Translations under genes and position numbers: made by a program
Part shown: one piece after another, positions 1-64,000 of the stretch
How the letters are laid out: each line of letters begins with the position of its first letter
Position numbering within the stretch: the first letter of the stretch is position 1
NCBI RefSeq assembly: GCF_002090135.1
Contig: NZ_BBRL01000004.1
Location: forward strand, 62,001 to 126,000
Direction: 5' to 3'
Length of the DNA: 64,000 bases
Origin: Demequina sp. NBRC 110055
Lineage (GTDB): Bacteria; Actinomycetota; Actinomycetes; Actinomycetales; Demequinaceae
Notes under the pieces: model-generated
What the model saw: only the letters and a program-made list of their open reading frames with translations
Databases searched by the model: none
Told to the model about the DNA's origin: nothing

Positions 1-384
1 CCCGGCGAGGTGACGCATCGACCCCGCCACGGCATCGGCCGTCAGCGTCACGGGCGCCCAGCCGATCTCGGCCACGCCGGGGCGCACCTCGGCCCCGAGC
101 GCGGCCGCCATGAGTTGCGCTCCCAGGCACACGCCGACGGTCGCCCGCCCCGTCTCAAGACGGGCCGCGATCAGGGCGATCTCCTCGTCGAGGACGGGAT
201 AGGCATCCCGGTCCCCCACACCGATCGGCCCGCCCAACACGACGGCGAGGTCGGCGTCGGCAGCATCGGCGAGGTCGTCGACTCCCGCGTCGAGGTAGGT
301 CACCTTAAAACCGTGGGCGCGGATCTCCGCCTCCCACACGCCCAGGTCCTCGAAAGCGACGTGGCGGACCGCGACGCACCTCAC
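1..384 (-). CDS. Class I glutamine amidotransferase, 3' end missing
   Basis: The first 128 residues of a GMP-synthase-like glutamine amidotransferase; the gene runs off the left edge. A Rossmann-like start is followed by VVLGGPIGVGD near residues 48-58 and by the nucleophile elbow GVCLGAQLMA with catalytic Cys86. The family moves ammonia from glutamine to an acceptor or hydrolyses gamma-glutamyl compounds; the His-Glu part of the triad would lie beyond the window, so activity cannot be confirmed. The GTG start overlaps the stop of the upstream DUF3054 gene by four bases (GTGA), which suggests translational coupling. The acceptor is unknown. Confidence 0.85.
   Translation of the reverse strand, partial: MRCVAVRHVAFEDLGVWEAEIRAHGFKVTYLDAGVDDLADAADADLAVVLGGPIGVGDRDAYPVLDEEIALIAARLETGRATVGVCLGAQLMAAALGAEVRPGVAEIGWAPVTLTADAVAGSMRHLAG
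27..40 (-). repeat. Exact copy of the 14-bp dispersed repeat
   Basis: CCACGGCATCGGCC on the plus strand. It lies inside the amidotransferase gene and encodes the residues ADAV in sense. Confidence 0.8.
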
Positions 385-767
385 GGCTTGAGGCCCCGCC
401 GCTTGGCGAGGGCACCCGAGACCAGGCGCCAGCCCACCAGCCCCGCGCCCAGGAACGCCCCGGCGACGATGACGAAGGAGACCTGCACGCCCTGACCGGT
501 CGCCGCGCGCAGCACCATGCCACCCACGAGTGTCGAGGCCCACACGATCGTGCCGGTGCGCTTCGCGTCGCACGGGCCGGTCCAGCCGCGAGCGATCACC
601 CATCCCACGGCGGCTCCGGCAAGGAAGGGCCACGCCGTCGTCGCGAGGCCGAGGCCGTTCTCCCCGAGCACCCCCTCGTCGTGGCTGCGCCTGCCGATGA
701 CAGAAAACAGCACGATCACACCGGCATCGAGGGCCGCGGCCCCCACGGCCGCCTCGCGAATCTTCAT
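381..767 (-). CDS. DUF3054 family membrane protein
   Basis: A 128-residue protein with four hydrophobic segments at about residues 7-24, 43-60, 72-89 and 96-118, so it is a small integral membrane protein. The pattern of short helices and the Trp/Gly-rich second and third segments fit the actinobacterial DUF3054 family, whose function is unknown. The ATG at 765-767 is preferred because it begins just before the first helix. The gene is divergent from the ABC-F gene, with 39 bases between the starts, and is coupled by a four-base overlap to the downstream amidotransferase. Family assignment is from overall resemblance only. Confidence 0.75.
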   Translation of the reverse strand: MKIREAAVGAAALDAGVIVLFSVIGRRSHDEGVLGENGLGLATTAWPFLAGAAVGWVIARGWTGPCDAKRTGTIVWASTLVGGMVLRAATGQGVQVSFVIVAGAFLGAGLVGWRLVSGALAKRRGLKP

Positions 768-794
768 GCCGTCAGTGTGCCCCACGCACGCCCG

Positions 795-800
795 TACCCT
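795..800 (+). promoter_or_regulatory. Possible leaderless -10 (TACCCT) before the ABC-F gene
   Basis: TACCCT ends six bases before the GTG start at 807 and there is no Shine-Dalgarno sequence. The same spacing recurs at several other genes here, which suggests a leaderless transcript. No clear -35 box is visible. Confidence 0.4.
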
Positions 801-806
801 TGTCGG

Positions 807-2705
807 GTGGCACATCTCCTCGGCGCGCAGTCCATCGGCCTCGACTTCGGCACCGGCACGGTCCTCACGGACGTGACCGTCGGCCTCGAGGACGGCGACC
901 GCATCGGCATCGTCGGCTCGAACGGCGCGGGCAAGTCCTCGCTGATGGCGATCCTCGCGGGCCGCCTCGCACCCCACGACGGCCAGGTCACGGCGACGCG
1001 CGGCACCCGCGTGGGCGTCCTGGACCAGTCCGACCATGTGGACGAGTCCCTCACGGTGCTTGAGGCGATCGTGGGTGACGCCGATACCCACGAGTGGGCC
1101 GGCGACGCGCGCGTGCGCGACATCATGTCCGGCCTGGTGCCCGACCTTCCGGCCGATGCCGTGGTCGGGTCGCTCTCGGGCGGCCAGCAGCGACGGGTCG
1201 CCCTGGCAGCAGTCCTCACGGGCGAACACGACGTGGTCTTCCTCGATGAGCCCACCAACCACCTGGACGTCGAGGGGGTGGCGTGGCTCGCCGAGCACCT
1301 GAACCGCAGGTGGGCCCGCGGGCGCGGCGCGCTCGCCGTCGTCACCCACGACCGCTGGTTCCTCGACGCCGTCACCGACCGCACCTGGGAGGTGCACGAC
1401 GGCACGGTCGACATGTACGAGGGCGGTTATGCCGCCTACGTGCTGCAGCGCGTGGAGCGCGACCGCATCGCCGCGGCCACCGAGGCCAAGCGGCAGAACC
1501 TCATGCGCAAGGAGCTCGCGTGGCTCCAGCGCGGCGCCCCCGCGCGCACCTCGAAGCCCAAGTTCCGCATCGACGCCGCGAACGCGCTGATCGCCGACGT
1601 GCCTCCCGTGCGCGACCAGGTGCAACTGACCCGGATGGCGACCGCGCGCCTGGGCAAGGACGTGGTCGAGCTGATCCGTTGCTCGGTGTCGTATACGACC
1701 GCCGACGGCGCCACCAAGGACGTGCTGCACGAGGTCGACTGGAACATCGGCCCCGGCGAGCGCGTGGGGCTCCTGGGTGAAAACGGTGCAGGAAAGTCCA
1801 CGCTGCTGCGCCTCATCACGGGCGATCAGGAGCCCACCAGCGGGCGCGTGAAGACGGGCATGACCGTGCGCGTCGCGCAGCTCAGCCAGCAGCTCGCGGA
1901 GCTGGACCAGCATGCCGAGGAGCGCGTCTCCGGGGTCGTCAAGCAGTTCAGCTCCATCGAGCTCGCGGACGGCTCCGAGATGACCCCCACGCAGCTGCTC
2001 GAGCGACTCGGCTTCACCTCGGCTCAGCTGAAGACCCAGGTCAAGCGCCTCTCGGGCGGCCAGCGCCGCCGTCTCCAGCTGCTGCTGGTGCTCCTGAGCG
2101 AGCCCAACGTGCTGGTGCTCGACGAGCCCACCAACGACCTCGACACCGACGTCTTGGCCGCGATGGAGGACCTGCTGGACTCGTGGCCGGGCACGCTCAT
2201 CGTGGTCAGCCACGATCGCTACCTGCTCGAGCGCGTCACCGACCAGCAGTACGCGGTTCTCGACGGGGGCCTGCGCCACCTGCCCGGCGGCGTCGACGAG
2301 TACGTGGAACTCACGCGCCACCGTCGCGCGGCGGCTGACGGCGTGGGCACCTTCGGCTCGGGTTCGCCCTCCGCGCCGAACAGTGTGAACCGAAACGAGA
2401 GCCGACACGCCGAGCCGGCCACGGCATCGGCCGTCCCCACCGGCGGGTCGAGCGCGAATCCGGTTCAGACTGTCCGGCTGAGTGGCGCCGAGCGGCGGGC
2501 GGTCGAGAAGGAGCTGCAGTCCGTCGAGCGGCGCATGGCCAAGGTCGGCGAACTGACGGAGGGCATCCACCACGAGATGGTGATGCACGATCAGGCGGAC
2601 TTCGCGGGCCTCGCGGCGCTGACGAAGCAGATCGGCGACCTCGAGGAGGAAAACGCCCAGCTCGAGGAGCGGTGGCTCGAGCTGTCGGAGGAGTTGGGCG
2701 CCTAG
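807..2705 (+). CDS. ABC-F ATPase, Uup-like
   Basis: A 632-residue soluble protein with two ABC ATPase domains and no membrane segments. Domain 1 has Walker A GSNGAGKSS at 37-45, the signature LSGGQQRR and Walker B leading to DEPTNHLD. Domain 2 has GENGAGKST, LSGGQRRR and DEPTNDLD. The C-terminal 70 residues are charged and heptad-like, as in the Uup C-terminal domain. ABC-F proteins act on the ribosome, and Uup-type members are linked to translation stress and DNA-branch handling. The GTG at 807 is chosen because homology starts there (VAHLLGAQSIG) and a -10-like box sits six bases upstream. The end overlaps the convergent LysR gene by four bases. Confidence 0.9.
   Translation: MAHLLGAQSIGLDFGTGTVLTDVTVGLEDGDRIGIVGSNGAGKSSLMAILAGRLAPHDGQVTATRGTRVGVLDQSDHVDESLTVLEAIVGDADTHEWAGDARVRDIMSGLVPDLPADAVVGSLSGGQQRRVALAAVLTGEHDVVFLDEPTNHLDVEGVAWLAEHLNRRWARGRGALAVVTHDRWFLDAVTDRTWEVHDGTVDMYEGGYAAYVLQRVERDRIAAATEAKRQNLMRKELAWLQRGAPARTSKPKFRIDAANALIADVPPVRDQVQLTRMATARLGKDVVELIRCSVSYTTADGATKDVLHEVDWNIGPGERVGLLGENGAGKSTLLRLITGDQEPTSGRVKTGMTVRVAQLSQQLAELDQHAEERVSGVVKQFSSIELADGSEMTPTQLLERLGFTSAQLKTQVKRLSGGQRRRLQLLLVLLSEPNVLVLDEPTNDLDTDVLAAMEDLLDSWPGTLIVVSHDRYLLERVTDQQYAVLDGGLRHLPGGVDEYVELTRHRRAAADGVGTFGSGSPSAPNSVNRNESRHAEPATASAVPTGGSSANPVQTVRLSGAERRAVEKELQSVERRMAKVGELTEGIHHEMVMHDQADFAGLAALTKQIGDLEEENAQLEERWLELSEELGA
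1151..1164 (+). repeat. Exact copy of the 14-bp dispersed repeat
   Basis: GGCCGATGCCGTGG inside the ABC-F gene, in sense, encoding ADAV just before the first ABC signature. Confidence 0.8.
2419..2432 (-). repeat. Exact copy of the 14-bp dispersed repeat, antisense in a gene
   Basis: CCACGGCATCGGCC inside the ABC-F gene. It reads ATASA in the linker between ATPase domain 2 and the coiled coil. This is one of the few antisense copies in a gene. Confidence 0.8.
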
Positions 2706-3643
2706 CCGAGCACCTCCACACCGAAGCCGGCGACGACGGCCCGCACCTCATCGAGATAGCGCTCGGCCTGCAGGGTCAGCGGGATCGCGGCGTGGCCGAT
2801 CCAGCCGATCTCGATGCGCTCGTCGACGTCGAGGGGGATTGCCGCGATCTGGGGGTCGAGCTCGCCGCTCACAATGCCGGTGGAGATGGTGTACCCGCCC
2901 AAGCCGATCATGAGGTTGAAGATCGTCGCACGGTCGGACACCCGGATCTCGTGGGATGCCGACAGGGTCGAGAGGATCTCCTCGGCAAAGTAGAACGAAT
3001 TGTTGGCGCCCTGATCGAAGGTCAGGCGCGGCAGTCCCTCGAGGTCGGCGAGCGACGCGCGCTCACGACCGGCGAGCGGGTTGCTGCGCGCCACAAAAAT
3101 GTGTGGCTGGGCCAAGAAGATGGTGTGGAAGGCGAGGCCAGCATCACGCAGCAGCTTGTCGATGACCTTGCGATTGAAGTCGTTGCGATACAGGATGCCG
3201 ACCTCGCTGCGCAGCGTGCGTACGTCCTCGATGATGTCCCACGTGCGGGTCTCCCGCAGGGCGAACTCATACTCCGCGGCGTCGGTGTCTCTCACCATTC
3301 TCACGAACGCGTCGACCGCGAACGAGTAGTGCTGCGTGGAGACGCCGAGCAGGCGCCGTGAGGGTGCCCTGCCGAGATATCGCTGCTCGAGCAGCTCCAC
3401 CTGCTCGACCACCTGGCGCGCATAGCCCAGGAACTCCGCGCCGTCGTCGGTGAGGCTGACGCCGCGAGAGGAACGCGCCAGGAGCGCGCGGCCCACCCGC
3501 GCCTCGAGGTCCTTCATCGCAGCGGACATCGTGGGCTGCGCGACGTAGAGCACGTCGGCCGCCGCGGAGATCGATCCCTCCGCCGCGACCTCGATGAAGT
3601 ACCGCAGTTGCTGCAGCGTGAGGCCGCTCGCTCCGTGTGCCAT
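2702..3643 (-). CDS. LysR-type regulator beside the mes operon
   Basis: A 313-residue LysR-type transcriptional regulator. The winged HTH covers about residues 8-67 (LTLQQLRYFIEVAAEGSISAA, in part) and a periplasmic-binding-like effector domain fills the rest. It is divergent from mesX with a 121-base gap holding inverted repeats (3653-3695), so it most likely controls the mesX-mesD-flavin reductase operon. The effector is unknown; a methionine-pathway or sulfur signal is an inference from position. The start is taken at the ATG at 3641-3643, a few residues ahead of the HTH. The 3' end overlaps the ABC-F gene by four bases. Confidence 0.85.
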   Translation of the reverse strand: MAHGASGLTLQQLRYFIEVAAEGSISAAADVLYVAQPTMSAAMKDLEARVGRALLARSSRGVSLTDDGAEFLGYARQVVEQVELLEQRYLGRAPSRRLLGVSTQHYSFAVDAFVRMVRDTDAAEYEFALRETRTWDIIEDVRTLRSEVGILYRNDFNRKVIDKLLRDAGLAFHTIFLAQPHIFVARSNPLAGRERASLADLEGLPRLTFDQGANNSFYFAEEILSTLSASHEIRVSDRATIFNLMIGLGGYTISTGIVSGELDPQIAAIPLDVDERIEIGWIGHAAIPLTLQAERYLDEVRAVVAGFGVEVLG

Positions 3644-3652
3644 AGACGAATC

Positions 3653-3695
3653 CTATACAAATGCATAGATCGATCTAGTTACCCGATATCCGGGT
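3653..3695. promoter_or_regulatory. Clustered inverted repeats, probable LysR operator
   Basis: Three dyads lie between the divergent LysR and mesX starts: CTAT-N8-ATAG (3653-3668), the perfect 12-bp palindrome TAGATCGATCTA (3666-3677) and ACCCG-ATATC-CGGGT (3681-3695). The region is much more AT-rich than its surroundings. Binding by the adjacent regulator is inferred from position and dyad symmetry. Confidence 0.55.
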
Positions 3696-3764
3696 TCCGC
3701 CTGCACCATGGAGCCATTCCCTTTTCAGGGCCGACCCCGGCCACCCCTGACCGAATGGGCGATC

Positions 3765-4757
3765 ATGTCGCACGAGTTCACCTTCACCACCAGCACCACG
3801 CGTTTCGACGAGGACTACACGCCGTCAGAGAGCACGCGCGCGACCACCAACTTCGCGAACCTCGCTCGCGGCGAGCAGCGCGAGCAGAACCTGCGCACCA
3901 CCGTGGCCATGATCGACCGCCGGTTCAACGACCTCGCGTCGTGGGATAACGCCGCCGGCGACCGGTACACGCTCGAGTTGGACATCGTGTCGGCCTCGGT
4001 GCAGGTCGACGACGCGGCCGACGGCTTCCCGCTGCTCGAGGTCCTCGACATTCACATCGTCGACCGGCACACGGGCGTGCGCCACCACGGCATCGTCGGC
4101 AACAACTTCTCCTCCTACGTGCGCGACTACGACTTCAGCGTGCGCCTGCCCGCGTCGGTCGACGACACAGGTAAGCCCGCCATCCCCGCGGACTTCGGCG
4201 ACCTGCACGGCAAGCTCTTCCAGCACTTCGTCGACTCCGCGGCCTACCGCGAGCGCTTCTCCCAGGCCCCCGTCATCTGCATCAGCGTCTCGACGTCCAA
4301 GACCTACGTGCGCACCGCGAACCAGCACCCGATCTTGGGTGTCGAGTACACGCTCGAGCAGGAGGGCCTGTCCCTCACCGACGCGTACTTCGCGAAGATG
4401 GGCCTCACGGTGCGCTACTTCATGCCGCGTGGAAGCGTCGCCCCGCTCGCGTTCTACTTCCGCGGCGACCTGTTGAACGACTACACCAACCTGCAACTCG
4501 CCGGCACCATCGCGACCATGGAGACCTTCCAGAAGATCTACCGCCCCGAGATCTACAACGCGAACTCGGCCGCAGGCGTGCAGTACCGCCCCAGCCTGGA
4601 GTCGCCGGACTTCTCGCGCACCCAGATCGACTACGACCGCGTCGAGCGCAGCCAGCTGGGCGCCTCGCAGGGCAAGTACACCGAGGAGCACTTCATCGAG
4701 CCGCACCGCGAGGTGCTCGACCGGTGGGCCGCGGACTACCTCGCCCCCGTCTCGTAA
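3765..4757 (+). CDS. mesX: MesX, DUF1852 partner of methionine synthase MesD
   Basis: A 330-residue protein of the DUF1852 family. Its gene lies 16 bases upstream of a short MetE-like gene, the arrangement described for MesX-MesD in Acinetobacter. There MesX is needed together with oxygen for MesD to make methionine without a folate methyl donor. The chemistry of MesX is not known to me in detail. No membrane segment or signal peptide is seen, so it is cytosolic. The ATG at 3765 (MSHEFTFTTSTTRFD) gives the usual family length; an upstream in-frame ATG at 3708 would add 19 residues of poor quality. A flavin reductase follows in the same operon. Confidence 0.85.
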   Translation: MSHEFTFTTSTTRFDEDYTPSESTRATTNFANLARGEQREQNLRTTVAMIDRRFNDLASWDNAAGDRYTLELDIVSASVQVDDAADGFPLLEVLDIHIVDRHTGVRHHGIVGNNFSSYVRDYDFSVRLPASVDDTGKPAIPADFGDLHGKLFQHFVDSAAYRERFSQAPVICISVSTSKTYVRTANQHPILGVEYTLEQEGLSLTDAYFAKMGLTVRYFMPRGSVAPLAFYFRGDLLNDYTNLQLAGTIATMETFQKIYRPEIYNANSAAGVQYRPSLESPDFSRTQIDYDRVERSQLGASQGKYTEEHFIEPHREVLDRWAADYLAPVS

Positions 4758-4773
4758 GCCCCGGAGGTCCCCC

Positions 4774-5802
4774 ATGACTCACACGCTTCTTCCGACCTCG
4801 ATCGTCGGCAGCCTGCCCAAGCCGTCGTGGCTCGCGGCGCCCGAGACCCTGTGGGCTCCGTGGTCACTCGAGGGCGAGGCGCTCACCGAGGGCAAGCACG
4901 ACGCCCTGCGCATCGCCGTTCACGAGCAGACCCGGCGCGGCATCGACATCGTCAGCGACGGAGAGCAGACCCGCCAGCACTTCGTGACCACCTTCATCGA
5001 GCACCTCAGCGGCGTGGACTTCGCGCGCCGCGAGACCGTGCGCATCCGCGACCGCTACGACGCGAGCGTGCCCACCGTCATGGGCGCGGTGGGCCGCGAG
5101 CGCCCCGTATTCGTCGACGACGCCGCGTTCCTGCGCTCCACCACGGACACCCCTATCAAGTGGGCCCTGCCCGGTCCCATGACGATGGTCGACACGCTCT
5201 TCGATGACCACTACCGCAGCCGCGAGCAGCTCGCGTGGGAGTTCGCCGGAATCCTCAACCAGGAGGCCCGCGAGCTCGAGGCGGCGGGCGTCGACATCAT
5301 CCAGTTCGACGAGCCGGCGTTCAACGTCTTCTTCGACGAGGTCAAGGACTGGGGCGTGGCGGCGCTCGAGCGCGCGGCAGAGGGCCTCAAGGCTCAGACG
5401 GCCGTGCACATTTGCTACGGCTACGGCATCAAGGCCAACACGGACTGGAAGGCGACCCTCGGCTCGCAGTGGCGCCAGTACGAGGAGTCGTTCCCGCTGC
5501 TCCAGCGCTCCGCGATCGACATCGTCTCGCTCGAGTCCCAGAACTCGCACGTGCCCATGGACCTCATCGAGATCCTGCGAGGCAAGAAGGTGATGCTGGG
5601 CGCCATCGACGTGGCGAACCACGCGATCGAGACCCCCGACGAGGTCGCAGGCACCCTGCGCAAGGCGCTGCAGTTCGTCGACGCGGAGAACCTCATCCCC
5701 AGCACCAACTGCGGGCTGGCGCCCTTCCCGCGCGACGTCGCCCTGGCCAAGCTGTCCGCCCTCGGAGCCGGCGCGGCCATCCTGCGCGACGAGCTCAGCT
5801 AG
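4774..5802 (+). CDS. mesD: MesD, short MetE-like methionine synthase
   Basis: A 342-residue protein matching only the C-terminal catalytic barrel of cobalamin-independent methionine synthase. It lacks the N-terminal half of MetE that helps bind folate. Zinc ligands for homocysteine are visible: His212 and Cys214 (VHICYG), Glu254 (SLESQ) and Cys313 (TNCGLAP); the DEP motif is at 179-181. Next to DUF1852 this points to MesD, a folate-independent methionine synthase whose methyl donor is uncertain. GGAGG at 4761-4765 is a good ribosome site. MesX lies 16 bases upstream and the flavin reductase 10 bases downstream. Confidence 0.85.
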   Translation: MTHTLLPTSIVGSLPKPSWLAAPETLWAPWSLEGEALTEGKHDALRIAVHEQTRRGIDIVSDGEQTRQHFVTTFIEHLSGVDFARRETVRIRDRYDASVPTVMGAVGRERPVFVDDAAFLRSTTDTPIKWALPGPMTMVDTLFDDHYRSREQLAWEFAGILNQEARELEAAGVDIIQFDEPAFNVFFDEVKDWGVAALERAAEGLKAQTAVHICYGYGIKANTDWKATLGSQWRQYEESFPLLQRSAIDIVSLESQNSHVPMDLIEILRGKKVMLGAIDVANHAIETPDEVAGTLRKALQFVDAENLIPSTNCGLAPFPRDVALAKLSALGAGAAILRDELS

Positions 5803-5812
5803 GAGCCAAGCG

Positions 5813-6376
5813 ATGACCTGCCTGTCCCCCGATGTCACACGCCTCTCCGCGCCCCACGACGGCGAACCCGCGCTCCCCGCGGACGACTTCAAGACGCTGT
5901 TTCGTGGCCACCCCAACGGCGTCGCCGTCATCACGGCCGATGCCGGCGACGGCCCGGTCGCGCTGACCGCCTCGTCCGTCTCGTCGGTCAGCGCCGATCC
6001 GCCCCTGCTGGTGTTCTCGATCTCCGCCGAGTCGTCGGCCTCCGCCGTGCTGTCGCGCGCCCAGACGGTCGTGGTGCACCTCCTGGATGCCCGCGATCTC
6101 GGGCTCGCGAAGCTCGGCGCCGCCCGCGGGATCGACCGCTTCGCCTCGACGCACCCGTGGACGCGGCTGACGACAGGAGAGCCCGTGTACAGCGACGTCC
6201 GCGCGTGGGTGCGCTGCGCCGTCATCGATCGCCTCAACGCGGGATCGTCCACGATCTTCGCCGCACAGGCGCTCGAGTCTCACATCGCGCGCGACACGGA
6301 CGCCGACGACCACGAGGGAGCGCTGGTGTATCACGACCGCGCCTGGCACCGCCTGGGCGAGCACTCGAAAATCTAG
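5813..6376 (+). CDS. Flavin reductase-like (NAD(P)H:FMN) protein
   Basis: A 187-residue flavin reductase-like protein with the FMN-binding split-barrel fold. The start of the domain (FRGHPNGVAVITADAGDGP, residues about 30-48) and the following ALTASSVSSVSADPPLLVFS stretch are typical. Such enzymes supply reduced FMN to oxygenases. It is the third gene of the mes operon, 10 bases after mesD. It may therefore provide reducing power for an oxygen-dependent step carried out by MesX; that link is an inference. A strong bidirectional hairpin follows the gene. Confidence 0.8.
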   Translation: MTCLSPDVTRLSAPHDGEPALPADDFKTLFRGHPNGVAVITADAGDGPVALTASSVSSVSADPPLLVFSISAESSASAVLSRAQTVVVHLLDARDLGLAKLGAARGIDRFASTHPWTRLTTGEPVYSDVRAWVRCAVIDRLNAGSSTIFAAQALESHIARDTDADDHEGALVYHDRAWHRLGEHSKI

Positions 6377-6420
6377 CGGCGACCCCACGGCCGGCCACCG
6401 CATCGGCCCCACGACAAACC

Positions 6421-6456
6421 GCGAGGGCGGGCCGGGAAAACCCGGCCCGCCCTCGC
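6421..6456. terminator. Bidirectional terminator hairpin after the mes operon
   Basis: A perfect 16-bp GC-rich stem with an AAAA loop lies between the convergent flavin reductase and DoxX genes. T-runs on both sides are weak. A near copy of the dispersed repeat (CCACCGCATCGGCC, 6395-6408) sits just before it. Confidence 0.75.
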
Positions 6457-6469
6457 GTTGGTGTGTGAC

Positions 6470-6889
6470 TTAGCCGAGCGCGATGAGCGGCTCGGTGATG
6501 GTGAGGCCCATGTCCGCGCCGGTGACAGCGAACAGCAGGAACAGCGCGAGCGCGCCACCGATGAGGCCCAGGTTCTTGTTGAAGCTGATCTGCTCGGCCT
6601 GCTTGGCCTGAGCGTCCGACTCCTTCCAGAACGCGTGCATGAAGAAGGTGACGGGGATGAGCGCGGCGGCAATGAGGAGGGCACCCAGGCCGCCCCAGAC
6701 ACCCAGCAGCACCATGAGGCCGCCCAGTCCCATGAGGACGCCGGAGGCGATGACGCCGAACTCGCCGCCGGGAGCGCCCTTGGCCGTCGCGTACTGCGCC
6801 ATGCCCTTGGCCTGGGTGACGTGACCCACGGCGCTGAGGAGGAAGATAAGCGCGAACAGGATGCGCGCGATGAGGAAGACGATGTCCAT
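6470..6889 (-). CDS. DoxX-family membrane protein
   Basis: A 139-residue protein with four predicted membrane helices (about 2-20, 45-68, 70-90 and 113-132), fitting the DoxX family. Known members take part in quinone-linked redox reactions or thiol stress, but most are uncharacterised. The ATG at 6887-6889 (MDIVFLIARIL) is chosen because GAAGGA lies seven bases upstream and the first helix begins there. It is convergent with the mes operon and divergent from phosphoketolase. Its substrate is unknown. Confidence 0.8.
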   Translation of the reverse strand: MDIVFLIARILFALIFLLSAVGHVTQAKGMAQYATAKGAPGGEFGVIASGVLMGLGGLMVLLGVWGGLGALLIAAALIPVTFFMHAFWKESDAQAKQAEQISFNKNLGLIGGALALFLLFAVTGADMGLTITEPLIALG

Positions 6890-7085
6890 GATGATCCTTC
6901 GAACGTAGGTGAGAAGCGACGGGGCGATCCCCTCGCGGACTTGAAGCCACAACTATTGACGGCGCAACTATATTCCATCGTGGGCTTCCTCGCGACCACA
7001 CACCTCCCCTTGGGACCTTTGCCCTCGCATCGCACGCCAGACGGTGACAGGCTGATACCGGTCCCTACCAGCGACGGAGGTTTTG

Positions 7086-9542
7086 ATGAGCACCACCCCT
7101 TGGTCCCCCCGCACCGCCGAGTCGGCGAGCACCGAAGAGATCGACGGCATCGACCGTTGGTGGCGCGCCACCAACTACCTCTCGGTGGGACAGATCTACC
7201 TGCTCGACAACCCGTTGCTGCGCGGCGGCCTGAAGCGTGACGACGTCAAGCCGCGCCTCGTGGGCCACTGGGGAACCACCCCCGGCCTGAACTTCCTGTA
7301 TGCACATCTCAACCGCATGATCAAGGCGCGCCAGCAGCCCACGATGTACATCATCGGCCCAGGCCACGGCGGGCCGGGCCTCGTCGCCTCGAGCTTCCTC
7401 GACGGCACCTACACCGAGACCTACCCCGACATCTCGGAGGACGAGGCGGGCCTCAAGCGCCTGTTCAAGCAGTTCTCGTTCCCCGGCGGCATCCCCTCGC
7501 ACGTCGCGCCCGAAACTCCCGGTTCGATCCACGAGGGAGGCGAGCTGGGCTACGCCCTGAGCCACGCGTACGGCGCGGCCTTCGACAACCCCGACCTGCT
7601 CGTCGCCGCGATCGTGGGAGACGGCGAGGCCGAGACCGGCCCCCTCGCCACCAGCTGGCACTCCAACAAGTTCGTGAACCCCGCCACCGACGGCGTGGTG
7701 CTGCCGATCCTGCACCTCAACGGCTACAAGATCGCCAACCCGACGGTGCTCGCACGCATCAGCGACGAGGAACTCACCGACCTGATGAAGGGTTACGGCC
7801 ACAAGCCGCACGTCTTCGTCGCCGGCTTCGACGACGAGAGCCACGACTCGATCCACGCCCGCTTCGCCGCGATTCTTGACGACGTAATGGACGAGATCGC
7901 CGCCATCAAGGCCGAGGCGGCGGAGAACCCCGACATGGACCGCCCCATGTGGCCCATGATCGTGTTCCGCACCCCGAAGGGCTGGACCTGCCCCGACCAG
8001 ATCGACGGCAACGTGACCGAGGGCTCGTGGCGCTCGCACCAGGTGCCGCTGTCCAGCGCCCGCGACACCGAGGAGCACCTGAAGACCCTCGAGTCCTGGA
8101 TGCAGTCCTACGGCCCCGAGGACCTCTTCGACGAGGCCGGCGCGCCCAAGCCGGCGACACGGGCCCTCGCACCCGAGGGCCAGTTGCGCATGTCCGCCCG
8201 GCCCGAGGCCAACGGCGGCATCATCCTGCGCGACCTCAAGATGCCCGACTTCCGCGACTTCGCGGTGGACGTGCCGAACCCCGGCGCGGGCCCCGCCGAG
8301 GCCACCCGCGCCCTGGGCGACTTCCTCAAGGCCGTCATGCAGAACAACGACGACAACTTCCGCATCTTCGCTCCCGACGAGCTCGCCTCGAACCGCATTC
8401 AGGCGGTGCTCGATGTCACCGACAAGGTGTGGCAAGGAACGCGCGAGGACGACGGCGCGCACACGGGCCCCTCGGGCCGGGTCGTCGAGATGCTCTCGGA
8501 GCACCAGTGCCAGGGTTGGCTTGAGGGCTACCTCCTCACCGGTCGCCACGGCCTGTTTACCAGCTACGAGGCATTCATCCACATCGTCGACTCGATGTTC
8601 AACCAGCACGCCAAGTGGCTCAAGGTGTCGCGCGAGCTGCCGTGGCGTCAGCCCATCGCGTCGCTGAACTATCTGCTGTCCAGCCACGTGTGGCGCCAGG
8701 ACCACAACGGCTTCTCACACCAGGACCCCGGTTTCATTGACCACGTCGTGAACAAGAAGGCGGAGGTGGTGCGCGTCTACCTCCCCGCCGACGCCAACAC
8801 GCTGCTGTCGACGTACGACCACTGCCTGCGCTCGCGCGACTACGTGAACGTGGTGGTCGCCGGCAAGCAGCCCGCGCCGCAGTGGCTCACCATGGACCAG
8901 GCGATCGACCACTGCACCCGGGGACTCGGCATCTGGGAGTTCGCCTCCAATGTGCCGCTGGGCGAGGAGCCCGACGTGGTCATGGCGGCAGCGGGTGACG
9001 TGCCGACGCTGGAGATCCTCGCGGCGATCGACATCCTTCGCCGCGAGCTTCCCGACCTCAAGATCCGCATGGTCAACGTGGTCGACTTGATGCGTCTGCA
9101 GCCCGAGAAGGAGCACCCGCACGGCATCTCCGACCGCGACTTCGACCAGCTGTTCACCACGGACAAGCCGATCATCTTCAACTACCACGGCTACCCGTGG
9201 CTCATCCACCGCCTCACGTACCGCCGCAATGGGCACCAGAACCTGCACGTGCGCGGCTTCAAGGAGGAGGGCACCACGACCACGCCCTTCGACATGGCGA
9301 TGCTCAACGACATCGACCGCTACCACCTGGCCATGGATGTCATCGACCGCGTGCCGCACCTGGGCACGCGCGCCGCGCAACTGCGCCAGGACCTCCACGA
9401 CAAGCGCCTCGAGGCCCGTCGCTACGCCCGCGAGCACGGCGCCGACCTGCCCGAGGTGGCCGACTGGGTGTGGCCCGACGCCGGCGAGGAGACGCGCAAG
9501 GCGATGGCAGGCGTCTCGGACACGGGGGCCGATAACGACTAA
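7086..9542 (+). CDS. xfp: Xylulose-5-phosphate/fructose-6-phosphate phosphoketolase
   Basis: An 818-residue thiamine-diphosphate enzyme covering the full phosphoketolase length. It cleaves xylulose 5-phosphate (and often fructose 6-phosphate) with phosphate to give acetyl phosphate and a shorter sugar phosphate. The N-terminal domain has [20 protein letters not shown] and [36 protein letters not shown] is the TPP-binding motif. The ATG at 7086 follows GGAGG by six bases. It is a single-gene unit ending in a perfect palindromic hairpin. It would give a bypass from pentose phosphates to acetate or acetyl-CoA; no acetate kinase gene is visible nearby. Confidence 0.97.
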
Positions 9543-9556
9543 CGCCTACCAAGGGT

Positions 9557-9598
9557 GAGGGCCGATGCGGTGGCTGGCCAGCCACCGCATCGGCCCTC
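9557..9598. terminator. Perfect 42-bp palindrome built from a repeat pair
   Basis: Two arms of 21 bases are exact reverse complements with no separate loop. Each arm contains GGCCGATGCGGTGG, a one-base variant of the dispersed repeat. It lies between convergent phosphoketolase and alcohol dehydrogenase genes and can serve as a terminator both ways, although no long T-run follows. Confidence 0.75.
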
Positions 9599-9611
9599 GC
9601 TCTATCGCGCG

Positions 9612-10661
9612 TTACGCGTGTGGCACCACAACCGCGCGGCCCAGCACCGAGCCCTCGATGAGCTTGTCGTAGGCCTCGAGCGCCTGGCCCATCGTGAAGC
9701 GGGTCACGTCCATCTCGATCTTGCCAGCGCGGTACAGCGCGGCAACCTCGTAGAGGTCCTCGATGGTGCCCCAGTAGGTGTTGGTAAGCGTCGACTCGTA
9801 CGGCGTCGACATGAAATTCCACTCGACGGTGCCGTTGGCGATGCCGGCGATGGTGATCGCGCCTTGGACAGCAACCACCGCACGCGAGAGCTCGATGGTG
9901 GGCTTCACCCCGACAAAGTCGAACACGGCGTCGACTCCCCTGCCGCCGGTGATCTCGCGGATCCGCTCGGCCTGTCCCTCGCCACCCTCCACGGTGACGG
10001 CGCCGCGCTTGGCCGCCAGCTCCATGGCATCGGCCTTGTTGTCCGTCGCGATGACCGTGGCGCCGGTGATGGCCTGCAGGATCTGCACGGCCACTTGGCC
10101 CAGGCCTCCTAGCCCGATGACCAGCGCGTACTTGCCGCCGCCCACCAGGACATGCGCAGAGTTCTTGATGGCGTGATACGGCGTGAGTCCGGCGTCGGCG
10201 AGCGGAGCGGCGGCGACCGGGTCGGCGTCGCCAAGCGGCACCAGATTGCGCACGGGCACCGTCATGTACTCGGCCATCCCGCCGTCACGGCCCAGCCCGA
10301 TCGCGGCGTAGGGGTTGGTGGCCTGGTTCTCGCAGTACGTGTCCTGGCCGCGCGAGCACGCGCGGCAGTGGCCACAGCCGATGGGCCCATAGGCCAGGTA
10401 GGCGTCGCCCACGGCGATGCCCTCGACCCCTTCGCCGAGTTCCTCGACCCAACCCGAGGATTCGTGACCCAGCGTGAACGGCGGCTGCAGCAGTCGCGAG
10501 ATCGGTAGCGACTCGTCGTAATCCTGAAAGACGGACACGTCGGAGTGGCAGGCTCCCGCGCCGGCCACCTTGAGCAGCACCTCTCCCGGGGCAGGGGTGG
10601 GCTTGTCGATGTCTCGTAGCGCGGGAGCGGTGTGCCACGCCTCGAAACGGACGGCCTTCAT
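9612..10661 (-). CDS. Zinc-dependent alcohol dehydrogenase
   Basis: A 349-residue medium-chain dehydrogenase. Catalytic zinc ligands are Cys38 and the GHE at 65-67; structural zinc ligands are Cys96, Cys99, Cys102 and Cys110. The Rossmann motif GLGGLG is near residue 184, followed by an acidic residue in the ATDNKAD stretch, which favours NAD over NADP. It oxidises alcohols or reduces aldehydes; the physiological substrate cannot be read from sequence. The ATG at 10659-10661 has GGAG about seven bases upstream. It is convergent with phosphoketolase, and a link through acetaldehyde/ethanol metabolism is possible but unproven. Confidence 0.93.
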   Translation of the reverse strand: MKAVRFEAWHTAPALRDIDKPTPAPGEVLLKVAGAGACHSDVSVFQDYDESLPISRLLQPPFTLGHESSGWVEELGEGVEGIAVGDAYLAYGPIGCGHCRACSRGQDTYCENQATNPYAAIGLGRDGGMAEYMTVPVRNLVPLGDADPVAAAPLADAGLTPYHAIKNSAHVLVGGGKYALVIGLGGLGQVAVQILQAITGATVIATDNKADAMELAAKRGAVTVEGGEGQAERIREITGGRGVDAVFDFVGVKPTIELSRAVVAVQGAITIAGIANGTVEWNFMSTPYESTLTNTYWGTIEDLYEVAALYRAGKIEMDVTRFTMGQALEAYDKLIEGSVLGRAVVVPHA

Positions 10662-10777
10662 GGTGCATCTCCATCCCCACGATGGATGCCGCCAGCGGCC
10701 CAGTGCCCCTCGCGGGCATCGTGGTCCTTTCACCGTACCCCTGGTGGGGCCGGCCAGATGATGACCGCCGGTCGGGT

Positions 10778-11953
10778 TCAGCCGCGCGCGAGTGCGTCCC
10801 TGAACTTCATGCGTCCACCGGTGTTGAGCACCGCGCCCGCGTAGACGCGGCCCGCGATCCAGGTGAGTAGCGGGATGGTCGCGAGGCAGATGCCAATCGC
10901 GAGGGCGATCTCCCAGCCCGCGATGGTCCCGAAAGCCGCGCGCATCGGCACCATGAACGGAGCGAAGAAGGGCACCTGGGTCAGGACTGCCGTCGCGGCG
11001 CCGTCGGGGTTGTTGGGCACCAGGTAGATCGACAGATACAGCGGCACCATCATGAGCAGCATCATGGGCGTCGAGACCGCGCCGATGTCCTCCTGCCGCG
11101 ACACGAGGGCCGCGAGTCCACCAAAAAACACGGTGAAGATCGCGAAGCCCAGCACGAACCACACGGCAAGATTGCTCAGCAGCGGCCCGAGCGGGATCTC
11201 GAATTGCTCGAGCAGCCCCAGGTACCAGGTGGCGAACACGGCGGGCACCACCATCGCGGCCGCCTGCACCAGGGCGTAGAGCCCCACGCCCAGCACCTTG
11301 CCGCCCAGCAGCGTGGCGGGCCTGACCGTCGCGAGCAGGATCTCGACGACGCGGGAGGACTTCTCCTCGACCACGCCCATCATGATCACCGACGAGCTCT
11401 GGATGAGTACGAAGAACAGGATGAAGATCACGGCGAAGCCCGCGAAGAAGGCGCCGGAATCGAACTCGCCGGCGTCGTCGCCGAGCATCTCAACGCTCGC
11501 CACCGCACCCGCGAGCGCCGTCGCGACCTTCCCCGGGTCGCCGCCCAGGTCCTCGACCGTCGCGGTCAGCGCGAACTGCTGCGTGGCGGCCTGGACCACA
11601 CCGGTGAGGGTCTCATCGCCGCCGTCCAGGTAGAGCGTGGGGGCATCGGCCGGGCCTACCACCAACCCCACGGTGTCCTCGGCGATGGCGGGCTCGGCAG
11701 GCGCCTCGACCTCCTCGAAGACGTACGGCGCATCTTGCGCCTCGGCGGCGGCGTCGAGGTACGGCACCAGTTCGCCCGCGGTGGCGGTGTCGACCTGGAC
11801 GACCCCCGGCTCGTCGTCGCCGGCGAGGAACGGCTTCGCAATCAGCGAGCCGATCACGATGATCGCGATCATGATGCCCGACGAGATGAGGCTCGCCTTG
11901 GACAGGGTGCGGACGCGGAACTCGCGGCGCGCGATCAGCCACACGGTGTTCAC
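10778..11953 (-). CDS. ABC-2 type permease (NatB-like)
   Basis: A 391-residue membrane protein with one N-terminal helix (about 20-42), a large extracytoplasmic domain (about 45-175) and five or six helices after residue 180. The EEKSSRVVEILLATVRP stretch is typical of NatB/YhaP-type ABC-2 permeases. It forms an exporter with the ATPase encoded just upstream: its GTG start overlaps that gene's stop by four bases (GTGA). Substrate is unknown; relatives export sodium, drugs or peptides. Confidence 0.88.
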   Translation of the reverse strand: MNTVWLIARREFRVRTLSKASLISSGIMIAIIVIGSLIAKPFLAGDDEPGVVQVDTATAGELVPYLDAAAEAQDAPYVFEEVEAPAEPAIAEDTVGLVVGPADAPTLYLDGGDETLTGVVQAATQQFALTATVEDLGGDPGKVATALAGAVASVEMLGDDAGEFDSGAFFAGFAVIFILFFVLIQSSSVIMMGVVEEKSSRVVEILLATVRPATLLGGKVLGVGLYALVQAAAMVVPAVFATWYLGLLEQFEIPLGPLLSNLAVWFVLGFAIFTVFFGGLAALVSRQEDIGAVSTPMMLLMMVPLYLSIYLVPNNPDGAATAVLTQVPFFAPFMVPMRAAFGTIAGWEIALAIGICLATIPLLTWIAGRVYAGAVLNTGGRMKFRDALARG

Positions 11954-12849
11954 GCGGCCACCTCCTCGGACACGACGCCCTGGAACAGTTCGGTGAGGCT
12001 CGGCCGCACCGGGGCAAACGACGTGACCGTGCCAGCCTGGACGGCCGATGCGAGGGCCGTGTGGGCGGCGTCGGCGTCCGCCGCCTCGACTCGCCACACG
12101 CCTGGGGTGACTTCGGTGACCGAGCCGGCCACGGCATCGGCCCATCCCACCCGAAGGCTGCCTGCGATCTCCCACACGGGCCGCTCGGTCGCGCGGAGCT
12201 CGTCGATGGTGCCCTGAGCGACCATACGCCCGGCGCGCACGATGCCCACGCGGTCGCACAGCCGCTCCACCAGCTCGAGCTGGTGCGAGGAGAAGATGAC
12301 GGGCACGCCGCGCGCGGCCTGCTCGCGAAGAACACCGCTCATGACCTCGACGGCGACGGGGTCGAGGCCGGAGAACGGCTCGTCAAGAACCAGCACCTCG
12401 GGTCCGTGGACCAGCGCGGAGGCAAGCTGGACGCGCTGCTGATTGCCCAGCGACAGCTTCTCGACCTCGGTGTCGCGTCGCTCCGCGACACCCAAGACCT
12501 CAGTCCAGTGCTCCATCGCGTGCGCGGCGTCGGCGGCGCTCAGTCCGTGGAGTCGCGCGAGGTAGACCAGCTGCTCGCCGACCTTCATGCGAGGGTAGAG
12601 CCCGCGCTCCTCTGGCATGTAGCCGATGCGCCTGCGCGCCTCGAGGTCGAGAGGCGCGTCGTTCCAGGTCACCGACCCCGAGTCGGCCCGCAGGACGCCC
12701 AGGATGATGCGCATCGTGGTGGTCTTGCCGGCGCCGTTCGACCCGACGAAGCCGAACAGTTCCCCGCCGCGCACGGTGAAGGACACGTCGTCCAACGCCT
12801 TGAGGTCGCCGTAAGTCTTGGTCAGATGATCGATCCGCAGGTCAGGCAC
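11950..12849 (-). CDS. ABC-2 transporter ATP-binding protein (NatA-like)
   Basis: A 299-residue ATPase. Walker A is GSNGAGKTTT (about 36-45), the signature is LSLGNQQR instead of LSGGQ, and Walker B leads into DEPFSGLDP. The C-terminal 80 residues form the extra domain usual in this exporter class. It powers the coupled permease gene downstream. The GTG start at 12849 has AGGAG nine bases upstream. An exact dispersed repeat (12129-12142) encodes ADAV in its C-terminal domain. The substrate cannot be assigned. Confidence 0.9.
   Translation of the reverse strand: MPDLRIDHLTKTYGDLKALDDVSFTVRGGELFGFVGSNGAGKTTTMRIILGVLRADSGSVTWNDAPLDLEARRRIGYMPEERGLYPRMKVGEQLVYLARLHGLSAADAAHAMEHWTEVLGVAERRDTEVEKLSLGNQQRVQLASALVHGPEVLVLDEPFSGLDPVAVEVMSGVLREQAARGVPVIFSSHQLELVERLCDRVGIVRAGRMVAQGTIDELRATERPVWEIAGSLRVGWADAVAGSVTEVTPGVWRVEAADADAAHTALASAVQAGTVTSFAPVRPSLTELFQGVVSEEVAA
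12129..12142 (-). repeat. Exact copy of the 14-bp dispersed repeat
   Basis: CCACGGCATCGGCC on the plus strand; in sense with the ABC ATPase gene, encoding WADAVAG. Confidence 0.8.
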
Positions 12850-12931
12850 ACGCGTCTCCTGGTCGGTGAGGGGGACCCACCGAGCCTAACCAGGACGGAC
12901 GCGCGGAGTCATCATCCGCGCGAACGATGCC

Positions 12932-13558
12932 CTACCGGACGCCAGCCTCTACGGGCCCGGCGTCCACCGCGGCCTGCGCGCCATCGGCCTCGGGCTCTCG
13001 CCGGAAGATGACCTTGAAGATCGGGTAGAAGACGAGCACCGAGATGCCTGCATTGATCAGCATGGTGGTGACGTCGCCCAAGGTTTCGCCGGTGGCTCCG
13101 AGCCCCCAGGCCTCGATGAAGAGGTCGTAGATGGGAGTCTTGTAGAAGCCCTGCGCGACGGCGGCCACGAACGTGATCACCACGTACGCCACCGCGTACC
13201 AGGCGGCTGCGCGCCACGGGTTGGTGTTCGACTTGAACGTGACGTTGCGCTGCAGGAAGAAGTTGATAATTTGCGCGACGGCAATGGTGAGCTGCACCGC
13301 GAGGAAGTACGCCAGCCCGCCGCCGCCCTCCGGCAGCGCGCCGGCCGGGTAGTCGAACACGAACGAGTCGCCGATGGCCATCACCTGGAACGGGACATCC
13401 ACCAGTTCCGTGCCGTTGAACCACGCCTTCAGCACCGGCATGAGCGCGAGTTGAAGGACGGTCATCGCCGTGTTGACGCCCATGAAGACGAGGAACTGCG
13501 CGGTCTCGGGCCGGCGGTCGGCGAAGCGCTGCCAGGGTCGCAGGAGCGGGTGGGTCAC
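12932..13558 (-). CDS. GtrA-like membrane protein
   Basis: A 208-residue protein with four likely helices (about 20-42, 85-103, 115-138 and 165-183). The FLQRNVTFKSN motif after the second helix is characteristic of the GtrA family, whose members help move lipid-linked sugars across membranes or organise cell-wall glycan synthesis. A long loop between helices 1 and 2 makes it larger than the usual 130-150 residues. The GTG at 13558 is chosen for lack of a better start; no clear ribosome site is seen. The start is uncertain by several residues. Confidence 0.7.
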   Translation of the reverse strand: MTHPLLRPWQRFADRRPETAQFLVFMGVNTAMTVLQLALMPVLKAWFNGTELVDVPFQVMAIGDSFVFDYPAGALPEGGGGLAYFLAVQLTIAVAQIINFFLQRNVTFKSNTNPWRAAAWYAVAYVVITFVAAVAQGFYKTPIYDLFIEAWGLGATGETLGDVTTMLINAGISVLVFYPIFKVIFRREPEADGAQAAVDAGPVEAGVR

Positions 13559-13663
13559 GCGCGCCAGCGTAGGACCGCGCTACGTCGCGACACCGACTCA
13601 TCGCATGACCTGTCGCGGGCGCGGCACCACCTGCGCCCGTGGGGCCGTCACCCCACAAAAACG

Positions 13664-13699
13664 GGGGCCGATGCCGTGGTCACCCACGGCATCGGCCCC
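13664..13699 (-). terminator. Intrinsic terminator of guaB3 made from an inverted repeat pair
   Basis: Sixteen-base arms GGGGCCGATGCCGTGG and its exact complement enclose a TCAC loop. On the minus strand the stem is followed by CGTTTTTG, a real T-run, so it is a good rho-independent terminator for guaB3. Each arm contains a full copy of the 14-bp dispersed repeat. Confidence 0.9.
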
Positions 13700-13714
13700 T
13701 GTCTGTCGTACGGC

Positions 13715-14839
13715 TTAGCTGGGGTGGTACGGCGAGACCACCACGTCGATGCGCTGGAACTCCTTGAGGTCCGAGTAGCCGGTGGTAGCCATCGAGCGGC
13801 GCAGCGCCCCCATGATGTTGGTGGTGCCGTCGGCGAGGTGGCCGGGTCCGTGGAGGATCTCCTCGAGTGGGGCGACGGTGCCGACCTCGACGCGCTCGCC
13901 GCGCGGCAGCTCGGCGTGGTACGCCTCCTGGCCCCAGTGATAGCCGCGGCCGGGGGCCTCCTCGGAGCGCGCGAGGGCCGAGCCGAGCATGACCGCGTCA
14001 GCGCCACACGCGAACGCCTTCACGAGGTCGCCCGAGCGGCCCAGGCCACCGTCGGCGATGACGTGCACGTAGCGGCCACCGGACTCGTCGAGGTAGTCGC
14101 GGCGGGCCGCCGCGACGTCAGACACGGCGGTCGCCATGGGCGCGTGAATGCCGAGCGTGGCGCGCGTGCGCTGCGCGGAGCCGCCACCGAAGCCGACGAG
14201 CACACCGGCGGCGCCGGTGCGCATGAGGTGCAGTCCGGCCTGGTAGGTCGAGGCGCCGCCGACGATGACGGGCACGTCCAGGTCGTAGATAAACTTCTTG
14301 AGGTTGAGTGGCTCGACCTCGGGCGAGACGTGCTCGGCGGACACGGTGGTGCCGCGGATGACGAACAGGTCGACGCCGGCCTTCAGCACCGTCTCGTAGT
14401 GCTCCTGGGTGCGCTGCGGGCTGAGGGCACCGGCGACGGTGACGTCGGCGGCGCGGATCTCGCGCAGGCGCTCGGCGATCAGTTCACCCTTGACCGGCTC
14501 GCGGTAGATCTCCTGCATGCGCGCGGTCGCGGCGACGCCGTCGAGCGAGGCGATCTCCTCGAGTAGCGACGTGGGGTCCTCGTAGCGCGTCCACAGGCCC
14601 TCGAGGTCCAGCACACCGAGCCCGCCCAGGCGTCCCAGCGCGATCGCGGTCGCGGGACTCATGACGGAGTCCATGGGCGCGGCGATCACCGGGATGTCGA
14701 ACTGGAAGGCATCGATCTGCCAGTTCAGCGACACCTGCTGCGGGTCGCGCGTGCGGCGCGAGGGCACCACGGCGATGTCGTCGAAGGAGTAGGCACGGCG
14801 TCCGCGCTTGCCGCGGCCGATCTCGGTCTCGTAACTCAC
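13715..14839 (-). CDS. guaB3: GuaB3 family IMP dehydrogenase-related protein
   Basis: A 374-residue TIM-barrel protein of the IMP dehydrogenase/GMP reductase family. It lacks the CBS domain pair seen in the GuaB encoded 3 kb away. The start IGRGKRGRRAYSFDDIAVVPSRR is partly diagnostic of actinobacterial GuaB3, as are VAGALSPQ and the phosphate-binding IADGGLGRSGDLVKAFACGADAV stretch. Its role is purine nucleotide metabolism; some GuaB3 proteins have been reported to have IMP dehydrogenase activity, but a GMP reductase role cannot be excluded here. It is likely leaderless: TAGGCT lies six bases upstream of the GTG. An excellent terminator follows. Confidence 0.9.
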   Translation of the reverse strand: MSYETEIGRGKRGRRAYSFDDIAVVPSRRTRDPQQVSLNWQIDAFQFDIPVIAAPMDSVMSPATAIALGRLGGLGVLDLEGLWTRYEDPTSLLEEIASLDGVAATARMQEIYREPVKGELIAERLREIRAADVTVAGALSPQRTQEHYETVLKAGVDLFVIRGTTVSAEHVSPEVEPLNLKKFIYDLDVPVIVGGASTYQAGLHLMRTGAAGVLVGFGGGSAQRTRATLGIHAPMATAVSDVAAARRDYLDESGGRYVHVIADGGLGRSGDLVKAFACGADAVMLGSALARSEEAPGRGYHWGQEAYHAELPRGERVEVGTVAPLEEILHGPGHLADGTTNIMGALRRSMATTGYSDLKEFQRIDVVVSPYHPS

Positions 14840-14845
14840 CGGTCC

Positions 14846-14851
14846 AGCCTA
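14846..14851 (-). promoter_or_regulatory. Possible leaderless -10 (TAGGCT) of guaB3
   Basis: Read on the minus strand, TAGGCT ends six bases before the GTG start of guaB3. There is no ribosome-binding site between them. Confidence 0.4.
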
Positions 14852-14883
14852 TCGGTCGGGCGCGGCTTGCGGGCCAGGCGGAC

Positions 14884-14897
14884 GGCCGATGCCGTGG
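14884..14897 (+). repeat. Exact copy of the 14-bp dispersed repeat, intergenic
   Basis: GGCCGATGCCGTGG stands alone between the divergent guaB3 and exonuclease genes, not as an inverted pair. Confidence 0.8.
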
Positions 14898-14937
14898 CTG
14901 GGCCGGCGATGTCGGTCCCCCGTGGGAGAGTGTCACC

Positions 14938-15687
14938 ATGACGTGGCTAGACGAGACCATGGTGGGCTTCGATACCGAAACGACGGGTGTGTCGACGGAT
15001 CATGATCGCATCGTGACCGCTGCGGTCATCACGCGCACGGGCTCCGAGGTGACCACCCGGACGTGGCTCATCGACCCCGGCGTCGAGATCCCCGCGCGCG
15101 CGACCGAGGTGCACGGCATCACCACCGCGCACGCTCGTGAGCATGGCATGGCGCCTTCGCAGGCGCTCGAGGAGATCGCCGAGATCCTCGGCTCCGCACT
15201 GTCAGCCGGCTTCCCTGTGGTGGCCTTCAACGCCCAGTTCGACCTCTCGCTGCTCGAGTCGGAGCTCGCACGCCACGGCTTGGCGTCGCTCGCCTCGCGC
15301 GTGCCCGGCGGGCAGGTCTCGCCCGTGGTCGACCCGCTCGTGCTCGACCGCCACCTGGACCGCTACCGCCGCGGCAAGCGCAAGCTCATCGACCTGTGCA
15401 CCCTGTACGCGGTGCCGGTGGTCGCGGACGACCTGCACGCGGCCGACGCCGACGTGCTCGCCACCCTGGACCTCGTCCACGCTCTTGCCGCGGCCTTCCC
15501 CGCGATGGGGACGTCCGAGCTCGCCGACCTGCACAGTCAGCAGATCGAGGCGCACCGTACCTGGGCCACGCACTTTGCGGCCTTCCTCAAGTCGAAGGGC
15601 ACCGTCGACGATCTTCCGCGTCCCGAGTGGCCGGTCGCGGCCGCGCGCGTCGACGCGACCGACGAGGGCGCCGGCGCACTGTTCTGA
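14938..15687 (+). CDS. DEDDh 3'-5' exonuclease (DnaQ/epsilon-like)
   Basis: A 249-residue protein of the RNase T/DnaQ superfamily. Exo I is FDTETTG (about 11-17), the HGIT motif is near 60, Exo II is FNAQFD (near 98) and Exo III is HAADAD (near 175), giving the DEDDh set of metal-binding acids and catalytic histidine. It removes nucleotides from 3' ends of DNA or RNA. It lacks the polymerase-III clamp motifs that I would recognise, so it is more likely a stand-alone exonuclease than the replicative epsilon. It is divergent from guaB3 and lies 71 bases before gdh. Confidence 0.88.
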   Translation: MTWLDETMVGFDTETTGVSTDHDRIVTAAVITRTGSEVTTRTWLIDPGVEIPARATEVHGITTAHAREHGMAPSQALEEIAEILGSALSAGFPVVAFNAQFDLSLLESELARHGLASLASRVPGGQVSPVVDPLVLDRHLDRYRRGKRKLIDLCTLYAVPVVADDLHAADADVLATLDLVHALAAAFPAMGTSELADLHSQQIEAHRTWATHFAAFLKSKGTVDDLPRPEWPVAAARVDATDEGAGALF

Positions 15688-15758
15688 TCGGCGCGCCGCG
15701 CGCGTCTGGCGGGCGAACTCGGGCGTTAGAGTCGAGGTAACTCGATGAGGAGGCCCGG

Positions 15759-17033
15759 ATGAACCCATCCACCGGCGTCCAGAGCACCCTGACCCGGGGC
15801 CCGCTCGACGACGCGAAGGCTCAGCTTGCCCAGGCGGTCGATCTGCTGGGGGTGAGTGACGGTGTCCACGCCATGCTCGCCACGCCCCGGCGCGAGATGG
15901 CGGTGGCGGTGCCACTCAGGCGCGACGACGGCTCCATCGCCGTGTACGAGGGCTTCCGCGTCCAACACAACTTCTCGCGCGGCCCGGCTAAGGGCGGGCT
16001 GAGGTTCTCCACTGCGGTGGATCTCGACGAGGTGCGGGCGCTCGCGATGTGGATGACGTGGAAATGCGCGCTCGTCGATGTGCCGTACGGCGGCGCGAAG
16101 GGCGGCGTGGCCCTCGAGCCACGCGAGCATTCGACCGCGGAACTGGAGCGCGTGACCCGACGCTATACCGCGGAGATCCTGCCGATCATCGGCCCCGAGG
16201 TGGACATCCCCGCGCCCGACATGGGTACCGACGAGCAGACGATGGCGTGGATCATGGACACCTACTCGGTGAGCCGCGGCCACACCGTGCCCGGCGTGGT
16301 CACCGGCAAGCCCATCTCGCTGGGCGGTTCGCTGGGCCGCGCAAGCGCGACCTCCCGCGGCGTGGCGCATGTGGCGCTCATGGCCATGAAGTCTCGCGGC
16401 ATCGACCCCACCACCGCGACCGCGGCCGTCCAGGGCTTCGGCAAGGTGGGCCGGGGCGCGGCCCGCTTCCTCGCCGAGGCGGGCGTGCGCGTGCAGGCCG
16501 TCAGCGATGTCGACGGCGCGATCTGGCTCGAGGAGGGCATCGACATCGCGCGCCTGGGTGAGCACTCCGACGCGACCGGCTCCGTCGCCGGCTTCGACTC
16601 GTGCGAGCCGATCGAGCCCGGGTCACTCCTCACCCTGCCGGTCGACGTGCTGGTGCCAGCCGCCGTCGAGGGAGTGCTGACCGAACACAATGCGCCCCAG
16701 GTGCAGGCCAGCATCGTGGTCGAGGGCGCCAACGGCCCCACCACCCAGGCGGCCGACGCGATCCTCGCCGACCGCGGCATCCTCGTGGTGCCTGACATCC
16801 TCGCGAACGCCGGCGGCGTGATCGTCTCCTACTTCGAGTGGGTGCAGTCCAACCAGGCGTACCAGTGGCGCGAGTCCGAGGTGAATGACCGCCTGGCCGA
16901 GCGCATGACGAATGCCTGGCACGCGGTGGTCGAGCAGGCGGGCGCCCGCGGCATCACCTACCGCGAGGCGGCCACGGCACTGGCGGTGAGCCGCGTCATC
17001 GAGGCCCACGAACTGCGCGGCCTCTACCCCTAA
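15759..17033 (+). CDS. gdhA: Glutamate dehydrogenase
   Basis: A 424-residue hexameric-type glutamate/leucine/phenylalanine dehydrogenase. It interconverts glutamate with 2-oxoglutarate and ammonia. The substrate domain has KGGLRFS (78-84) and catalytic Lys114 in PYGGAKGG; DMGTDEQTM and the Rossmann motif GFGKVG follow. The length fits the NAD-type, catabolism-leaning GudB/RocG group rather than the roughly 450-residue NADP group, but cofactor cannot be settled by eye. GAGGAGG lies seven bases before the ATG. A 100-bp inverted-repeat element follows the stop. Confidence 0.93.
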   Translation: MNPSTGVQSTLTRGPLDDAKAQLAQAVDLLGVSDGVHAMLATPRREMAVAVPLRRDDGSIAVYEGFRVQHNFSRGPAKGGLRFSTAVDLDEVRALAMWMTWKCALVDVPYGGAKGGVALEPREHSTAELERVTRRYTAEILPIIGPEVDIPAPDMGTDEQTMAWIMDTYSVSRGHTVPGVVTGKPISLGGSLGRASATSRGVAHVALMAMKSRGIDPTTATAAVQGFGKVGRGAARFLAEAGVRVQAVSDVDGAIWLEEGIDIARLGEHSDATGSVAGFDSCEPIEPGSLLTLPVDVLVPAAVEGVLTEHNAPQVQASIVVEGANGPTTQAADAILADRGILVVPDILANAGGVIVSYFEWVQSNQAYQWRESEVNDRLAERMTNAWHAVVEQAGARGITYREAATALAVSRVIEAHELRGLYP

Positions 17034-17036
17034 GGT

Positions 17037-17136
17037 CGGTTTGGACCACACTTGTGACGGATGTGACTCAGGTGGCGTGTGCTCTATCGCTTCACCTCCC
17101 ATGCGACCACAACTGTCACACGTGTGGGCCAAACCG
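17037..17136. repeat. 100-bp element with 22-bp imperfect terminal inverted repeats
   Basis: Arms at 17037-17058 and 17115-17136 match at 20 of 22 positions, both starting CGGTTTGG when read inward. The 56-base interior contains AGGTG-GCG ... CGC-TT-CACCT, which can form a nested stem. It fills the gap between convergent gdh and the TauE/SafE gene. It could be a terminator, a structured RNA or a small non-autonomous mobile element; no target-site duplication is evident. Confidence 0.7.
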
Positions 17137-17143
17137 ATCCGCG

Positions 17144-17893
17144 TCAAGCGACGAGAACGCGCACCAGCATGCCGAGCGACACCACCACAATGAGCACGCG
17201 CAGCACCATGGGGTTCACCCGGAGCAGGATGTGGGAGCCGATGTAGGCGCCGATGAGCTGACCCACGATCATGACGGCGCCGATGGCCCACACCATCTTT
17301 CCGGCGAACGCGAACACCAGGAGTGACGCGATATTGGTCGCGAAGTTCAGCGTCTTCGCCAACGCGGTCGAGCGACGCAGTGGCAGCGCCTTCAGCGCGA
17401 CGCCGGAGAGCGCAAACAGCGATCCCGTGCCCGGCCCAAAGGCTCCGTCATAGGCGCCGATGACCGGGACCACGGCGCCCTCATAGGCGCGCTCGGACAC
17501 TCGCGGCGCCGCGGGGGGCTCATGCGACTTGGGGACGAAGAGGAAGTATGCCGCGATCAGCCCGAGCACCACGGGAATCACGATGTCGAGAGCGTCGGGC
17601 GGCACGAACAGGATCGCCACCGACCCCGCGGCCGAGCCGAGGAAGGCCCACAGCATCGGCCGTCTGACGTCACCCCAGCGCACGCCATGGCGGCGGATCA
17701 CCTGGGTGGTCGCCATGAACGTGCCCGCGGTGCCTTGGAGCTTGTTGGTGCCGAGCGCCTGCAGCGGAGGCACGCCGGCTAGCAACAGCGCGGGCACGGT
17801 GATGAGGCCTCCGCCGCCGGCCAAGGTATCGAGGCACCCCGCCAGGAGCGCGACAACACCGAGGACGAGCAGCAGCTGCCAGGTGATCTCCAC
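17144..17893 (-). CDS. TauE/SafE (TSUP) family permease
   Basis: A 249-residue membrane protein with seven or eight helices. The opening GCLDTLAGGGGLITVPALL and LGTNKLQGT, then their second-half counterpart GAYDGAFGPGTGSLF, are the repeated signature of TSUP transporters. Some members export sulfite, sulfoacetate or taurine-related anions; the substrate here is unknown. It begins six bases after the guaB stop on the same strand, so it is probably co-transcribed with guaB. Confidence 0.88.
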   Translation of the reverse strand: MEITWQLLLVLGVVALLAGCLDTLAGGGGLITVPALLLAGVPPLQALGTNKLQGTAGTFMATTQVIRRHGVRWGDVRRPMLWAFLGSAAGSVAILFVPPDALDIVIPVVLGLIAAYFLFVPKSHEPPAAPRVSERAYEGAVVPVIGAYDGAFGPGTGSLFALSGVALKALPLRRSTALAKTLNFATNIASLLVFAFAGKMVWAIGAVMIVGQLIGAYIGSHILLRVNPMVLRVLIVVVSLGMLVRVLVA

Positions 17894-17899
17894 CTGGGG

Positions 17900-19725
<1,826 letters not shown>

Positions 19726-20016
19726 ATGGAAAGCATCGCCAGGCTTCCCGCACCAACGCAGGACCAGTGGGAGTGGCAGTACGAGGGCGCGTGCCGCGAC
19801 GCCGATCCCGATCTGTTCTTCCATCCCGAGGGAGAGCGTGGCGCCGCCCGACGACGCCGCGCCGAGGCTGCGAAGCAGTACTGCGCTCGGTGTCCCGTCT
19901 TGGACATGTGCCGCGAGCGCTCGCTCGACGCGCGTGAGCCGTTCGGCGTGTGGGGCGGGATGAGCGAGGACGAGCGTCACGCGATGCTCGCGGGGCGCCT
20001 CAAGCAGGCGAGCTAG
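19726..20016 (+). CDS. WhiB-family regulator, WhiD/WhiB3-like
   Basis: A 96-residue WhiB-like protein. The four cluster cysteines are Cys23, Cys53, Cys56 and Cys62 (CARCPVLDMC), which hold a redox-sensitive [4Fe-4S] cluster; GVWGG at 74-78 is the family turn that contacts the sigma factor. The stretch ACRDADPDLFFHPEGERG most resembles WhiD of Streptomyces and WhiB3 of mycobacteria. Such proteins bind the housekeeping sigma factor region 4 and regulate development, redox balance or virulence. The ATG at 19726 follows GAGGAG; in-frame upstream starts add unconserved residues. Confidence 0.9.
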   Translation: MESIARLPAPTQDQWEWQYEGACRDADPDLFFHPEGERGAARRRRAEAAKQYCARCPVLDMCRERSLDAREPFGVWGGMSEDERHAMLAGRLKQAS

Positions 20017-20057
20017 CCCCGGAGGCCGAGCCCGCCACGGTATCGGCCCCAGAGATC

Positions 20058-20095
20058 ACAGAACCCCGGAAGGCCATCGCCTTCCGGGGTTCTGT
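20058..20095. terminator. Bidirectional terminator between whiB and groES
   Basis: A perfect 17-bp stem (ACAGAACCCCGGAAGGC and its complement) with a CATC loop lies between convergent genes. A one-base variant of the dispersed repeat (CCACGGTATCGGCC, 20035-20048) sits just upstream. Confidence 0.85.
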
Positions 20096-20107
20096 TGCGC
20101 AGCAGCG

Positions 20108-20401
20108 TTACTGCAGCACGCCAAGCAGGTCGCGCGCCGAGAGGATGAGCAGCTCCTCGCCGCCGTACTTCACCTCGGTGCCGCCGTACTTCGAGTAGAT
20201 GACCTTGTCACCGACCTGAACGTCCAGCGGGACGCGGTTACCGTTGTCGTCAACGCGACCGGGGCCCACCGCCAGGACCTCGCCCTCCTGGGGCTTCTCC
20301 TTGGCGGTGTCGGGGATGACGAGGCCGGACGCGGTGGTCTGCTCGGCGGCAGAGGGCTTCACCACGACCTTGTCCTCAAGAGGCTTGATAGAGACCGACA
20401 C
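20108..20401 (-). CDS. groES: Co-chaperonin GroES
   Basis: A 97-residue GroES that caps the GroEL folding chamber. The start [14 protein letters not shown], the mobile loop around [17 protein letters not shown], and the end [17 protein letters not shown] are all intact. The GTG at 20401 is preferred because it gives the exact family length and follows AAGGTGAGG. A perfect CIRCE operator lies 124 bases upstream, so HrcA control of heat-shock expression is expected. No groEL gene follows; in many actinobacteria it is elsewhere or duplicated. Confidence 0.97.
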
Positions 20402-20524
20402 AGCGGACCTCACCTTCCGTGATCCAGACAGATGTGTGTATCGCGGCTCATCGTCCAGCCTGCCGTCGCGGGGGTCAGGGCGGTTGATGCGGCCACGTGT
20501 CCCGTTGCGGGGACGAACCTCAAT

Positions 20525-20551
20525 TTAGCACTCACCTATCGAGAGTGCTAA
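20525..20551. promoter_or_regulatory. CIRCE operator of groES
   Basis: TTAGCACTC, nine bases, then GAGTGCTAA: an exact match to the CIRCE consensus bound by the HrcA repressor. It is upstream of groES and also only 53 bases from the start of the methyltransferase gene on the other strand. Confidence 0.97.
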
Positions 20552-20603
20552 CCGGAAACCGCATGTTCACCGCGCGCGAAGCAGCGCGTGCAAGGATCGT
20601 CCC

Positions 20604-21779
20604 ATGGACGCCGCGACCGCCCGCCTGCTGCTCACGCCCGACGGGCTCGCGTTGGTCGATGCGTTGCCCCCGTATGACGCGAAGCGCTCGCTCGCGATGG
20701 GCGAGTCGATACGCACCCAGGGGGTCGACCCGGCGCTCGTGGCGGCGGCGCTGACCCAGTCACGACTGCGGGCCGATGCCGTGGGCAAGCTCGGGGATTT
20801 CACCAGCGGCATGCTCCTCACCCAGGACGGGCTCGAGCAGGCGACCCGCCTCACGGTGGCCGCGCGGCACGCGGCGCGCTATCGCGACGCCGGCGTGGAG
20901 TCCGTCGCCGACCTCACGGCCGGGATCGGGGCCGATGCCATGGCCTTCGCCGCGCTTGGGCTCGACGTGACGGCGATCGAGCGCGACGAGGCGACTGCCC
21001 TACTGGCCGATCACAACCTGCGCCATTGGGACACGGCTCGCGTGGTGCATGCGGACTCGATGTCGCTCACAGAGTCGCTGGACGTCGACGCGCTCTTCGC
21101 CGACCCTGCCCGGCGCACCGCACGTGGACGCCGGCACGACCCCCAGGACTACGCGCCCGCGCTCGACGACGTGCTCGCGCTGCGTGCCTCTCACCCCGCG
21201 TTGGGTGTGAAGGTAGGCCCGGCCATCCCCCACGAGGCCATCCCGGCCGACGCGGAGGCCGAGTGGGTCTCCGTCGACGGCTCCGTCATCGAGGCGGCTC
21301 TGTGGCACGGGCCGCTCGCCACTGCGGCCGGGCACGCGGCGCTCGTCGTGCACGGCGACCAGGCGCATCGCCTCACGGGCTCCACCGATCGGGCCGACGC
21401 CGGTGAGTTGACTGACTATCTTTACGAGCCGGACGGTGCCGTGATCCGCGCCGGACTGGTGGGTGAAGTTGCCGCGCGTCTCGGCGGCCACCTCGTCGAC
21501 CCGATGATCGCGTACATCGCCGCACCCGCGCCGGTCGCGACCCCGTTCGCGCGCGGCTACCGCGTCCTCGAGACAGTCCCCCTCAAGCCCAAGGCGATCG
21601 CGCAGGCTTTGCGCACACGAAACGTTGGTGCGGTCGACATCAAGAAGCGCGGCGTCGACATCACCCCCGAGCAGCTGCGGCCTCAGCTGAAGCTCAAAGG
21701 CGACGAGCGGCTCACGGTCATCCTGACCCGCATGGGCAACCGACGGCTCGCGATCCTCGCCGAGTCGCTGGCGCCCTGA
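20604..21779 (+). CDS. SAM-dependent methyltransferase with THUMP-like domain
   Basis: A 391-residue protein. A helical N-terminal part (1-90) is followed by a class I methyltransferase core with the SAM-binding motif DLTAGIGADAMAFA (about 103-116) and the acidic AIERDE strand end, then FADPARR as the motif IV position. The C-terminal 80 residues (VPLKPKAIAQALRTRNVGAVDIKKRG, in part) match the THUMP-like domain of this family, which suggests an RNA substrate. The exact target is unknown. It contains two copies of the dispersed repeat, one exact. It is divergent from groES. Confidence 0.8.
   Translation: MDAATARLLLTPDGLALVDALPPYDAKRSLAMGESIRTQGVDPALVAAALTQSRLRADAVGKLGDFTSGMLLTQDGLEQATRLTVAARHAARYRDAGVESVADLTAGIGADAMAFAALGLDVTAIERDEATALLADHNLRHWDTARVVHADSMSLTESLDVDALFADPARRTARGRRHDPQDYAPALDDVLALRASHPALGVKVGPAIPHEAIPADAEAEWVSVDGSVIEAALWHGPLATAAGHAALVVHGDQAHRLTGSTDRADAGELTDYLYEPDGAVIRAGLVGEVAARLGGHLVDPMIAYIAAPAPVATPFARGYRVLETVPLKPKAIAQALRTRNVGAVDIKKRGVDITPEQLRPQLKLKGDERLTVILTRMGNRRLAILAESLAP
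20771..20784 (+). repeat. Exact copy of the 14-bp dispersed repeat
   Basis: GGCCGATGCCGTGG in sense in the methyltransferase gene, encoding RADAVG. A one-mismatch copy follows at 20930-20943 (GADAMA). Confidence 0.8.
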
Positions 21780-21785
21780 CGGAAC

Positions 21786-22283
21786 TCAGATGCCCGAGCG
21801 CAGCACCTTGCTCACCATCTGCTGACTGGTCCCCTCAGCGCGGGCAATCGCGCTCTGGGACTGGCCGGCGGCGTGCGCGGCGCGGATGCGCGCCCGGGCA
21901 GCGTCGTCGAGCGAGCCCACGCGCTGTGCGGTGGCGCCACCCCGACGACCGGACATGATCGAGTCGACGCTCGCCTTCGAGATGCCGAGCGCCGCTGCCG
22001 CCTCGGCTCGGGCCTCGCCAGCCGCGACCCGCTCGCGCACCTCGGCGACGACAGCGTCGGTGAGGCGAGCCCGGGGCTGCGCGGGCGCACCGCCGGCACC
22101 GACTCGCGCGCGAGGCGAGGGCACAGCGATGGGACCACCGGCATCGGCCCGCGTCTTGCCCGCCACGATGGCCGACACCGACGTCTGCGCGACGCCAAAC
22201 TCCTCGGCGAGCTCGACCTGGCGCGCGCCGGCCGAGTACCGCTCGCGCAGCCGCACCACGTCCGCATCGCTCAGCCTGGCCAT
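21786..22283 (-). CDS. Small protein with three tandem helix-turn-helix units
   Basis: A 165-residue protein that is almost entirely three HTH-like repeats, at about 1-44, 72-114 and 122-164. Each has a helix with Arg-rich start, an AxxxGxxxxxIA or AAALGISKASV turn, and a final recognition helix ending in a Gly/Arg stretch (VAGKT, MSGRR, LRSG). No enzymatic or ligand domain is seen. It resembles the HTH part of resolvases and Trp-repressor-like proteins without their catalytic parts. It probably binds DNA; the target is unknown. It follows the LysE gene by nine bases on the same strand. Confidence 0.65.
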   Translation of the reverse strand: MARLSDADVVRLRERYSAGARQVELAEEFGVAQTSVSAIVAGKTRADAGGPIAVPSPRARVGAGGAPAQPRARLTDAVVAEVRERVAAGEARAEAAAALGISKASVDSIMSGRRGGATAQRVGSLDDAARARIRAAHAAGQSQSAIARAEGTSQQMVSKVLRSGI

Positions 22284-22292
22284 GACCCCACC

Positions 22293-22901
22293 CTAGGCGC
22301 CGAGGATGAGCGACACGGCAAGCGTGGCCATCACCACCGCGACCACGCCATCGAGCACCCGCCATGCGCCCGGCCGCGCGAGCACGCCGGACAGCAGCCG
22401 CGCGCCGTAGCCCAGGGCGGTGAACCACGCGAGGGAGCCGACCATCGCGCCAGCCGCGAAGGCCCACTTCGCCTCGCCATAGGTGCCCGCGACCGAGCCC
22501 AGCAGCACCACGGTGTCCAGATACACATGCGGGTTGAGCCATGTGATCGCGAGGGTGGTGCCCACCGCGGCCCACATCCCACGGCCGGTGACCCGGGCAT
22601 CGGCCGCGCGCAAGCCCTCCTCGGCGCCGCGCCACGCACGCCGGGCCGAGAACACCGCGTAGGTGGCCAGGAAGAGCGCGCCGCCGACACGCGCGGCAGT
22701 CTCCACCCACGCGTGCGCACCGATGAGGGCACCCAACCCCGCCGTCCCCACGGAGATGAGGACGGCGTCGGATCCCGCGCACACCACGATCACCGCAAGC
22801 ACATGCTCGCGACGGATTCCCTGGCGGATTACGAACACGTTTTGGGCTCCGATGGCGGCGATGAGGGAGAGGCCAAGGCCGAGACCAGCGAGAAAGATCA
22901 T
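22293..22901 (-). CDS. lysE: LysE-family amino acid exporter
   Basis: A 202-residue membrane protein with five or six helices. It has the LysE/ArgO features GAQNVFVIRQG at 18-28 and the TWLNPHVYLDTVVLLG stretch near residue 120. It exports lysine and arginine in relatives. The divergent LysG-type regulator 69 bases away supports this substrate range. The final exporter specificity is inferred from the pair. Confidence 0.9.
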   Translation of the reverse strand: MIFLAGLGLGLSLIAAIGAQNVFVIRQGIRREHVLAVIVVCAGSDAVLISVGTAGLGALIGAHAWVETAARVGGALFLATYAVFSARRAWRGAEEGLRAADARVTGRGMWAAVGTTLAITWLNPHVYLDTVVLLGSVAGTYGEAKWAFAAGAMVGSLAWFTALGYGARLLSGVLARPGAWRVLDGVVAVVMATLAVSLILGA

Positions 22902-22910
22902 GCGCCGACG

Positions 22911-22961
22911 CTAATGCGACTCCACCATCAGCACCACCAAGGAAATCTGGATCTGCATTAG
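22911..22961. promoter_or_regulatory. Inverted repeat between lysE and lysG
   Basis: CTAATGC (22911-22917) and GCATTAG (22955-22961) are exact complements 37 bases apart in the divergent promoter. They could be paired contact sites for LysG or overlapping -10 regions for the two genes. No Shine-Dalgarno sequence is clear for lysG. Confidence 0.45.
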
Positions 22962-22970
22962 TGTGACTTC

Positions 22971-23861
22971 ATGAAGGTTCCCGCCGACCTCGCCCTCACT
23001 CTCGCCGCCGCCGTCGACGCCGGCTCGCTCGATGCCGCAACCCGACGGCTCCATGTGACGCAATCCGCGGTGTCGCAGCGCCTGGCGACCCTTGAACGCC
23101 TCACGGGTCACGTGCTGTTGGTGCGCTCGCGCCCCGTGCGCGCGACCCCCGCAGGAGAAAACGTGATCCGCTACGCCCGGCAGGTGGCGCATCTCGACGA
23201 GGCGCTCGCCGCAGAGCTCGGCGCCGGAGGCGGCGCCAACGCCCTCGCCCTGGCGGTGAACGCGGATTCCCTCGCCACCTGGATCCTCGCTCCCCTCGCG
23301 ACCGCCGCCACTGAACACGGCGTCCTGTTGCACCTGCATCGAGAGGACGAGGGTCACACCACGGCGCTGCTGGCCAACGGCACGGTCGCAGCCGCCGTGA
23401 CGACGGTCGCCACACCTGTTCCCGGGTGCACGGTGACGCCGCTCGGCGTACTGACCTACCGGGCCGTCGCCGCGCCGGCATTCGCCCGCCGATGGTTCCC
23501 TGACGGGCCGACGGACGCGACGCTGACCGCCGCCCCCGTCCTCGATTTCGACGCCCGCGACACCATCCAGAGCCGCTACCTCGAGTCACGCGGCATCGAC
23601 CCGTTCGCGCCGCCACGCCACTACGTGCCGTCGTCGACGGAGTTCGCCCGCGCGATTGCCTTGGGGCTCGGCTGGGCTCTACTGCCCGACGTTCAACGCG
23701 ACGGCCTCGAGCTCGTGGAGCTCGGCGGACCCGAGGTCCACGTCACGTTGTTCTGGCAGCAGTGGCGCACGCATGCGCCGGCGCTGGTCGCGATGGCCGA
23801 TGCCGTGAGGGCCGCGGCCAGCGAGGCGCTCTCCCCCGTTGCTACGCCAGGACGCGCGTGA
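22971..23861 (+). CDS. lysG: LysR-type regulator of the LysG/ArgP group
   Basis: A 296-residue LysR-type regulator with an N-terminal winged HTH (about 2-60; [17 protein letters not shown] is the recognition region) and an effector domain. The LysG/ArgP group activates lysine/arginine exporters when these amino acids accumulate. The divergent lysE gene makes this assignment strong. The 3' end overlaps the convergent tsaD gene by 20 bases, an unusual but readable overlap. A near copy of the dispersed repeat (23795) encodes MADAV near the C-terminus. Confidence 0.88.
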
Positions 23862-24882
23862 GAGGCATCGAGGAGTCCACGCCGTAGCCCAGGTCGGACG
23901 GCGCGAGGCCGCGTCGCACCACGGCGGCACCGAGCGCGGCGATCATCGCGCCGTTGTCGGTGCAGTAGCGGATCGGCGGGATGCGCACGTCGATGCCCGC
24001 CTCCTCGCCACGGCGCGTCGCCATCTCGCGCAGCTGCGAGTTCGCCGAGAACCCACCGCCGATGACGAGGGTCTCGATACCGTGCTCGCGGCACGCGTTG
24101 AGCGTCTTCATGACGAGCACGTCGGCGACCGCATCCGCGAAGGACGCGGCGACGTCGTTGATGGGGATCTCACGGCCAGCGTCGCGCTCGCGCTCCACCC
24201 AGCGGGCGACGGCGGTCTTGAGGCCGGAGAAGGAGAAGTCGTAGGCGTGCTTCTCCTGGAACTTCGGGGCGGTGAGGGCACGCGGGAAGGGGATGGCCGT
24301 CGGGTCACCCTCGCGGGCCAGCCGATCGATGTGCGGGCCGCCCGGATAGGGCAGCTCGAGCAGCCGGCCCACCTTGTCGAAGGCCTCGCCCGCGGCATCG
24401 TCCAGCGTGTGACCCAACTCGGTGACCTGGGTGGCGACGTCCTCGATCTTCAGCAACGACGTGTGGCCGCCCGACACCACGAGCGCCATGACCTTCTCGG
24501 GAAACTCGCCGTGCACCAGCTCGTCGACGGCAGCGTGGCCAATCACGTGATTGACCCCGTGTAGCGGCTTGCCGAGCGCCACCGCAAGCGACTTCGCGGC
24601 CGCGTTGCCCACGGTCAGCGAGCCCACGAGTCCGGGGCCGGCCGCGACAGCAATCGCGTCGACGTCGTTCAGTGTCTTGCCCGCGCGGCTCAGGGCCTCC
24701 TCGAGCGTGGGCACGAAGGCCTCGAGGTGGGCGCGGCTGGCCACCTCGGGGACGATGCCGCCGAAGCGCGCGTGCTCGTCCATCGACGACGCGGTGACGT
24801 CGACGAGGAGCTCGCCGCCTTGCACGAGCGCCACGCCCGTCTCGTCGCAGGTGCTCTCGATGCCCAATACCAACGGATCCAC
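23842..24882 (-). CDS. tsaD: tRNA N6-adenosine threonylcarbamoyltransferase TsaD
   Basis: A 346-residue Kae1/TsaD protein that transfers threonylcarbamoyl to A37 of ANN-decoding tRNAs with TsaB and TsaE. Metal ligands His112 and His116 (NHVIGHAAV), [10 protein letters not shown], the [12 protein letters not shown] region and CTDNGAMIA are intact. The GTG at 24882 ([16 protein letters not shown]) is chosen over longer in-frame starts because the conserved fold starts there and TAGACT sits seven bases upstream, as for glmS. The partner genes tsaB and tsaE are 3-5 kb away, separated by three unrelated genes. Confidence 0.96.
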
Positions 24883-24889
24883 GGGCCCG

Positions 24890-24895
24890 AGTCTA
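24890..24895 (-). promoter_or_regulatory. Leaderless -10 (TAGACT) of tsaD
   Basis: On the minus strand TAGACT ends seven bases before the GTG start. The same hexamer and spacing precede glmS. There is no ribosome-binding site. Confidence 0.5.
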
Positions 24896-24988
24896 GTTCG
24901 CTTCGCACGGGCGGCCGATGCGGAGGCCACCTTTCGCTGGCCCCTCACCTGGTCGGCGCGGCCCGAGGGCCGCGAGACAATAGTTGAC

Positions 24989-25588
24989 ATGTCTACTAAC
25001 TTCGCGATCGATGCCGCAGCCCGCGCCACCCTTTTCACCGACGCCCGCTCGGCTCTGCAGTGGGACGAGCGCCCCGTCTCGATGGACGTGGTCCACGAGG
25101 TCTGGGACCTCATCAAGTGGGGCCCGACCGCGAACAACACCGTTCCGCTGCGCGTGCTCGCCGCCACCTCCGAGGATGCCCGGGCGGAGGTGCTTGCCGC
25201 CGCCGCAGCGGGCAATCGTGACAAGGTCGCCGCCGCCCCGCTGGTACTGGTGGCCGCGCGCGACGAGCGCTTCCACGACACCTTCGCCGTCACCGGAGGC
25301 TCTCAGAGCGCCGCCGCACGCTTCGAGGCCGACCCGGAGGCCCGTACCCGCTTCTCCCACACCAACACCATGTTGCAGACGGGATACCTGATCCTCGGGC
25401 TGCGCGCGGCGGGTCTCGCGGTGCGCCCCGTGGGCGGCTTCGACCGTGCCGCACTCGACAGCGCCCTCCTGGCGGATTCGTCGTGGCGCTCCGAGCTCGT
25501 GCTCCTCGTGGGCTACCCGGCCGAGTCACACGGCGCGGGCGAGCGCAAGGGCCGCATGAGCGCGGAGCAGGCCATCCGGGAGCTGTAA
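24989..25588 (+). CDS. Nitroreductase-family protein, RutE-like
   Basis: A 199-residue FMN-dependent nitroreductase-fold protein. [15 protein letters not shown] (about 44-58) is the FMN phosphate-binding region typical of the malonic semialdehyde reductase RutE/YdfN group, and [16 protein letters not shown] is the second conserved part. It would reduce an aldehyde, quinone or nitro compound with NAD(P)H. No rut pyrimidine-degradation genes are seen here, so the substrate is uncertain. The ATG at 24989 is preceded by GACAAT with seven bases between, another likely leaderless start. Confidence 0.8.
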
Positions 25589-25599
25589 CCGCGGCTGGG

Positions 25600-27141
25600 C
25601 TAGTGCCCCGCGCCCAGGTTTCCGGACAGCCGGCCGTGACGGGCCGCCGAGTCCTCGTTGAGCCCCACGATCTCGACGGTCTTGCCGCGCGACTCGTACT
25701 TGGTGCGCACGGCATCGAGGGTCGCCACGGTCGAGGCGTCCCACACGTGCGCGCCGGACATGTCGATGACGATCCGCGAAGGGTCTCCTGAGTAGTCGAA
25801 CTGGTACACCAGGTCGTTCGAGGACGCGAAGAACAGTTCGCCGCTCACGGCGTAGACACGCTCGTCGTCCTCGTCGGAGGCGTCGAGCCGGGTGACCGTC
25901 GTGAGGTGGGCGACGCGACGCGCGAACAGCACCATGGCGATGATGACCCCCACGAGCACGCCGTAGGCGAGGTTGTGGGTCCACACGGTTACGACGACGG
26001 TGGCGAGCATCACGAGCGTTTCGGACTTGGGCATCCGGCGCAGCGTGGCCGGTCGAATCGAGTGCCAGTCGAACGTGCCGACGGACACCATGATCATCAC
26101 GGCCACGAGCGCGCCCATGGGCATGAGCGCCACCACGTCGCCCAGCCCGACCACGAGGATGAGTAGGAACACGCCTGCCAGGAACGTCGAAATCCGCGTG
26201 CGGGCACCCGAGGCCTTCACGTTGATCATCGTCTGCCCGATCATCGCGCAGCCACCCATGCCGCCAAAGAAGCCGGTAATGACGTTCGCGGCGCCCTGAC
26301 CCCACGCCTCCCGCGTCTTGTTGGAGTGCGTGTCGGTGACGTCGTCGACGAGCTTGGCGGTCATCAGCGACTCGAGCAGCCCGACGAGCGCCATGGCGAG
26401 GGCGTAGGGGGCGATGATCTGGAGCGTCTCGAGCGTCAGGGGCACATTCGGGAACAGCAGCGACGGCAGGGACTCGGGCAGGGCACCCTCATCGCCCACG
26501 GTCGGCACGGAGATTCCGCCGAGGACCGCCGCGGCGGTCAGCAGCACGATCGCCACGAGTGGCGCGGGCACCACCGACGTCCAGCGCGGCAGGAACACCA
26601 TGATCGCGATTCCGATCGCGACCATCGGGTACACGGTCCACGGCACGTCGATGAGGTGGGGCAACTGCGCCGTGAAGATCAGGATGGCGAGCGCGTTGAC
26701 GAAGCCGACCATGACGGAGCGCGGGATGAACCGCATGAGTTTCGCCACACCCAGCAGGCCCAGCGCCACCTGGATCACCCCGGCGAGGATCACCGCAGCC
26801 ACCAGGTAGTCGAGTCCATGCGACTCGACCAGCGGCGCGATCACGAGTGCCACGGCTCCCGTGGCCGCCGAGATCATCGCGGGACGTCCGCCGAGGAAGG
26901 CGATCGAGACGGCCATGGTGAAGGACGCGAAGAGTCCCACGCGCGGGTCCACGCCGGCGATGATCGAGAACGCGATGGCCTCGGGGATCAGCGCGAGCGC
27001 GACCACGAGTCCCGCCAGCACCTCCGTCCTGAGGCGCCGCGGCGAGCGCAGCGCGGCGCGCACCGAGTAGGAGGCGTCCGCCTCGGGGGCGCCCGTCACG
27101 GGCGCGGGCTCGGGAAGGCGGTCGGAGGGCAGGGCAGGCAC
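25600..27141 (-). CDS. SulP-family anion transporter with STAS domain
   Basis: A 513-residue transporter with 10-12 helices between residues about 30 and 410, then a C-terminal STAS domain (about 420-505). GLFASFTMAVSIAFLGGRPAM is partly diagnostic of SulP. Family substrates include sulfate, bicarbonate and dicarboxylates; none can be assigned. The GTG at 27141 is the likely start, with GAGGAC upstream. It is divergent from a MerR gene across a 150-base gap with a dyad, so regulation by that MerR is likely. Confidence 0.88.
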   Translation of the reverse strand: MPALPSDRLPEPAPVTGAPEADASYSVRAALRSPRRLRTEVLAGLVVALALIPEAIAFSIIAGVDPRVGLFASFTMAVSIAFLGGRPAMISAATGAVALVIAPLVESHGLDYLVAAVILAGVIQVALGLLGVAKLMRFIPRSVMVGFVNALAILIFTAQLPHLIDVPWTVYPMVAIGIAIMVFLPRWTSVVPAPLVAIVLLTAAAVLGGISVPTVGDEGALPESLPSLLFPNVPLTLETLQIIAPYALAMALVGLLESLMTAKLVDDVTDTHSNKTREAWGQGAANVITGFFGGMGGCAMIGQTMINVKASGARTRISTFLAGVFLLILVVGLGDVVALMPMGALVAVMIMVSVGTFDWHSIRPATLRRMPKSETLVMLATVVVTVWTHNLAYGVLVGVIIAMVLFARRVAHLTTVTRLDASDEDDERVYAVSGELFFASSNDLVYQFDYSGDPSRIVIDMSGAHVWDASTVATLDAVRTKYESRGKTVEIVGLNEDSAARHGRLSGNLGAGH

Positions 27142-27232
27142 AGGAGTGTCCTCACGTCGACAATGATGGGTGGCCGATGCTGTGGTCGGCTGACGGGCCC
27201 GCTCCCACTTTCGGCGGGGCCGGGCCGCGCAG

Positions 27233-27255
27233 AACTCTACCGCAACGTCAGAGTT
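27233..27255. promoter_or_regulatory. Dyad AACTCT-N11-AGAGTT, probable MerR operator
   Basis: An inverted repeat of six bases with an 11-base spacer lies between the divergent SulP and MerR genes, in the position and geometry common for MerR-family operators. A GATAAT hexamer (27280-27285) lies six bases before the MerR start. Confidence 0.5.
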
Positions 27256-27291
27256 AGCGACGGGGCCCCTGCCGCCCGGGATAATGACGCC

Positions 27292-27687
27292 ATGACTGAC
27301 GCCACACCCACCACCCACCACATCGGCGCCGTGGCCGAGCGCACCGGCCTGTCGTTGCGATCGCTGCGCCACTGGGAAGAGGTGGGGCTCATCACGCCCT
27401 CCGCGCGCACGGAGGGGGGTTTTCGGCTCTACACCGAGGACGACATCGACCGCATCCTGCTGGTGCGCCGCATGAAGCCACTGGGCTACACGCTCGAGGA
27501 AATGGGCGACCTGTTGACCCTCTCCGAGACCATGGCGGACGGCGCCGATGCCGCCGCGATCGGACAGCTGGAATCGCTCCTCGAGGACGCTGAGGCGCGC
27601 CGCGAAAAGCTCAGCGAGCGGCTGGCCATGGCCGACGAGTTCATCAGCATCCTCCAGCGCCGCCGGCGCGACGTCACCGCCCGGTAG
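27292..27687 (+). CDS. MerR-family regulator
   Basis: A 131-residue regulator. The winged HTH is at about 9-75 (HIGAVAERTGLSLRSLRHWEE, in part) and a long dimerisation helix follows at about 85-125. The protein contains no cysteine, so it is unlikely to sense metals or thiols by cysteine ligands as MerR, CueR or SoxR do; the effector is unknown. It is divergent from the SulP transporter, its probable target. The start is supported by a leaderless -10 and by the HTH position. Confidence 0.85.
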   Translation: MTDATPTTHHIGAVAERTGLSLRSLRHWEEVGLITPSARTEGGFRLYTEDDIDRILLVRRMKPLGYTLEEMGDLLTLSETMADGADAAAIGQLESLLEDAEARREKLSERLAMADEFISILQRRRRDVTAR

Positions 27688-27690
27688 GTC

Positions 27691-28128
27691 CTAGGCGAGT
27701 CGACGCCGCATGACCAACGCATCGAGACCCTCGGGCTGGTAGTAGCGAGGACGCACGCGGACATCCTCGAAGCCATAGGAGCGGTACAGCGCCAGCGCGC
27801 CAACGTTGGTGGTCGCCACCTCGAGCCACGCATCGGGAGCACCAAGCCGCCGCGCCTCCGCGAGGAAATCGTCCATGATGAGGCGCGCCAGTCCGTGGCG
27901 GCGGGCCGCGGGGGCGATGGCGAGGTTCATCAGATGGAAGGCGTCGCCCTCATAGCCATACACCGCGTAGCCGGCAAGCACGCCATCGCGTTCCACGCCA
28001 CGCCAGCGCGAGAAGCCGTGCAGGAAGTCCTCGCGAATGAGCGAGGGCGACCAGGCGGAGCGGCCAAAGATCTCGCGCTCGCGCGCGGCGACCCACTCGA
28101 GATCGGCCTCGGTCAGATCGCGCAGCAT
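27691..28128 (-). CDS. rimI: N-acetyltransferase RimI
   Basis: A 145-residue GNAT acetyltransferase. The acetyl-CoA loop is seen as APAARRHGLARLIMDD (about 78-93), and ALALYRSYGFEDVRVRPRYY is the typical RimI C-terminal motif. RimI acetylates protein N-termini, classically ribosomal protein S18. It lies ten bases after tsaB, the usual bacterial arrangement. The ATG at 28126-28128 (MLRDLTEADL) fits the family start. Confidence 0.92.
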   Translation of the reverse strand: MLRDLTEADLEWVAAREREIFGRSAWSPSLIREDFLHGFSRWRGVERDGVLAGYAVYGYEGDAFHLMNLAIAPAARRHGLARLIMDDFLAEARRLGAPDAWLEVATTNVGALALYRSYGFEDVRVRPRYYQPEGLDALVMRRRLA

Positions 28129-28138
28129 CGCGCCCGAG

Positions 28139-28753
28139 TCAGGCCCCTGGGACGCCATGCACGTCGGGGCGGCGCAGGTACATCGGCTCGATCGGGAAGT
28201 CCTTCTCGCCCCTCGCAAGGGAGCGCACCGCCACGCGCGCGAGCCAAGCGGGGTCCACGTCACCGCCCTCGGCGGCAGGGAAGGCGTCGGGATAGAGCAG
28301 CGCGCCGCGGCCGATGGCCGAGCCTGCAGGGACCACGTCGCCGGGGGCGGCAACGGACGGCCCGTCGATCCTCTCGCCGTCGCGGTAGGTGGCCCAGTAG
28401 ACCTCCTTGCGCCGGGCATCGGCCACCACCGTGACCTCGCCGCCGTGGGCGGCCGCGAGCGCATCCAGCGAGCACACCCCCAGCACGGGAACGCCCCAGG
28501 CGAAGCCCAGGGTGCGCGCCGAGACGAGGCCCACGCGCAGACCGGTGAACGGCGCGGGGCCGGTACCCACCACGATGCGAGAGACGTCGGCACCGGTCGC
28601 ACCGGCATCGGCCAGCACGTGCTCGACAAAGCCCGAGAGCAACTCGGCGTGCCCGCGAGGAGCGAACTCGGCGCGCTCGGAAAGGACGTTCTCAGCACCG
28701 TCGTCGAGCAGCGCCACGGAGACGGACGCGGAGGTGTCGATGGCCAGAATCAT
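28139..28753 (-). CDS. tsaB: tRNA t6A modification protein TsaB
   Basis: A 204-residue ASKHA-fold protein (YeaZ). It begins MILAIDTSASVSVALLDD, has the GTGPAPFTGLRVGL region near 63-76 and VVADARRKEVYW. TsaB is the scaffold that dimerises with TsaD in threonylcarbamoylation of tRNA. The gene overlaps none of its neighbours but starts 10 bases from the tsaE stop; TAGGCT seven bases upstream could be an internal leaderless promoter. Confidence 0.93.
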   Translation of the reverse strand: MILAIDTSASVSVALLDDGAENVLSERAEFAPRGHAELLSGFVEHVLADAGATGADVSRIVVGTGPAPFTGLRVGLVSARTLGFAWGVPVLGVCSLDALAAAHGGEVTVVADARRKEVYWATYRDGERIDGPSVAAPGDVVPAGSAIGRGALLYPDAFPAAEGGDVDPAWLARVAVRSLARGEKDFPIEPMYLRRPDVHGVPGA

Positions 28754-28763
28754 GAGGTCAAGC

Positions 28764-29261
28764 CTAGTTCGCGGGCAGTTCGACGTCCGACCAGCGGCCG
28801 CCGTGGGCGACGATGCGCACCTCGCGCACGCCCACGTCCGGGTTCGCGAGGTCCACGTCGCCTCCGCGCTCGCGCGTCAGCGTGAGGTGCAGGCGGTCGT
28901 CGGCGAGCTGCTCGGCCTTGTCCTCGCCCCACTCGACCACCGTGATGGAGTCCTCGAGCGTCGAGTCAAGGTCGAGATCGTCGAGCTCGGCGAGCGATCC
29001 GAGCCGGTAGGCGTCGACGTGGATCAGGCCCGGACCGCCCACCTCGGACGGATGGGTGCGAGCAATGATGAAGGTGGGGCTCGCGACGGGTCCGCGGACG
29101 CCGATCGCGTCGCCCAAACCTTGGGTGAAGGTGGTCTTGCCCGCGCCGAGGTCGCCGCTCAAGATGAGCAGATCACCGGGACGCAGCAGGGGTGCGACCA
29201 CCCGAGCGGCAAAGGCGCGCATCGCGTCGGCATCGGGAATCGTGACGGTCTCGTCGATCAT
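28764..29261 (-). CDS. tsaE: tRNA t6A ATPase TsaE
   Basis: A 165-residue P-loop ATPase. Walker A is GDLGAGKTT at 36-44, and SPTFIIARTHP, HVDAYRLG and VVEWGED complete the family motifs. TsaE drives turnover of the TsaB-TsaD complex. Its ATG overlaps the alr stop by four bases (ATGA), which couples its translation to alr. Confidence 0.93.
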   Translation of the reverse strand: MIDETVTIPDADAMRAFAARVVAPLLRPGDLLILSGDLGAGKTTFTQGLGDAIGVRGPVASPTFIIARTHPSEVGGPGLIHVDAYRLGSLAELDDLDLDSTLEDSITVVEWGEDKAEQLADDRLHLTLTRERGGDVDLANPDVGVREVRIVAHGGRWSDVELPAN

Positions 29262-30367
29262 GCGTCCTCCTTGGGTCGAAGTCCCCCGAAGCGACAGACG
29301 ACCTCGTAGTCGATGGTGCCGATGGCATCGGCCCAGTCCGTGGCGCTGGGACCGCCGGGGCCGATCAGGGTGGCGACATCCCCCTCGCTCACCTCCGTGG
29401 CGGGGCCGAGGTCCACAACGAACTGGTCCATGCAGACGCGCCCGGCGATCGTGTACCGACGGCCGCGGATCTCGACCTCGGCACGGCCGCCGGCAGCCCG
29501 GAACACGCCGTCGGCGTAGCCCGCGCTGATGAGCCCCAGGGTGGTCGCGTAGGGAGTGACGTACTCGTGGCCGTAGCTCACGCCCTGGCCGGCCGACACG
29601 TCCTTGACGAGCACCACCCGCGAGCGCACCGCCATCGCCGCACGCAAACCGAAGTCCTCCCCCGCCGGGTCCGCGATAGGCGGCAGCCCGTACAGTGCGA
29701 TGCCGGGGCGGACCAGGTCGAAATGCAGGTCGGGGCGCGTGAGGGTGCACGCCGAGTTCGCGAGGTGGCGCACCTCCAGCTCGATGTCCCGCTCCGCGAC
29801 GGCCACCAGGGCCGCGCGAAAGTTCTCGGCCTGCAGGTCGATGGTCTCGTGACCCGGCTGATCGGCCCAGGCGAGGTGCGACCACATGCCGACCATGCGC
29901 ACGTGACCGGCGGCCTGGGCCTCCGCCGCGGCGTCCACCAATGCCGGCAGGTCGTGGAGGGTGACGCCCTCGCGGCCCAGGCCGGTGTCCACGCAGACAT
30001 GGATCCGGGCCGGTCGCGTCAGGTCGCGTGCAGCGGCGACCACCACCTCGAGCACCGCGAGCGAGGAGACTGACAGGTCGACGTCGGCGGCGATGAGGGC
30101 CCGCGCCGGCACCTCGGTGCCGTACAGCCAGGTGAAGATGCGACCGGTATCGCCGGCCGCGCGCAGGGCGAGGGCCTCGCCCGGCTGAGCGACTCCCAGC
30201 CACGCCGCTCCCCCGGCCCGAGCGGCGGCGGCGGCGCCGACGAGCCCATGTCCATACGCATCGGCCTTCACCACGGCCATCACGTCGGCGTCACCGGCCA
30301 TCTCGCGCAAGATGCCCACGTTGTGGGTGATTGCGGCGTGGTCGATGGTGATCTCGAGAGCGCTCAT
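29258..30367 (-). CDS. alr: Alanine racemase
   Basis: A 369-residue PLP enzyme that makes D-alanine for peptidoglycan. Lys34 in VVKADAYGHG is the PLP-binding lysine; YATTLGLISAGYADGVFR contains the catalytic tyrosine region and VCMDQFVVDLG is conserved in the C-terminal barrel. It is embedded in the cluster glmS-acpS-alr-tsaE-tsaB-rimI with one- and four-base overlaps to acpS and tsaE, so it is one transcription unit. Confidence 0.96.
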   Translation of the reverse strand: MSALEITIDHAAITHNVGILREMAGDADVMAVVKADAYGHGLVGAAAAARAGGAAWLGVAQPGEALALRAAGDTGRIFTWLYGTEVPARALIAADVDLSVSSLAVLEVVVAAARDLTRPARIHVCVDTGLGREGVTLHDLPALVDAAAEAQAAGHVRMVGMWSHLAWADQPGHETIDLQAENFRAALVAVAERDIELEVRHLANSACTLTRPDLHFDLVRPGIALYGLPPIADPAGEDFGLRAAMAVRSRVVLVKDVSAGQGVSYGHEYVTPYATTLGLISAGYADGVFRAAGGRAEVEIRGRRYTIAGRVCMDQFVVDLGPATEVSEGDVATLIGPGGPSATDWADAIGTIDYEVVCRFGGLRPKEDA

Positions 30368-30723
30368 CAGTCTCCTTCCGCCACCACGACGGCGGAGGCG
30401 ATGCCCGCGTCGTGCGACAACGACAGGTGCAGGTGGGTGATGCCCAACTCGGCCGCGCGCGCCGCGACGGTGCCGCGCATGGTCATGACGGGCCGGCCCG
30501 ACTCCTCGCGCAGCACCTCGGCATCATGCCAGTGCAGGCCTGCCGGAGCGCCCAGCGCCTTGGCCAGGGCCTCCTTCGCAGCCCACCGCGCGGCAAGCGA
30601 GTGCGGACCGAATTCGCGCTCATCCGGGGTGAAGACGCGCTCGACGAAGGACGGCGACTTCGCGAGCGTCTCCTCGAACCGCGCGATCTCGACCACGTCG
30701 ATGCCGACGCCCAGCACCGGCAT
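30367..30723 (-). CDS. acpS: Holo-ACP synthase
   Basis: A 118-residue AcpS that adds the phosphopantetheine arm of CoA to acyl carrier protein. [12 protein letters not shown] at about 7-18 holds the magnesium-binding aspartate and [13 protein letters not shown] at about 46-58 the second conserved motif. It is full length and overlaps glmS and alr by one base each. Confidence 0.95.
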
Positions 30724-32588
30724 TATTCGACCGTGACGGACTTGGCGAGGTTGCGCGGCTGGTCCACGTCGTAGCCCTTCGCGGCAGCGAGCTCGTGGGC
30801 GAAGATCTGCAGCGGGATGACCGACAGCAGCGGCGTCATGAGCACGGGCGCGCTGGGCACGTAGAACGTGTGGGCCGCGTGTGAAGCCGCGACCGTGTCG
30901 CCCTCCTCGGCGATGACCAGCGTGCGGGCGCCGCGGGCGCGGACCTCCTGCACGTTGGACAGCACCTTGGCGTGTAGCGACTCGCGCCCGCGCGGGCTCG
31001 GCACCACCACGAACACCGGCTGGTCCTGCTCGACGAGAGCGATCGGGCCGTGCTTCAGCTCGCCCGCGGCGAAGCCCTCGGCGTGGATGTACGCCAGCTC
31101 CTTGAGCTTAAGCGCCCCCTCGAGCGCTACGGGGAAGCCCACGTGGCGGCCCAGGAAGAGCACCGTGCGCTCGTTCGCCATGGAGCGTGCCACCTCGCGG
31201 ATGGGCTCGGACGTGTCGAGCACACGCTGGATCTTCGCGGGCATGGCGTCCAGGTCGGCCAGCAGCGCATCGATCTCGTCGGGGAACTTATTGCCGCGCA
31301 ACTCCGCGAGGTAAATGCCCAGCAGGTAGCCGGCGGTGATCTGCGCGAGGAAGGCCTTCGTCGAGGCGACCGCGATCTCGGGTCCGGCGCGGGTGTACAG
31401 CACGGCATCGGCCTCGCGCGCGATGGTCGAGCCCTGCGCGTTGACGATGCCGATCACGGTGGCGCCCTGCTGCTGCGCGTGGCGCACGGCCATGATGGTG
31501 TCCATCGTCTCGCCGGACTGGCTGACAGCCACCACGAGGGTCTTCACCGACACGATGGGGTCGCGGTAGCGGAACTCGTGCGACAGCTCAACCTCGACCG
31601 GGATGCGCGTCCAGTGCTCGATCGCGTAGCGCGCCACCTGGCCCGCATAGGAGGCGGTCCCGCACGCGATGACGATGATCTTGTCGATGGACTTGAGGAT
31701 GTACTCGTCGACCATGCCCTCGTCGAGCTTGAGCCGGCCCTTCTCGTCGAGGCGGCCGCGCAGCGTGTCGGCGACGGCCGCGGGCTGGTCGTAGATCTCC
31801 TTCTCCATGAAGGTCGCGAAGCCGCCCTTTTCGGCCGCGGAGGCGTCCCAGTCCACGTGGTACGGCTCGCGCTCGACGACGGCGCCATTCGCATCGGTGA
31901 CCACGACCCCCTCGGGCGTGATCTCGACGACCTCGTCCTGACCGAGCTCGAGCGCGGTACGGGTGTGCTCGATGAACGCCACGACGTCGGAGCCCAGGAA
32001 GTTCTCGCCCTCGCCCAGGCCCACCACGAGCGGCGAGTTGCGGCGCGCGCCCACGACGACGTCGGGCTCATGCGAGTCGACGGCGAGGAGCGTGAAGGCG
32101 CCCTCAAGCCGGCGCGCGGCGGCGCGCATGGCATCGGCCAGGCTCAACCCCGACTCGACGAGCGAACCCAACAGGTGGCCCGCGACCTCCGTGTCCGTGT
32201 CGGACAGGAAGTCGATGCCCTGCGCCGCGAGCTCGGCGCGCAGTTCGCCGTGGTTCTCGATGATCCCGTTGTGGATGATCGCGATGCGCCCGCCCAACGC
32301 GAGGTGGGGGTGCGCGTTGGCATCGGTGGGGGCACCATGCGTGGCCCAGCGGGTGTGACCGATGGCGGCCGATGCCGCGGGCAGCGGGGTCTCCGCGATC
32401 GCCTTGGCGAGCTTCTCGAGCTTGCCGGCCTTCTTGGCGGTGGCGACGCGGTCCCGGTCGTCGGCCACGAGGGCAATGCCCGCCGAGTCGTAGCCGCGGT
32501 ACTCGAGCCTCGCCAGACCCCCCATGACGACACCCTGAGCACGGTCAGACGCCGCCCCCGCCCCGACGTAACCGACGATTCCACACAT
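30723..32588 (-). CDS. glmS: Glucosamine-fructose-6-phosphate aminotransferase
   Basis: A 621-residue enzyme that makes glucosamine 6-phosphate from fructose 6-phosphate and glutamine. The N-terminal glutaminase starts MCGIVGYVG, with Cys2 becoming the catalytic N-terminus; [18 protein letters not shown] is intact. Two SIS sugar isomerase domains follow (CGTASYAG and [10 protein letters not shown]), ending [13 protein letters not shown]. The upstream TAGACT seven bases from the ATG suggests a leaderless message; no glmS ribozyme is possible in the 58-base gap to coaA. glmM is 3 kb away. Confidence 0.97.
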
Positions 32589-32595
32589 GCGGACG

Positions 32596-32601
32596 AGTCT
32601 A
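32596..32601 (-). promoter_or_regulatory. Leaderless -10 (TAGACT) of glmS
   Basis: Read on the minus strand, TAGACT ends seven bases before the glmS ATG, the same arrangement as tsaD. The gap to the divergent coaA start is 58 bases. Confidence 0.5.
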
Positions 32602-32646
32602 CGGCGGCAAGCCCGCGGCACGGCACAGCACGCACGATGCGGAACA

Positions 32647-33612
32647 ATGGTGGCCGTGAGTCCCCGTACCTCGCCCGCCTCGGACGGCCCCTTCACGACC
32701 TTTTCTCGTGACCAGTGGGCCGCGCTCGCCACGACCACGCCCTTGCCTCTCACGCAGGAGGACATCCGCCGCGTACGTGGGCTGGGCGACCCCATCGACC
32801 TCGCCGAGGTCGACAAGATCTACCGCCCCCTGTCGCGTCTGCTCGACCTGTACTCGGGCGCCATCGGGGGCTTGCACTCCGCGACGAGCGCGTTCCTGGG
32901 CGAGTCCACGGGGCGCACGCCCTACGTCATCGGCATCGCCGGTTCGGTCGCGGTGGGTAAGTCCACGACCGCGCGCGTGCTGCGAGAACTCATGGCGCGG
33001 TGGCCCCACTCGCCTCGCGTCGAGCTCATCACTACCGACGGCTTCCTGCACCCCAACGCCGTCCTCGCCGAGCGTGGCCTGCTCCAGCGCAAGGGTTTCC
33101 CTGAGTCGTATGACAGGCGCGCCCTGCGCCAGTTCATCGCGGACGTGAAGTCCGGCGTCGACGAGGTCAGCGCGCCGGTCTATTCGCACATCACGTACGA
33201 CATCGTTCCCGGCGAGCGTGCCGTGGTGCGCCGCCCCGACATCCTCATCGTCGAGGGTCTCAACGTGCTCCAGCCGGCCAGCCCCCGTGACCTTGATGAG
33301 ACGGCACTGGCGGTGTCGGACTACTTCGACGTGTCGATCTACGTGGATGCCGAGCCCACCGACGTGCGCCGCTGGTACATCGACCGCTTCCTGTCACTGC
33401 GCTCGACGGCGTTCTCGCGGCCAGACTCGTACTTCCTCAACTACGCGGACCTCACCGACGAGGAGGCCGTCGAGAAGGCCGGCCACATCTGGGACTCGAT
33501 CAACGCACCCAACCTCGCGCGCAACATCGCTCCCACGCGCTCGCGCGCGACCATCATCCTGTCCAAGGGAGCGGACCACCAGGTCCAGTCCGTGCACATG
33601 CGCAAGCTCTAG
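32647..33612 (+). CDS. coaA: Pantothenate kinase, type I
   Basis: A 321-residue kinase for the first step of CoA synthesis. Walker A is GSVAVGKST at 99-107; [17 protein letters not shown] and SHITYDIVP are the CoaA motifs, and the C-terminal [14 protein letters not shown] is complete. The ATG at 32647 gives the family length; alternate GTG codons at 32650 and 32656 are possible. It is divergent from glmS. Confidence 0.96.
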
Positions 33613-33627
33613 GCGGCCTGCGGCGCG

Positions 33628-34488
33628 CTACGCGGGTTTGCGAGCCACCAGCGTGAAGGTGGTCGGGATGCGCGACCGTAGAGGCTCCGGGTACGCGTAG
33701 TCGCCGCCAGGCAGCTCCTCCATGAGGTCCGAAAACTTCCACGGCAGCGTCGTTCCCTCGTCGAAGGCCACCAGGTCGAGACCCGCGCTGAGCAGCGCTG
33801 TCACGGTCTCCGATAGCGCGTGCGGGTACTCCAGCGTGCGCGGGCTCGTCACGGTGCCGTCGCCCGCGTATGTCGACTGGTCGTTCCACTCGATCGCGTC
33901 GCCGTTGGCGAAGTAGCGGTAGCGGGTCACCAGGCGGTCAGCGGTCTCGTCGAGCGAGTACAGCGCCGGGTGGCCGTCGCGGATATAGAAGATGCCTCCC
34001 GGACGCAGGAGCGCTGCCACCTGTGCGGCCCAGCGATCGAGGTCGCTCAGCCAGGTGATGGCGCCGATGGACGTGTACACGAGGTCGAAGGCGCCTGAGA
34101 CGGCCGCGCGCGCGTCGAGGACATCGGTCTCGACCCAGGTCGCGGCAAGTCCGAGCTCGGCGGCAAGTGCCTTGCCGGCCGCGAGCGCCGCAGGAGAGAA
34201 GTCCACCCCTGTCACGTGCGCGCCTGCCCGAGCGAGCGAGAGGGTGTCGGTGCCGATGTGGCACTGCAGGTGGCAGACCTCGAGCCCCGCGATGCCCGCA
34301 GGGAGATGGCGGCCGAGCGCCTCGAGGTCGTCGTGCACGACGGTGCTCATGGCGGACGGGTCCGCGCGCAGCGCGGCCACCTCGGGATACGCGTCAACGT
34401 GAAGCGGTACGCGAGCCTCCCAGTTCGCGAGGTTGACGGACCTCGCCTCCTCCCAGGTGACGGCGGCATCGGCGCCTTGTTCGCTCAT
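33628..34488 (-). CDS. Class I SAM-dependent methyltransferase
   Basis: A 286-residue methyltransferase. The SAM motif is LEVCHLQCHIGTDTLSLA (about 70-87) followed by TGVDFSPAALAAGKALA. The glycine-poor motif I (HIGTDT) with the preceding CHLQC is typical of an actinobacterial group of unknown substrate. It starts nine bases after the DedA stop and the stop codon itself is part of TAAATT six bases upstream of the ATG, a possible leaderless promoter. Substrate cannot be assigned. Confidence 0.85.
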   Translation of the reverse strand: MSEQGADAAVTWEEARSVNLANWEARVPLHVDAYPEVAALRADPSAMSTVVHDDLEALGRHLPAGIAGLEVCHLQCHIGTDTLSLARAGAHVTGVDFSPAALAAGKALAAELGLAATWVETDVLDARAAVSGAFDLVYTSIGAITWLSDLDRWAAQVAALLRPGGIFYIRDGHPALYSLDETADRLVTRYRYFANGDAIEWNDQSTYAGDGTVTSPRTLEYPHALSETVTALLSAGLDLVAFDEGTTLPWKFSDLMEELPGGDYAYPEPLRSRIPTTFTLVARKPA

Positions 34489-34497
34489 GGACCGAAT

Positions 34498-35364
34498 TTA
34501 GCGCTGCGAGTCGTCTGCCGATGCGGTGGGGTCGTCGCCCTCCGGATCGGCCGTGCGGCGCCGGTGCGCCAGCGGGATCTGACCGGTGAAACTCTCGCGC
34601 CGTTCCGCGCGGTGTTCGGCACGGTGCTCACGTCGCTCCAGGCGCAGCCGCTCGGCTTCGGCCGCCCGTTCGCGTTCCTCGGGGGTGAGGTTCGCCTCGA
34701 TGTCGCTGACAAGGTCGGGAAGGTCAGGCGACGTCAAGCCAAACCAACCCAGGATGCGGTCCACGAAAAAGCCAAATACCACGCCGGCGATGACCCCGAT
34801 CACGATCGACAGCACCAGGTTGTCCTCGGGAAAGATCGCCCCCGCGATGGTGCCGAGCGCGACACTCCATATCGCCCACATGCTGGCACCGATCGCGTCG
34901 ACGCCCATGAACCTGCGGTGAGGGAACCGAAGCGCGCCCGCGGCTAGGTTGACCACGACCCGGCCACCTGGAACGAACCGCGCGGCGATGATGAATGTCG
35001 TGCCCCGCCGCTCGAGCTGCGTCTCAGCCCAGTCGAGCGAACGGCGCCAGCGGTCGCGCTTGAACAGGCGCCACTGGGCGATGTTCGCCTTCGCGCCAAT
35101 GAGGTACGCGATCTGGTCTCCCAGCCATGCGCCCAGCGCGGCGCACACCAGGATGAGCGGCAGGATGGGCGAACCGGTCTGGTACGAGGTGGTCGAGGTC
35201 GCGATGACCACCGACTCGCTTGGCACCACGGGGAAGAAGCCGTCCACCATAGACACGCCCGCGATGCCGGGGTAGATCCACAGGGACTCGGACAGCTCCA
35301 GCACCCATTCCTCGACGGTGGAGGAGAAGTGCAGAATCCAGTCGGTGAAACTACGGTCGGTCAC
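34498..35364 (-). CDS. DedA-family membrane protein
   Basis: A 288-residue protein with the DedA/VTT (SNARE-associated) domain in about residues 30-205, including FFPVVPSESVVI and the FVPGGRVVVNLAAGALRFPHRRF stretch (in part) with its conserved arginine. Family members are lipid flippases that recycle undecaprenyl phosphate or phosphatidylethanolamine. The last 70 residues are a strongly charged, probably helical cytosolic tail rich in Glu and Arg. The GTG at 35364 is the likely start. Confidence 0.88.
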   Translation of the reverse strand: MTDRSFTDWILHFSSTVEEWVLELSESLWIYPGIAGVSMVDGFFPVVPSESVVIATSTTSYQTGSPILPLILVCAALGAWLGDQIAYLIGAKANIAQWRLFKRDRWRRSLDWAETQLERRGTTFIIAARFVPGGRVVVNLAAGALRFPHRRFMGVDAIGASMWAIWSVALGTIAGAIFPEDNLVLSIVIGVIAGVVFGFFVDRILGWFGLTSPDLPDLVSDIEANLTPEERERAAEAERLRLERREHRAEHRAERRESFTGQIPLAHRRRTADPEGDDPTASADDSQR

Positions 35365-35458
35365 GGCATCAGTGTTTCAGCCTCGCGGGTCGCCCGCGAT
35401 GGGGAATCACCCTGATCCGTGTCCGCGCAAGGATGAATCGCGCGCGGTGCGCGGTGGC

Positions 35459-36823
35459 TCAGGAAATCGCCAGACGCTCGGTCACGACGGAAGCCAGCGC
35501 CTGGGCGTGACGCTGCGCATCGGCCGGAGTCGAGGCCTCGACCATGACGCGCACCAGGGGCTCGGTGCCCGAGGGACGCAGCAGCACGCGGCCGGACTTG
35601 CCCAGTTCGCGGCGGGCGGCGCTCACGGCGCTCTGCACACCAGCGTCGGTGTGCACGCGGCTGCGGTCCACGCCCGAGACGTTCACGAGGATCTGCGGCA
35701 GCGTCTCAATGGTGGCGCACTGGTCGCGCAGCGGGCCCGACTCGCGCACCCGCGCGCCGATGAGCAGGCTCGTGAGCACGCCGTCGCCCGTCGTGGCGTA
35801 GTCGGACACGATCACGTGGCCCGACTGCTCGCCGCCCAGGCTGTAGCCGCCCTCGCGCATGGCCTCGAGCACGTAGCGGTCACCGACCGCGGACTCGATG
35901 ATCGTGATGCCCGCGGCGTCCATGGCGCGGTGCAGGCCCAGGTTGCTCATCACGGTGGCGACGAGCGTGTCGTGGTACAGGCTGCCGGCGTCCTTCATCG
36001 CGATCGCAAGCAGCCCCATGATCTGGTCGCCGTTCACGAGAGCGCCGGTGTGGTCGACCGCGAGGCAACGGTCCGCGTCACCGTCGTAGGCGATGCCGAA
36101 GTCGGCGCCCTCCTCGACGACCCGATCCTGCAACGCACCCATGTGGGTGGAGCCGGCGTTGTCGTTGATGTTGAGGCCGTCGGGCTGGTCATGAATCGCG
36201 ATCACCGTCGCGCCGGCAGCTGCGAGTGCCTGGGGACCCACGGTGGAGGCGGCACCGTGCGCGGTATCCACCACGATGGTGAGCCCAGTGAGCGGCTCCT
36301 CCGCGCCCGCGAAGGATCGCACCGCCGCCACCGAGTGATCGACGAAGTCGCTCGCGAGGTGCGAGGCATCCTGGATGGTGCCCACGGCCGCCCCGGTGGG
36401 GCGCTGCCACGGCTCGCGCAGCCGCTCCTCGATCTGGTCCTCGACCGCGTCGTCGAGCTTGTGACCGCCGCGCGCAAAGAACTTGATGCCGTTGTCCGGC
36501 ATGGGGTTGTGGGACGCGGAGATCACGACGCCCAGGTCGGCCTCGACGGCATCCGTGAGGTAGGCGACGCCCGGCGTGGGCAACACACCCACATCGAGGA
36601 CGTCCACGCCGGCGGACGCGAGGCCCGCCGCCACGGCGTGGGAAAGAAACTGGCCGGACACGCGGGTGTCGCGGCCCAGCACGGCCTTGGGGCGGTGCCC
36701 GGAGAACTCTCCGCGCTCCGCCAGGACCCTGGCCGCAGACACGGCGAGGTCCACGGCCAGCTCTGCCGTGACATCACGGTTAGCCAGGCCGCGGACCCCG
36801 TCCGTGCCGAAAAGTCGCGCCAT
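35459..36823 (-). CDS. glmM: Phosphoglucosamine mutase
   Basis: A 454-residue hexose phosphate mutase converting glucosamine 6-phosphate to glucosamine 1-phosphate for UDP-GlcNAc. It starts MARLFGTDGVRG, has the phosphoserine loop ISASHNPMPDNG with Ser104, the metal loop DGDADRCLAVD and the sugar loop GGEQSGH, and ends in the phosphate-binding RPSGTEPLVRVMVE. It follows rpsI by 13 bases, the common rplM-rpsI-glmM order. Confidence 0.97.
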   Translation of the reverse strand: MARLFGTDGVRGLANRDVTAELAVDLAVSAARVLAERGEFSGHRPKAVLGRDTRVSGQFLSHAVAAGLASAGVDVLDVGVLPTPGVAYLTDAVEADLGVVISASHNPMPDNGIKFFARGGHKLDDAVEDQIEERLREPWQRPTGAAVGTIQDASHLASDFVDHSVAAVRSFAGAEEPLTGLTIVVDTAHGAASTVGPQALAAAGATVIAIHDQPDGLNINDNAGSTHMGALQDRVVEEGADFGIAYDGDADRCLAVDHTGALVNGDQIMGLLAIAMKDAGSLYHDTLVATVMSNLGLHRAMDAAGITIIESAVGDRYVLEAMREGGYSLGGEQSGHVIVSDYATTGDGVLTSLLIGARVRESGPLRDQCATIETLPQILVNVSGVDRSRVHTDAGVQSAVSAARRELGKSGRVLLRPSGTEPLVRVMVEASTPADAQRHAQALASVVTERLAIS

Positions 36824-36836
36824 GCGCGGTTTCTGC

Positions 36837-37316
36837 TTAGCGCTTCGAGTACTGCGGAGCGCGGCGGGCCTTCTTGAGACCGGCCTTCTTGCGCTCGACC
36901 ACGCGAGCGTCGCGGGTGAGGAAGCCGGCCTTCTTGAGGGCCGGGCGGTTGGTCTCCTCGTCGATCTCGTTCAGCGCACGAGAGACGCCCAGGCGCAGTG
37001 CGCCGGCCTGACCCGAGGGGCCACCGCCGGTGATGCGGGCGTGCACGTCGAACTTGCCCTCGATGTCGAGGAGCGAGAACGGGTCGTTCACGAGCTGCTG
37101 GTGCACCTTGTTGGGGAAGTAGTCCTCCAGGGTGCGGCCGTTGATCTTCCACTGACCCGAGCCGGGGACCAGGCGCACACGCGCGATGGCCTCCTTGCGA
37201 CGGCCGAGGCCGGCGCCGGGAGCAATGGCCGAGGTGCCCTTGCCGCGCTCGGGCGCGGACTCGGAGGTGTACTCGGTGGGGGTGTCGTTCTCGACGGTGT
37301 CAGTCACGTCTGCCAC
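36837..37316 (-). CDS. rpsI: 30S ribosomal protein S9
   Basis: A 159-residue S9. The conserved body starts at [17 protein letters not shown] near residue 36 and ends with the SKR tail that reaches the P-site tRNA. The first 35 residues are an acidic/polar extension ([20 protein letters not shown]), common in actinobacteria. It is co-transcribed with rplM, 28 bases upstream. The start is GTG. Confidence 0.97.
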
Positions 37317-37344
37317 TTCAATCAGTCCTTGTGTCCGTCCGCGC

Positions 37345-37788
37345 TTACTGCGCGACCTGGGTGATCTCGAACGCCTGCGGCTGCTGCGCGGCGTGGGGGT
37401 GCTCAGAGCCGGCGTAGACCTTGAGCTTGGTCAGCTGGGCACGGCCAAGCTTGGTGCGGGGAAGCATGCCCTTGACGGCGTTCTCGATGACGCGCTGGGG
37501 GTTCTTCTCGAGGAGCTCGCCGATCGGCACGGCCTTGAGCCCGCCCGGGTGCCCCGAGTGACGGTAGACCATCTTGTCGGTGGACTTGTTGCCAGACAGC
37601 GAAATCTTGTCGGCGTTGATGACGATGACGAAGTCACCGCCGTCGACGTGGGGGGCGAAGGTCGCCTTGTGCTTGCCGCGGAGCAGCGAAGCGGCCTGGG
37701 AGGCCAGACGACCGAGAACCACGTCAGTAGCGTCGATGACGTACCAGTTCTTGGTGACGTCACCCGGCTTGGGAGAATACGTACGCAC
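37345..37788 (-). CDS. rplM: 50S ribosomal protein L13
   Basis: A 147-residue L13 of normal length, with [18 protein letters not shown] and the [13 protein letters not shown] loop. GTG start. A strong promoter lies about 118 bases upstream (37906-37935). rpsI and glmM follow. Confidence 0.97.
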
Positions 37789-37905
37789 TGTGAAGCCTTC
37801 TTACTTGTTAACGATGGGCGATGCGGGTGCATCGCGAGGTTCGGTCGGCGGGTCCTGCGGAGGCGAGTGGGAGACACTTCCAGCCGGAACGCACAACGAC
37901 AGACG

Positions 37906-37935
37906 ATTGTACCGGCGTGGTGGCTTGACGGTCAA
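37906..37935 (-). promoter_or_regulatory. Promoter of rplM-rpsI-glmM
   Basis: On the minus strand TTGACC, 18 bases, TACAAT: close to the sigma-70/SigA-type consensus. It would give a leader of about 110 bases before rplM. Confidence 0.8.
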
Positions 37936-37999
37936 TTCGTACCGAGCCCGTCATATGCGGGCAGTAGTGTCGCCTCACTATCGTCCCTCGGAGGCTGCC

Positions 38000-38692
38000 G
38001 TGACGTCCACTCGTCCCCTGCTCGTGCTGCACGTGAGCGACGCCCGGCCGCACGCCCCGGGCTACCAGCGCTTGCTCGATGAGCTCAACGCCGCGACGCT
38101 TGCGGCGGTGGCGGCGGCCGGCTGGCTGCCGGCACTCGTCGCGACGGCGAATGCCGATCTGGACGAGGTCGTCGAGATGGCGCGGGCGGCCGATGCAGTG
38201 GTCATCATGGGCGGTGAAGACGTCACCCCTGCGCTGTACGACGGGGCCGAGAGCTACACCGACGGTGGCCACCACGTCCCTCACTCCGACGCGGTGTTGC
38301 TGGCGGTCATCCGGGACGCGATTGCGCGCCGCGCTCCCCTTCTCGGAATCTGCCGCGGCCACCAGCTGCTCAACGTCGCGTGCGGCGGCACGCTGGTGCA
38401 GCACATGGAGGGTCACCGCCTTACCGGCGAGGACGTGTGGGTGCGCACGACCCTGAGCAATGACTCGACCCTCACACCCGGCGCGGGCGTGTGGTGCACC
38501 CATCACCAGGCGGTGGACGAGGTCGGGGCGAACCTGACGGTCGTGGCGCGCGCCACAGACGGCGTCGTCGAGGCGATCCGGCATGACCTCGCGCCCGTCC
38601 TGGGCATCCAATGGCACCCTGAGCATCCCGCGGTCGCGGCGGCAGAAATCCCGCCGCTCCTGGCCCGAGTGACGACCGCCGTCACCGCCTAA
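38000..38692 (+). CDS. Gamma-glutamyl-gamma-aminobutyrate hydrolase-like (peptidase C26)
   Basis: A 230-residue class I glutamine amidotransferase-fold hydrolase. The nucleophile is Cys118 in LLGICRGHQLLN; the His and Glu of the triad are in GIQWHPEHP near the C-terminus; MGGEDVTPALY is typical of the PuuD/C26 group. It would cleave gamma-glutamyl compounds such as gamma-glutamyl-GABA. The GTG at 38000 follows GGAGG. No other polyamine-degradation genes are seen, so the in vivo substrate is uncertain. Its end overlaps truA by four bases. Confidence 0.88.
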   Translation: MTSTRPLLVLHVSDARPHAPGYQRLLDELNAATLAAVAAAGWLPALVATANADLDEVVEMARAADAVVIMGGEDVTPALYDGAESYTDGGHHVPHSDAVLLAVIRDAIARRAPLLGICRGHQLLNVACGGTLVQHMEGHRLTGEDVWVRTTLSNDSTLTPGAGVWCTHHQAVDEVGANLTVVARATDGVVEAIRHDLAPVLGIQWHPEHPAVAAAEIPPLLARVTTAVTA

Positions 38693-39576
38693 TCGAGAGC
38701 CTCACGCCGTGCCCGCGTGAGCTCCGCACGCACGGCGAGCTCGGCATCGGCCGGATAGGAGACCTCTTCAAGGGTGAGCCCGTGTGCCGGGGCGACGGCC
38801 ACGCCTTGCGCACGGGCCTGCGTGGCGGCGACGGCCGCGAGCCAGTCGAGGTCGCGGCGCCCCGTGCCGATGGGCAGCACCGCGCCCACGAGCGAGCGCA
38901 CCATCGAGTGACAGAACGCGTCGGCGCGCACCGTGGCGACCACCAGGCCCGCGTCCGGTCCACTGTCCACCCTCGCCCACGAAAATTCGACGAGATCGCG
39001 GATCGTGGTCGCCCCCTCGCGCGCCTTGCAGAAGGCAGCGAAGTCCCGCAGCCCGGTCAGCGTCGCCGCTGCCTCGTTCAACGCGTCGACGTCGAGTGCA
39101 CCGTCGTGCCACAGGACGTGTCGACGCGTGAGGGGGTCCCGCAGCGGCCGCTGATCGCAGATGCGATAGGCGTAGCGGCGCTGGGTGGCAGAAAACCGTG
39201 CGTCGAACCCCGCGGCGGCGACATGGGCCTCGTGCACCACGATGTCAGCGGGCGTGGTGCCGTCGAGCCGGTCGCGTAGCCCCTCGGCTGGACTTCGCTC
39301 GGCCCGTCCCGGCATGCGTGCCCACACCTCGGCGGGGATGTCGACGTGGGCGACCTGGCCGCGCGCGTGAACCCCGGCATCGGTGCGTCCCGCCACGGTG
39401 AGGCGCAGGCCGAGCGGCTCGCCCGTCCCGGGGGCGCGGGCGATGCGCGCGAGCGCGACCTCCATCTCGCCTTGCACGGTCCGCAGCCCCGGCTGGGCGG
39501 CCCAGCCTGCGAAATCCGTGCCGTCGTAGGAGAACGCGAGACGGGCCCGCACGACCTGGCTGGATAGCTCGGTCAT
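38689..39576 (-). CDS. truA: tRNA pseudouridine synthase A
   Basis: A 295-residue TruA that makes pseudouridine at positions 38-40 of tRNA. The catalytic Asp66 is in AGRTDAGVHA; SYDGTDFAGW, RRYAYRI and FCHSMVRSLVGA are conserved. ATG at 39574-39576 (MTELSSQ) is preferred to an upstream GTG. It ends the ribosomal cluster after rplQ, a common position, and is convergent with the C26 hydrolase. Confidence 0.95.
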   Translation of the reverse strand: MTELSSQVVRARLAFSYDGTDFAGWAAQPGLRTVQGEMEVALARIARAPGTGEPLGLRLTVAGRTDAGVHARGQVAHVDIPAEVWARMPGRAERSPAEGLRDRLDGTTPADIVVHEAHVAAAGFDARFSATQRRYAYRICDQRPLRDPLTRRHVLWHDGALDVDALNEAAATLTGLRDFAAFCKAREGATTIRDLVEFSWARVDSGPDAGLVVATVRADAFCHSMVRSLVGAVLPIGTGRRDLDWLAAVAATQARAQGVAVAPAHGLTLEEVSYPADAELAVRAELTRARREALD

Positions 39577-39636
39577 GCGGGCCCGTCTCGTGAGTGGCGT
39601 CGACGCGCAGGTGACCCCGCGCATCGGCCGTCGGTC

Positions 39637-40158
39637 TTACTTGTCGTCGCCCTCGGCGGAAGCCTCGGTCTCGACGGCCTCGGTCTCGGTGGCCTCGGCC
39701 TCGACGGCGGGCGCCTCAACCTTCTCGGCCTTGGCCTTCTTGGGGGCAGCCTTCTTGGTGGCCTTCTCGGCCTCCTTGGTGACGGCCTTCTTGGCGGGGG
39801 CGCCGAACTCGACGAGCTCGATCACGGCCATGGGGGCGTTGTCGCCCTTGCGGTTACCGATCTTGGTGATGCGGGTGTAGCCGCCCTCACGCTCGGCAAA
39901 GCCGGGGCCGATCTCGGTGAACAGGGTGTGCACGACGCCCTTGTCCGAGAGGATCCCGAGCACGCGACGGCGCGAGGCAAGGTCGCCACGCTTGGCGAAC
40001 GTCACCAGACGCTCGGCGTAGGGACGCAGGCGCTTGGCCTTGGTGACGGTGGTGGTGATGCGGCCGTGCTCGAACAGGCTCTGCGCGAGGTTGGCGAGCA
40101 TCTGACGCTCGTGCGCAGGACCGCCGCCGAGACGGGCTCCCTTAGTGGGGGTAGGCAT
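39637..40158 (-). CDS. rplQ: 50S ribosomal protein L17 with C-terminal tail
   Basis: A 173-residue L17. The conserved domain covers about 1-117 ([20 protein letters not shown] in front). The last 55 residues are a low-complexity Ala/Lys then Glu/Ala tail, a feature of many actinobacterial L17 proteins. It follows rpoA by 18 bases. Confidence 0.97.
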
Positions 40159-40176
40159 GTTGCTTCGTTCTCCTTG

Positions 40177-41166
40177 TTACTCTTCGCTGCCCGAGAAGTA
40201 CACGCCCTGGCCGTTGGCGCCGAACTCGACGCCACCGTCCTTGAGCGAGAAGCCCAGCTCAGCGAGCTTCTCCTTGACCTCGGTGATCGACTTCTGCCCG
40301 AAGTTGCGGATGTCCATCAGGTCCGCCTCCGAGCGGGCGGTCAGCTCGCCCACGGTGTGAATGCCCTCGCGCTTGAGGCAGTTGTACGAGCGCTGGGTGA
40401 GGTTCAGCTCCTCGATGGGCTGGTTGTAGTCCTCTTCGAGCGACTCGTCGGTGTCCGACGGGCCGATCTCGATGCCCTCGGCGGCCTCGTTGAGGCCACG
40501 GGCGAGCGAGAACAGTTCAACCAGCGTCGAACCGGCCGAGGCCAGCGCGTCGCGAGCGGAGATCGAGTTCTTGGTCTCGACGTCGATGATGAGCTCGTCG
40601 AAGTCGGTGCGCTGCGCGACACGGGTCGCCTGCACCTTGTAGGTGACCTTGAGCACGGGCGAGTAGATCGAGTCGACGGGGATCTGGCCGATCTCGGCGT
40701 CGTAGCTCTTGTTCATCGAGGCGGGCACGTAGCCGCGGCCACGCTCGACGGTCAGCTCGACCTCGAAGCGGGCCTTCGAGTTGAGGGTCGCGACGTGCAG
40801 GTCGGGGTTGTGGATCTCGACACCGGCGGGCGGCGCGATGTCGGCGGCCGTGACGGCGCCGGCACCCGACTTGCGCAGGTACATCACGACGGGCTCGTCG
40901 TGCTCCGAGGAGACGACCAGGTTCTTGAGGTTCAGCAGGATCTCGGTGACATCCTCCTTCACGCCCTCGATCGTCGAGAACTCGTGAAGGACGCCCTCGA
41001 AACGCACCGACGTCACGGCCGCGCCCGGGATGGACGACAGCAGCGTGCGGCGCAGCGAGTTGCCGAGCGTGTAGCCGAAGCCAGGCTCGAGCGGCTTGAG
41101 GGAGAACTGCGAACGGTTGTCCGAAATGACCTTCTCGGTCAGCGTGGGACGCTGTGCGATGAGCAC
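40177..41166 (-). CDS. rpoA: RNA polymerase alpha subunit
   Basis: A 329-residue alpha subunit. The N-terminal dimerisation domain has [20 protein letters not shown], and the C-terminal domain has [21 protein letters not shown] (in part) for DNA and activator contacts. It starts with GTG. A repeat-built hairpin lies in the 183-base gap after rpsK, so alpha synthesis may be tuned separately from the ribosomal proteins. Confidence 0.98.
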
Positions 41167-41257
41167 TGTTCATTTCCTTTCCGAGCACCCGCTATTTGAT
41201 GCTCGCAAGTCCTGCCGGATCGGTCCGTCAGGGTGGAGGTTCTTCAGTTGAAAGGAT

Positions 41258-41298
41258 CTTGACTGCGGCCGATGCCGTGGGCATCGGCCGCGGTCAAG
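41258..41298 (-). terminator. Repeat-built hairpin between rpsK and rpoA
   Basis: Arms of 19 bases (41258-41276 and 41280-41298) pair with one T-G wobble around a GTG loop; the core of each is GCGGCCGATGCC. It contains an exact copy of the dispersed repeat (41267-41280) and an inverted partner. No T-run follows on the minus strand, so it may be a weak attenuator or RNA-processing site rather than a full terminator. Confidence 0.65.
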
Positions 41299-41349
41299 GA
41301 GGCGGGGTCGCGGTGTGGGCTTCGTAGCCCGCGTCGCGGCCCCCGTTCG

Positions 41350-41739
41350 CTAGTTACGGCGACGCTTGGGAGGACGGCAGCCGTTGTGCGCCTGCGGGGT
41401 GACGTCCTTGATGGAGGTCACCTCGAGGCCGGCGGCCGTGAGCGAGCGGATCGCGGTGTCGCGACCGGAGCCCGGGCCCTTGACGAAGACGTCGACCTTG
41501 CTCATGCCGGCGTCCTGCGCGCGGCGAGCGGCGGCCTCGGCGGCCATCTGGGCGGCGTAGGGCGTCGACTTGCGCGAACCCTTGAAGCCCACCTGGCCGG
41601 AGGACGACCACGACACCACGGCGCCCGAGGGGTCCGTGATCGAGATGATCGTGTTGTTGAAGGTCGACTTGATGTGAGCCTGACCGTGCGCGACTGTCTT
41701 CTTGATCTTCTTGCGCGGCTTGCGCGTGGGAGCTGCCAT
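41350..41739 (-). CDS. rpsK: 30S ribosomal protein S11
   Basis: A 129-residue S11 with [16 protein letters not shown], the [14 protein letters not shown] loop and the [15 protein letters not shown]-terminus. It follows rpsM by three bases. No rpsD gene lies between it and rpoA; in many actinobacteria that gene is elsewhere. Confidence 0.98.
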
Positions 41740-41742
41740 GGC

Positions 41743-42111
<369 letters not shown>

Positions 42112-42148
42112 TGTCTTGCTTCTACTCCTCAGTAGTCGGAGGTCTGAC

Positions 42149-42224
42149 GCTCACACGTCCCGCGGGGTGTCTGGGTGCGGGCCCCGGCCTCCGAGCCGGG
42201 GGATTGCCTGAGGGCTGTGTGAGC
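42149..42224 (-). ncRNA. Structured leader before rpsM
   Basis: GCTCACAC (42149-42156) and GTGTGAGC (42217-42224) can pair and enclose a second stem CCCCGGC/GCCGGGG (42182-42188 with 42195-42201). In a ribosomal operon this is a candidate autoregulatory mRNA element; binding by S13 or another protein is not shown. Confidence 0.5.
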
Positions 42225-42243
42225 GCGGTCTGTCTTGAGTTGT

Positions 42244-42357
42244 CTAGCCCTGACGCTGCTTGTGGCGCAGGTTGTCGCAGATGACCATGACTCGGCCGTT
42301 ACGACGGATGACCTTGCACTTATCGCAGATGGGCTTGACGCTGGGCTTAACCTTCAT
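42244..42357 (-). CDS. rpmJ: 50S ribosomal protein L36
   Basis: A 37-residue protein, [20 protein letters not shown] at the front, with the zinc ligands Cys11, Cys14, Cys27 and the final histidine (ICDNLRH). It is the cysteine-containing, zinc-binding form. It lies between infA and rpsM. Confidence 0.97.
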
Positions 42358-42408
42358 GATTCCTTCTTCGCCTCGGGGCGCCCAGACGCGGACGCACCGG
42401 GACGACGA

Positions 42409-42630
42409 TCACTTGTAGCGGTAGACGATGCGGCCGCGGGACAGGTCATACGGGCTCAACTCGACGACCACACGGTCCTCAGGGAGGATCCTGATGTAGT
42501 GCTGTCGCATTTTGCCCGAGATGTGCGCGAGGACGAGGTGCCCGTTGGTCAGTTCCACTCGGAACGACGCATTGGGCAGCGCCTCGACCACGGTGCCTTC
42601 GACCTCGATGACTCCGTCTTTCTTGGCCAT
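42409..42630 (-). CDS. infA: Translation initiation factor IF-1
   Basis: A 73-residue S1-fold factor that blocks the ribosomal A site during initiation. It begins [20 protein letters not shown] and ends [11 protein letters not shown], the usual length. It has its own strong promoter (42688-42716) rather than following map directly. rpmJ comes 51 bases after. Confidence 0.98.
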
Positions 42631-42687
42631 GGACTCCACTCACGTTGGTTGACTGGTGTGAGGGCGCGCTAAAACGCCCGAGGATCT

Positions 42688-42716
42688 ACTATACGCGAGT
42701 GTCGCGCTTGACTCAA
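42688..42716 (-). promoter_or_regulatory. Promoter of infA-rpmJ-rpsM-rpsK
   Basis: On the minus strand TTGAGT, 17 bases, TATAGT, about 58 bases before infA. This is one of the best -35/-10 pairs in the window and lies in the gap left by the neighbouring repeat-protein gene. Confidence 0.85.
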
Positions 42717-42731
42717 GCGCGCGGGCGGAAC

Positions 42732-43040
42732 TCAGCGGTAGCCGTTGCGCAGGCGTTGCACGGCCGCATCGGCCAGGGCCGCATTGCGATGATCCGACAA
42801 CTTGCGTACTACCGACGACGGCGTGCGCGGGTTGCGCAGCAACGCGTGCAAGACATCCAGCGAAGGATCGTACCCGAGCGACATCAGCGCTGCCATGGGG
42901 GCGTCCGTCCGTGCGGCGACGGCGGCACGTACCTGGGGGTCGCGGTGCGCGGCGAGCGTCAGGAGTTCTGCAGACTCAAGGGAGGGGTCCTGGGCGAGGA
43001 CCGCTGCATCGGCGGTATCGCGCATCGGGGACATGCTCAC
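42732..43040 (-). CDS. Leucine-rich-repeat-variant protein 1 (short)
   Basis: A protein of about 102 residues built from repeats of roughly 24 residues with the pattern HRDPQVRAAVAARTDAP...LMSLG and DPSLDVLHALLRNPRTP...VRKL. This is the LRV (leucine-rich repeat variant) or HEAT-like helical pattern. There is no signal peptide. The GTG at 43038-43040 is chosen because AGAAGG lies nine bases upstream; a GTG at 43058 is possible. It is one of three related genes in the map-infA gap. Function is unknown; protein-protein binding is likely from the fold. Confidence 0.65.
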   Translation of the reverse strand: MSMSPMRDTADAAVLAQDPSLESAELLTLAAHRDPQVRAAVAARTDAPMAALMSLGYDPSLDVLHALLRNPRTPSSVVRKLSDHRNAALADAAVQRLRNGYR

Positions 43041-43162
43041 GGAAGGATCCCTTCTCACCTGGCTGTGGGGAGGATTTTACCCGTGCACGAGGTCAGCCGC
43101 CCAGCGAGCTGTGAAGAACGCCACGCGGCGCGCCGCACGCGATCCGTGCGCGCAGTGTCACG

Positions 43163-43849
43163 CTACGACGTGCCGACGGCAGGGGCCTGCGACGCCGGCG
43201 CCCACTGCCCGGCTGGCGTCGTGGAGGGTCGGGCCTGGGTGCGCCCCACGGCAGGACGCGGTGCAAGTGTCGCCGGCGCGACACGGCGCATCGGATGGGC
43301 CGCGTCTGCCTCCACGTTCGCCTGCACGTGGTGTAACGCCACGGTGTGGGGCCCGTCAACGTGGCCCCGGCCAGCATCCGCTGGCGCAGCACCGCTGAGG
43401 AGCGCGGCGTCACGCTCGGCCAACATGCGCTCGGCGAGGTGGCGCACCTCCTCGCGGCGGTGCCGAGTGAGGCGCTCGACGATCTCTCGCGGCGCCTCAA
43501 GGTTGCGGGCTACCGCCTTCACGACGTGGGGATCGCGATCGGACGCGAGATGTGCCAGCACCGTGCGGCCGGCACGGGCGTGGGCCGCCACGGCGATGCG
43601 CACCAGGGGGCGGGAGTCGTGTGCGAGCGCGGCCAGAACGCCAAAGGGGCAGTCGTCGCGGCGTGCGATGGCCTCGCGCACCGCGGCGTCCCGATGCTGC
43701 GACAGCGCGGACACCCGCTGACGCGACAGGCTCGCGGAACTCGCAAGGCTCAGGTCGGCCGACTCCCCACGTCCGCGTGTGGTGAGCGCGAGCCCCGAGC
43801 TCGCCATGTACGCCCGCGACCATGAGCCCTCGTCGTCCCTTGCCCCCAT
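43163..43849 (-). CDS. Leucine-rich-repeat-variant protein 2
   Basis: A 228-residue protein. Repeats (HRDAAVREAIARRDDCPFGV, DSRPLVRIAVAAHARAG, DRDPHVVKAVARNLEAP) fill about residues 45-145. The last 80 residues are Ala/Pro/Gly-rich and probably disordered. It shares the xxxVRxAIAxxxxxP pattern with the two neighbours and so is a paralogue. GAGGTG precedes the ATG by about six bases. Function unknown; no membrane segment. Confidence 0.7.
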   Translation of the reverse strand: MGARDDEGSWSRAYMASSGLALTTRGRGESADLSLASSASLSRQRVSALSQHRDAAVREAIARRDDCPFGVLAALAHDSRPLVRIAVAAHARAGRTVLAHLASDRDPHVVKAVARNLEAPREIVERLTRHRREEVRHLAERMLAERDAALLSGAAPADAGRGHVDGPHTVALHHVQANVEADAAHPMRRVAPATLAPRPAVGRTQARPSTTPAGQWAPASQAPAVGTS

Positions 43850-43989
43850 CGGAGCACCTCCTCAGCCTTGAGGATGAGACGTTACGTCGTCAAGGTGACG
43901 TGGAGGTGGCGGATACCAGGGGCGTTCATGAACATTGTGTGACGAGGAGGTCCGCGACGCTCGCCGAGCCCTCGTCACAGCGCCCGGAG

Positions 43990-44580
43990 TTATCGCGGCG
44001 GCAGACGGAACCCGCGGATGGGCGCGGTGCGCGTCGGTCGAGATGTGACGGCGTCTGATTCGGCGGCCGCTACCGCCGGCACCGGCTCGCCCGACGGGAA
44101 TTCCAGTACCACCGAGTCGCCCACGACGGCGACGTGTTCGTGGATCTCCGGTGCAGCGGCGGAGTGGGCGGGCGCAGGGTCCGCCGCAGTCGTGACAGCG
44201 CCGTTCAAGCGTGCGGCGGCCGCCGAGCGAACCTCGCTCTTGCGGTGGAACGCCAGCTTCTCGACGAGCGCCGCGGACAGCGAGGGGTTGCTCAGCAACG
44301 CCTCGAGCACCGGCACGTGGCGGTCGTTCACCAGGTGTTCCATGATCGGTGGTGTGGCGGTCGGGTTCCGCGCGATCGCTGCCCGTACCTCGGTCGCACG
44401 ATCGTGTGCCATCGTCACCATGATGCCCAGCGGCAGGTCGTCGCGCGCGGCAATCGCCTCCCGCACCAAGGCATTCTTGCTCGACGCCAACACCGTCACC
44501 TGAGTCCGATGCAGGCCGGGCTCCTGTGCCTGGCTGACCTCTTCGCTCGCGCCAGGCGCGTAGTTGAATCCGCGTGCCAT
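43990..44580 (-). CDS. Leucine-rich-repeat-variant protein 3
   Basis: A 196-residue protein. Repeats at about 25-125 (ALVREAIAARDDLPLGI, ATEVRAAIARNPTATPP, HVPVLEALLSNPSLSAALV and a partial HRKSEVRSAAAARL) again show the LRV pattern. The C-terminal 65 residues are low complexity with a short conserved-looking end (PIRGFRLPPR). It starts with ATG behind GAGGGAGA, 153 bases from the map stop. Its position next to map and before infA is unusual. Confidence 0.7.
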   Translation of the reverse strand: MARGFNYAPGASEEVSQAQEPGLHRTQVTVLASSKNALVREAIAARDDLPLGIMVTMAHDRATEVRAAIARNPTATPPIMEHLVNDRHVPVLEALLSNPSLSAALVEKLAFHRKSEVRSAAAARLNGAVTTAADPAPAHSAAAPEIHEHVAVVGDSVVLEFPSGEPVPAVAAAESDAVTSRPTRTAPIRGFRLPPR

Positions 44581-44733
44581 GGTCTCTCCCTCAGCCCGGG
44601 CGAACGACGGATGCGTACCGACCCGGTACCTGCCACCGTAGAGAGAGACGTTTGCGCCTGAATGGCACCGGCGTCACAGTCGCGTTTCGCGGTGTGCAAT
44701 ACGTCACACCGGAGCGCCGTGCTGGTGGCGGGG

Positions 44734-45540
44734 CTACGGCGCGACGGGGACGACGCCGTGTGCCGCGAGCCCGGCGGCACCGCCATCGGTGGCCGTCAGC
44801 ACCCAAATGCCGTCTTCGTGGATGGCAATCGAGTGCTCCCAGTGGGCACCCCTGCTGCCGTCGGCCGAGACCACGGTCCAATGATCATCGAGCACGTGCG
44901 AGTCACCGGTCCCGCGCACGAGCATCGGCTCGATGGCAACACACATCCCCGGCTTCACGCGCGGGTGGCGCCCTCGGGTCCGGTAGTTCATGACGTCAGG
45001 TGCCTGGTGCATGGCGGTACCGATGCCGTGACCCACGTACCCTTCGAGCGGAAACAGTCCCGCGGCATCGGCGACGTCCTCAATAGCCGCGGACACGTCA
45101 TCGAGACGGGTCGCCGTGGCGAGCGCCGCGATGCCAGCCCACATGGAGCGGCGGGTCGCCTCCACCAGCTTGCGGTCGACCTCGGACGCCTGCCCCACCA
45201 CGAAGGAGCGCGCAGAGTCGCCGTGCCATCCGTCGACGATCGCACCGCAATCCACGGAGACGACATCGCCGTCGGCAATGACTCGCTCACCCGGGATGCC
45301 GTGGACGATCTCCTCGTTAATCGAGACGCACGCCACCGCGGGAAAGCCGTGGTAGCCCAGGAAATTCGACGTCGCTCCGGCCGCGTCGATGACCTCGGCG
45401 GCGGCGTCGTTCACGTCCTTCGTCGTCGCACCCACCACTGCGGCGGCCTCGGCGGCCGCCAACGCCCGCTCGACCACGAGTCCCGCGCGAGCCATGACGC
45501 GCATGTCTTCGCGAGACTTGTACTCGATGCGGGCAGCCAC
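44734..45540 (-). CDS. map: Methionine aminopeptidase, type I
   Basis: A 268-residue enzyme that removes the initiator methionine. The metal ligands lie in VDCGAIVDGWHGDSARS (two Asp), GHGIGTAMHQAP (His), AIEPM and EHSIAI (two Glu). GTG start one base after the adk stop. The next gene in transcription order is the third repeat-protein gene, not infA as in most actinobacteria. Confidence 0.97.
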   Translation of the reverse strand: MAARIEYKSREDMRVMARAGLVVERALAAAEAAAVVGATTKDVNDAAAEVIDAAGATSNFLGYHGFPAVACVSINEEIVHGIPGERVIADGDVVSVDCGAIVDGWHGDSARSFVVGQASEVDRKLVEATRRSMWAGIAALATATRLDDVSAAIEDVADAAGLFPLEGYVGHGIGTAMHQAPDVMNYRTRGRHPRVKPGMCVAIEPMLVRGTGDSHVLDDHWTVVSADGSRGAHWEHSIAIHEDGIWVLTATDGGAAGLAAHGVVPVAP

Positions 45541-45541
45541 G

Positions 45542-46108
45542 TTAGTGGGACTCGACGGCGGCGACGATGCGGTCGGTCACGTCGCCGACCTCTCCGAGCC
45601 CGTCGACCTGCACCAGCACGCCACGTCCCTCATAGAAGGCCGTCAACGGTGCCGTCTGGGTCGCGTAGACCTCGAGACGCTTGCGAATCACGGGCTCGGT
45701 GTCATCCGCACGGCCCTCGATCTCGGCGCGCTTGAGCAGTCGCTCGGTCACCGCGTCGGAGTCGGCGGTGATCTCGATCGCGACGTCGAGCGTCACACCA
45801 AGATCGCTCAGCATGGTGTCGAGCTCGACAGCCTGCTCCGGATTGCGCGGGTAGCCGTCGAGCAGGAAACCGTCGGCGACGTCGTCCTGCGCCAGTCGAT
45901 CCCGCACCATCGCGTTCGTGATCTCGTCGGGAACGAGAGCACCGGCAGACATGTACTCCTGCGCCTTGCGGCCCAGGGCGGTCTCACCCTTCACGTTCGC
46001 GCGAAAGATATCTCCGGTCGAGATGGCGGGGACGCCATAGCGCTCCGCGAGACGGGCTGCCTGGGTGCCCTTACCCGCTCCGGGCGGGCCAAGGAGAACG
46101 GTACGCAT
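45542..46108 (-). CDS. adk: Adenylate kinase
   Basis: A 188-residue short-lid adenylate kinase. The P-loop is GPPGAGKGTQ at 7-16; the DGYPRNPEQA and the RADDTEPVIRKRLEVY lid/core motifs are present, with no zinc-finger lid. It balances AMP, ADP and ATP. It overlaps secY by one base. Confidence 0.97.
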   Translation of the reverse strand: MRTVLLGPPGAGKGTQAARLAERYGVPAISTGDIFRANVKGETALGRKAQEYMSAGALVPDEITNAMVRDRLAQDDVADGFLLDGYPRNPEQAVELDTMLSDLGVTLDVAIEITADSDAVTERLLKRAEIEGRADDTEPVIRKRLEVYATQTAPLTAFYEGRGVLVQVDGLGEVGDVTDRIVAAVESH

Positions 46109-47406
46109 TATCGGAGGAACCCTTCGTAACTGTGCTGCTCCAGCTGAGACTGGATGCGCTTGACGGTGTCGAGGCCGACACCCACGAGGATCAGTACCGA
46201 CGCCCCGCCGAACGGGATCGAGGTGCCGAGCCCGAGGGCGACGAAGACGACGGTCGGAAGCAGCGCCACCAGCGCGAGGTAGATCGAGCCCGCGGCGGTG
46301 ATGCGCGACAGCACATAGGACAGGAAGTCGGCGGTCGGCTGGCCGGGACGGATACCCGGGATGAAGCCGCCGTACTTCTTCATGTTGTCGGCCACATCGT
46401 CCGGGTTGAACGTGATGGCCGTGTAGAAGTACGCGAAGAAGATGATCAGCGTCACATACAGAGCGATGTTCAGCGGCGAACCCGGGTTGGCAACGTGGTT
46501 CTGAAGCCAGATCACCCAGTCGGCCGGGTTGTTGCCCGAGAACTGCACGATGACGGTCGGCAGCGTGAGGAGCGACGACGCGAAGATCACGGGGATGATG
46601 CCCGCCATGTTGATCTTCATCGGAATGTAGGTGGAGGAACCACCGAGCGTACGGCGGCCCACGACGCGCTTGGCGTACTGCACAGGGATGCGGCGCTGCG
46701 ACTGCTCGACGAACACGACCGCGGCGATGATCGCCAGCACGAGGATCGCCACGAGCACGGTGTTGCGTACACCGTCCGACGAGTTCCAGATGGTCGACAC
46801 GGCGCCGGGGAACGATGCGGCGATCGAGGTGAAGATCAGCAGCGACATGCCGTTCCCTACACCGCGCTCCGTGATCCGCTCGCCGAGCCACATGACGAGG
46901 ACCGTACCGGTCGTCATCGTGAGGATCATGATGGCGATCGTGTACCACGAGTCGTTCGGGATGATCGGGACGGCACAGCCGGGGAAGAACACGTCGTTGC
47001 GCGCGAGCGTGATGTACGACGCCGACTGCAACGCTGCGAAGCCGACGGTGATGTAGCGCGTGTACTGGGTGAGCTTGGCCTGACCCTCCGGTCCCTCCTT
47101 ATAGAGGGTCTCGAAGCGCGGAATGAGCACGCGCAGCAACTGCACCATGATCGACGCGGTGATGTACGGCATGATGCCGAGCGCGAAGATCGACAGCTGG
47201 AGTAGGGCTCCACCCGAGAAAAGATCGAGGATCTGGAACGCGCTGTTCGTCGTCGTCTGGTTCGCGCACAGCTGCACGTTCTCGTAGTTGATTCCCGGCG
47301 TCGGGATGGCCACGCCCATGCGATAGATCGCGATGATTCCGAGCGTGATCAGGAGCTTCTTGCGCAGATCCGGCGTGCGGAACGCGTTGAGGAAGCCTCG
47401 CAGCAT
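46108..47406 (-). CDS. secY: Protein translocase subunit SecY
   Basis: A 432-residue channel protein with ten membrane helices. It begins MLRGFLNAFRTPDLRKKLL; the cytoplasmic loop KRVVGRRTLGG and the PGIRPGQPTADFL region before helix 9 are conserved. It forms the general secretion pore with SecE and SecG. GGAGGAT precedes the ATG. A GC-rich hairpin lies between it and rplO. Confidence 0.97.
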   Translation of the reverse strand: MLRGFLNAFRTPDLRKKLLITLGIIAIYRMGVAIPTPGINYENVQLCANQTTTNSAFQILDLFSGGALLQLSIFALGIMPYITASIMVQLLRVLIPRFETLYKEGPEGQAKLTQYTRYITVGFAALQSASYITLARNDVFFPGCAVPIIPNDSWYTIAIMILTMTTGTVLVMWLGERITERGVGNGMSLLIFTSIAASFPGAVSTIWNSSDGVRNTVLVAILVLAIIAAVVFVEQSQRRIPVQYAKRVVGRRTLGGSSTYIPMKINMAGIIPVIFASSLLTLPTVIVQFSGNNPADWVIWLQNHVANPGSPLNIALYVTLIIFFAYFYTAITFNPDDVADNMKKYGGFIPGIRPGQPTADFLSYVLSRITAAGSIYLALVALLPTVVFVALGLGTSIPFGGASVLILVGVGLDTVKRIQSQLEQHSYEGFLR

Positions 47407-47451
47407 TGATCCTCCACTAGTGGGGTCCGGGACTGTGCCCGGGTGAGCGTA

Positions 47452-47481
47452 GGGCGGGCCGCACCGTGGTGCGGCCCGCCC
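47452..47481 (-). terminator. GC-rich hairpin between rplO and secY
   Basis: Arms GGGCGGGCCGCACC (47452-47465) and its complement (47468-47481) are separated by two bases. There is no T-run on the minus strand. It could be a partial terminator or an RNA-processing site separating the spc ribosomal genes from secY-adk-map. Confidence 0.65.
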
Positions 47482-47488
47482 CTAGACT

Positions 47489-48169
47489 CTAGCCCTCGTT
47501 GACCGAGCCGCCTGCGGCCTCGATCTTGGTCTTCGCGGACTGCGAAACCTTGTCCGCATCCACGACCGTCACCTTGACGGAGATCTCGCCCTCGCCCAGC
47601 ACCTTGACGGGCTGGTTCTTACGGACGGCTCCCTTGGCGACGAGCTCGGCCTTCGTGACCTCTCCACCCTTCGGGAAGAGCTCACCGAGCTGACCGACGT
47701 TGATGACCTGGAAGGTCACCTTGTTCGGGTTCTTGAAGCCGGGCAGCTTCGGGATGCGCATGTGGATGGGCGTCTGTCCACCCTCGAAGCGCTCCGGAAC
47801 CTGGTAGCGAGCTCCGGTGCCCTTGGTACCGCGACCGGCGGTCTTACCCTTCGATGCCTCACCACGACCCACGCGGGTCTTCTTGGTGTGTGCACCCTGC
47901 GCGGGGCGCAGGTGGTGCATCTTCAGGGTCGTCACCTTGGCCTCGGGCTCGGCGTCGGCCTTCTTCGCGGCTGCCTTCTTGGCAGTCGCCTTCACGGCCG
48001 GCTTGTCCTCCGCGGCAGCCTTCGAAGCAGTCGCCTTCTTGGCGGCAGGCTTCTTCTCGGCGGCAGCCTTGGTGGCGGCGGGCTTCTTCGCAGCCGGCTT
48101 CTTGGCGGCCGGCTTCTTGGCCTCGGTCGCCTCAGCGGCCTCGGCAGGAGCGTTCTTCTCCTCAGCCAT
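47489..48169 (-). CDS. rplO: 50S ribosomal protein L15 with histone-H1-like N-terminal tail
   Basis: A 226-residue protein. The normal L15 domain starts near residue 80 ([20 protein letters not shown], in part, then [10 protein letters not shown]). In front is about 79 residues of Ala/Lys/Pro-rich repeats ([16 protein letters not shown] and similar), like bacterial histone-H1-type tails. Bacterial L15 is usually about 145-150 residues. The ATG at 48169 shares one base with the rpmD stop; a GTG one codon upstream is also possible. The tail could bind RNA or DNA; its role is unknown. Confidence 0.95.
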
Positions 48170-48351
48170 CACTCAACCTCCTCGACGGTGATCAGGTGAT
48201 CCACCGCCTTGACCATCCCGCGGATCTCGGGACGGTCCTCCTTGACGACGATGTCGCCGATGCGCTTCAGACCGAGCGACCGAAGGGTCTCCCGCTGCGC
48301 AGGCTTGACGCCGATCGTCGACTTCTTCTGCTGAACCTTGAGGCGTGCCAT
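48169..48351 (-). CDS. rpmD: 50S ribosomal protein L30
   Basis: A 60-residue L30 of normal length ([20 protein letters not shown] at the start, LKRIGD and VRGMV-type middle). It overlaps both rpsE and rplO by one base. Confidence 0.97.
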
Positions 48352-48914
48352 TACTTCACTCCCGCTGCCTGTGCACGGAGCATCGCGGCCGGGGCCACGT
48401 CCTCGACGGCCTTGCCGCGACGTGCGGCCACCGCCTCGGGCTGCTCGAGCGACTTCAGGGCCGCCACGGTCGCGTGCACGATGTTGATCGCGTTCGACGA
48501 GCCGAGCGACTTGGACAGGATGTCGTGAACGCCAGCGCACTCGAGCACGGCGCGCACGGGACCACCCGCGATCACACCGGTACCCGGCGACGCGGGACGC
48601 AGGAACACGACGCCCGCAGCGGCCTCACCCTGCACAGCGTGCGGGATGGTGCCCTGGATGCGGGGAACGCGGAAGAAGTTGCGCTTGGCCTCCTCGACGC
48701 CCTTGGAAATCGCCGCGGGCACCTCCTTGGCCTTGCCGTAACCCACGCCCACGTTGCCTTCGCCGTCGCCGACGATCACGAGGGCGGTGAAGCTGAAGCG
48801 ACGACCACCCTTCACGACCTTGGAGACGCGGTTGATCGTGACGACGCGCTCGATGAACTTGTTGTCGGGCTCGTTGCCGCGACGGTTGTCGCGACGGTTG
48901 CTGTTGTCAGCCAT
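48351..48914 (-). CDS. rpsE: 30S ribosomal protein S5
   Basis: A 187-residue S5 with an N-terminal Asn/Arg-rich extension (about 1-18), the [20 protein letters not shown] double-stranded-RNA-binding domain start and [13 protein letters not shown]. It has a role in decoding accuracy. Confidence 0.97.
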
Positions 48915-48937
48915 ACGAATACCTCCTCGGCCGGGCC

Positions 48938-49309
48938 CTACAGGGCCAGGCCGCCCTCTCGTGCGCCGTCCGCGACCGCGGCCACGCGACCGTGGTACTT
49001 GTTGCCACCGCGGTCGAAGACCACGGTGTCGATGCCGGCAGCCTTGGCGCGCTCGGCGACGAGTGCGCCGACCTTCGAGGCCTTGGCGGTCTTGTCGCCC
49101 TCGAGCGCACGCACGTCGGCCTCAAGGGTCGACGCGGACACCAGGGTCTTGCCGATCGTGTCGTCCACGATCTGCGCGACCATGTGGCGCGACGAACGGG
49201 TGACGACCAGACGGGGACGAGCGGTCGTGCCCGAGATCTTCTTGCGCAGGCGGAAGTGGCGGCGCTTGCGCTGTACCTGCTTCCCCTTGCCCTTAATGGT
49301 GATAGCCAT
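48938..49309 (-). CDS. rplR: 50S ribosomal protein L18
   Basis: A 123-residue L18 that binds 5S rRNA ([19 protein letters not shown] and [17 protein letters not shown]). It starts two bases after the rplF stop. Confidence 0.97.
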
Positions 49310-49311
49310 GG

Positions 49312-49848
49312 TTACTTACCCGTCTTTCCGGCCTTGCGGCGAACCTGCTCGCCGGCGTAGCGCACGCCCTTGCCCTTGTAGGGCTCCGGGGGACGCACCT
49401 TGCGGATGTTGGCGGCGACCTCGCCGACCTGCTGCTTGTCGATGCCCGCGACCGAGAACTTGGTCGGGCCGTCGACGGCGAACGTGATGCCCTGCGGCGG
49501 TGCGATCACGACGGGGTGCGAGAAGCCGAGCGCGAACTCGAGGTCCGAGCCCTTGAGCGCGACACGGTAACCGGTGCCGACAATCTCGAGCTTCTTCTCG
49601 TAACCCTTGGTGACGCCCTCGACCATGTTGGCAATCAGCGTGCGGGTCAGGCCGTGCAGCGACTTCGAGAGGCGCTCGTCATCGGGGCGCTTGACCTCGA
49701 TGCCGGTCTCGCCCTGCGAGACGGAGATCGGGGCGGCCACGGTGTGGGTCAGGGTGCCCTTGGGGCCCTTGACGCTCACGAGCGCGCCGTCGATCGTGAC
49801 GTCCACTCCGGCGGGAACCGGAACGGGGTACTTGCCAATGCGTGACAT
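49312..49848 (-). CDS. rplF: 50S ribosomal protein L6
   Basis: A 178-residue L6 with the [15 protein letters not shown] start and the [14 protein letters not shown]-terminal motif near the sarcin-ricin loop contact. Normal length. Confidence 0.97.
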
Positions 49849-49866
49849 ATGAGTGCTCCTTTCCGG

Positions 49867-50265
49867 TTACCAGACGAACGCGACGACTTCGCCGCCGACG
49901 CCCTTCTTTTCGGCCTCGCGGTCAGTCAGCAGACCGGAGGAGGTGGACAGGATCGCGACACCCAGTCCGCCGAGAACCTTGGGCAGGTTCGTCGACTTCG
50001 CGTACACACGCAGGCCCGGCTTGGACACGCGGCGCACGCCCGCGAGCGAACGCTCACGGTTGGGGCCGTACTTCAGGGTCAGGGTGAGGGTCTTGCCCAC
50101 CTCGGCATCGGCAGTCTCCGAGCCGGTGATGTAGCCCTCCTGCTCCAGGATCGAGGCGATGTTCGCCTTGAGCTTGGAGTGCGGCATCGACACGGTCTCG
50201 TGGTACGCCGCATTCGCGTTGCGCAGACGCGTCAGCATGTCTGCGATGGGGTCAGTCATCGTCAT
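49867..50265 (-). CDS. rpsH: 30S ribosomal protein S8
   Basis: A 132-residue S8, [20 protein letters not shown] at the start and [13 protein letters not shown] in the C-terminal domain. The ATG at 50263-50265 is preferred over an upstream ATG that would add eight residues. S8 is the known spc-operon autoregulator in Escherichia coli; its target is not apparent here. Confidence 0.97.
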
Positions 50266-50328
50266 GAGTGTTGAACTCTTCCTCGCCATGGTTTCCGCGA
50301 GAGCTCGCGGACCTGTGGCGTAGTGGTT

Positions 50329-50514
50329 TTACCAGCTGCTCTTGGTGATGCCGGGAAGCTCACCTGCGTGAGCCATCTCGCGGAAGCACACGCGGCAGAG
50401 GCCGAACTTGCGGTACACCGAGTGCGGACGACCGCACTTCTGGCACCGGGTGTAGGCGCGGACGGCGAACTTCTGCTTGCCGGCGGCCTTGTTCTTCAGG
50501 GCAGTCTTCGCCAT
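50329..50514 (-). CDS. rpsN: 30S ribosomal protein S14, zinc-binding type
   Basis: A 61-residue zinc-type S14. The four cysteine ligands are in RCQKCGRPH and LCRVC, distinguishing it from the longer zinc-free form. It sits between rplE and rpsH. Confidence 0.96.
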
Positions 50515-50516
50515 GG

Positions 50517-51077
50517 TTACTTCTCCTTGAACGGGAAGCCCAGCTGCGTCAGCAGCGAGCGGCCCTCGGCGTCGGTCGTCGCGGAGGTCACCACAGTGAT
50601 GTCCATGCCGCGGACGCGGTCGATCTTGTCCTGATCGATCTCGTGGAACATGGACTGCTCCGTGAGGCCGAACGTGTAGTTGCCGTTGCCGTCGAACTGC
50701 TTGGAGCTGAGGCCCCGGAAGTCGCGGATACGCGGCAGGGCGATCGAGATCAGGCGGTCGAGGAACTCCCACATGCGGTCGCCACGCAGCGTGACGTGGG
50801 CGCCGATGGGCTGACCCTCACGCAGCTTGAACTGGGCGATCGACTTGCGGGCCGCGGTCACGGTGGGCTTCTGCCCGGTGATAGCGGTGAGGTCCGCGAT
50901 GGCACCCTCGATGAGCTTCGAGTCCTTCGCGGCGTCACCGACACCCATGTTGACGACGACCTTGGTCAGGCCGGCGACCTGGTTGATGTTCTCGTGACCG
51001 AACTCCTCGCGGAGCTTCGCGATGATCTCGGAGCGGTACTTCTCCTTGAGGCGCGGCTGGGCCGTTGCGGTGGTCAT
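50517..51077 (-). CDS. rplE: 50S ribosomal protein L5
   Basis: A 186-residue L5, which binds 5S rRNA and touches P-site tRNA. NMGVGDA and the [14 protein letters not shown] stretch are conserved. It overlaps rplX by four bases (ATGA). Confidence 0.97.
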
Positions 51078-51415
51078 TCGACGTCCTTACCCGAGCGCTT
51101 GGCGACACGCACGCGCTTGGTGCGGGTGCGGCCGTCCTGCTCGACCTGCTCCGTGCGGAAGCCCACACGGGTGCCCTTCTTGGTCTCCGGGTCGACGAGC
51201 ATCACGTTCGAGACGTGCAGCGACGCCTCGGTCTGAACGATGCCGCCCTGCTGCTGGTCGCGGCGGGTGCCCGGCTTGATGTGCTTGGTCACACGGTTGA
51301 CGCCCTCGACGACCACGCGGTCGTTCTCGACGTCGACGGTGAGCACGCGGCCCTGCTGGCCACGGTCACGACCGGTGATGACGACCACGAGGTCGCCCTT
51401 CTTGATCTTCGCCAT
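51074..51415 (-). CDS. rplX: 50S ribosomal protein L24
   Basis: A 113-residue L24 with the KOW motif [20 protein letters not shown] (about 4-23). An assembly initiator protein. It overlaps rplE by four bases and rplN by one. Confidence 0.97.
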
Positions 51416-51789
51416 CAGATGACCTCCGGTGCCAGCGAAATGATCTTCATGAACTTACGGTCGCGCAGCTCACGGCCCACCGGGCCGAAGATGCGCGTGC
51501 CACGGGGCTCGCCCGAGTCCGCGTTCTTGAGGATCACCGCAGCGTTCTCGTCGAACTTGATGTACGAACCGTCGGGACGGCGGCGCTCCTTAGCGGTACG
51601 CACGACCACCGCCTTGACGACATCGCCCTTCTTGACGTTGCCGCCGGGGATGGCGTCCTTGACGGTGGCGACGATGGTGTCGCCGATGCCGGCGTAGCGG
51701 CGCTTGGAGCCACCGAGCACGCGGATGACAAGGATCTCCTTGGCACCGGTGTTGTCGGCGACGCGCAGCCGCGACTCCTGCTGAATCAT
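51415..51789 (-). CDS. rplN: 50S ribosomal protein L14
   Basis: A 124-residue L14, with [12 protein letters not shown] and the [17 protein letters not shown] motif; two residues longer than usual at the C-terminus. The 61-base gap to rpsQ shows no gene. Confidence 0.97.
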
Positions 51790-51850
51790 GTGTGTCTCCT
51801 GTCGTCTGGTTCTCGACCGGTCTTACCCGGCGAGCCTGGTCGAACGTTAG

Positions 51851-52138
51851 TTACTTGGCCTTCTCGACGATCTCGACCAGACGCCACCGCTTGGACGCGG
51901 ACAGCGGGCGGGTCTCCATCACGACAACGAGGTCGCCGATACCGGCGGTGTTGAGCTCGTCGTGGGCCTTGATCTTGCTGTTGCGACGGATGACCTTGCC
52001 GTAGAGGGGGTGCTTGACGCGGTCCTCAACCTCGACGGTGATGGTCTTGTCCATCTTGTCGCTCACCACGTAACCGCGACGCGTCTTGCGGTACGCGCGG
52101 TGCTCGGCGGTGGCCGTGCTGTGCTTCTTGGTAGCCAT
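51851..52138 (-). CDS. rpsQ: 30S ribosomal protein S17
   Basis: A 95-residue S17 with an OB fold core ([39 protein letters not shown]). The ATG at 52136-52138 gives a short basic extension in front. Confidence 0.96.
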
Positions 52139-52154
52139 GTGTCCTCGAACTTCC

Positions 52155-52397
52155 TTACTCGGCCGACGCCGACGGGGCGGTGCGGATACCGAGCTCGCGC
52201 TCACGCAGGATCGTGTAGATGCGGGCGATGTCGCGCTTGACGGCCTTGAGGCGGCCGTGGTTCTCGAGCTGGCCAGTGGCCGACTGGAAGCGCAGGTTGA
52301 ACAGCTCTTCCTTGGCCTTGCGCAGCTCCTCCACGAGGCGCTCGTCCTCCATGGCGTCGAGCTCACCGGGCATCAGGCTCTTGGTGCCGATAGCCAT
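52155..52397 (-). CDS. rpmC: 50S ribosomal protein L29
   Basis: An 80-residue two-helix L29 ([20 protein letters not shown] then [19 protein letters not shown]) at the exit tunnel. It overlaps rplP by one base. Confidence 0.96.
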
Positions 52398-52816
52398 CAG
52401 ATGTCACCACCCTCACGGGTCACGAAACGGGTCTTCATGGGCAGCTTGTGCTGCGCGCGGCGGAGGGCCTCACGGGCCAGCTCCTCCGGCACACCGGCGA
52501 GCTCGAACATCACACGTCCGGGCTTCACGTTGGCCACCCACCACTCGGGCGAACCCTTACCGGAGCCCATGCGGACCTCGGCAGGCTTCTTGGTCAGCGG
52601 ACGGTCGGGGTAGATGTTGATCCACACCTTTCCACCACGCTTGATGTGACGGGTCATGGCGATACGAGCCGCCTCGATCTGGCGGTTCGTGACATACGCG
52701 GGCTCGAGAGCCTGGATGCCGAAGTCGCCGAACGTCACCTGGGTACCGCCGGTCGCCATACCCGAACGCTTCGGGTGGTGCTGCTTGCGGTACTTCACAC
52801 GACGGGGAATAAGCAT
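52397..52816 (-). CDS. rplP: 50S ribosomal protein L16
   Basis: A 139-residue L16 with [16 protein letters not shown] near the start, which carries the known hydroxylation-site region, and [12 protein letters not shown]. Full length. Confidence 0.97.
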
Positions 52817-52821
52817 GCTGC

Positions 52822-53622
52822 TTAAGCCTCCTTCTTCGCCTCGGCCGGAGCCTCGGCTGCGGGAGCCTCGGCCGAACCGGAGGCGGACTGCTGACGCGGG
52901 CCACCGTCACGACGGGGGCCGCGGCCGTCACGGCGGCCACGCTGGGGGCGAGGGGCCTTCGCCTGCTCGGCGGCCCACTCCTTCTCCGTCATGTCGCCCT
53001 TGTAGATCCACACCTTGACGCCGATGATGCCGAAGGTGGTCTTGGCCTCGAAGAAGCCGTAGTCGATGTTCGCGCGGAGCGTGTGCAGGGGCACACGGCC
53101 CTCGCGGTAGAACTCCGAACGCGACATCTCAGCGCCACCGAGGCGGCCCGAGCACTGCACGCGGATGCCCTTGGCACCGGCACGCAGCGCGGACTGGATG
53201 CCCTTGCGCATGGCGCGACGGAACGCGACACGCGAAGCGAGTTGCTCCGCGATGCCCTGGGCGACGAGCTGAGCGTCGACCTCGGCGTTCTTTACCTCGA
53301 GAATGTTCAGCTGGACCTGCTTACCGGTCAGCTTCTCGAGGTTGGCGCGCAGCTTGTCTGCCTCCGCACCGCGGCGGCCGATGACGATGCCGGGACGCGC
53401 GGTGTGCAGGTCGACACGCACGCGCTCACGGGTGCGCTCGATCTCGACCTTGGACACGCCAGCGCGCTCGAGGCCCTGCGACATGAGCTTGCGGATCTTG
53501 ACGTCCTCGTCCACGTAGTCGCGGTAGCGCTCGCCCTTCTTGGTCGAGTCCGCGAACCAGCGCGAGCGGTGGTCGGTGGTGATCCCCAGGCGGTAGCCGT
53601 GCGGGTTGATCTTCTGACCCAT
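52822..53622 (-). CDS. rpsC: 30S ribosomal protein S3 with C-terminal tail
   Basis: A 266-residue S3. The KH domain ([20 protein letters not shown]) and the C-terminal domain are complete by about residue 220; the last 45 residues are a Gly/Arg then Ala/Glu/Pro tail, common in actinobacteria. It lines the mRNA entry channel. It overlaps rplV by one base. Confidence 0.97.
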
Positions 53623-53993
53623 TACTTGGCCCCTTCCTTGACGGCGGCGGGCTGAGCGACGACCACAGTGATGTGGCTCGTGCGCTTCAGGATCCGGTTG
53701 GCACGACCCTGAGCGCGCGGCTGAATGCGCTTCATGGTCGGACCCTCGTCCACCGTGATCGACTGGATAACGAGCTCGCGCTCGTCGAAACGCTCACCAG
53801 CGGCTTCGGCCTTGACCCGCGCATTGGCAACCGCCGAGGCGATGAGCTTGCGCACATCCTCAGCGACGGCCTGGGGCTGGAACTTCAGCGAGGCGATGGC
53901 CTCGACTGCGTTCATCCCGCGGACCAGGTTCACGACGCGGCGAGCCTTCTGGGCGGTCACGCGAACGTATCGCGTCTGCGCCTTGGCTTCCAT
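53622..53993 (-). CDS. rplV: 50S ribosomal protein L22
   Basis: A 123-residue L22 with [16 protein letters not shown] and the tunnel-loop hairpin [17 protein letters not shown]. Normal length. Confidence 0.97.
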
Positions 53994-54024
53994 CAGTAAC
54001 TCCTCTTACCTACGCTCGGGCGCC

Positions 54025-54303
54025 TTAGCGGCGGCCCTTGCGGTCGTCCTTCACGTGGCCCTTGAACGTGCGGGTCGGGGCGAACTCGCCCAGCTTGTGA
54101 CCGACCATCGACTCGGTGACGAACACCGGGACGTGCTTGCGGCCGTCGTGCACGGCAAAGGTGTGACCCAGGAAGTCCGGCGTGATGACGCTACGGCGCG
54201 ACCAGGTCTTGATGACGTTCTTGGTACCCGCATCGTTCTGGGCGTCCACCTTCTTCTGCAGGTGGTCGTCGACGAAGGGGCCCTTCTTGAGACTGCGTGG
54301 CAT
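54025..54303 (-). CDS. rpsS: 30S ribosomal protein S19
   Basis: A 92-residue S19 ([15 protein letters not shown] front, [15 protein letters not shown] back). Normal length. Confidence 0.98.
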
Positions 54304-54315
54304 TCTTCAGGCTCC

Positions 54316-55152
<837 letters not shown>

Positions 55153-55171
55153 GGTTGCTTGAGTCCTTTAC

Positions 55172-55477
55172 CTAGCCCACGTGGCCCGAGAAGATGTCGA
55201 GCGCCTCGCCGCCACCGACGGTGACGATCGCGCGCTTGACGTCCTTACGCTTGCCCATCCCGAAGCGGGTGCGGCGCGTCTTGCCCTTGCGGTTGATGGT
55301 GTTCACCGAGAGAACCTTGACGTTGAAGATCTGCTCAACGGCGATCTTGATCTCGGTCTTGTTCGCCCGGGGGTCGACCTCGAAGGTGTACTTGCCCTCG
55401 TCCATGAGCGAGTAGCTCTTCTCCGACACGATCGGACGGATGAGGATGTCGCGGGGGTTCTTGTTCAGGGTGCTCAC
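55172..55477 (-). CDS. rplW: 50S ribosomal protein L23
   Basis: A 101-residue L23, a tunnel-exit protein that docks trigger factor and [23 protein letters not shown] and [15 protein letters not shown] are conserved. GTG start, overlapping rplD by four bases. Confidence 0.97.
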
Positions 55478-56163
55478 TTGGTCTCCTCCGCCTCGGACTC
55501 GGTGGCAACCGCGGTCGCCGACTTGCCCGTGGCCGGGCCGGCCAGGAACGCCTCGAGAGCGCCGGAGGTGAAGACGGTGTCGTCGTGCACCAGGACGTCG
55601 TAGGTGTTCAGCTGGTCAACCGGAATGACGTGGATCCAGGCCGCGTTGCGCAGCGACTTGAATGCGATCTCGTCCGAGCGCTCGAGAACGACCAGGGCGC
55701 TACGGCCGTTGGTGAGGTTCGCGACGGCCTCAAGGGCCTGCTTGGTCGAGGGGGTCTCGCCCGCGATGACGCCCTGAAGGACGTGGACGCGGTTGGCGCG
55801 GGCCCGGTCGGAGAGGGCGCCACGCAGGGCGGCGGCCTTCATCTTCTTGGGGGTGCGCTGCGAGTAGTCGCGCGGCTGGGGACCGTGCACCGTGCCACCA
55901 CCAGCGAACTGGGGAGCGCGGATCGAACCCTGGCGGGCACGACCGGTGCCCTTCTGCTTGTAGGGCTTCTTACCACCACCCGCGACGTCGCCGCGGGTCT
56001 TGGTGGCGTGGGTGCCCTGGCGGGCGGCGGCGCGCTGGGCGACGACGACCTGGTGAATCAGGGGGACGTTCGTGACGACGTCGAACACCTCGCCGGGCAG
56101 GTCGGCGGTGCCGGCCTTCTTGCCCGAGGCGTCGAGCACGTCGACAGTCAGCGTTTCAGCCAT
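55474..56163 (-). CDS. rplD: 50S ribosomal protein L4
   Basis: A 229-residue L4. The tunnel loop [19 protein letters not shown] and [13 protein letters not shown] region ([14 protein letters not shown]) are present. L4 represses the S10 operon in some bacteria; whether it does so here is unknown. The ATG at 56161-56163 is chosen over an upstream one because rplC ends at 56168. Confidence 0.97.
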
Positions 56164-56167
56164 GGTG

Positions 56168-56830
56168 TCACGCACCCTTCACGGCGGAGCGGATGAGGAC
56201 GACCCCGCCCTTGTTACCGGGGACGGCGCCCTTGACGAGCAGCAGACCCTTCTCGGCGTCAACCGAGTGGACGGTGAGGTTCTGAATGGTCTTGCGGTCA
56301 TTACCCATGCGACCGGCCATCTTGAGGCCACGGAACACGCGCGACGGCGTCGAAGCGCCACCGATCGAGCCGGGCTTGCGGTGGTTGCGGTGCGCACCGT
56401 GGGAGGCGCCCACACCGGCAAAGCCGTGGCGCTTCATGACACCGGCGGTGCCCTTTCCCTTGGTGGTGCCGGTCACGTCGACCTTCTGGCCTGCCTCGAA
56501 CACCTCGGCGGTGAGCTCCTGGCCCAGCGAGTAGTCGGCGGCGTCAGCGGTCCGAACCTCGGCCACGTGGCGGCGCGGCGTGACGCCGGCTGCCTCGAAG
56601 TGGCCCTTCAGCGGGTTCGTGACGCGACGGGGGTCAACAGTGCCGAACGCGAGCTGGACGGCCTCGTAGCCATCGCGCTCGACGTTGCGCACCTGGGTCA
56701 CGACGTTGGTGTCAACCTGAACGACGGTGACGGGAATGACCCGGCCCTCGTCGTCCCACACCTGCGTCATGCCCAGCTTCGTACCCAGCAGCGCACGGGT
56801 GGTGCGCTGGGCATTGGAAGTCGTAGTCAT
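56168..56830 (-). CDS. rplC: 50S ribosomal protein L3
   Basis: A 220-residue L3. The extension near the peptidyl transferase centre ([20 protein letters not shown]) and [13 protein letters not shown] are intact. It lies 26 bases after rpsJ. Confidence 0.97.
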
Positions 56831-56856
56831 GGTGCTTGTGTCCTTATTTCTCTGGA

Positions 56857-57165
56857 TTAGAGCTTGATCTCGATGTTGACGTCCGCGGGCAGGTCGAGGC
56901 GCATGAGCGAGTCGACAGCCTTGGGCGTCGGGTCCACGATGTCGATGAGGCGCTTGTGGGTGCGCATCTCGAAGTGCTCGCGGGAGTCCTTGTACTTGTG
57001 GGGAGAACGGATCACACAGAACACGTTCTTCTCCGTCGGAAGCGGCACGGGGCCGACCACCGAGGCGCCGGCGCGCGTGACCGTCTCAACGATCTTGCGG
57101 GCGGAGGAGTCGATGACCTCGTGGTCATAGCTCTTCAGCCGAATGCGGATCTTCTGTCCCGCCAT
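56857..57165 (-). CDS. rpsJ: 30S ribosomal protein S10
   Basis: A 102-residue S10 ([20 protein letters not shown] front), also the NusE antitermination factor. First gene of the S10 operon, with a promoter about 160 bases upstream and a conserved leader hairpin at 57213-57238. Confidence 0.98.
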
Positions 57166-57212
57166 GGCGTGGTTCTGCCTTTTCTCTTGGACGACTGTGG
57201 TCTCCACTTCCA

Positions 57213-57238
57213 CCGACCCCCGCGCTCGGGCGTGTCGC
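57213..57238 (-). ncRNA. Conserved leader element before rpsJ
   Basis: A 26-base element starting GCGACACGCCCG on the minus strand is identical at 25 of 26 positions to one before rpsL (61890-61915). CGAC pairs with GTCG and CCC with GGG to make a short stem. A role in translation or autoregulation is inferred. Confidence 0.65.
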
Positions 57239-57323
57239 TTATCTTCGACATACCTGTGCGCCTTCGATTTCTCGATGGTCACGTGGGTGTGGTGTGCGGC
57301 TGCCCGCAATAGGCAACCTGAAT

Positions 57324-57352
57324 ATTGTGCCAGATTTGGGGGTTCCTCGCAA
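57324..57352 (-). promoter_or_regulatory. Promoter of the S10 operon
   Basis: On the minus strand TTGCGA, 17 bases, CACAAT. Transcripts would have a leader of about 150 bases before rpsJ. Confidence 0.7.
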
Positions 57353-57486
57353 CACGGGCCCCGCTTGCCTGCGACCGTCCACTCTACCGTGGTATCACGC
57401 TCGCGTCGCGGGGCACCGCGACCGAATCCCGCCCACTCGCCTACGAGGACGAAACCCGGCTCCGGCATCGGCCCCCCGCACGCACA

Positions 57487-57518
57487 AGCGGGGGCCCGGC
57501 CGAAGCCGAACCCCCGCT
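57487..57518 (-). terminator. Terminator of tuf
   Basis: AGCGGGGG pairs with CCCCCGCT, and an inner CGGC pairs with GCCG around a tetraloop. It begins 20 bases after the tuf stop. The T-run is weak. Confidence 0.75.
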
Positions 57519-57538
57519 CGCGCGAAGTAGGAAACTAC

Positions 57539-58729
57539 TTACTTGACGATCTTGGTGACGGTGCCGGAACCCACGGTGCGGCCACCCTCACGAATCGCGA
57601 AGCCCTGACCCTCTTCGAGGGCGATGGGCTGGATGAGCTCAACCGACATGTCGGTGGTGTCACCGGGCATGACCATCTCGGTGCCCTCGGGCAGCGTGAT
57701 GACGCCGGTCACGTCGGTGGTGCGGATGTAGAACTGCGGACGGTAGTTCGTGTAGAACGGGTTGTGGCGGCCACCCTCGTCCTTGTTCAGGATGTAGCAG
57801 CGACCCTCGAACTGGGTGTGCGGCGTGGTGGTGCCGGGCTGGACCACAACCTGGCCGCGCTCGACGTCCTCGCGCTTGGTGCCACGCAGCAGCAGACCGC
57901 AGTTCTCGCCGGCCCACGCCTCGTCCATCTGCTTGTGGAACATCTCGATACCGGTGACGGTGGTCTTCTGGGGCTCGCGGATGCCGAGGATCTCGACCTC
58001 CGAGTTGATCGCCAGCTTGCCGCGCTCGACCTTACCGGTGACGACGGTGCCACGACCGGTGATCGTGAAGACGTCCTCGATCGGCATGAGGAAGGGCTTG
58101 TCCATGTCACGCTGCGGGGTCGGAACGTTCTCGTCCACCGCGTCCATGAGCGCCTCAACCTTGGCAACCCACTCAGCGTCGCCCTCGAGCGCCTTCAGCG
58201 CCGAGACCTGGATGACGGGAGCGTTGTCACCGTCGAAGCCCTGCGAGGACAGGAGGTCACGGACCTCGACCTCGACGAGCTCGAGGATCTCCTCGTCGTC
58301 GACCATGTCGGACTTGTTCAGCGCGACCAGCAGGTAGGGAACGCCAACCTGCTTGGCGAGCAGCACGTGCTCACGCGTCTGGGCCATGGGACCGTCGGTC
58401 GCGGCGACCACGAGGATCGCGCCGTCCATCTGGGCGGCACCGGTGATCATGTTCTTGATGTAGTCGGCGTGACCCGGAGCGTCGACGTGCGCGTAGTGGC
58501 GCTTCTCGGTCTCGTACTCGATGTGCGCGATGTTGATCGTGATACCGCGCTCGCGCTCCTCAGGAGCCTTGTCGATGTCCTCGAAAGGCGTGAAGGGGTT
58601 GAGGTCCGGGTACTTGTCGTGCAGCACCTTCGAGATCGCAGCGGTCAGCGTCGTCTTACCGTGGTCAACGTGACCAATGGTGCCGATGTTGACGTGGTCC
58701 TTGGTCCGCTCGAACTTGGCCTTAGCCAT
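57539..58729 (-). CDS. tuf: Elongation factor Tu
   Basis: A 396-residue EF-Tu delivering aminoacyl-tRNA. G1 is GHVDHGKTT (about 19-27), the effector loop [15 protein letters not shown]3 DAPGHADY and G4 NKSDM. Complete three-domain length. AGGAGG precedes the ATG and a 120-base gap separates it from fusA, so a secondary promoter is possible. Only one tuf gene is in view. Confidence 0.98.
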
Positions 58730-58849
58730 GAGGTATTCCTCCTGATTAGTGAGACTGAGGTAAAGATGCTAGTCCCTGGTGTGGCTCGAAGCCATCCGGG
58801 GTAGATCCCTACTGGTCGTTATTGTTCCTGATTATTACGCCGGCTGGGG

Positions 58850-60964
58850 TTACTCGCCGCGGGTCTTCGCGATGATCTCGTCGGCCACAGCCTTCGGGAC
58901 CTCCGCGTAGCTGTCGAACACCATCGAGTAGACGGCGCGACCGGACGTCTTCGACCGCAGGTCGCCGACGTAACCGAACATCTCCGACAGCGGCACGAGC
59001 GCGTCGACCACCTTGACGCCGGACGCATCCGACATCTGGCGGATCTGGCCGCGGCGGGAGTTGATGTCACCAATGACGTCACCCATGTACTCCTCGGGAG
59101 TACGGACCTCAACGGCGAACATCGGCTCGAGCAGGACGGGCTTCGCGAGGCGCGCGGCCTCCTTGAAGGCCATCGAGCCCGCGATCTTGAACGCCATCTC
59201 CGAGGAGTCGACGTCGTGGTAGGCACCGTCAAGCAGCGTGGCCTTGACGCCCACGACCGGGTAACCGGCCTGGATGCCCAGCTCCATCGCGGACTGGATA
59301 CCGGCGTCGACCGACGGGATGTACTCGCGCGGCACGCGACCACCGGTCACGGCGTTGTCGAACTCGTACAGCACCTCGGCATCGGCCTCGAGGGGCTCCA
59401 GACGGATCTGGACCTTCGCGAACTGGCCGGAACCACCGGTCTGCTTCTTGTGCGTGTAGTCGTACTTGTCGACGGTCTTGCGGATCGTCTCGCGGTACGC
59501 CACCTGGGGCTTACCCACGTTGGCGTCGACCTTGAACTCGCGGCGCATGCGGTCCACGAGGATGTCGAGGTGCAGCTCGCCCATACCGCCGATGACGGTC
59601 TGGCCGGTCTCCTCGTCCAGGCGCACGCGGAAGGTGGGGTCCTCCTCGGCGAGCTTCTGGATGGCGGTCGACAGCTTCTCCTGGTCACCCTTGGTCTTGG
59701 GCTCGATGGCCACGTCGATCACGGGCTCCGGGAACGTCATCGACTCGAGGACGACCTGGTGGTCCGGGTTGCACAGGGTGTCACCGGTCGTGGTGTCCTT
59801 CAGACCGATCACGGCGTAGATGTGACCCGCCTGGATCGTGTCGACCGGGTTTTCCTTGTTGGCGTGCATCTGGAAGAGCTTGCCGATGCGCTCCTTCTTG
59901 CCCTTGGTCGAGTTAATGACCTGGGCACCGGTCTCGAGGTGACCGGAGTAGACGCGCACGTAGGTGAGGCGGCCGAAGAACGGGTGCGACACAACCTTGA
60001 ACGCAAGGGCCGCGAAGGGCTCGTTCGCGTCGGCGTGACGCTCGATCTCGATGGACTCGTCCTTGGCGTCGACACCCTTGATGGCGGGCACGTCGGCCGG
60101 GCCGGGCAGGTAGTCGATGACCGCGTCGAGCATGGGCTGGACGCCACGGTTCTTGTACGCCGAGCCACACAGGACCGGGTACAGCTCCGAGGCAACCGTC
60201 ATCTTGCGGATCGCGGCCTTGATCTCGGCCGTGGTCAGCTCCTCGCCGCCGAGGTACTTCTCGAGCAGCGCCTCGTCCGACTCGGCCACCGTCTCGAGGA
60301 GTTCGGCACGGTACTGGTCGGCCTTGTCCTTGAGGTCCGCGGGGATCTCGGTGGTCTCGTAGGTCGCACCCATGGTCACGTCGCCCTTGGCGTCGCCGGG
60401 CCACACCTTGGCGTTCATCTCGACGAGGTCGACGATGCCGACGAAGTCGTTCTCAGCGCCGATGGGCAGCTGGATGACGAGCGGCTTGGCGCCGAGGCGC
60501 TTCACGATGGTGTCGACCGTGAAGTAGAAGTCCGCGCCCAGCTTGTCCATCTTGTTGACGAAGCAGATGCGGGGGACGTCGTACTTGTCGGCCTGACGCC
60601 AGACGTTCTCCGACTGGGGCTCCACGCCCTCCTTCGCGTCGAAGACCGCGACCGCGCCGTCGAGGACGCGCAGCGAGCGCTCGACCTCGACCGTGAAGTC
60701 CACGTGACCGGGGGTGTCGATGATGTTGATCTGGTGCTTGTCCCAGAAGCAGGTCACCGCGGCGGAGGTGATGGTGATGCCGCGCTCCTGCTCCTGCTCC
60801 ATCCAGTCAGTCGTCGACGCACCTTCGTGGGTCTCACCGATCTTGTGGTTCACACCCGTGTAGAACAGGATGCGCTCGGTGGTGGTGGTCTTGCCGGCGT
60901 CGATGTGCGCCATGATGCCGATGTTGCGGACCTTGGTGAGGTCCGTGAGCACGTCCTGTGCCAC
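58850..60964 (-). CDS. fusA: Elongation factor G
   Basis: A 704-residue EF-G, the translocase. G1 is [14 protein letters not shown]3 DTPGHVDF and G4 NKMDK; the domain IV tip region and C-terminal [14 protein letters not shown] (as [15 protein letters not shown]) are intact. GTG start. It follows rpsG by 41 bases. Confidence 0.98.
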
Positions 60965-61005
60965 GAGTGGTTCTCCTTGGGTTGTCCGTCAGAACAGGGC
61001 AGCGA

Positions 61006-61476
61006 CTACCAGCGGTAGTGCGCGAACGCCTTGTTCGACTCGGCCATCTTGTGCATGTCCTCGCGACGCTTGACAGCGGCGCCGAGGCCGTTCGAGGCGT
61101 CGAGGATCTCGTTCATCAGACGCTCGGTCATGGTCTTCTCGCGACGAGCGCGCGAGAAGTCGACGAGCCAGCGCAGCGCGAGCGTGGTCGAGCGGGTCGG
61201 ACGCACGTCGACCGGCACCTGGTAGGTCGCGCCACCAACGCGGCGGCTGCGGACCTCAAGGGCGGGACGGATGTTGTCGAGCGCACGCTTCAGCACGGTC
61301 ACGGCGTCCTGGCCGGACTTCTCGGCGACACCCTCGAGGGCACCGTAGACGATCGCCTCAGCGGTCGACTTCTTGCCGTCAAGCAGGACCTTGTTGATCA
61401 GCTGAGTGACGATGGGGGCACCGTGAACGGGGTCGTTGATGATGGGCCGCTTAGGGGCCGGTCCCTTGCGAGGCAT
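61006..61476 (-). CDS. rpsG: 30S ribosomal protein S7
   Basis: A 156-residue S7 ([20 protein letters not shown] front, AFAHYRW end). It nucleates 30S head assembly. It overlaps rpsL by one base. Confidence 0.98.
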
Positions 61477-61850
61477 TACTTCTTCTCCCTCTTCGCGCCG
61501 TAGCGGCTGCGAGCCTGCTGGCGGCCCTTGACACCCTGGGTGTCGAGCGAGCCGCGGACGATCTTGTAGCGCACACCGGGGAGGTCCTTCACACGACCAC
61601 CGCGGACGAGCACGATCGAGTGCTCCTGCAGGTTGTGGCCCTCACCGGGGATGTACGCGGTGACCTCGATGCCGCTGGACAGGCGCACACGGGCGACCTT
61701 GCGCAGTGCCGAGTTCGGCTTCTTCGGCGTGGTGGTGTACACACGGGTGCACACGCCACGACGCTGGGGGCTGGACTTCAGGGCCGGCGTCTTGGTCTTG
61801 CTGGCCTTAGGGTGCCGGCCCTTTCGAACCAGCTGCTGAATCGTAGGCAC
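61476..61850 (-). CDS. rpsL: 30S ribosomal protein S12
   Basis: A 124-residue S12. [14 protein letters not shown] and the [10 protein letters not shown] loop contain the lysines where streptomycin-resistance changes occur; wild-type Lys is seen at both (KKPNSALRK here). The GTG at 61848-61850 gives the exact family length. First gene of the str operon, with promoter and shared leader upstream. Confidence 0.98.
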
Positions 61851-61889
61851 TACTTCTCCGTTTGATCGGTGGACGAAACTCGTGGTGGT

Positions 61890-61915
61890 CCGACCCCCGC
61901 GCCCGGGCGTGTCGC
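61890..61915 (-). ncRNA. Conserved leader element before rpsL
   Basis: Nearly identical (25 of 26) to the element before rpsJ. It starts 40 bases before the rpsL start and can form a short CGAC/GTCG stem with an inner CCC/GGG. Confidence 0.65.
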
Positions 61916-61979
61916 ACCTTCTTGATGGCGTACCCGGAAGGGCACGCATAGGGGCCCGACGTCGCGGGCACGAGTATCA

Positions 61980-62008
61980 ACAATACTCGCCGTACGCGTA
62001 GGCGTCAA
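61980..62008 (-). promoter_or_regulatory. Promoter of the str operon
   Basis: On the minus strand TTGACG, 17 bases, TATTGT, about 130 bases before rpsL. A second weaker pair, TTCGCG, 18 bases, TACAAT, lies at 62072-62101. Confidence 0.8.
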
Positions 62009-62151
62009 AGCCTGGGACCGTCGGGGCCTCCTGCGGGTGGCGACACCCGTGCGGTCGGATCGACCGCATCTATTGTAGACACGCCGGAGCGCATGCGCGA
62101 ACAGCGCCAACCCGACTGCTATGGCACGCCTCGCTGAGGGCTTTTTAGCAG

Positions 62152-62165
62152 GGCCGATGCCGTGG
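62152..62165 (+). repeat. Exact copy of the 14-bp dispersed repeat, intergenic
   Basis: GGCCGATGCCGTGG upstream of the str promoter, with a second core copy in opposite orientation at 62217-62225. Confidence 0.8.
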
Positions 62166-62366
62166 CAACGGCCGTATGAGGTGCGCCACAGCGAAGCGTA
62201 CGTATGGCATCGGCCACGCGGAGGCGTGCATTCGCGCCCGCCCCCTCGGGTCGTGGCGCACATGTCCTCATCTCCGCCATGCACGCGCCCGTCGTGGCGC
62301 GCGTGAGGACATGAGCAGCCCGGCGGCGAGCGGGACCCGGCCCACGCGCCCGCCGAGACACGCGAA

Positions 62367-62396
62367 GGCCCGGCCACCCCGAAGGGCAGCCGGGCC
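62367..62396 (-). terminator. Terminator hairpin of rpoC
   Basis: GGCCCGGC (62367-62374) pairs with GCCGGGCC (62389-62396), with further inner pairing. It begins 17 bases after the rpoC stop. No strong T-run. Confidence 0.7.
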
Positions 62397-62412
62397 AAGC
62401 GTGACGCGGCGC

Positions 62413-64000
62413 TTAGTCGCGCGGCAGGTCGAACTCCTCGAGCGGCACGGCCTCGCCGGTGCCCTCCGAGAAGAACTGGCCGTCCCACTCCTCGTACCCG
62501 AAGGTCGGGAACAGGTTGGCCTTGGCCTCTTCGGTGGGCTCGACGGTCGCCGTGCGGTACTGGTGCAGACCGGTACCGGCGGGGATGAGCTTACCGAGGA
62601 TGACGTTCTCCTTGAGGCCCACGAGCGGGTCGGACTTGCCGGACATCGCGGCCTCGGTGAGGACGCGCGTGGTCTCCTGGAAGGAGGCCGCCGACAGCCA
62701 CGACTCGGTCGCGAGCGACGCCTTGGTGATACCCATGAGCTCGGGACGGGCCGATGCCGGCTTGCCGCCCTTCGTCACGGTCTCACGGTTGGCCTTCTCG
62801 AAGCGCGCACGCTCCGCGAGCTCGCCCGGCAGCAGCGGGGAGTCACCCGAGTCCAGCACGGTCACGCGACGCAGCATCTGGCGCACGATGACCTCGATGT
62901 GCTTGTCGTGGATCTCCACACCCTGTGAGCGGTACACGTTCTGCACCTCGTCGACCAGGTGCTTCTGCGTGGCACGGGGGCCGAGGATGCGCAGGACGCT
63001 CTTCGGGTCCACCGCACCGGCGACCAGCTGCTGGCCCACCTCGACGTGCTCGCCATCCTGAACCAGGAGACGCGAACGCTTCGTGACGGGGTACTCGAAC
63101 GGCTCGTCGCCGTTGTCGGGCGTGACGACCAGGCGGCGCGTGGCCTCCGAGTCGTCGACCTTCAGGGTTCCGGCGACCTCGGAGATCGGGGCCTCACCCT
63201 TGGGGGTACGGGCCTCGAAGAGCTCCTGGACACGCGGCAGACCCTGCGTGATGTCGTCTGCGGACGCCACGCCACCGGTGTGGAACGTACGCATCGTCAG
63301 CTGGGTACCGGGCTCACCGATCGACTGGGCCGCAACGATACCGACGGCCTCGCCGATGTCGACAAGCTCACGGGTCGCGAGCGAGCGGCCGTAGCACTTG
63401 GCGCAGGTACCGACGGCGGACTCACAGGTGAGCACCGAACGGACCTTGACCTCGGTGATGCCGTGGCCGATTAGGTTGTCGATCAGCACATCGCCGATGT
63501 CCGCGCCGGCCTTACCGACCACGTTGCCGTCGGCGTCGGTGACGTCGGTCGCGAGCGTGCGGGCGAAGACCGAGGTCTCCACACGCTCGTGCTTGACGAC
63601 CTCGCCCGTCGCGGTGGTCTCGACGATGGGCATCGCCAGTCCACGCTCCGTGCCGCAGTCCTCCTCGCGCACGATGACGTCCTGCGACACGTCCACCAGA
63701 CGACGGGTCAGGTAACCCGAGTCGGCGGTACGCAGCGCGGTGTCGGCCAGACCCTTACGGGCACCGTGCGTCGCGATGAAGTACTCGAGGACCGACAGGC
63801 CCTCGCGGTAGTTCGACTTGATCGGACGCGGGATGATCTCACCCTTCGGGTTGGCCACGAGGCCACGCATACCCGCGATCTGACGGACCTGCATCCAGTT
63901 ACCACGCGCACCCGAACCGACCATGGTGTGGACGGTGTTGTGCTTGGGGAACGACTCACGCATGGCGCGGTCGACCTCGTTGGTGGCCTGGGTCCAGATC
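62413..64000 (-). CDS. rpoC: RNA polymerase beta' subunit, C-terminal part
   Basis: About 528 residues of the C-terminal end of beta'; the 5' part lies outside the window. The second zinc site is seen as EDCGTE plus [18 protein letters not shown], followed by the trigger-loop-adjacent [19 protein letters not shown]. The end [11 protein letters not shown] is normal. It lies upstream of the str operon, the usual rpoBC-rpsL order. Confidence 0.98.

Follow-up and report, generated by a model that had tools for sequence, protein, structure and literature searches.

The window analyzed here is a 64-kb stretch of the Demequina sp. NBRC 110055 genome (bases 62001-126000 of contig 4; assembly of 2.82 Mb in 14 contigs) and carries a short asymmetric repeat dispersed within and between its genes. 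Its alanine racemase shares 65-84% identity with 12 records named Demequina or Demequinaceae and no more than 56% with the other 68 loci listed, in line with a Demequina host. Exact matches to the 14-mer GGCCGATGCCGTGG are located on the minus strand at 27..40, 2419..2432 and 12129..12142, on the plus strand at 1151..1164, 14884..14897 (outside genes according to gene calls) and 20771..20784, and as arms of inverted pairs at 13666..13679 (plus, left arm), 13684..13697 (minus, right arm), 41267..41280 (plus) and 62152..62165 (plus). All ten positions had been given correctly in the original prediction, and its estimate of about 42 copies of the 9-base core GGCCGATGC agrees with our recount of exactly 42. 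Exact core matches in addition to those contained in the 14-mers are found on the plus strand at 5935..5943, 12043..12051, 20930..20938, 23795..23803, 32367..32375, 38188..38196, 42033..42041 and 62749..62757, with two further plus-strand copies called as lying outside genes (24913..24921 and 27172..27180). Minus-strand cores are located at 10027..10035, 11643..11651, 17653..17661, 22141..22149, 22597..22605, 28416..28424, 28605..28613, 31405..31413, 32131..32139, 35517..35525, 38744..38752, 42766..42774 and 59379..59387, at two sites within alr (29325..29333 and 30258..30266) and, outside genes according to gene calls, at 6400..6408, 39621..39629 and 57465..57473. The remaining cores are arms of inverted pairs at 9560..9568 (plus) and 9587..9595 (minus), both outside genes, and at 41281..41289 and 62207..62215 (both minus).

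One hundred dinucleotide-preserving shuffles of the window contained 1.96 cores on average (SD 1.28, maximum 6). The observed 42 copies represent a 21-fold excess over this background, close to the roughly two expected copies and twentyfold excess originally predicted. The window is 90% coding and 14 of the 42 cores lie outside genes, the same number that had been assigned to the approximately one tenth of the window that is intergenic.

The repeat is in excess genome-wide, on both strands and beyond codon usage

Across the whole assembly the exact 14-mer occurs 325 times, divided into 173 and 152 copies by strand, compared with a single copy (1 + 0) of a reversed-word control. Minus-strand 14-mers are present in all four 20-kb stretches taken beyond 204 kb of the contig. 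Codon usage was analyzed in a 469-kb sample of the genome in which a simple script called 436 genes (84% coding). The coding DNA of this sample contains 228 cores, whereas 40 within-gene synonymous-codon shuffles yielded 33.6 (SD 5.1, maximum 44), and it contains 36 copies of the 14-mer compared with 0.8 (maximum 3) in 40 synonymous-codon shuffles. Genic cores are read as Ala-Asp-Ala (129), Ala-Ser-Ala (59), Ile-Gly (34) or in two other frames (6), while the frame reading Gly-Arg-Cys is used by none of the 228 genic cores in the sample.

With 26 copies in 74 kb of intergenic and 36 copies in 395 kb of genic DNA, the density of the 14-mer is about 3.8-fold higher between genes; absolute densities are somewhat high because some stretches were picked at or near known copies, a choice that leaves the comparison of real and shuffled coding DNA intact. 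The 10-mer was counted 203 times in 473 kb of DNA from this genome, which extrapolates to about 1200 copies per genome. Five-kb bins free of cores number 10 of 94 in the sample, compared with 3.9 expected. The core-free segment at 42775-57464 of the window was considered as a foreign island and rejected as such, since secY and genes for ribosomal proteins lie in it. More generally, the core-free bins examined contain genes for ribosomal proteins, rRNA, ribonucleotide reductase, dnaB, a surface-polymer ligase and pilus genes as well as unassigned genes, contents that do not support the idea that foreign DNA is motif-free.

Genic copies arise by substitution at orthologous places

An alignable relative was found for 76 of the 301 core sites in the sample. 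Genic sites compared with every relative that could be aligned gave 342 pairs, of which 241 differ by substitution, 88 are identical and 13 are gapped. Control 9-mers located 45 or 60 bases away (n = 1292) are substituted in 1084, identical in 154 and gapped in 54 cases. The gap share is therefore similar at genic motif sites and controls (3.8% and 4.2%); identity is more common at the motif (26% compared with 12%), a comparison in which the control words differ in composition. Intergenic aligned sites are gapped in 8 of 21 cases, a small number, and the result on origin rests on the genic sites. Of 183 changes at position 7, 128 pair a T in this genome with a C in the relative, corresponding to GAT here and GAC there. 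Genic copies of the repeat arise via substitution at orthologous places rather than by insertion. Beyond positions -3 to +18, the flanks of 410 GCCGATGC copies carry no more than weak signal, and the conserved asymmetric stretch is about 14 bases long.

Inverted pairs are frequently intergenic and fold into predicted hairpins

The layout originally proposed, with single copies within genes and inverted pairs between genes, is seen in the genome sample. The majority of cores are genic and single (228 of 301 inside genes). Neighboring cores no more than 80 bases apart face each other in 12 of 20 pairs, and 8 of these 12 facing pairs are intergenic. Six of the eight are located 5 to 27 bases beyond the 3' end of a gene, the other two at 60 and 197 bases. 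All five pairs that were folded gave strong hairpins (-43.5 to -52.8 kcal/mol, z -6.7 to -9.5).

Four inverted pairs lie in the window. The pair at 9560..9595 is positioned between convergent genes and is predicted to form a hairpin of -52.8 kcal/mol. The pair at 13666..13697 is found 17 bases beyond the 3' end of a minus-strand gene, and its predicted hairpin (-43.5 kcal/mol) is followed by a U run on the minus strand (folded segment 13655-13715), the only U run observed among the five folded pairs. In its sequence features this pair resembles an intrinsic terminator. The arms at 41267..41289 are closely spaced (14 bases start to start) while those at 62152..62215 are separated more widely (55 bases start to start). 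In the part of their report cited here, Frye and co-workers describe inverted pairs of the DNA uptake sequence (DUS) at terminators in Neisseriaceae (PMC3630211), and some of the intergenic pairs in Demequina may have a terminator role.

Related Demequina species carry dialects of the repeat

Comparison with close relatives revealed related spellings of the repeat, namely GGCCGATGC[C/T/G]GTGG, GGACGATGCGGTGG and GGCCCGACGCTG. Preset-free counts of 8- to 11-mers recover the word, respelled, in most of the Demequina genomes sampled. The 14-mer GGCCGATGCCGTGG is most frequent in G024 (444 copies), followed by the genome containing the window (325), G015 (141), G061 (108), G059 (80) and G010 (77). 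Among 25 Demequina genomes, GGCCGATGCGGTGG occurs 129 times in G015, 74 times in G022, 64 times in the genome under study, 51 times in G016, 48 times in G024 and 47 times in G014. GGCCGATGCTGTGG reaches 67 copies in G010. GGACGATGCGGTGG is found 91, 90, 89 and 88 times in G023, G006, G022 and G017, respectively, and 4 times in the genome under study. Counts of the two main forms, GGCCGATGCNGTGG and GGACGATGCNGTGG, combined are at least 20 in 34 of 44 Demequina genomes and below 20 in ten, with reversed controls giving at most 5 copies per pattern across the 44 genomes. The commoner letter at position 3 is C in 18 and A in 16 of the 34 genomes.

One of the ten low genomes, G009, uses the spelling GGCCCGACGCTG and contains the 11-mer GCCCGACGCTG 16 times in 60 kb compared with 0.1 expected. 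Its comEC is split over two frames, and a combined loss of competence and motif was considered for this genome; the presence of its own spelling led us to reject this. The word recovered from G003, GCCGACGCC, may reflect plain codon usage and was left out of the dialect count. The motif signal is weak in G012, and preset-free word counts found no clear motif in G001 and G018, both of which encode pilins and comEC, an observation that speaks against an uptake role.

Outside the genus, 22 genomes from the same order contain 0 to 3 copies of the 14-mer each, so that the excess is not a shared property of all high-GC actinobacteria. Preset-free counts in six of these 22 genomes returned no word related to the motif. 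Micromonospora, Mycobacterium and Nocardia were represented by pooled homologous loci, which were left out as confounded by homology. The repeat is accordingly present as dialects within the genus and absent from the genomes of other genera sampled, a pattern expected of uptake sequences.

Competence and pilus genes are present and a lone pilin is a candidate receptor

A search for com and pil genes, as suggested in the original prediction, identified comEA, comEC and type IV pilus genes in the genome under study. Locus L100 encodes a PilB-like ATPase with an MshEN domain (640 bits, just below the NCBIfam cut-off of 676), a PilT-family ATPase, PilC, PilM and pilins. In L159, comEA (SLBB and helix-hairpin-helix domains) adjoins comEC; the encoded ComEA is acidic (pI 4.3) though it belongs to a DNA-binding family. 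Across 25 Demequina genomes, comEC scores above the Pfam cut-off in 24, the missing one being an 85% complete genome, and N-methyl (type IV) pilins are found in all 25. Both also occur in other genera (comEC in 13 and pilins in 6 of 14 genomes), indicating that the machinery genes are not specific to motif carriers.

ComP is the DUS receptor of Neisseriaceae. A lone pilin gene with a C-terminal cysteine pair is located apart from the pilus cluster at L088:12973-13386 on the minus strand, and the same signature is found in relatives at most, not all, of the loci examined. Modeling of the lone pilin of G024 predicts a type IV pilin fold. The closest relatives of the lone pilin are those of G024, G061 and G015, which together with the genome under study constitute the top four for the 14-mer. 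For G061, with a lone pilin 66% identical to that of the genome under study, a high copy number of this spelling had been predicted beforehand, and its 108 copies rank fourth of 44. The possibility that G061 is a distant species sharing both pilin and spelling was rejected; at 82.9% over 13 shared genes it ranks second in closeness among nine named relatives, and as a near relative its matching pilin and spelling are not independent of kinship.

A lone pilin was obtained for 29 of 44 genomes, while in the other 15 it was indistinguishable from the main pilin or was not extracted. Five of the 29 were dropped for having fewer than 30 motif copies. In the remaining 24 genomes, the position 3 letter correlates with alanine racemase distance (r = 0.60) and with lone-pilin distance (r = 0.26). 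After removal of racemase distance, no covariation of pilin and dialect beyond kinship was detected in these 24 genomes (partial r = 0.05, reached in 197 of 999 permutations). The lone pilins are acidic throughout (pI 4.1 to 6.3, n = 29), a property that distinguishes them from the DNA-binding ComP. Given the lack of covariation beyond kinship and the acidic character of the pilins, the lone minor pilin is a candidate receptor by analogy only.

The repeat is probably a DNA uptake sequence

The original prediction noted the layout of a DNA uptake sequence. This reading gains support from the excess beyond codon usage, the presence on both strands, the layout itself, the dialects, the machinery genes and the origin of copies by substitution, all of which are observed; preferential uptake and import bias we infer from them. 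Taken together, the repeat is probably a DNA uptake sequence with dialects, convergent on the DUS of Neisseria and the USS of Haemophilus. In this role it would mark the cell's own DNA with a short asymmetric label for which a receptor of the uptake apparatus has a preference. Labeled DNA would be bound and pulled in by a type IV pilus as it retracts, then passed on to ComEA and ComEC and recombined into the chromosome. Labeled alleles would be imported more often than unlabeled ones, leading copies to accumulate wherever the protein or the intergenic DNA tolerates them, and the accumulated copies would diverge by drift into the dialects of individual species. Where intergenic copies face each other in pairs, some could double as terminators.

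Alternatively, the repeat could be a motif for methylation or chromosome binding that recurs many times with no link to uptake, comparable to HIP1 of cyanobacteria. Its frequency, its occurrence on both strands and in genes and gaps would fit such a role, and species variants could track a changing binding protein. With about 14 conserved bases and no symmetry, the motif is, however, long for a methylation site, and inverted terminator pairs are a habit known from uptake sequences, as described in the cited part of PMC3630211. Under this alternative, which we regard as unlikely, the number of sites would be maintained to serve a nucleoid protein or an orphan methyltransferase. A signal for a translocating enzyme, either a recombination signal such as Chi (RecBCD/AdnAB) or a segregation signal such as KOPS (FtsK), would also be a short, asymmetric, frequent and genus-specific word, but should show a strong leading-strand bias. 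With the leading strand assigned from GC skew in stretches of up to 20 kb, copies on the leading and lagging strand number 121/114 in the genome under study, 73/68 in GGAC genomes and 85/90 in other GGCC genomes; the repeat is without replication-strand bias. Inverted pairs and intergenic enrichment are likewise unexpected for such signals, making this explanation very improbable.

Even less probable is dispersal by a transposase of REP or MITE units, whether still mobile or already dead. The intergenic inverted pairs do resemble REP palindromes, but the share of gaps at genic sites matches that of controls, flanks show little conservation and most cores are single and genic. An origin in the codon usage or high-GC composition of the genome can be discounted almost entirely, as GCC-GAT-GCC (Ala-Asp-Ala) is a plausible string but synonymous shuffles keep only 33.6 of 228 cores, relatives usually carry GAC where this genome has GAT, the word is denser outside genes and it is absent (0 to 3 copies) from the 22 genomes of other genera. 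Codon usage, mobile repeats and Chi or KOPS signals all fail their testable predictions.

Comparison with known uptake systems

Neisseriaceae and Pasteurellaceae are named as the families with uptake sequences in excerpts of two papers (PMC1939737, PMC7811141). Among the papers listed in a search by title or abstract opening, with preprints and most subscription papers outside its scope, none reports an uptake sequence for an actinobacterium. The actinobacterium Micrococcus luteus is transformed via Tad/Flp pili, comEA and comEC (PMC6370729, cited in part), and the available sections of two papers on its transformation make no mention of an uptake sequence (PMC4322843, PMC6370729). Demequina resembles M. 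luteus in being an actinobacterium with comEA and comEC and differs in possessing a PilB-PilT-PilC-PilM type IV pilus cluster instead of Flp pili. HIP1 of cyanobacteria is a very frequent short palindrome found in genes and gaps. The Demequina repeat shares this frequency and distribution, whereas it is asymmetric, longer and forms a dialect series.

Continuing with the uptake-sequence reading, we lean towards the view that Demequina evolved an independent third system of this kind, built on a type IV pilus that retracts and a pilin acting as receptor, and diversified into about five spellings in one genus. Self-labeling would then be a result on which pilus-driven transformation converges, rather than an oddity restricted to two Gram-negative families. 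If so, sequence-selective uptake would have evolved again without an outer membrane, and the genus with its graded dialects would offer a setting for studying the joint change of receptor and label. The question of why uptake sequences exist, as a by-product of a biased receptor or for mate recognition, would become testable in an independent lineage.

The USS of Pasteurellaceae, as outlined in the cited part of PMC12616744, is similar in its 9-base core found in excess, its family-wide dialects and a minor pilin proposed as receptor. Its sequence and phylum differ, and the predicted receptor, the type IV minor pilin ComN/PpdA, coevolved with the motif there (PMC12616744, same part), a relation not detected for the Demequina lone pilin. 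Compared with the DUS of Neisseriaceae, the conserved part of the Demequina repeat in the spellings observed, C-G-A-Y-G-C, is unrelated to the CTG core of Neisseria, the host is a high-GC Gram-positive, and full-word copies are fewer, with 325 14-mers as opposed to the 943 to 5918 DUS ten-mers per genome given in the cited sections of PMC3630211. With regard to the features of Neisseriaceae described in the same sections (PMC3630211), the two systems agree in having a numerous short asymmetric word that is spread over either strand and over genes as well as gaps, inverted pairs associated with terminators and several dialects among related species, with two dialects coexisting in one genome. 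They also have type IV pili and com genes in common.

Distribution of the motif core and a type IV pilus cluster in Demequina sp. NBRC 110055

The genome encodes PilB, PilT, PilC and PilM together with pilins, representing a type IV pilus cluster in an actinobacterium (contig 10, bases 1-20000 fetched as L100; cluster at about 6700-17800). Within this cluster, the bin at 10001-15000 of L100 has a G+C content of 0.59 versus about 0.68 in the genome sample and contains zero copies of the 9-base motif core. The core is also absent from 14.7 kb of the window (42775-57464), a stretch that includes ribosomal protein genes and secY, and the motif seems to be kept out of strongly constrained genes.

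Other over-represented words and strand use in compared genomes

G009, a Demequina genome, carries a strong divergent dialect of the motif. Its comEC match is broken across two overlapping frames (contig 1, 2039413-2040200), which could mean that competence was lost recently or that the assembly is wrong at this place.

In G038, which belongs to a different family within the order, 21 copies of ACGACGCCG are present in 40 kb versus 2.2 expected (L278, L279); despite this excess, no N-methyl pilin was found in G038, and the sequence may be a product of codon usage or another dispersed word. A longer repeat in G037 (L262-L266) includes GTGATCATGCA and GGGATTGCATG and is probably a repeat array or mobile element, with 12 to 14 copies in 100 kb where almost none are expected. 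Several unrelated 11-mers of Demequina G018, among them GTGAGGGTGTA and GGATGGTGACC, are each present in 7 copies versus at most about 0.1 expected in 80 kb (L122, L123, L171, L172) and probably stem from a repeated gene or array.

Across the whole Demequina genome G002, 21 of the 22 copies of GGCCGATGCGGTGG, mostly on separate contigs, lie on one strand. This one-sided use, which may be due to contig orientation or to a real bias, differs from that of the other genomes.
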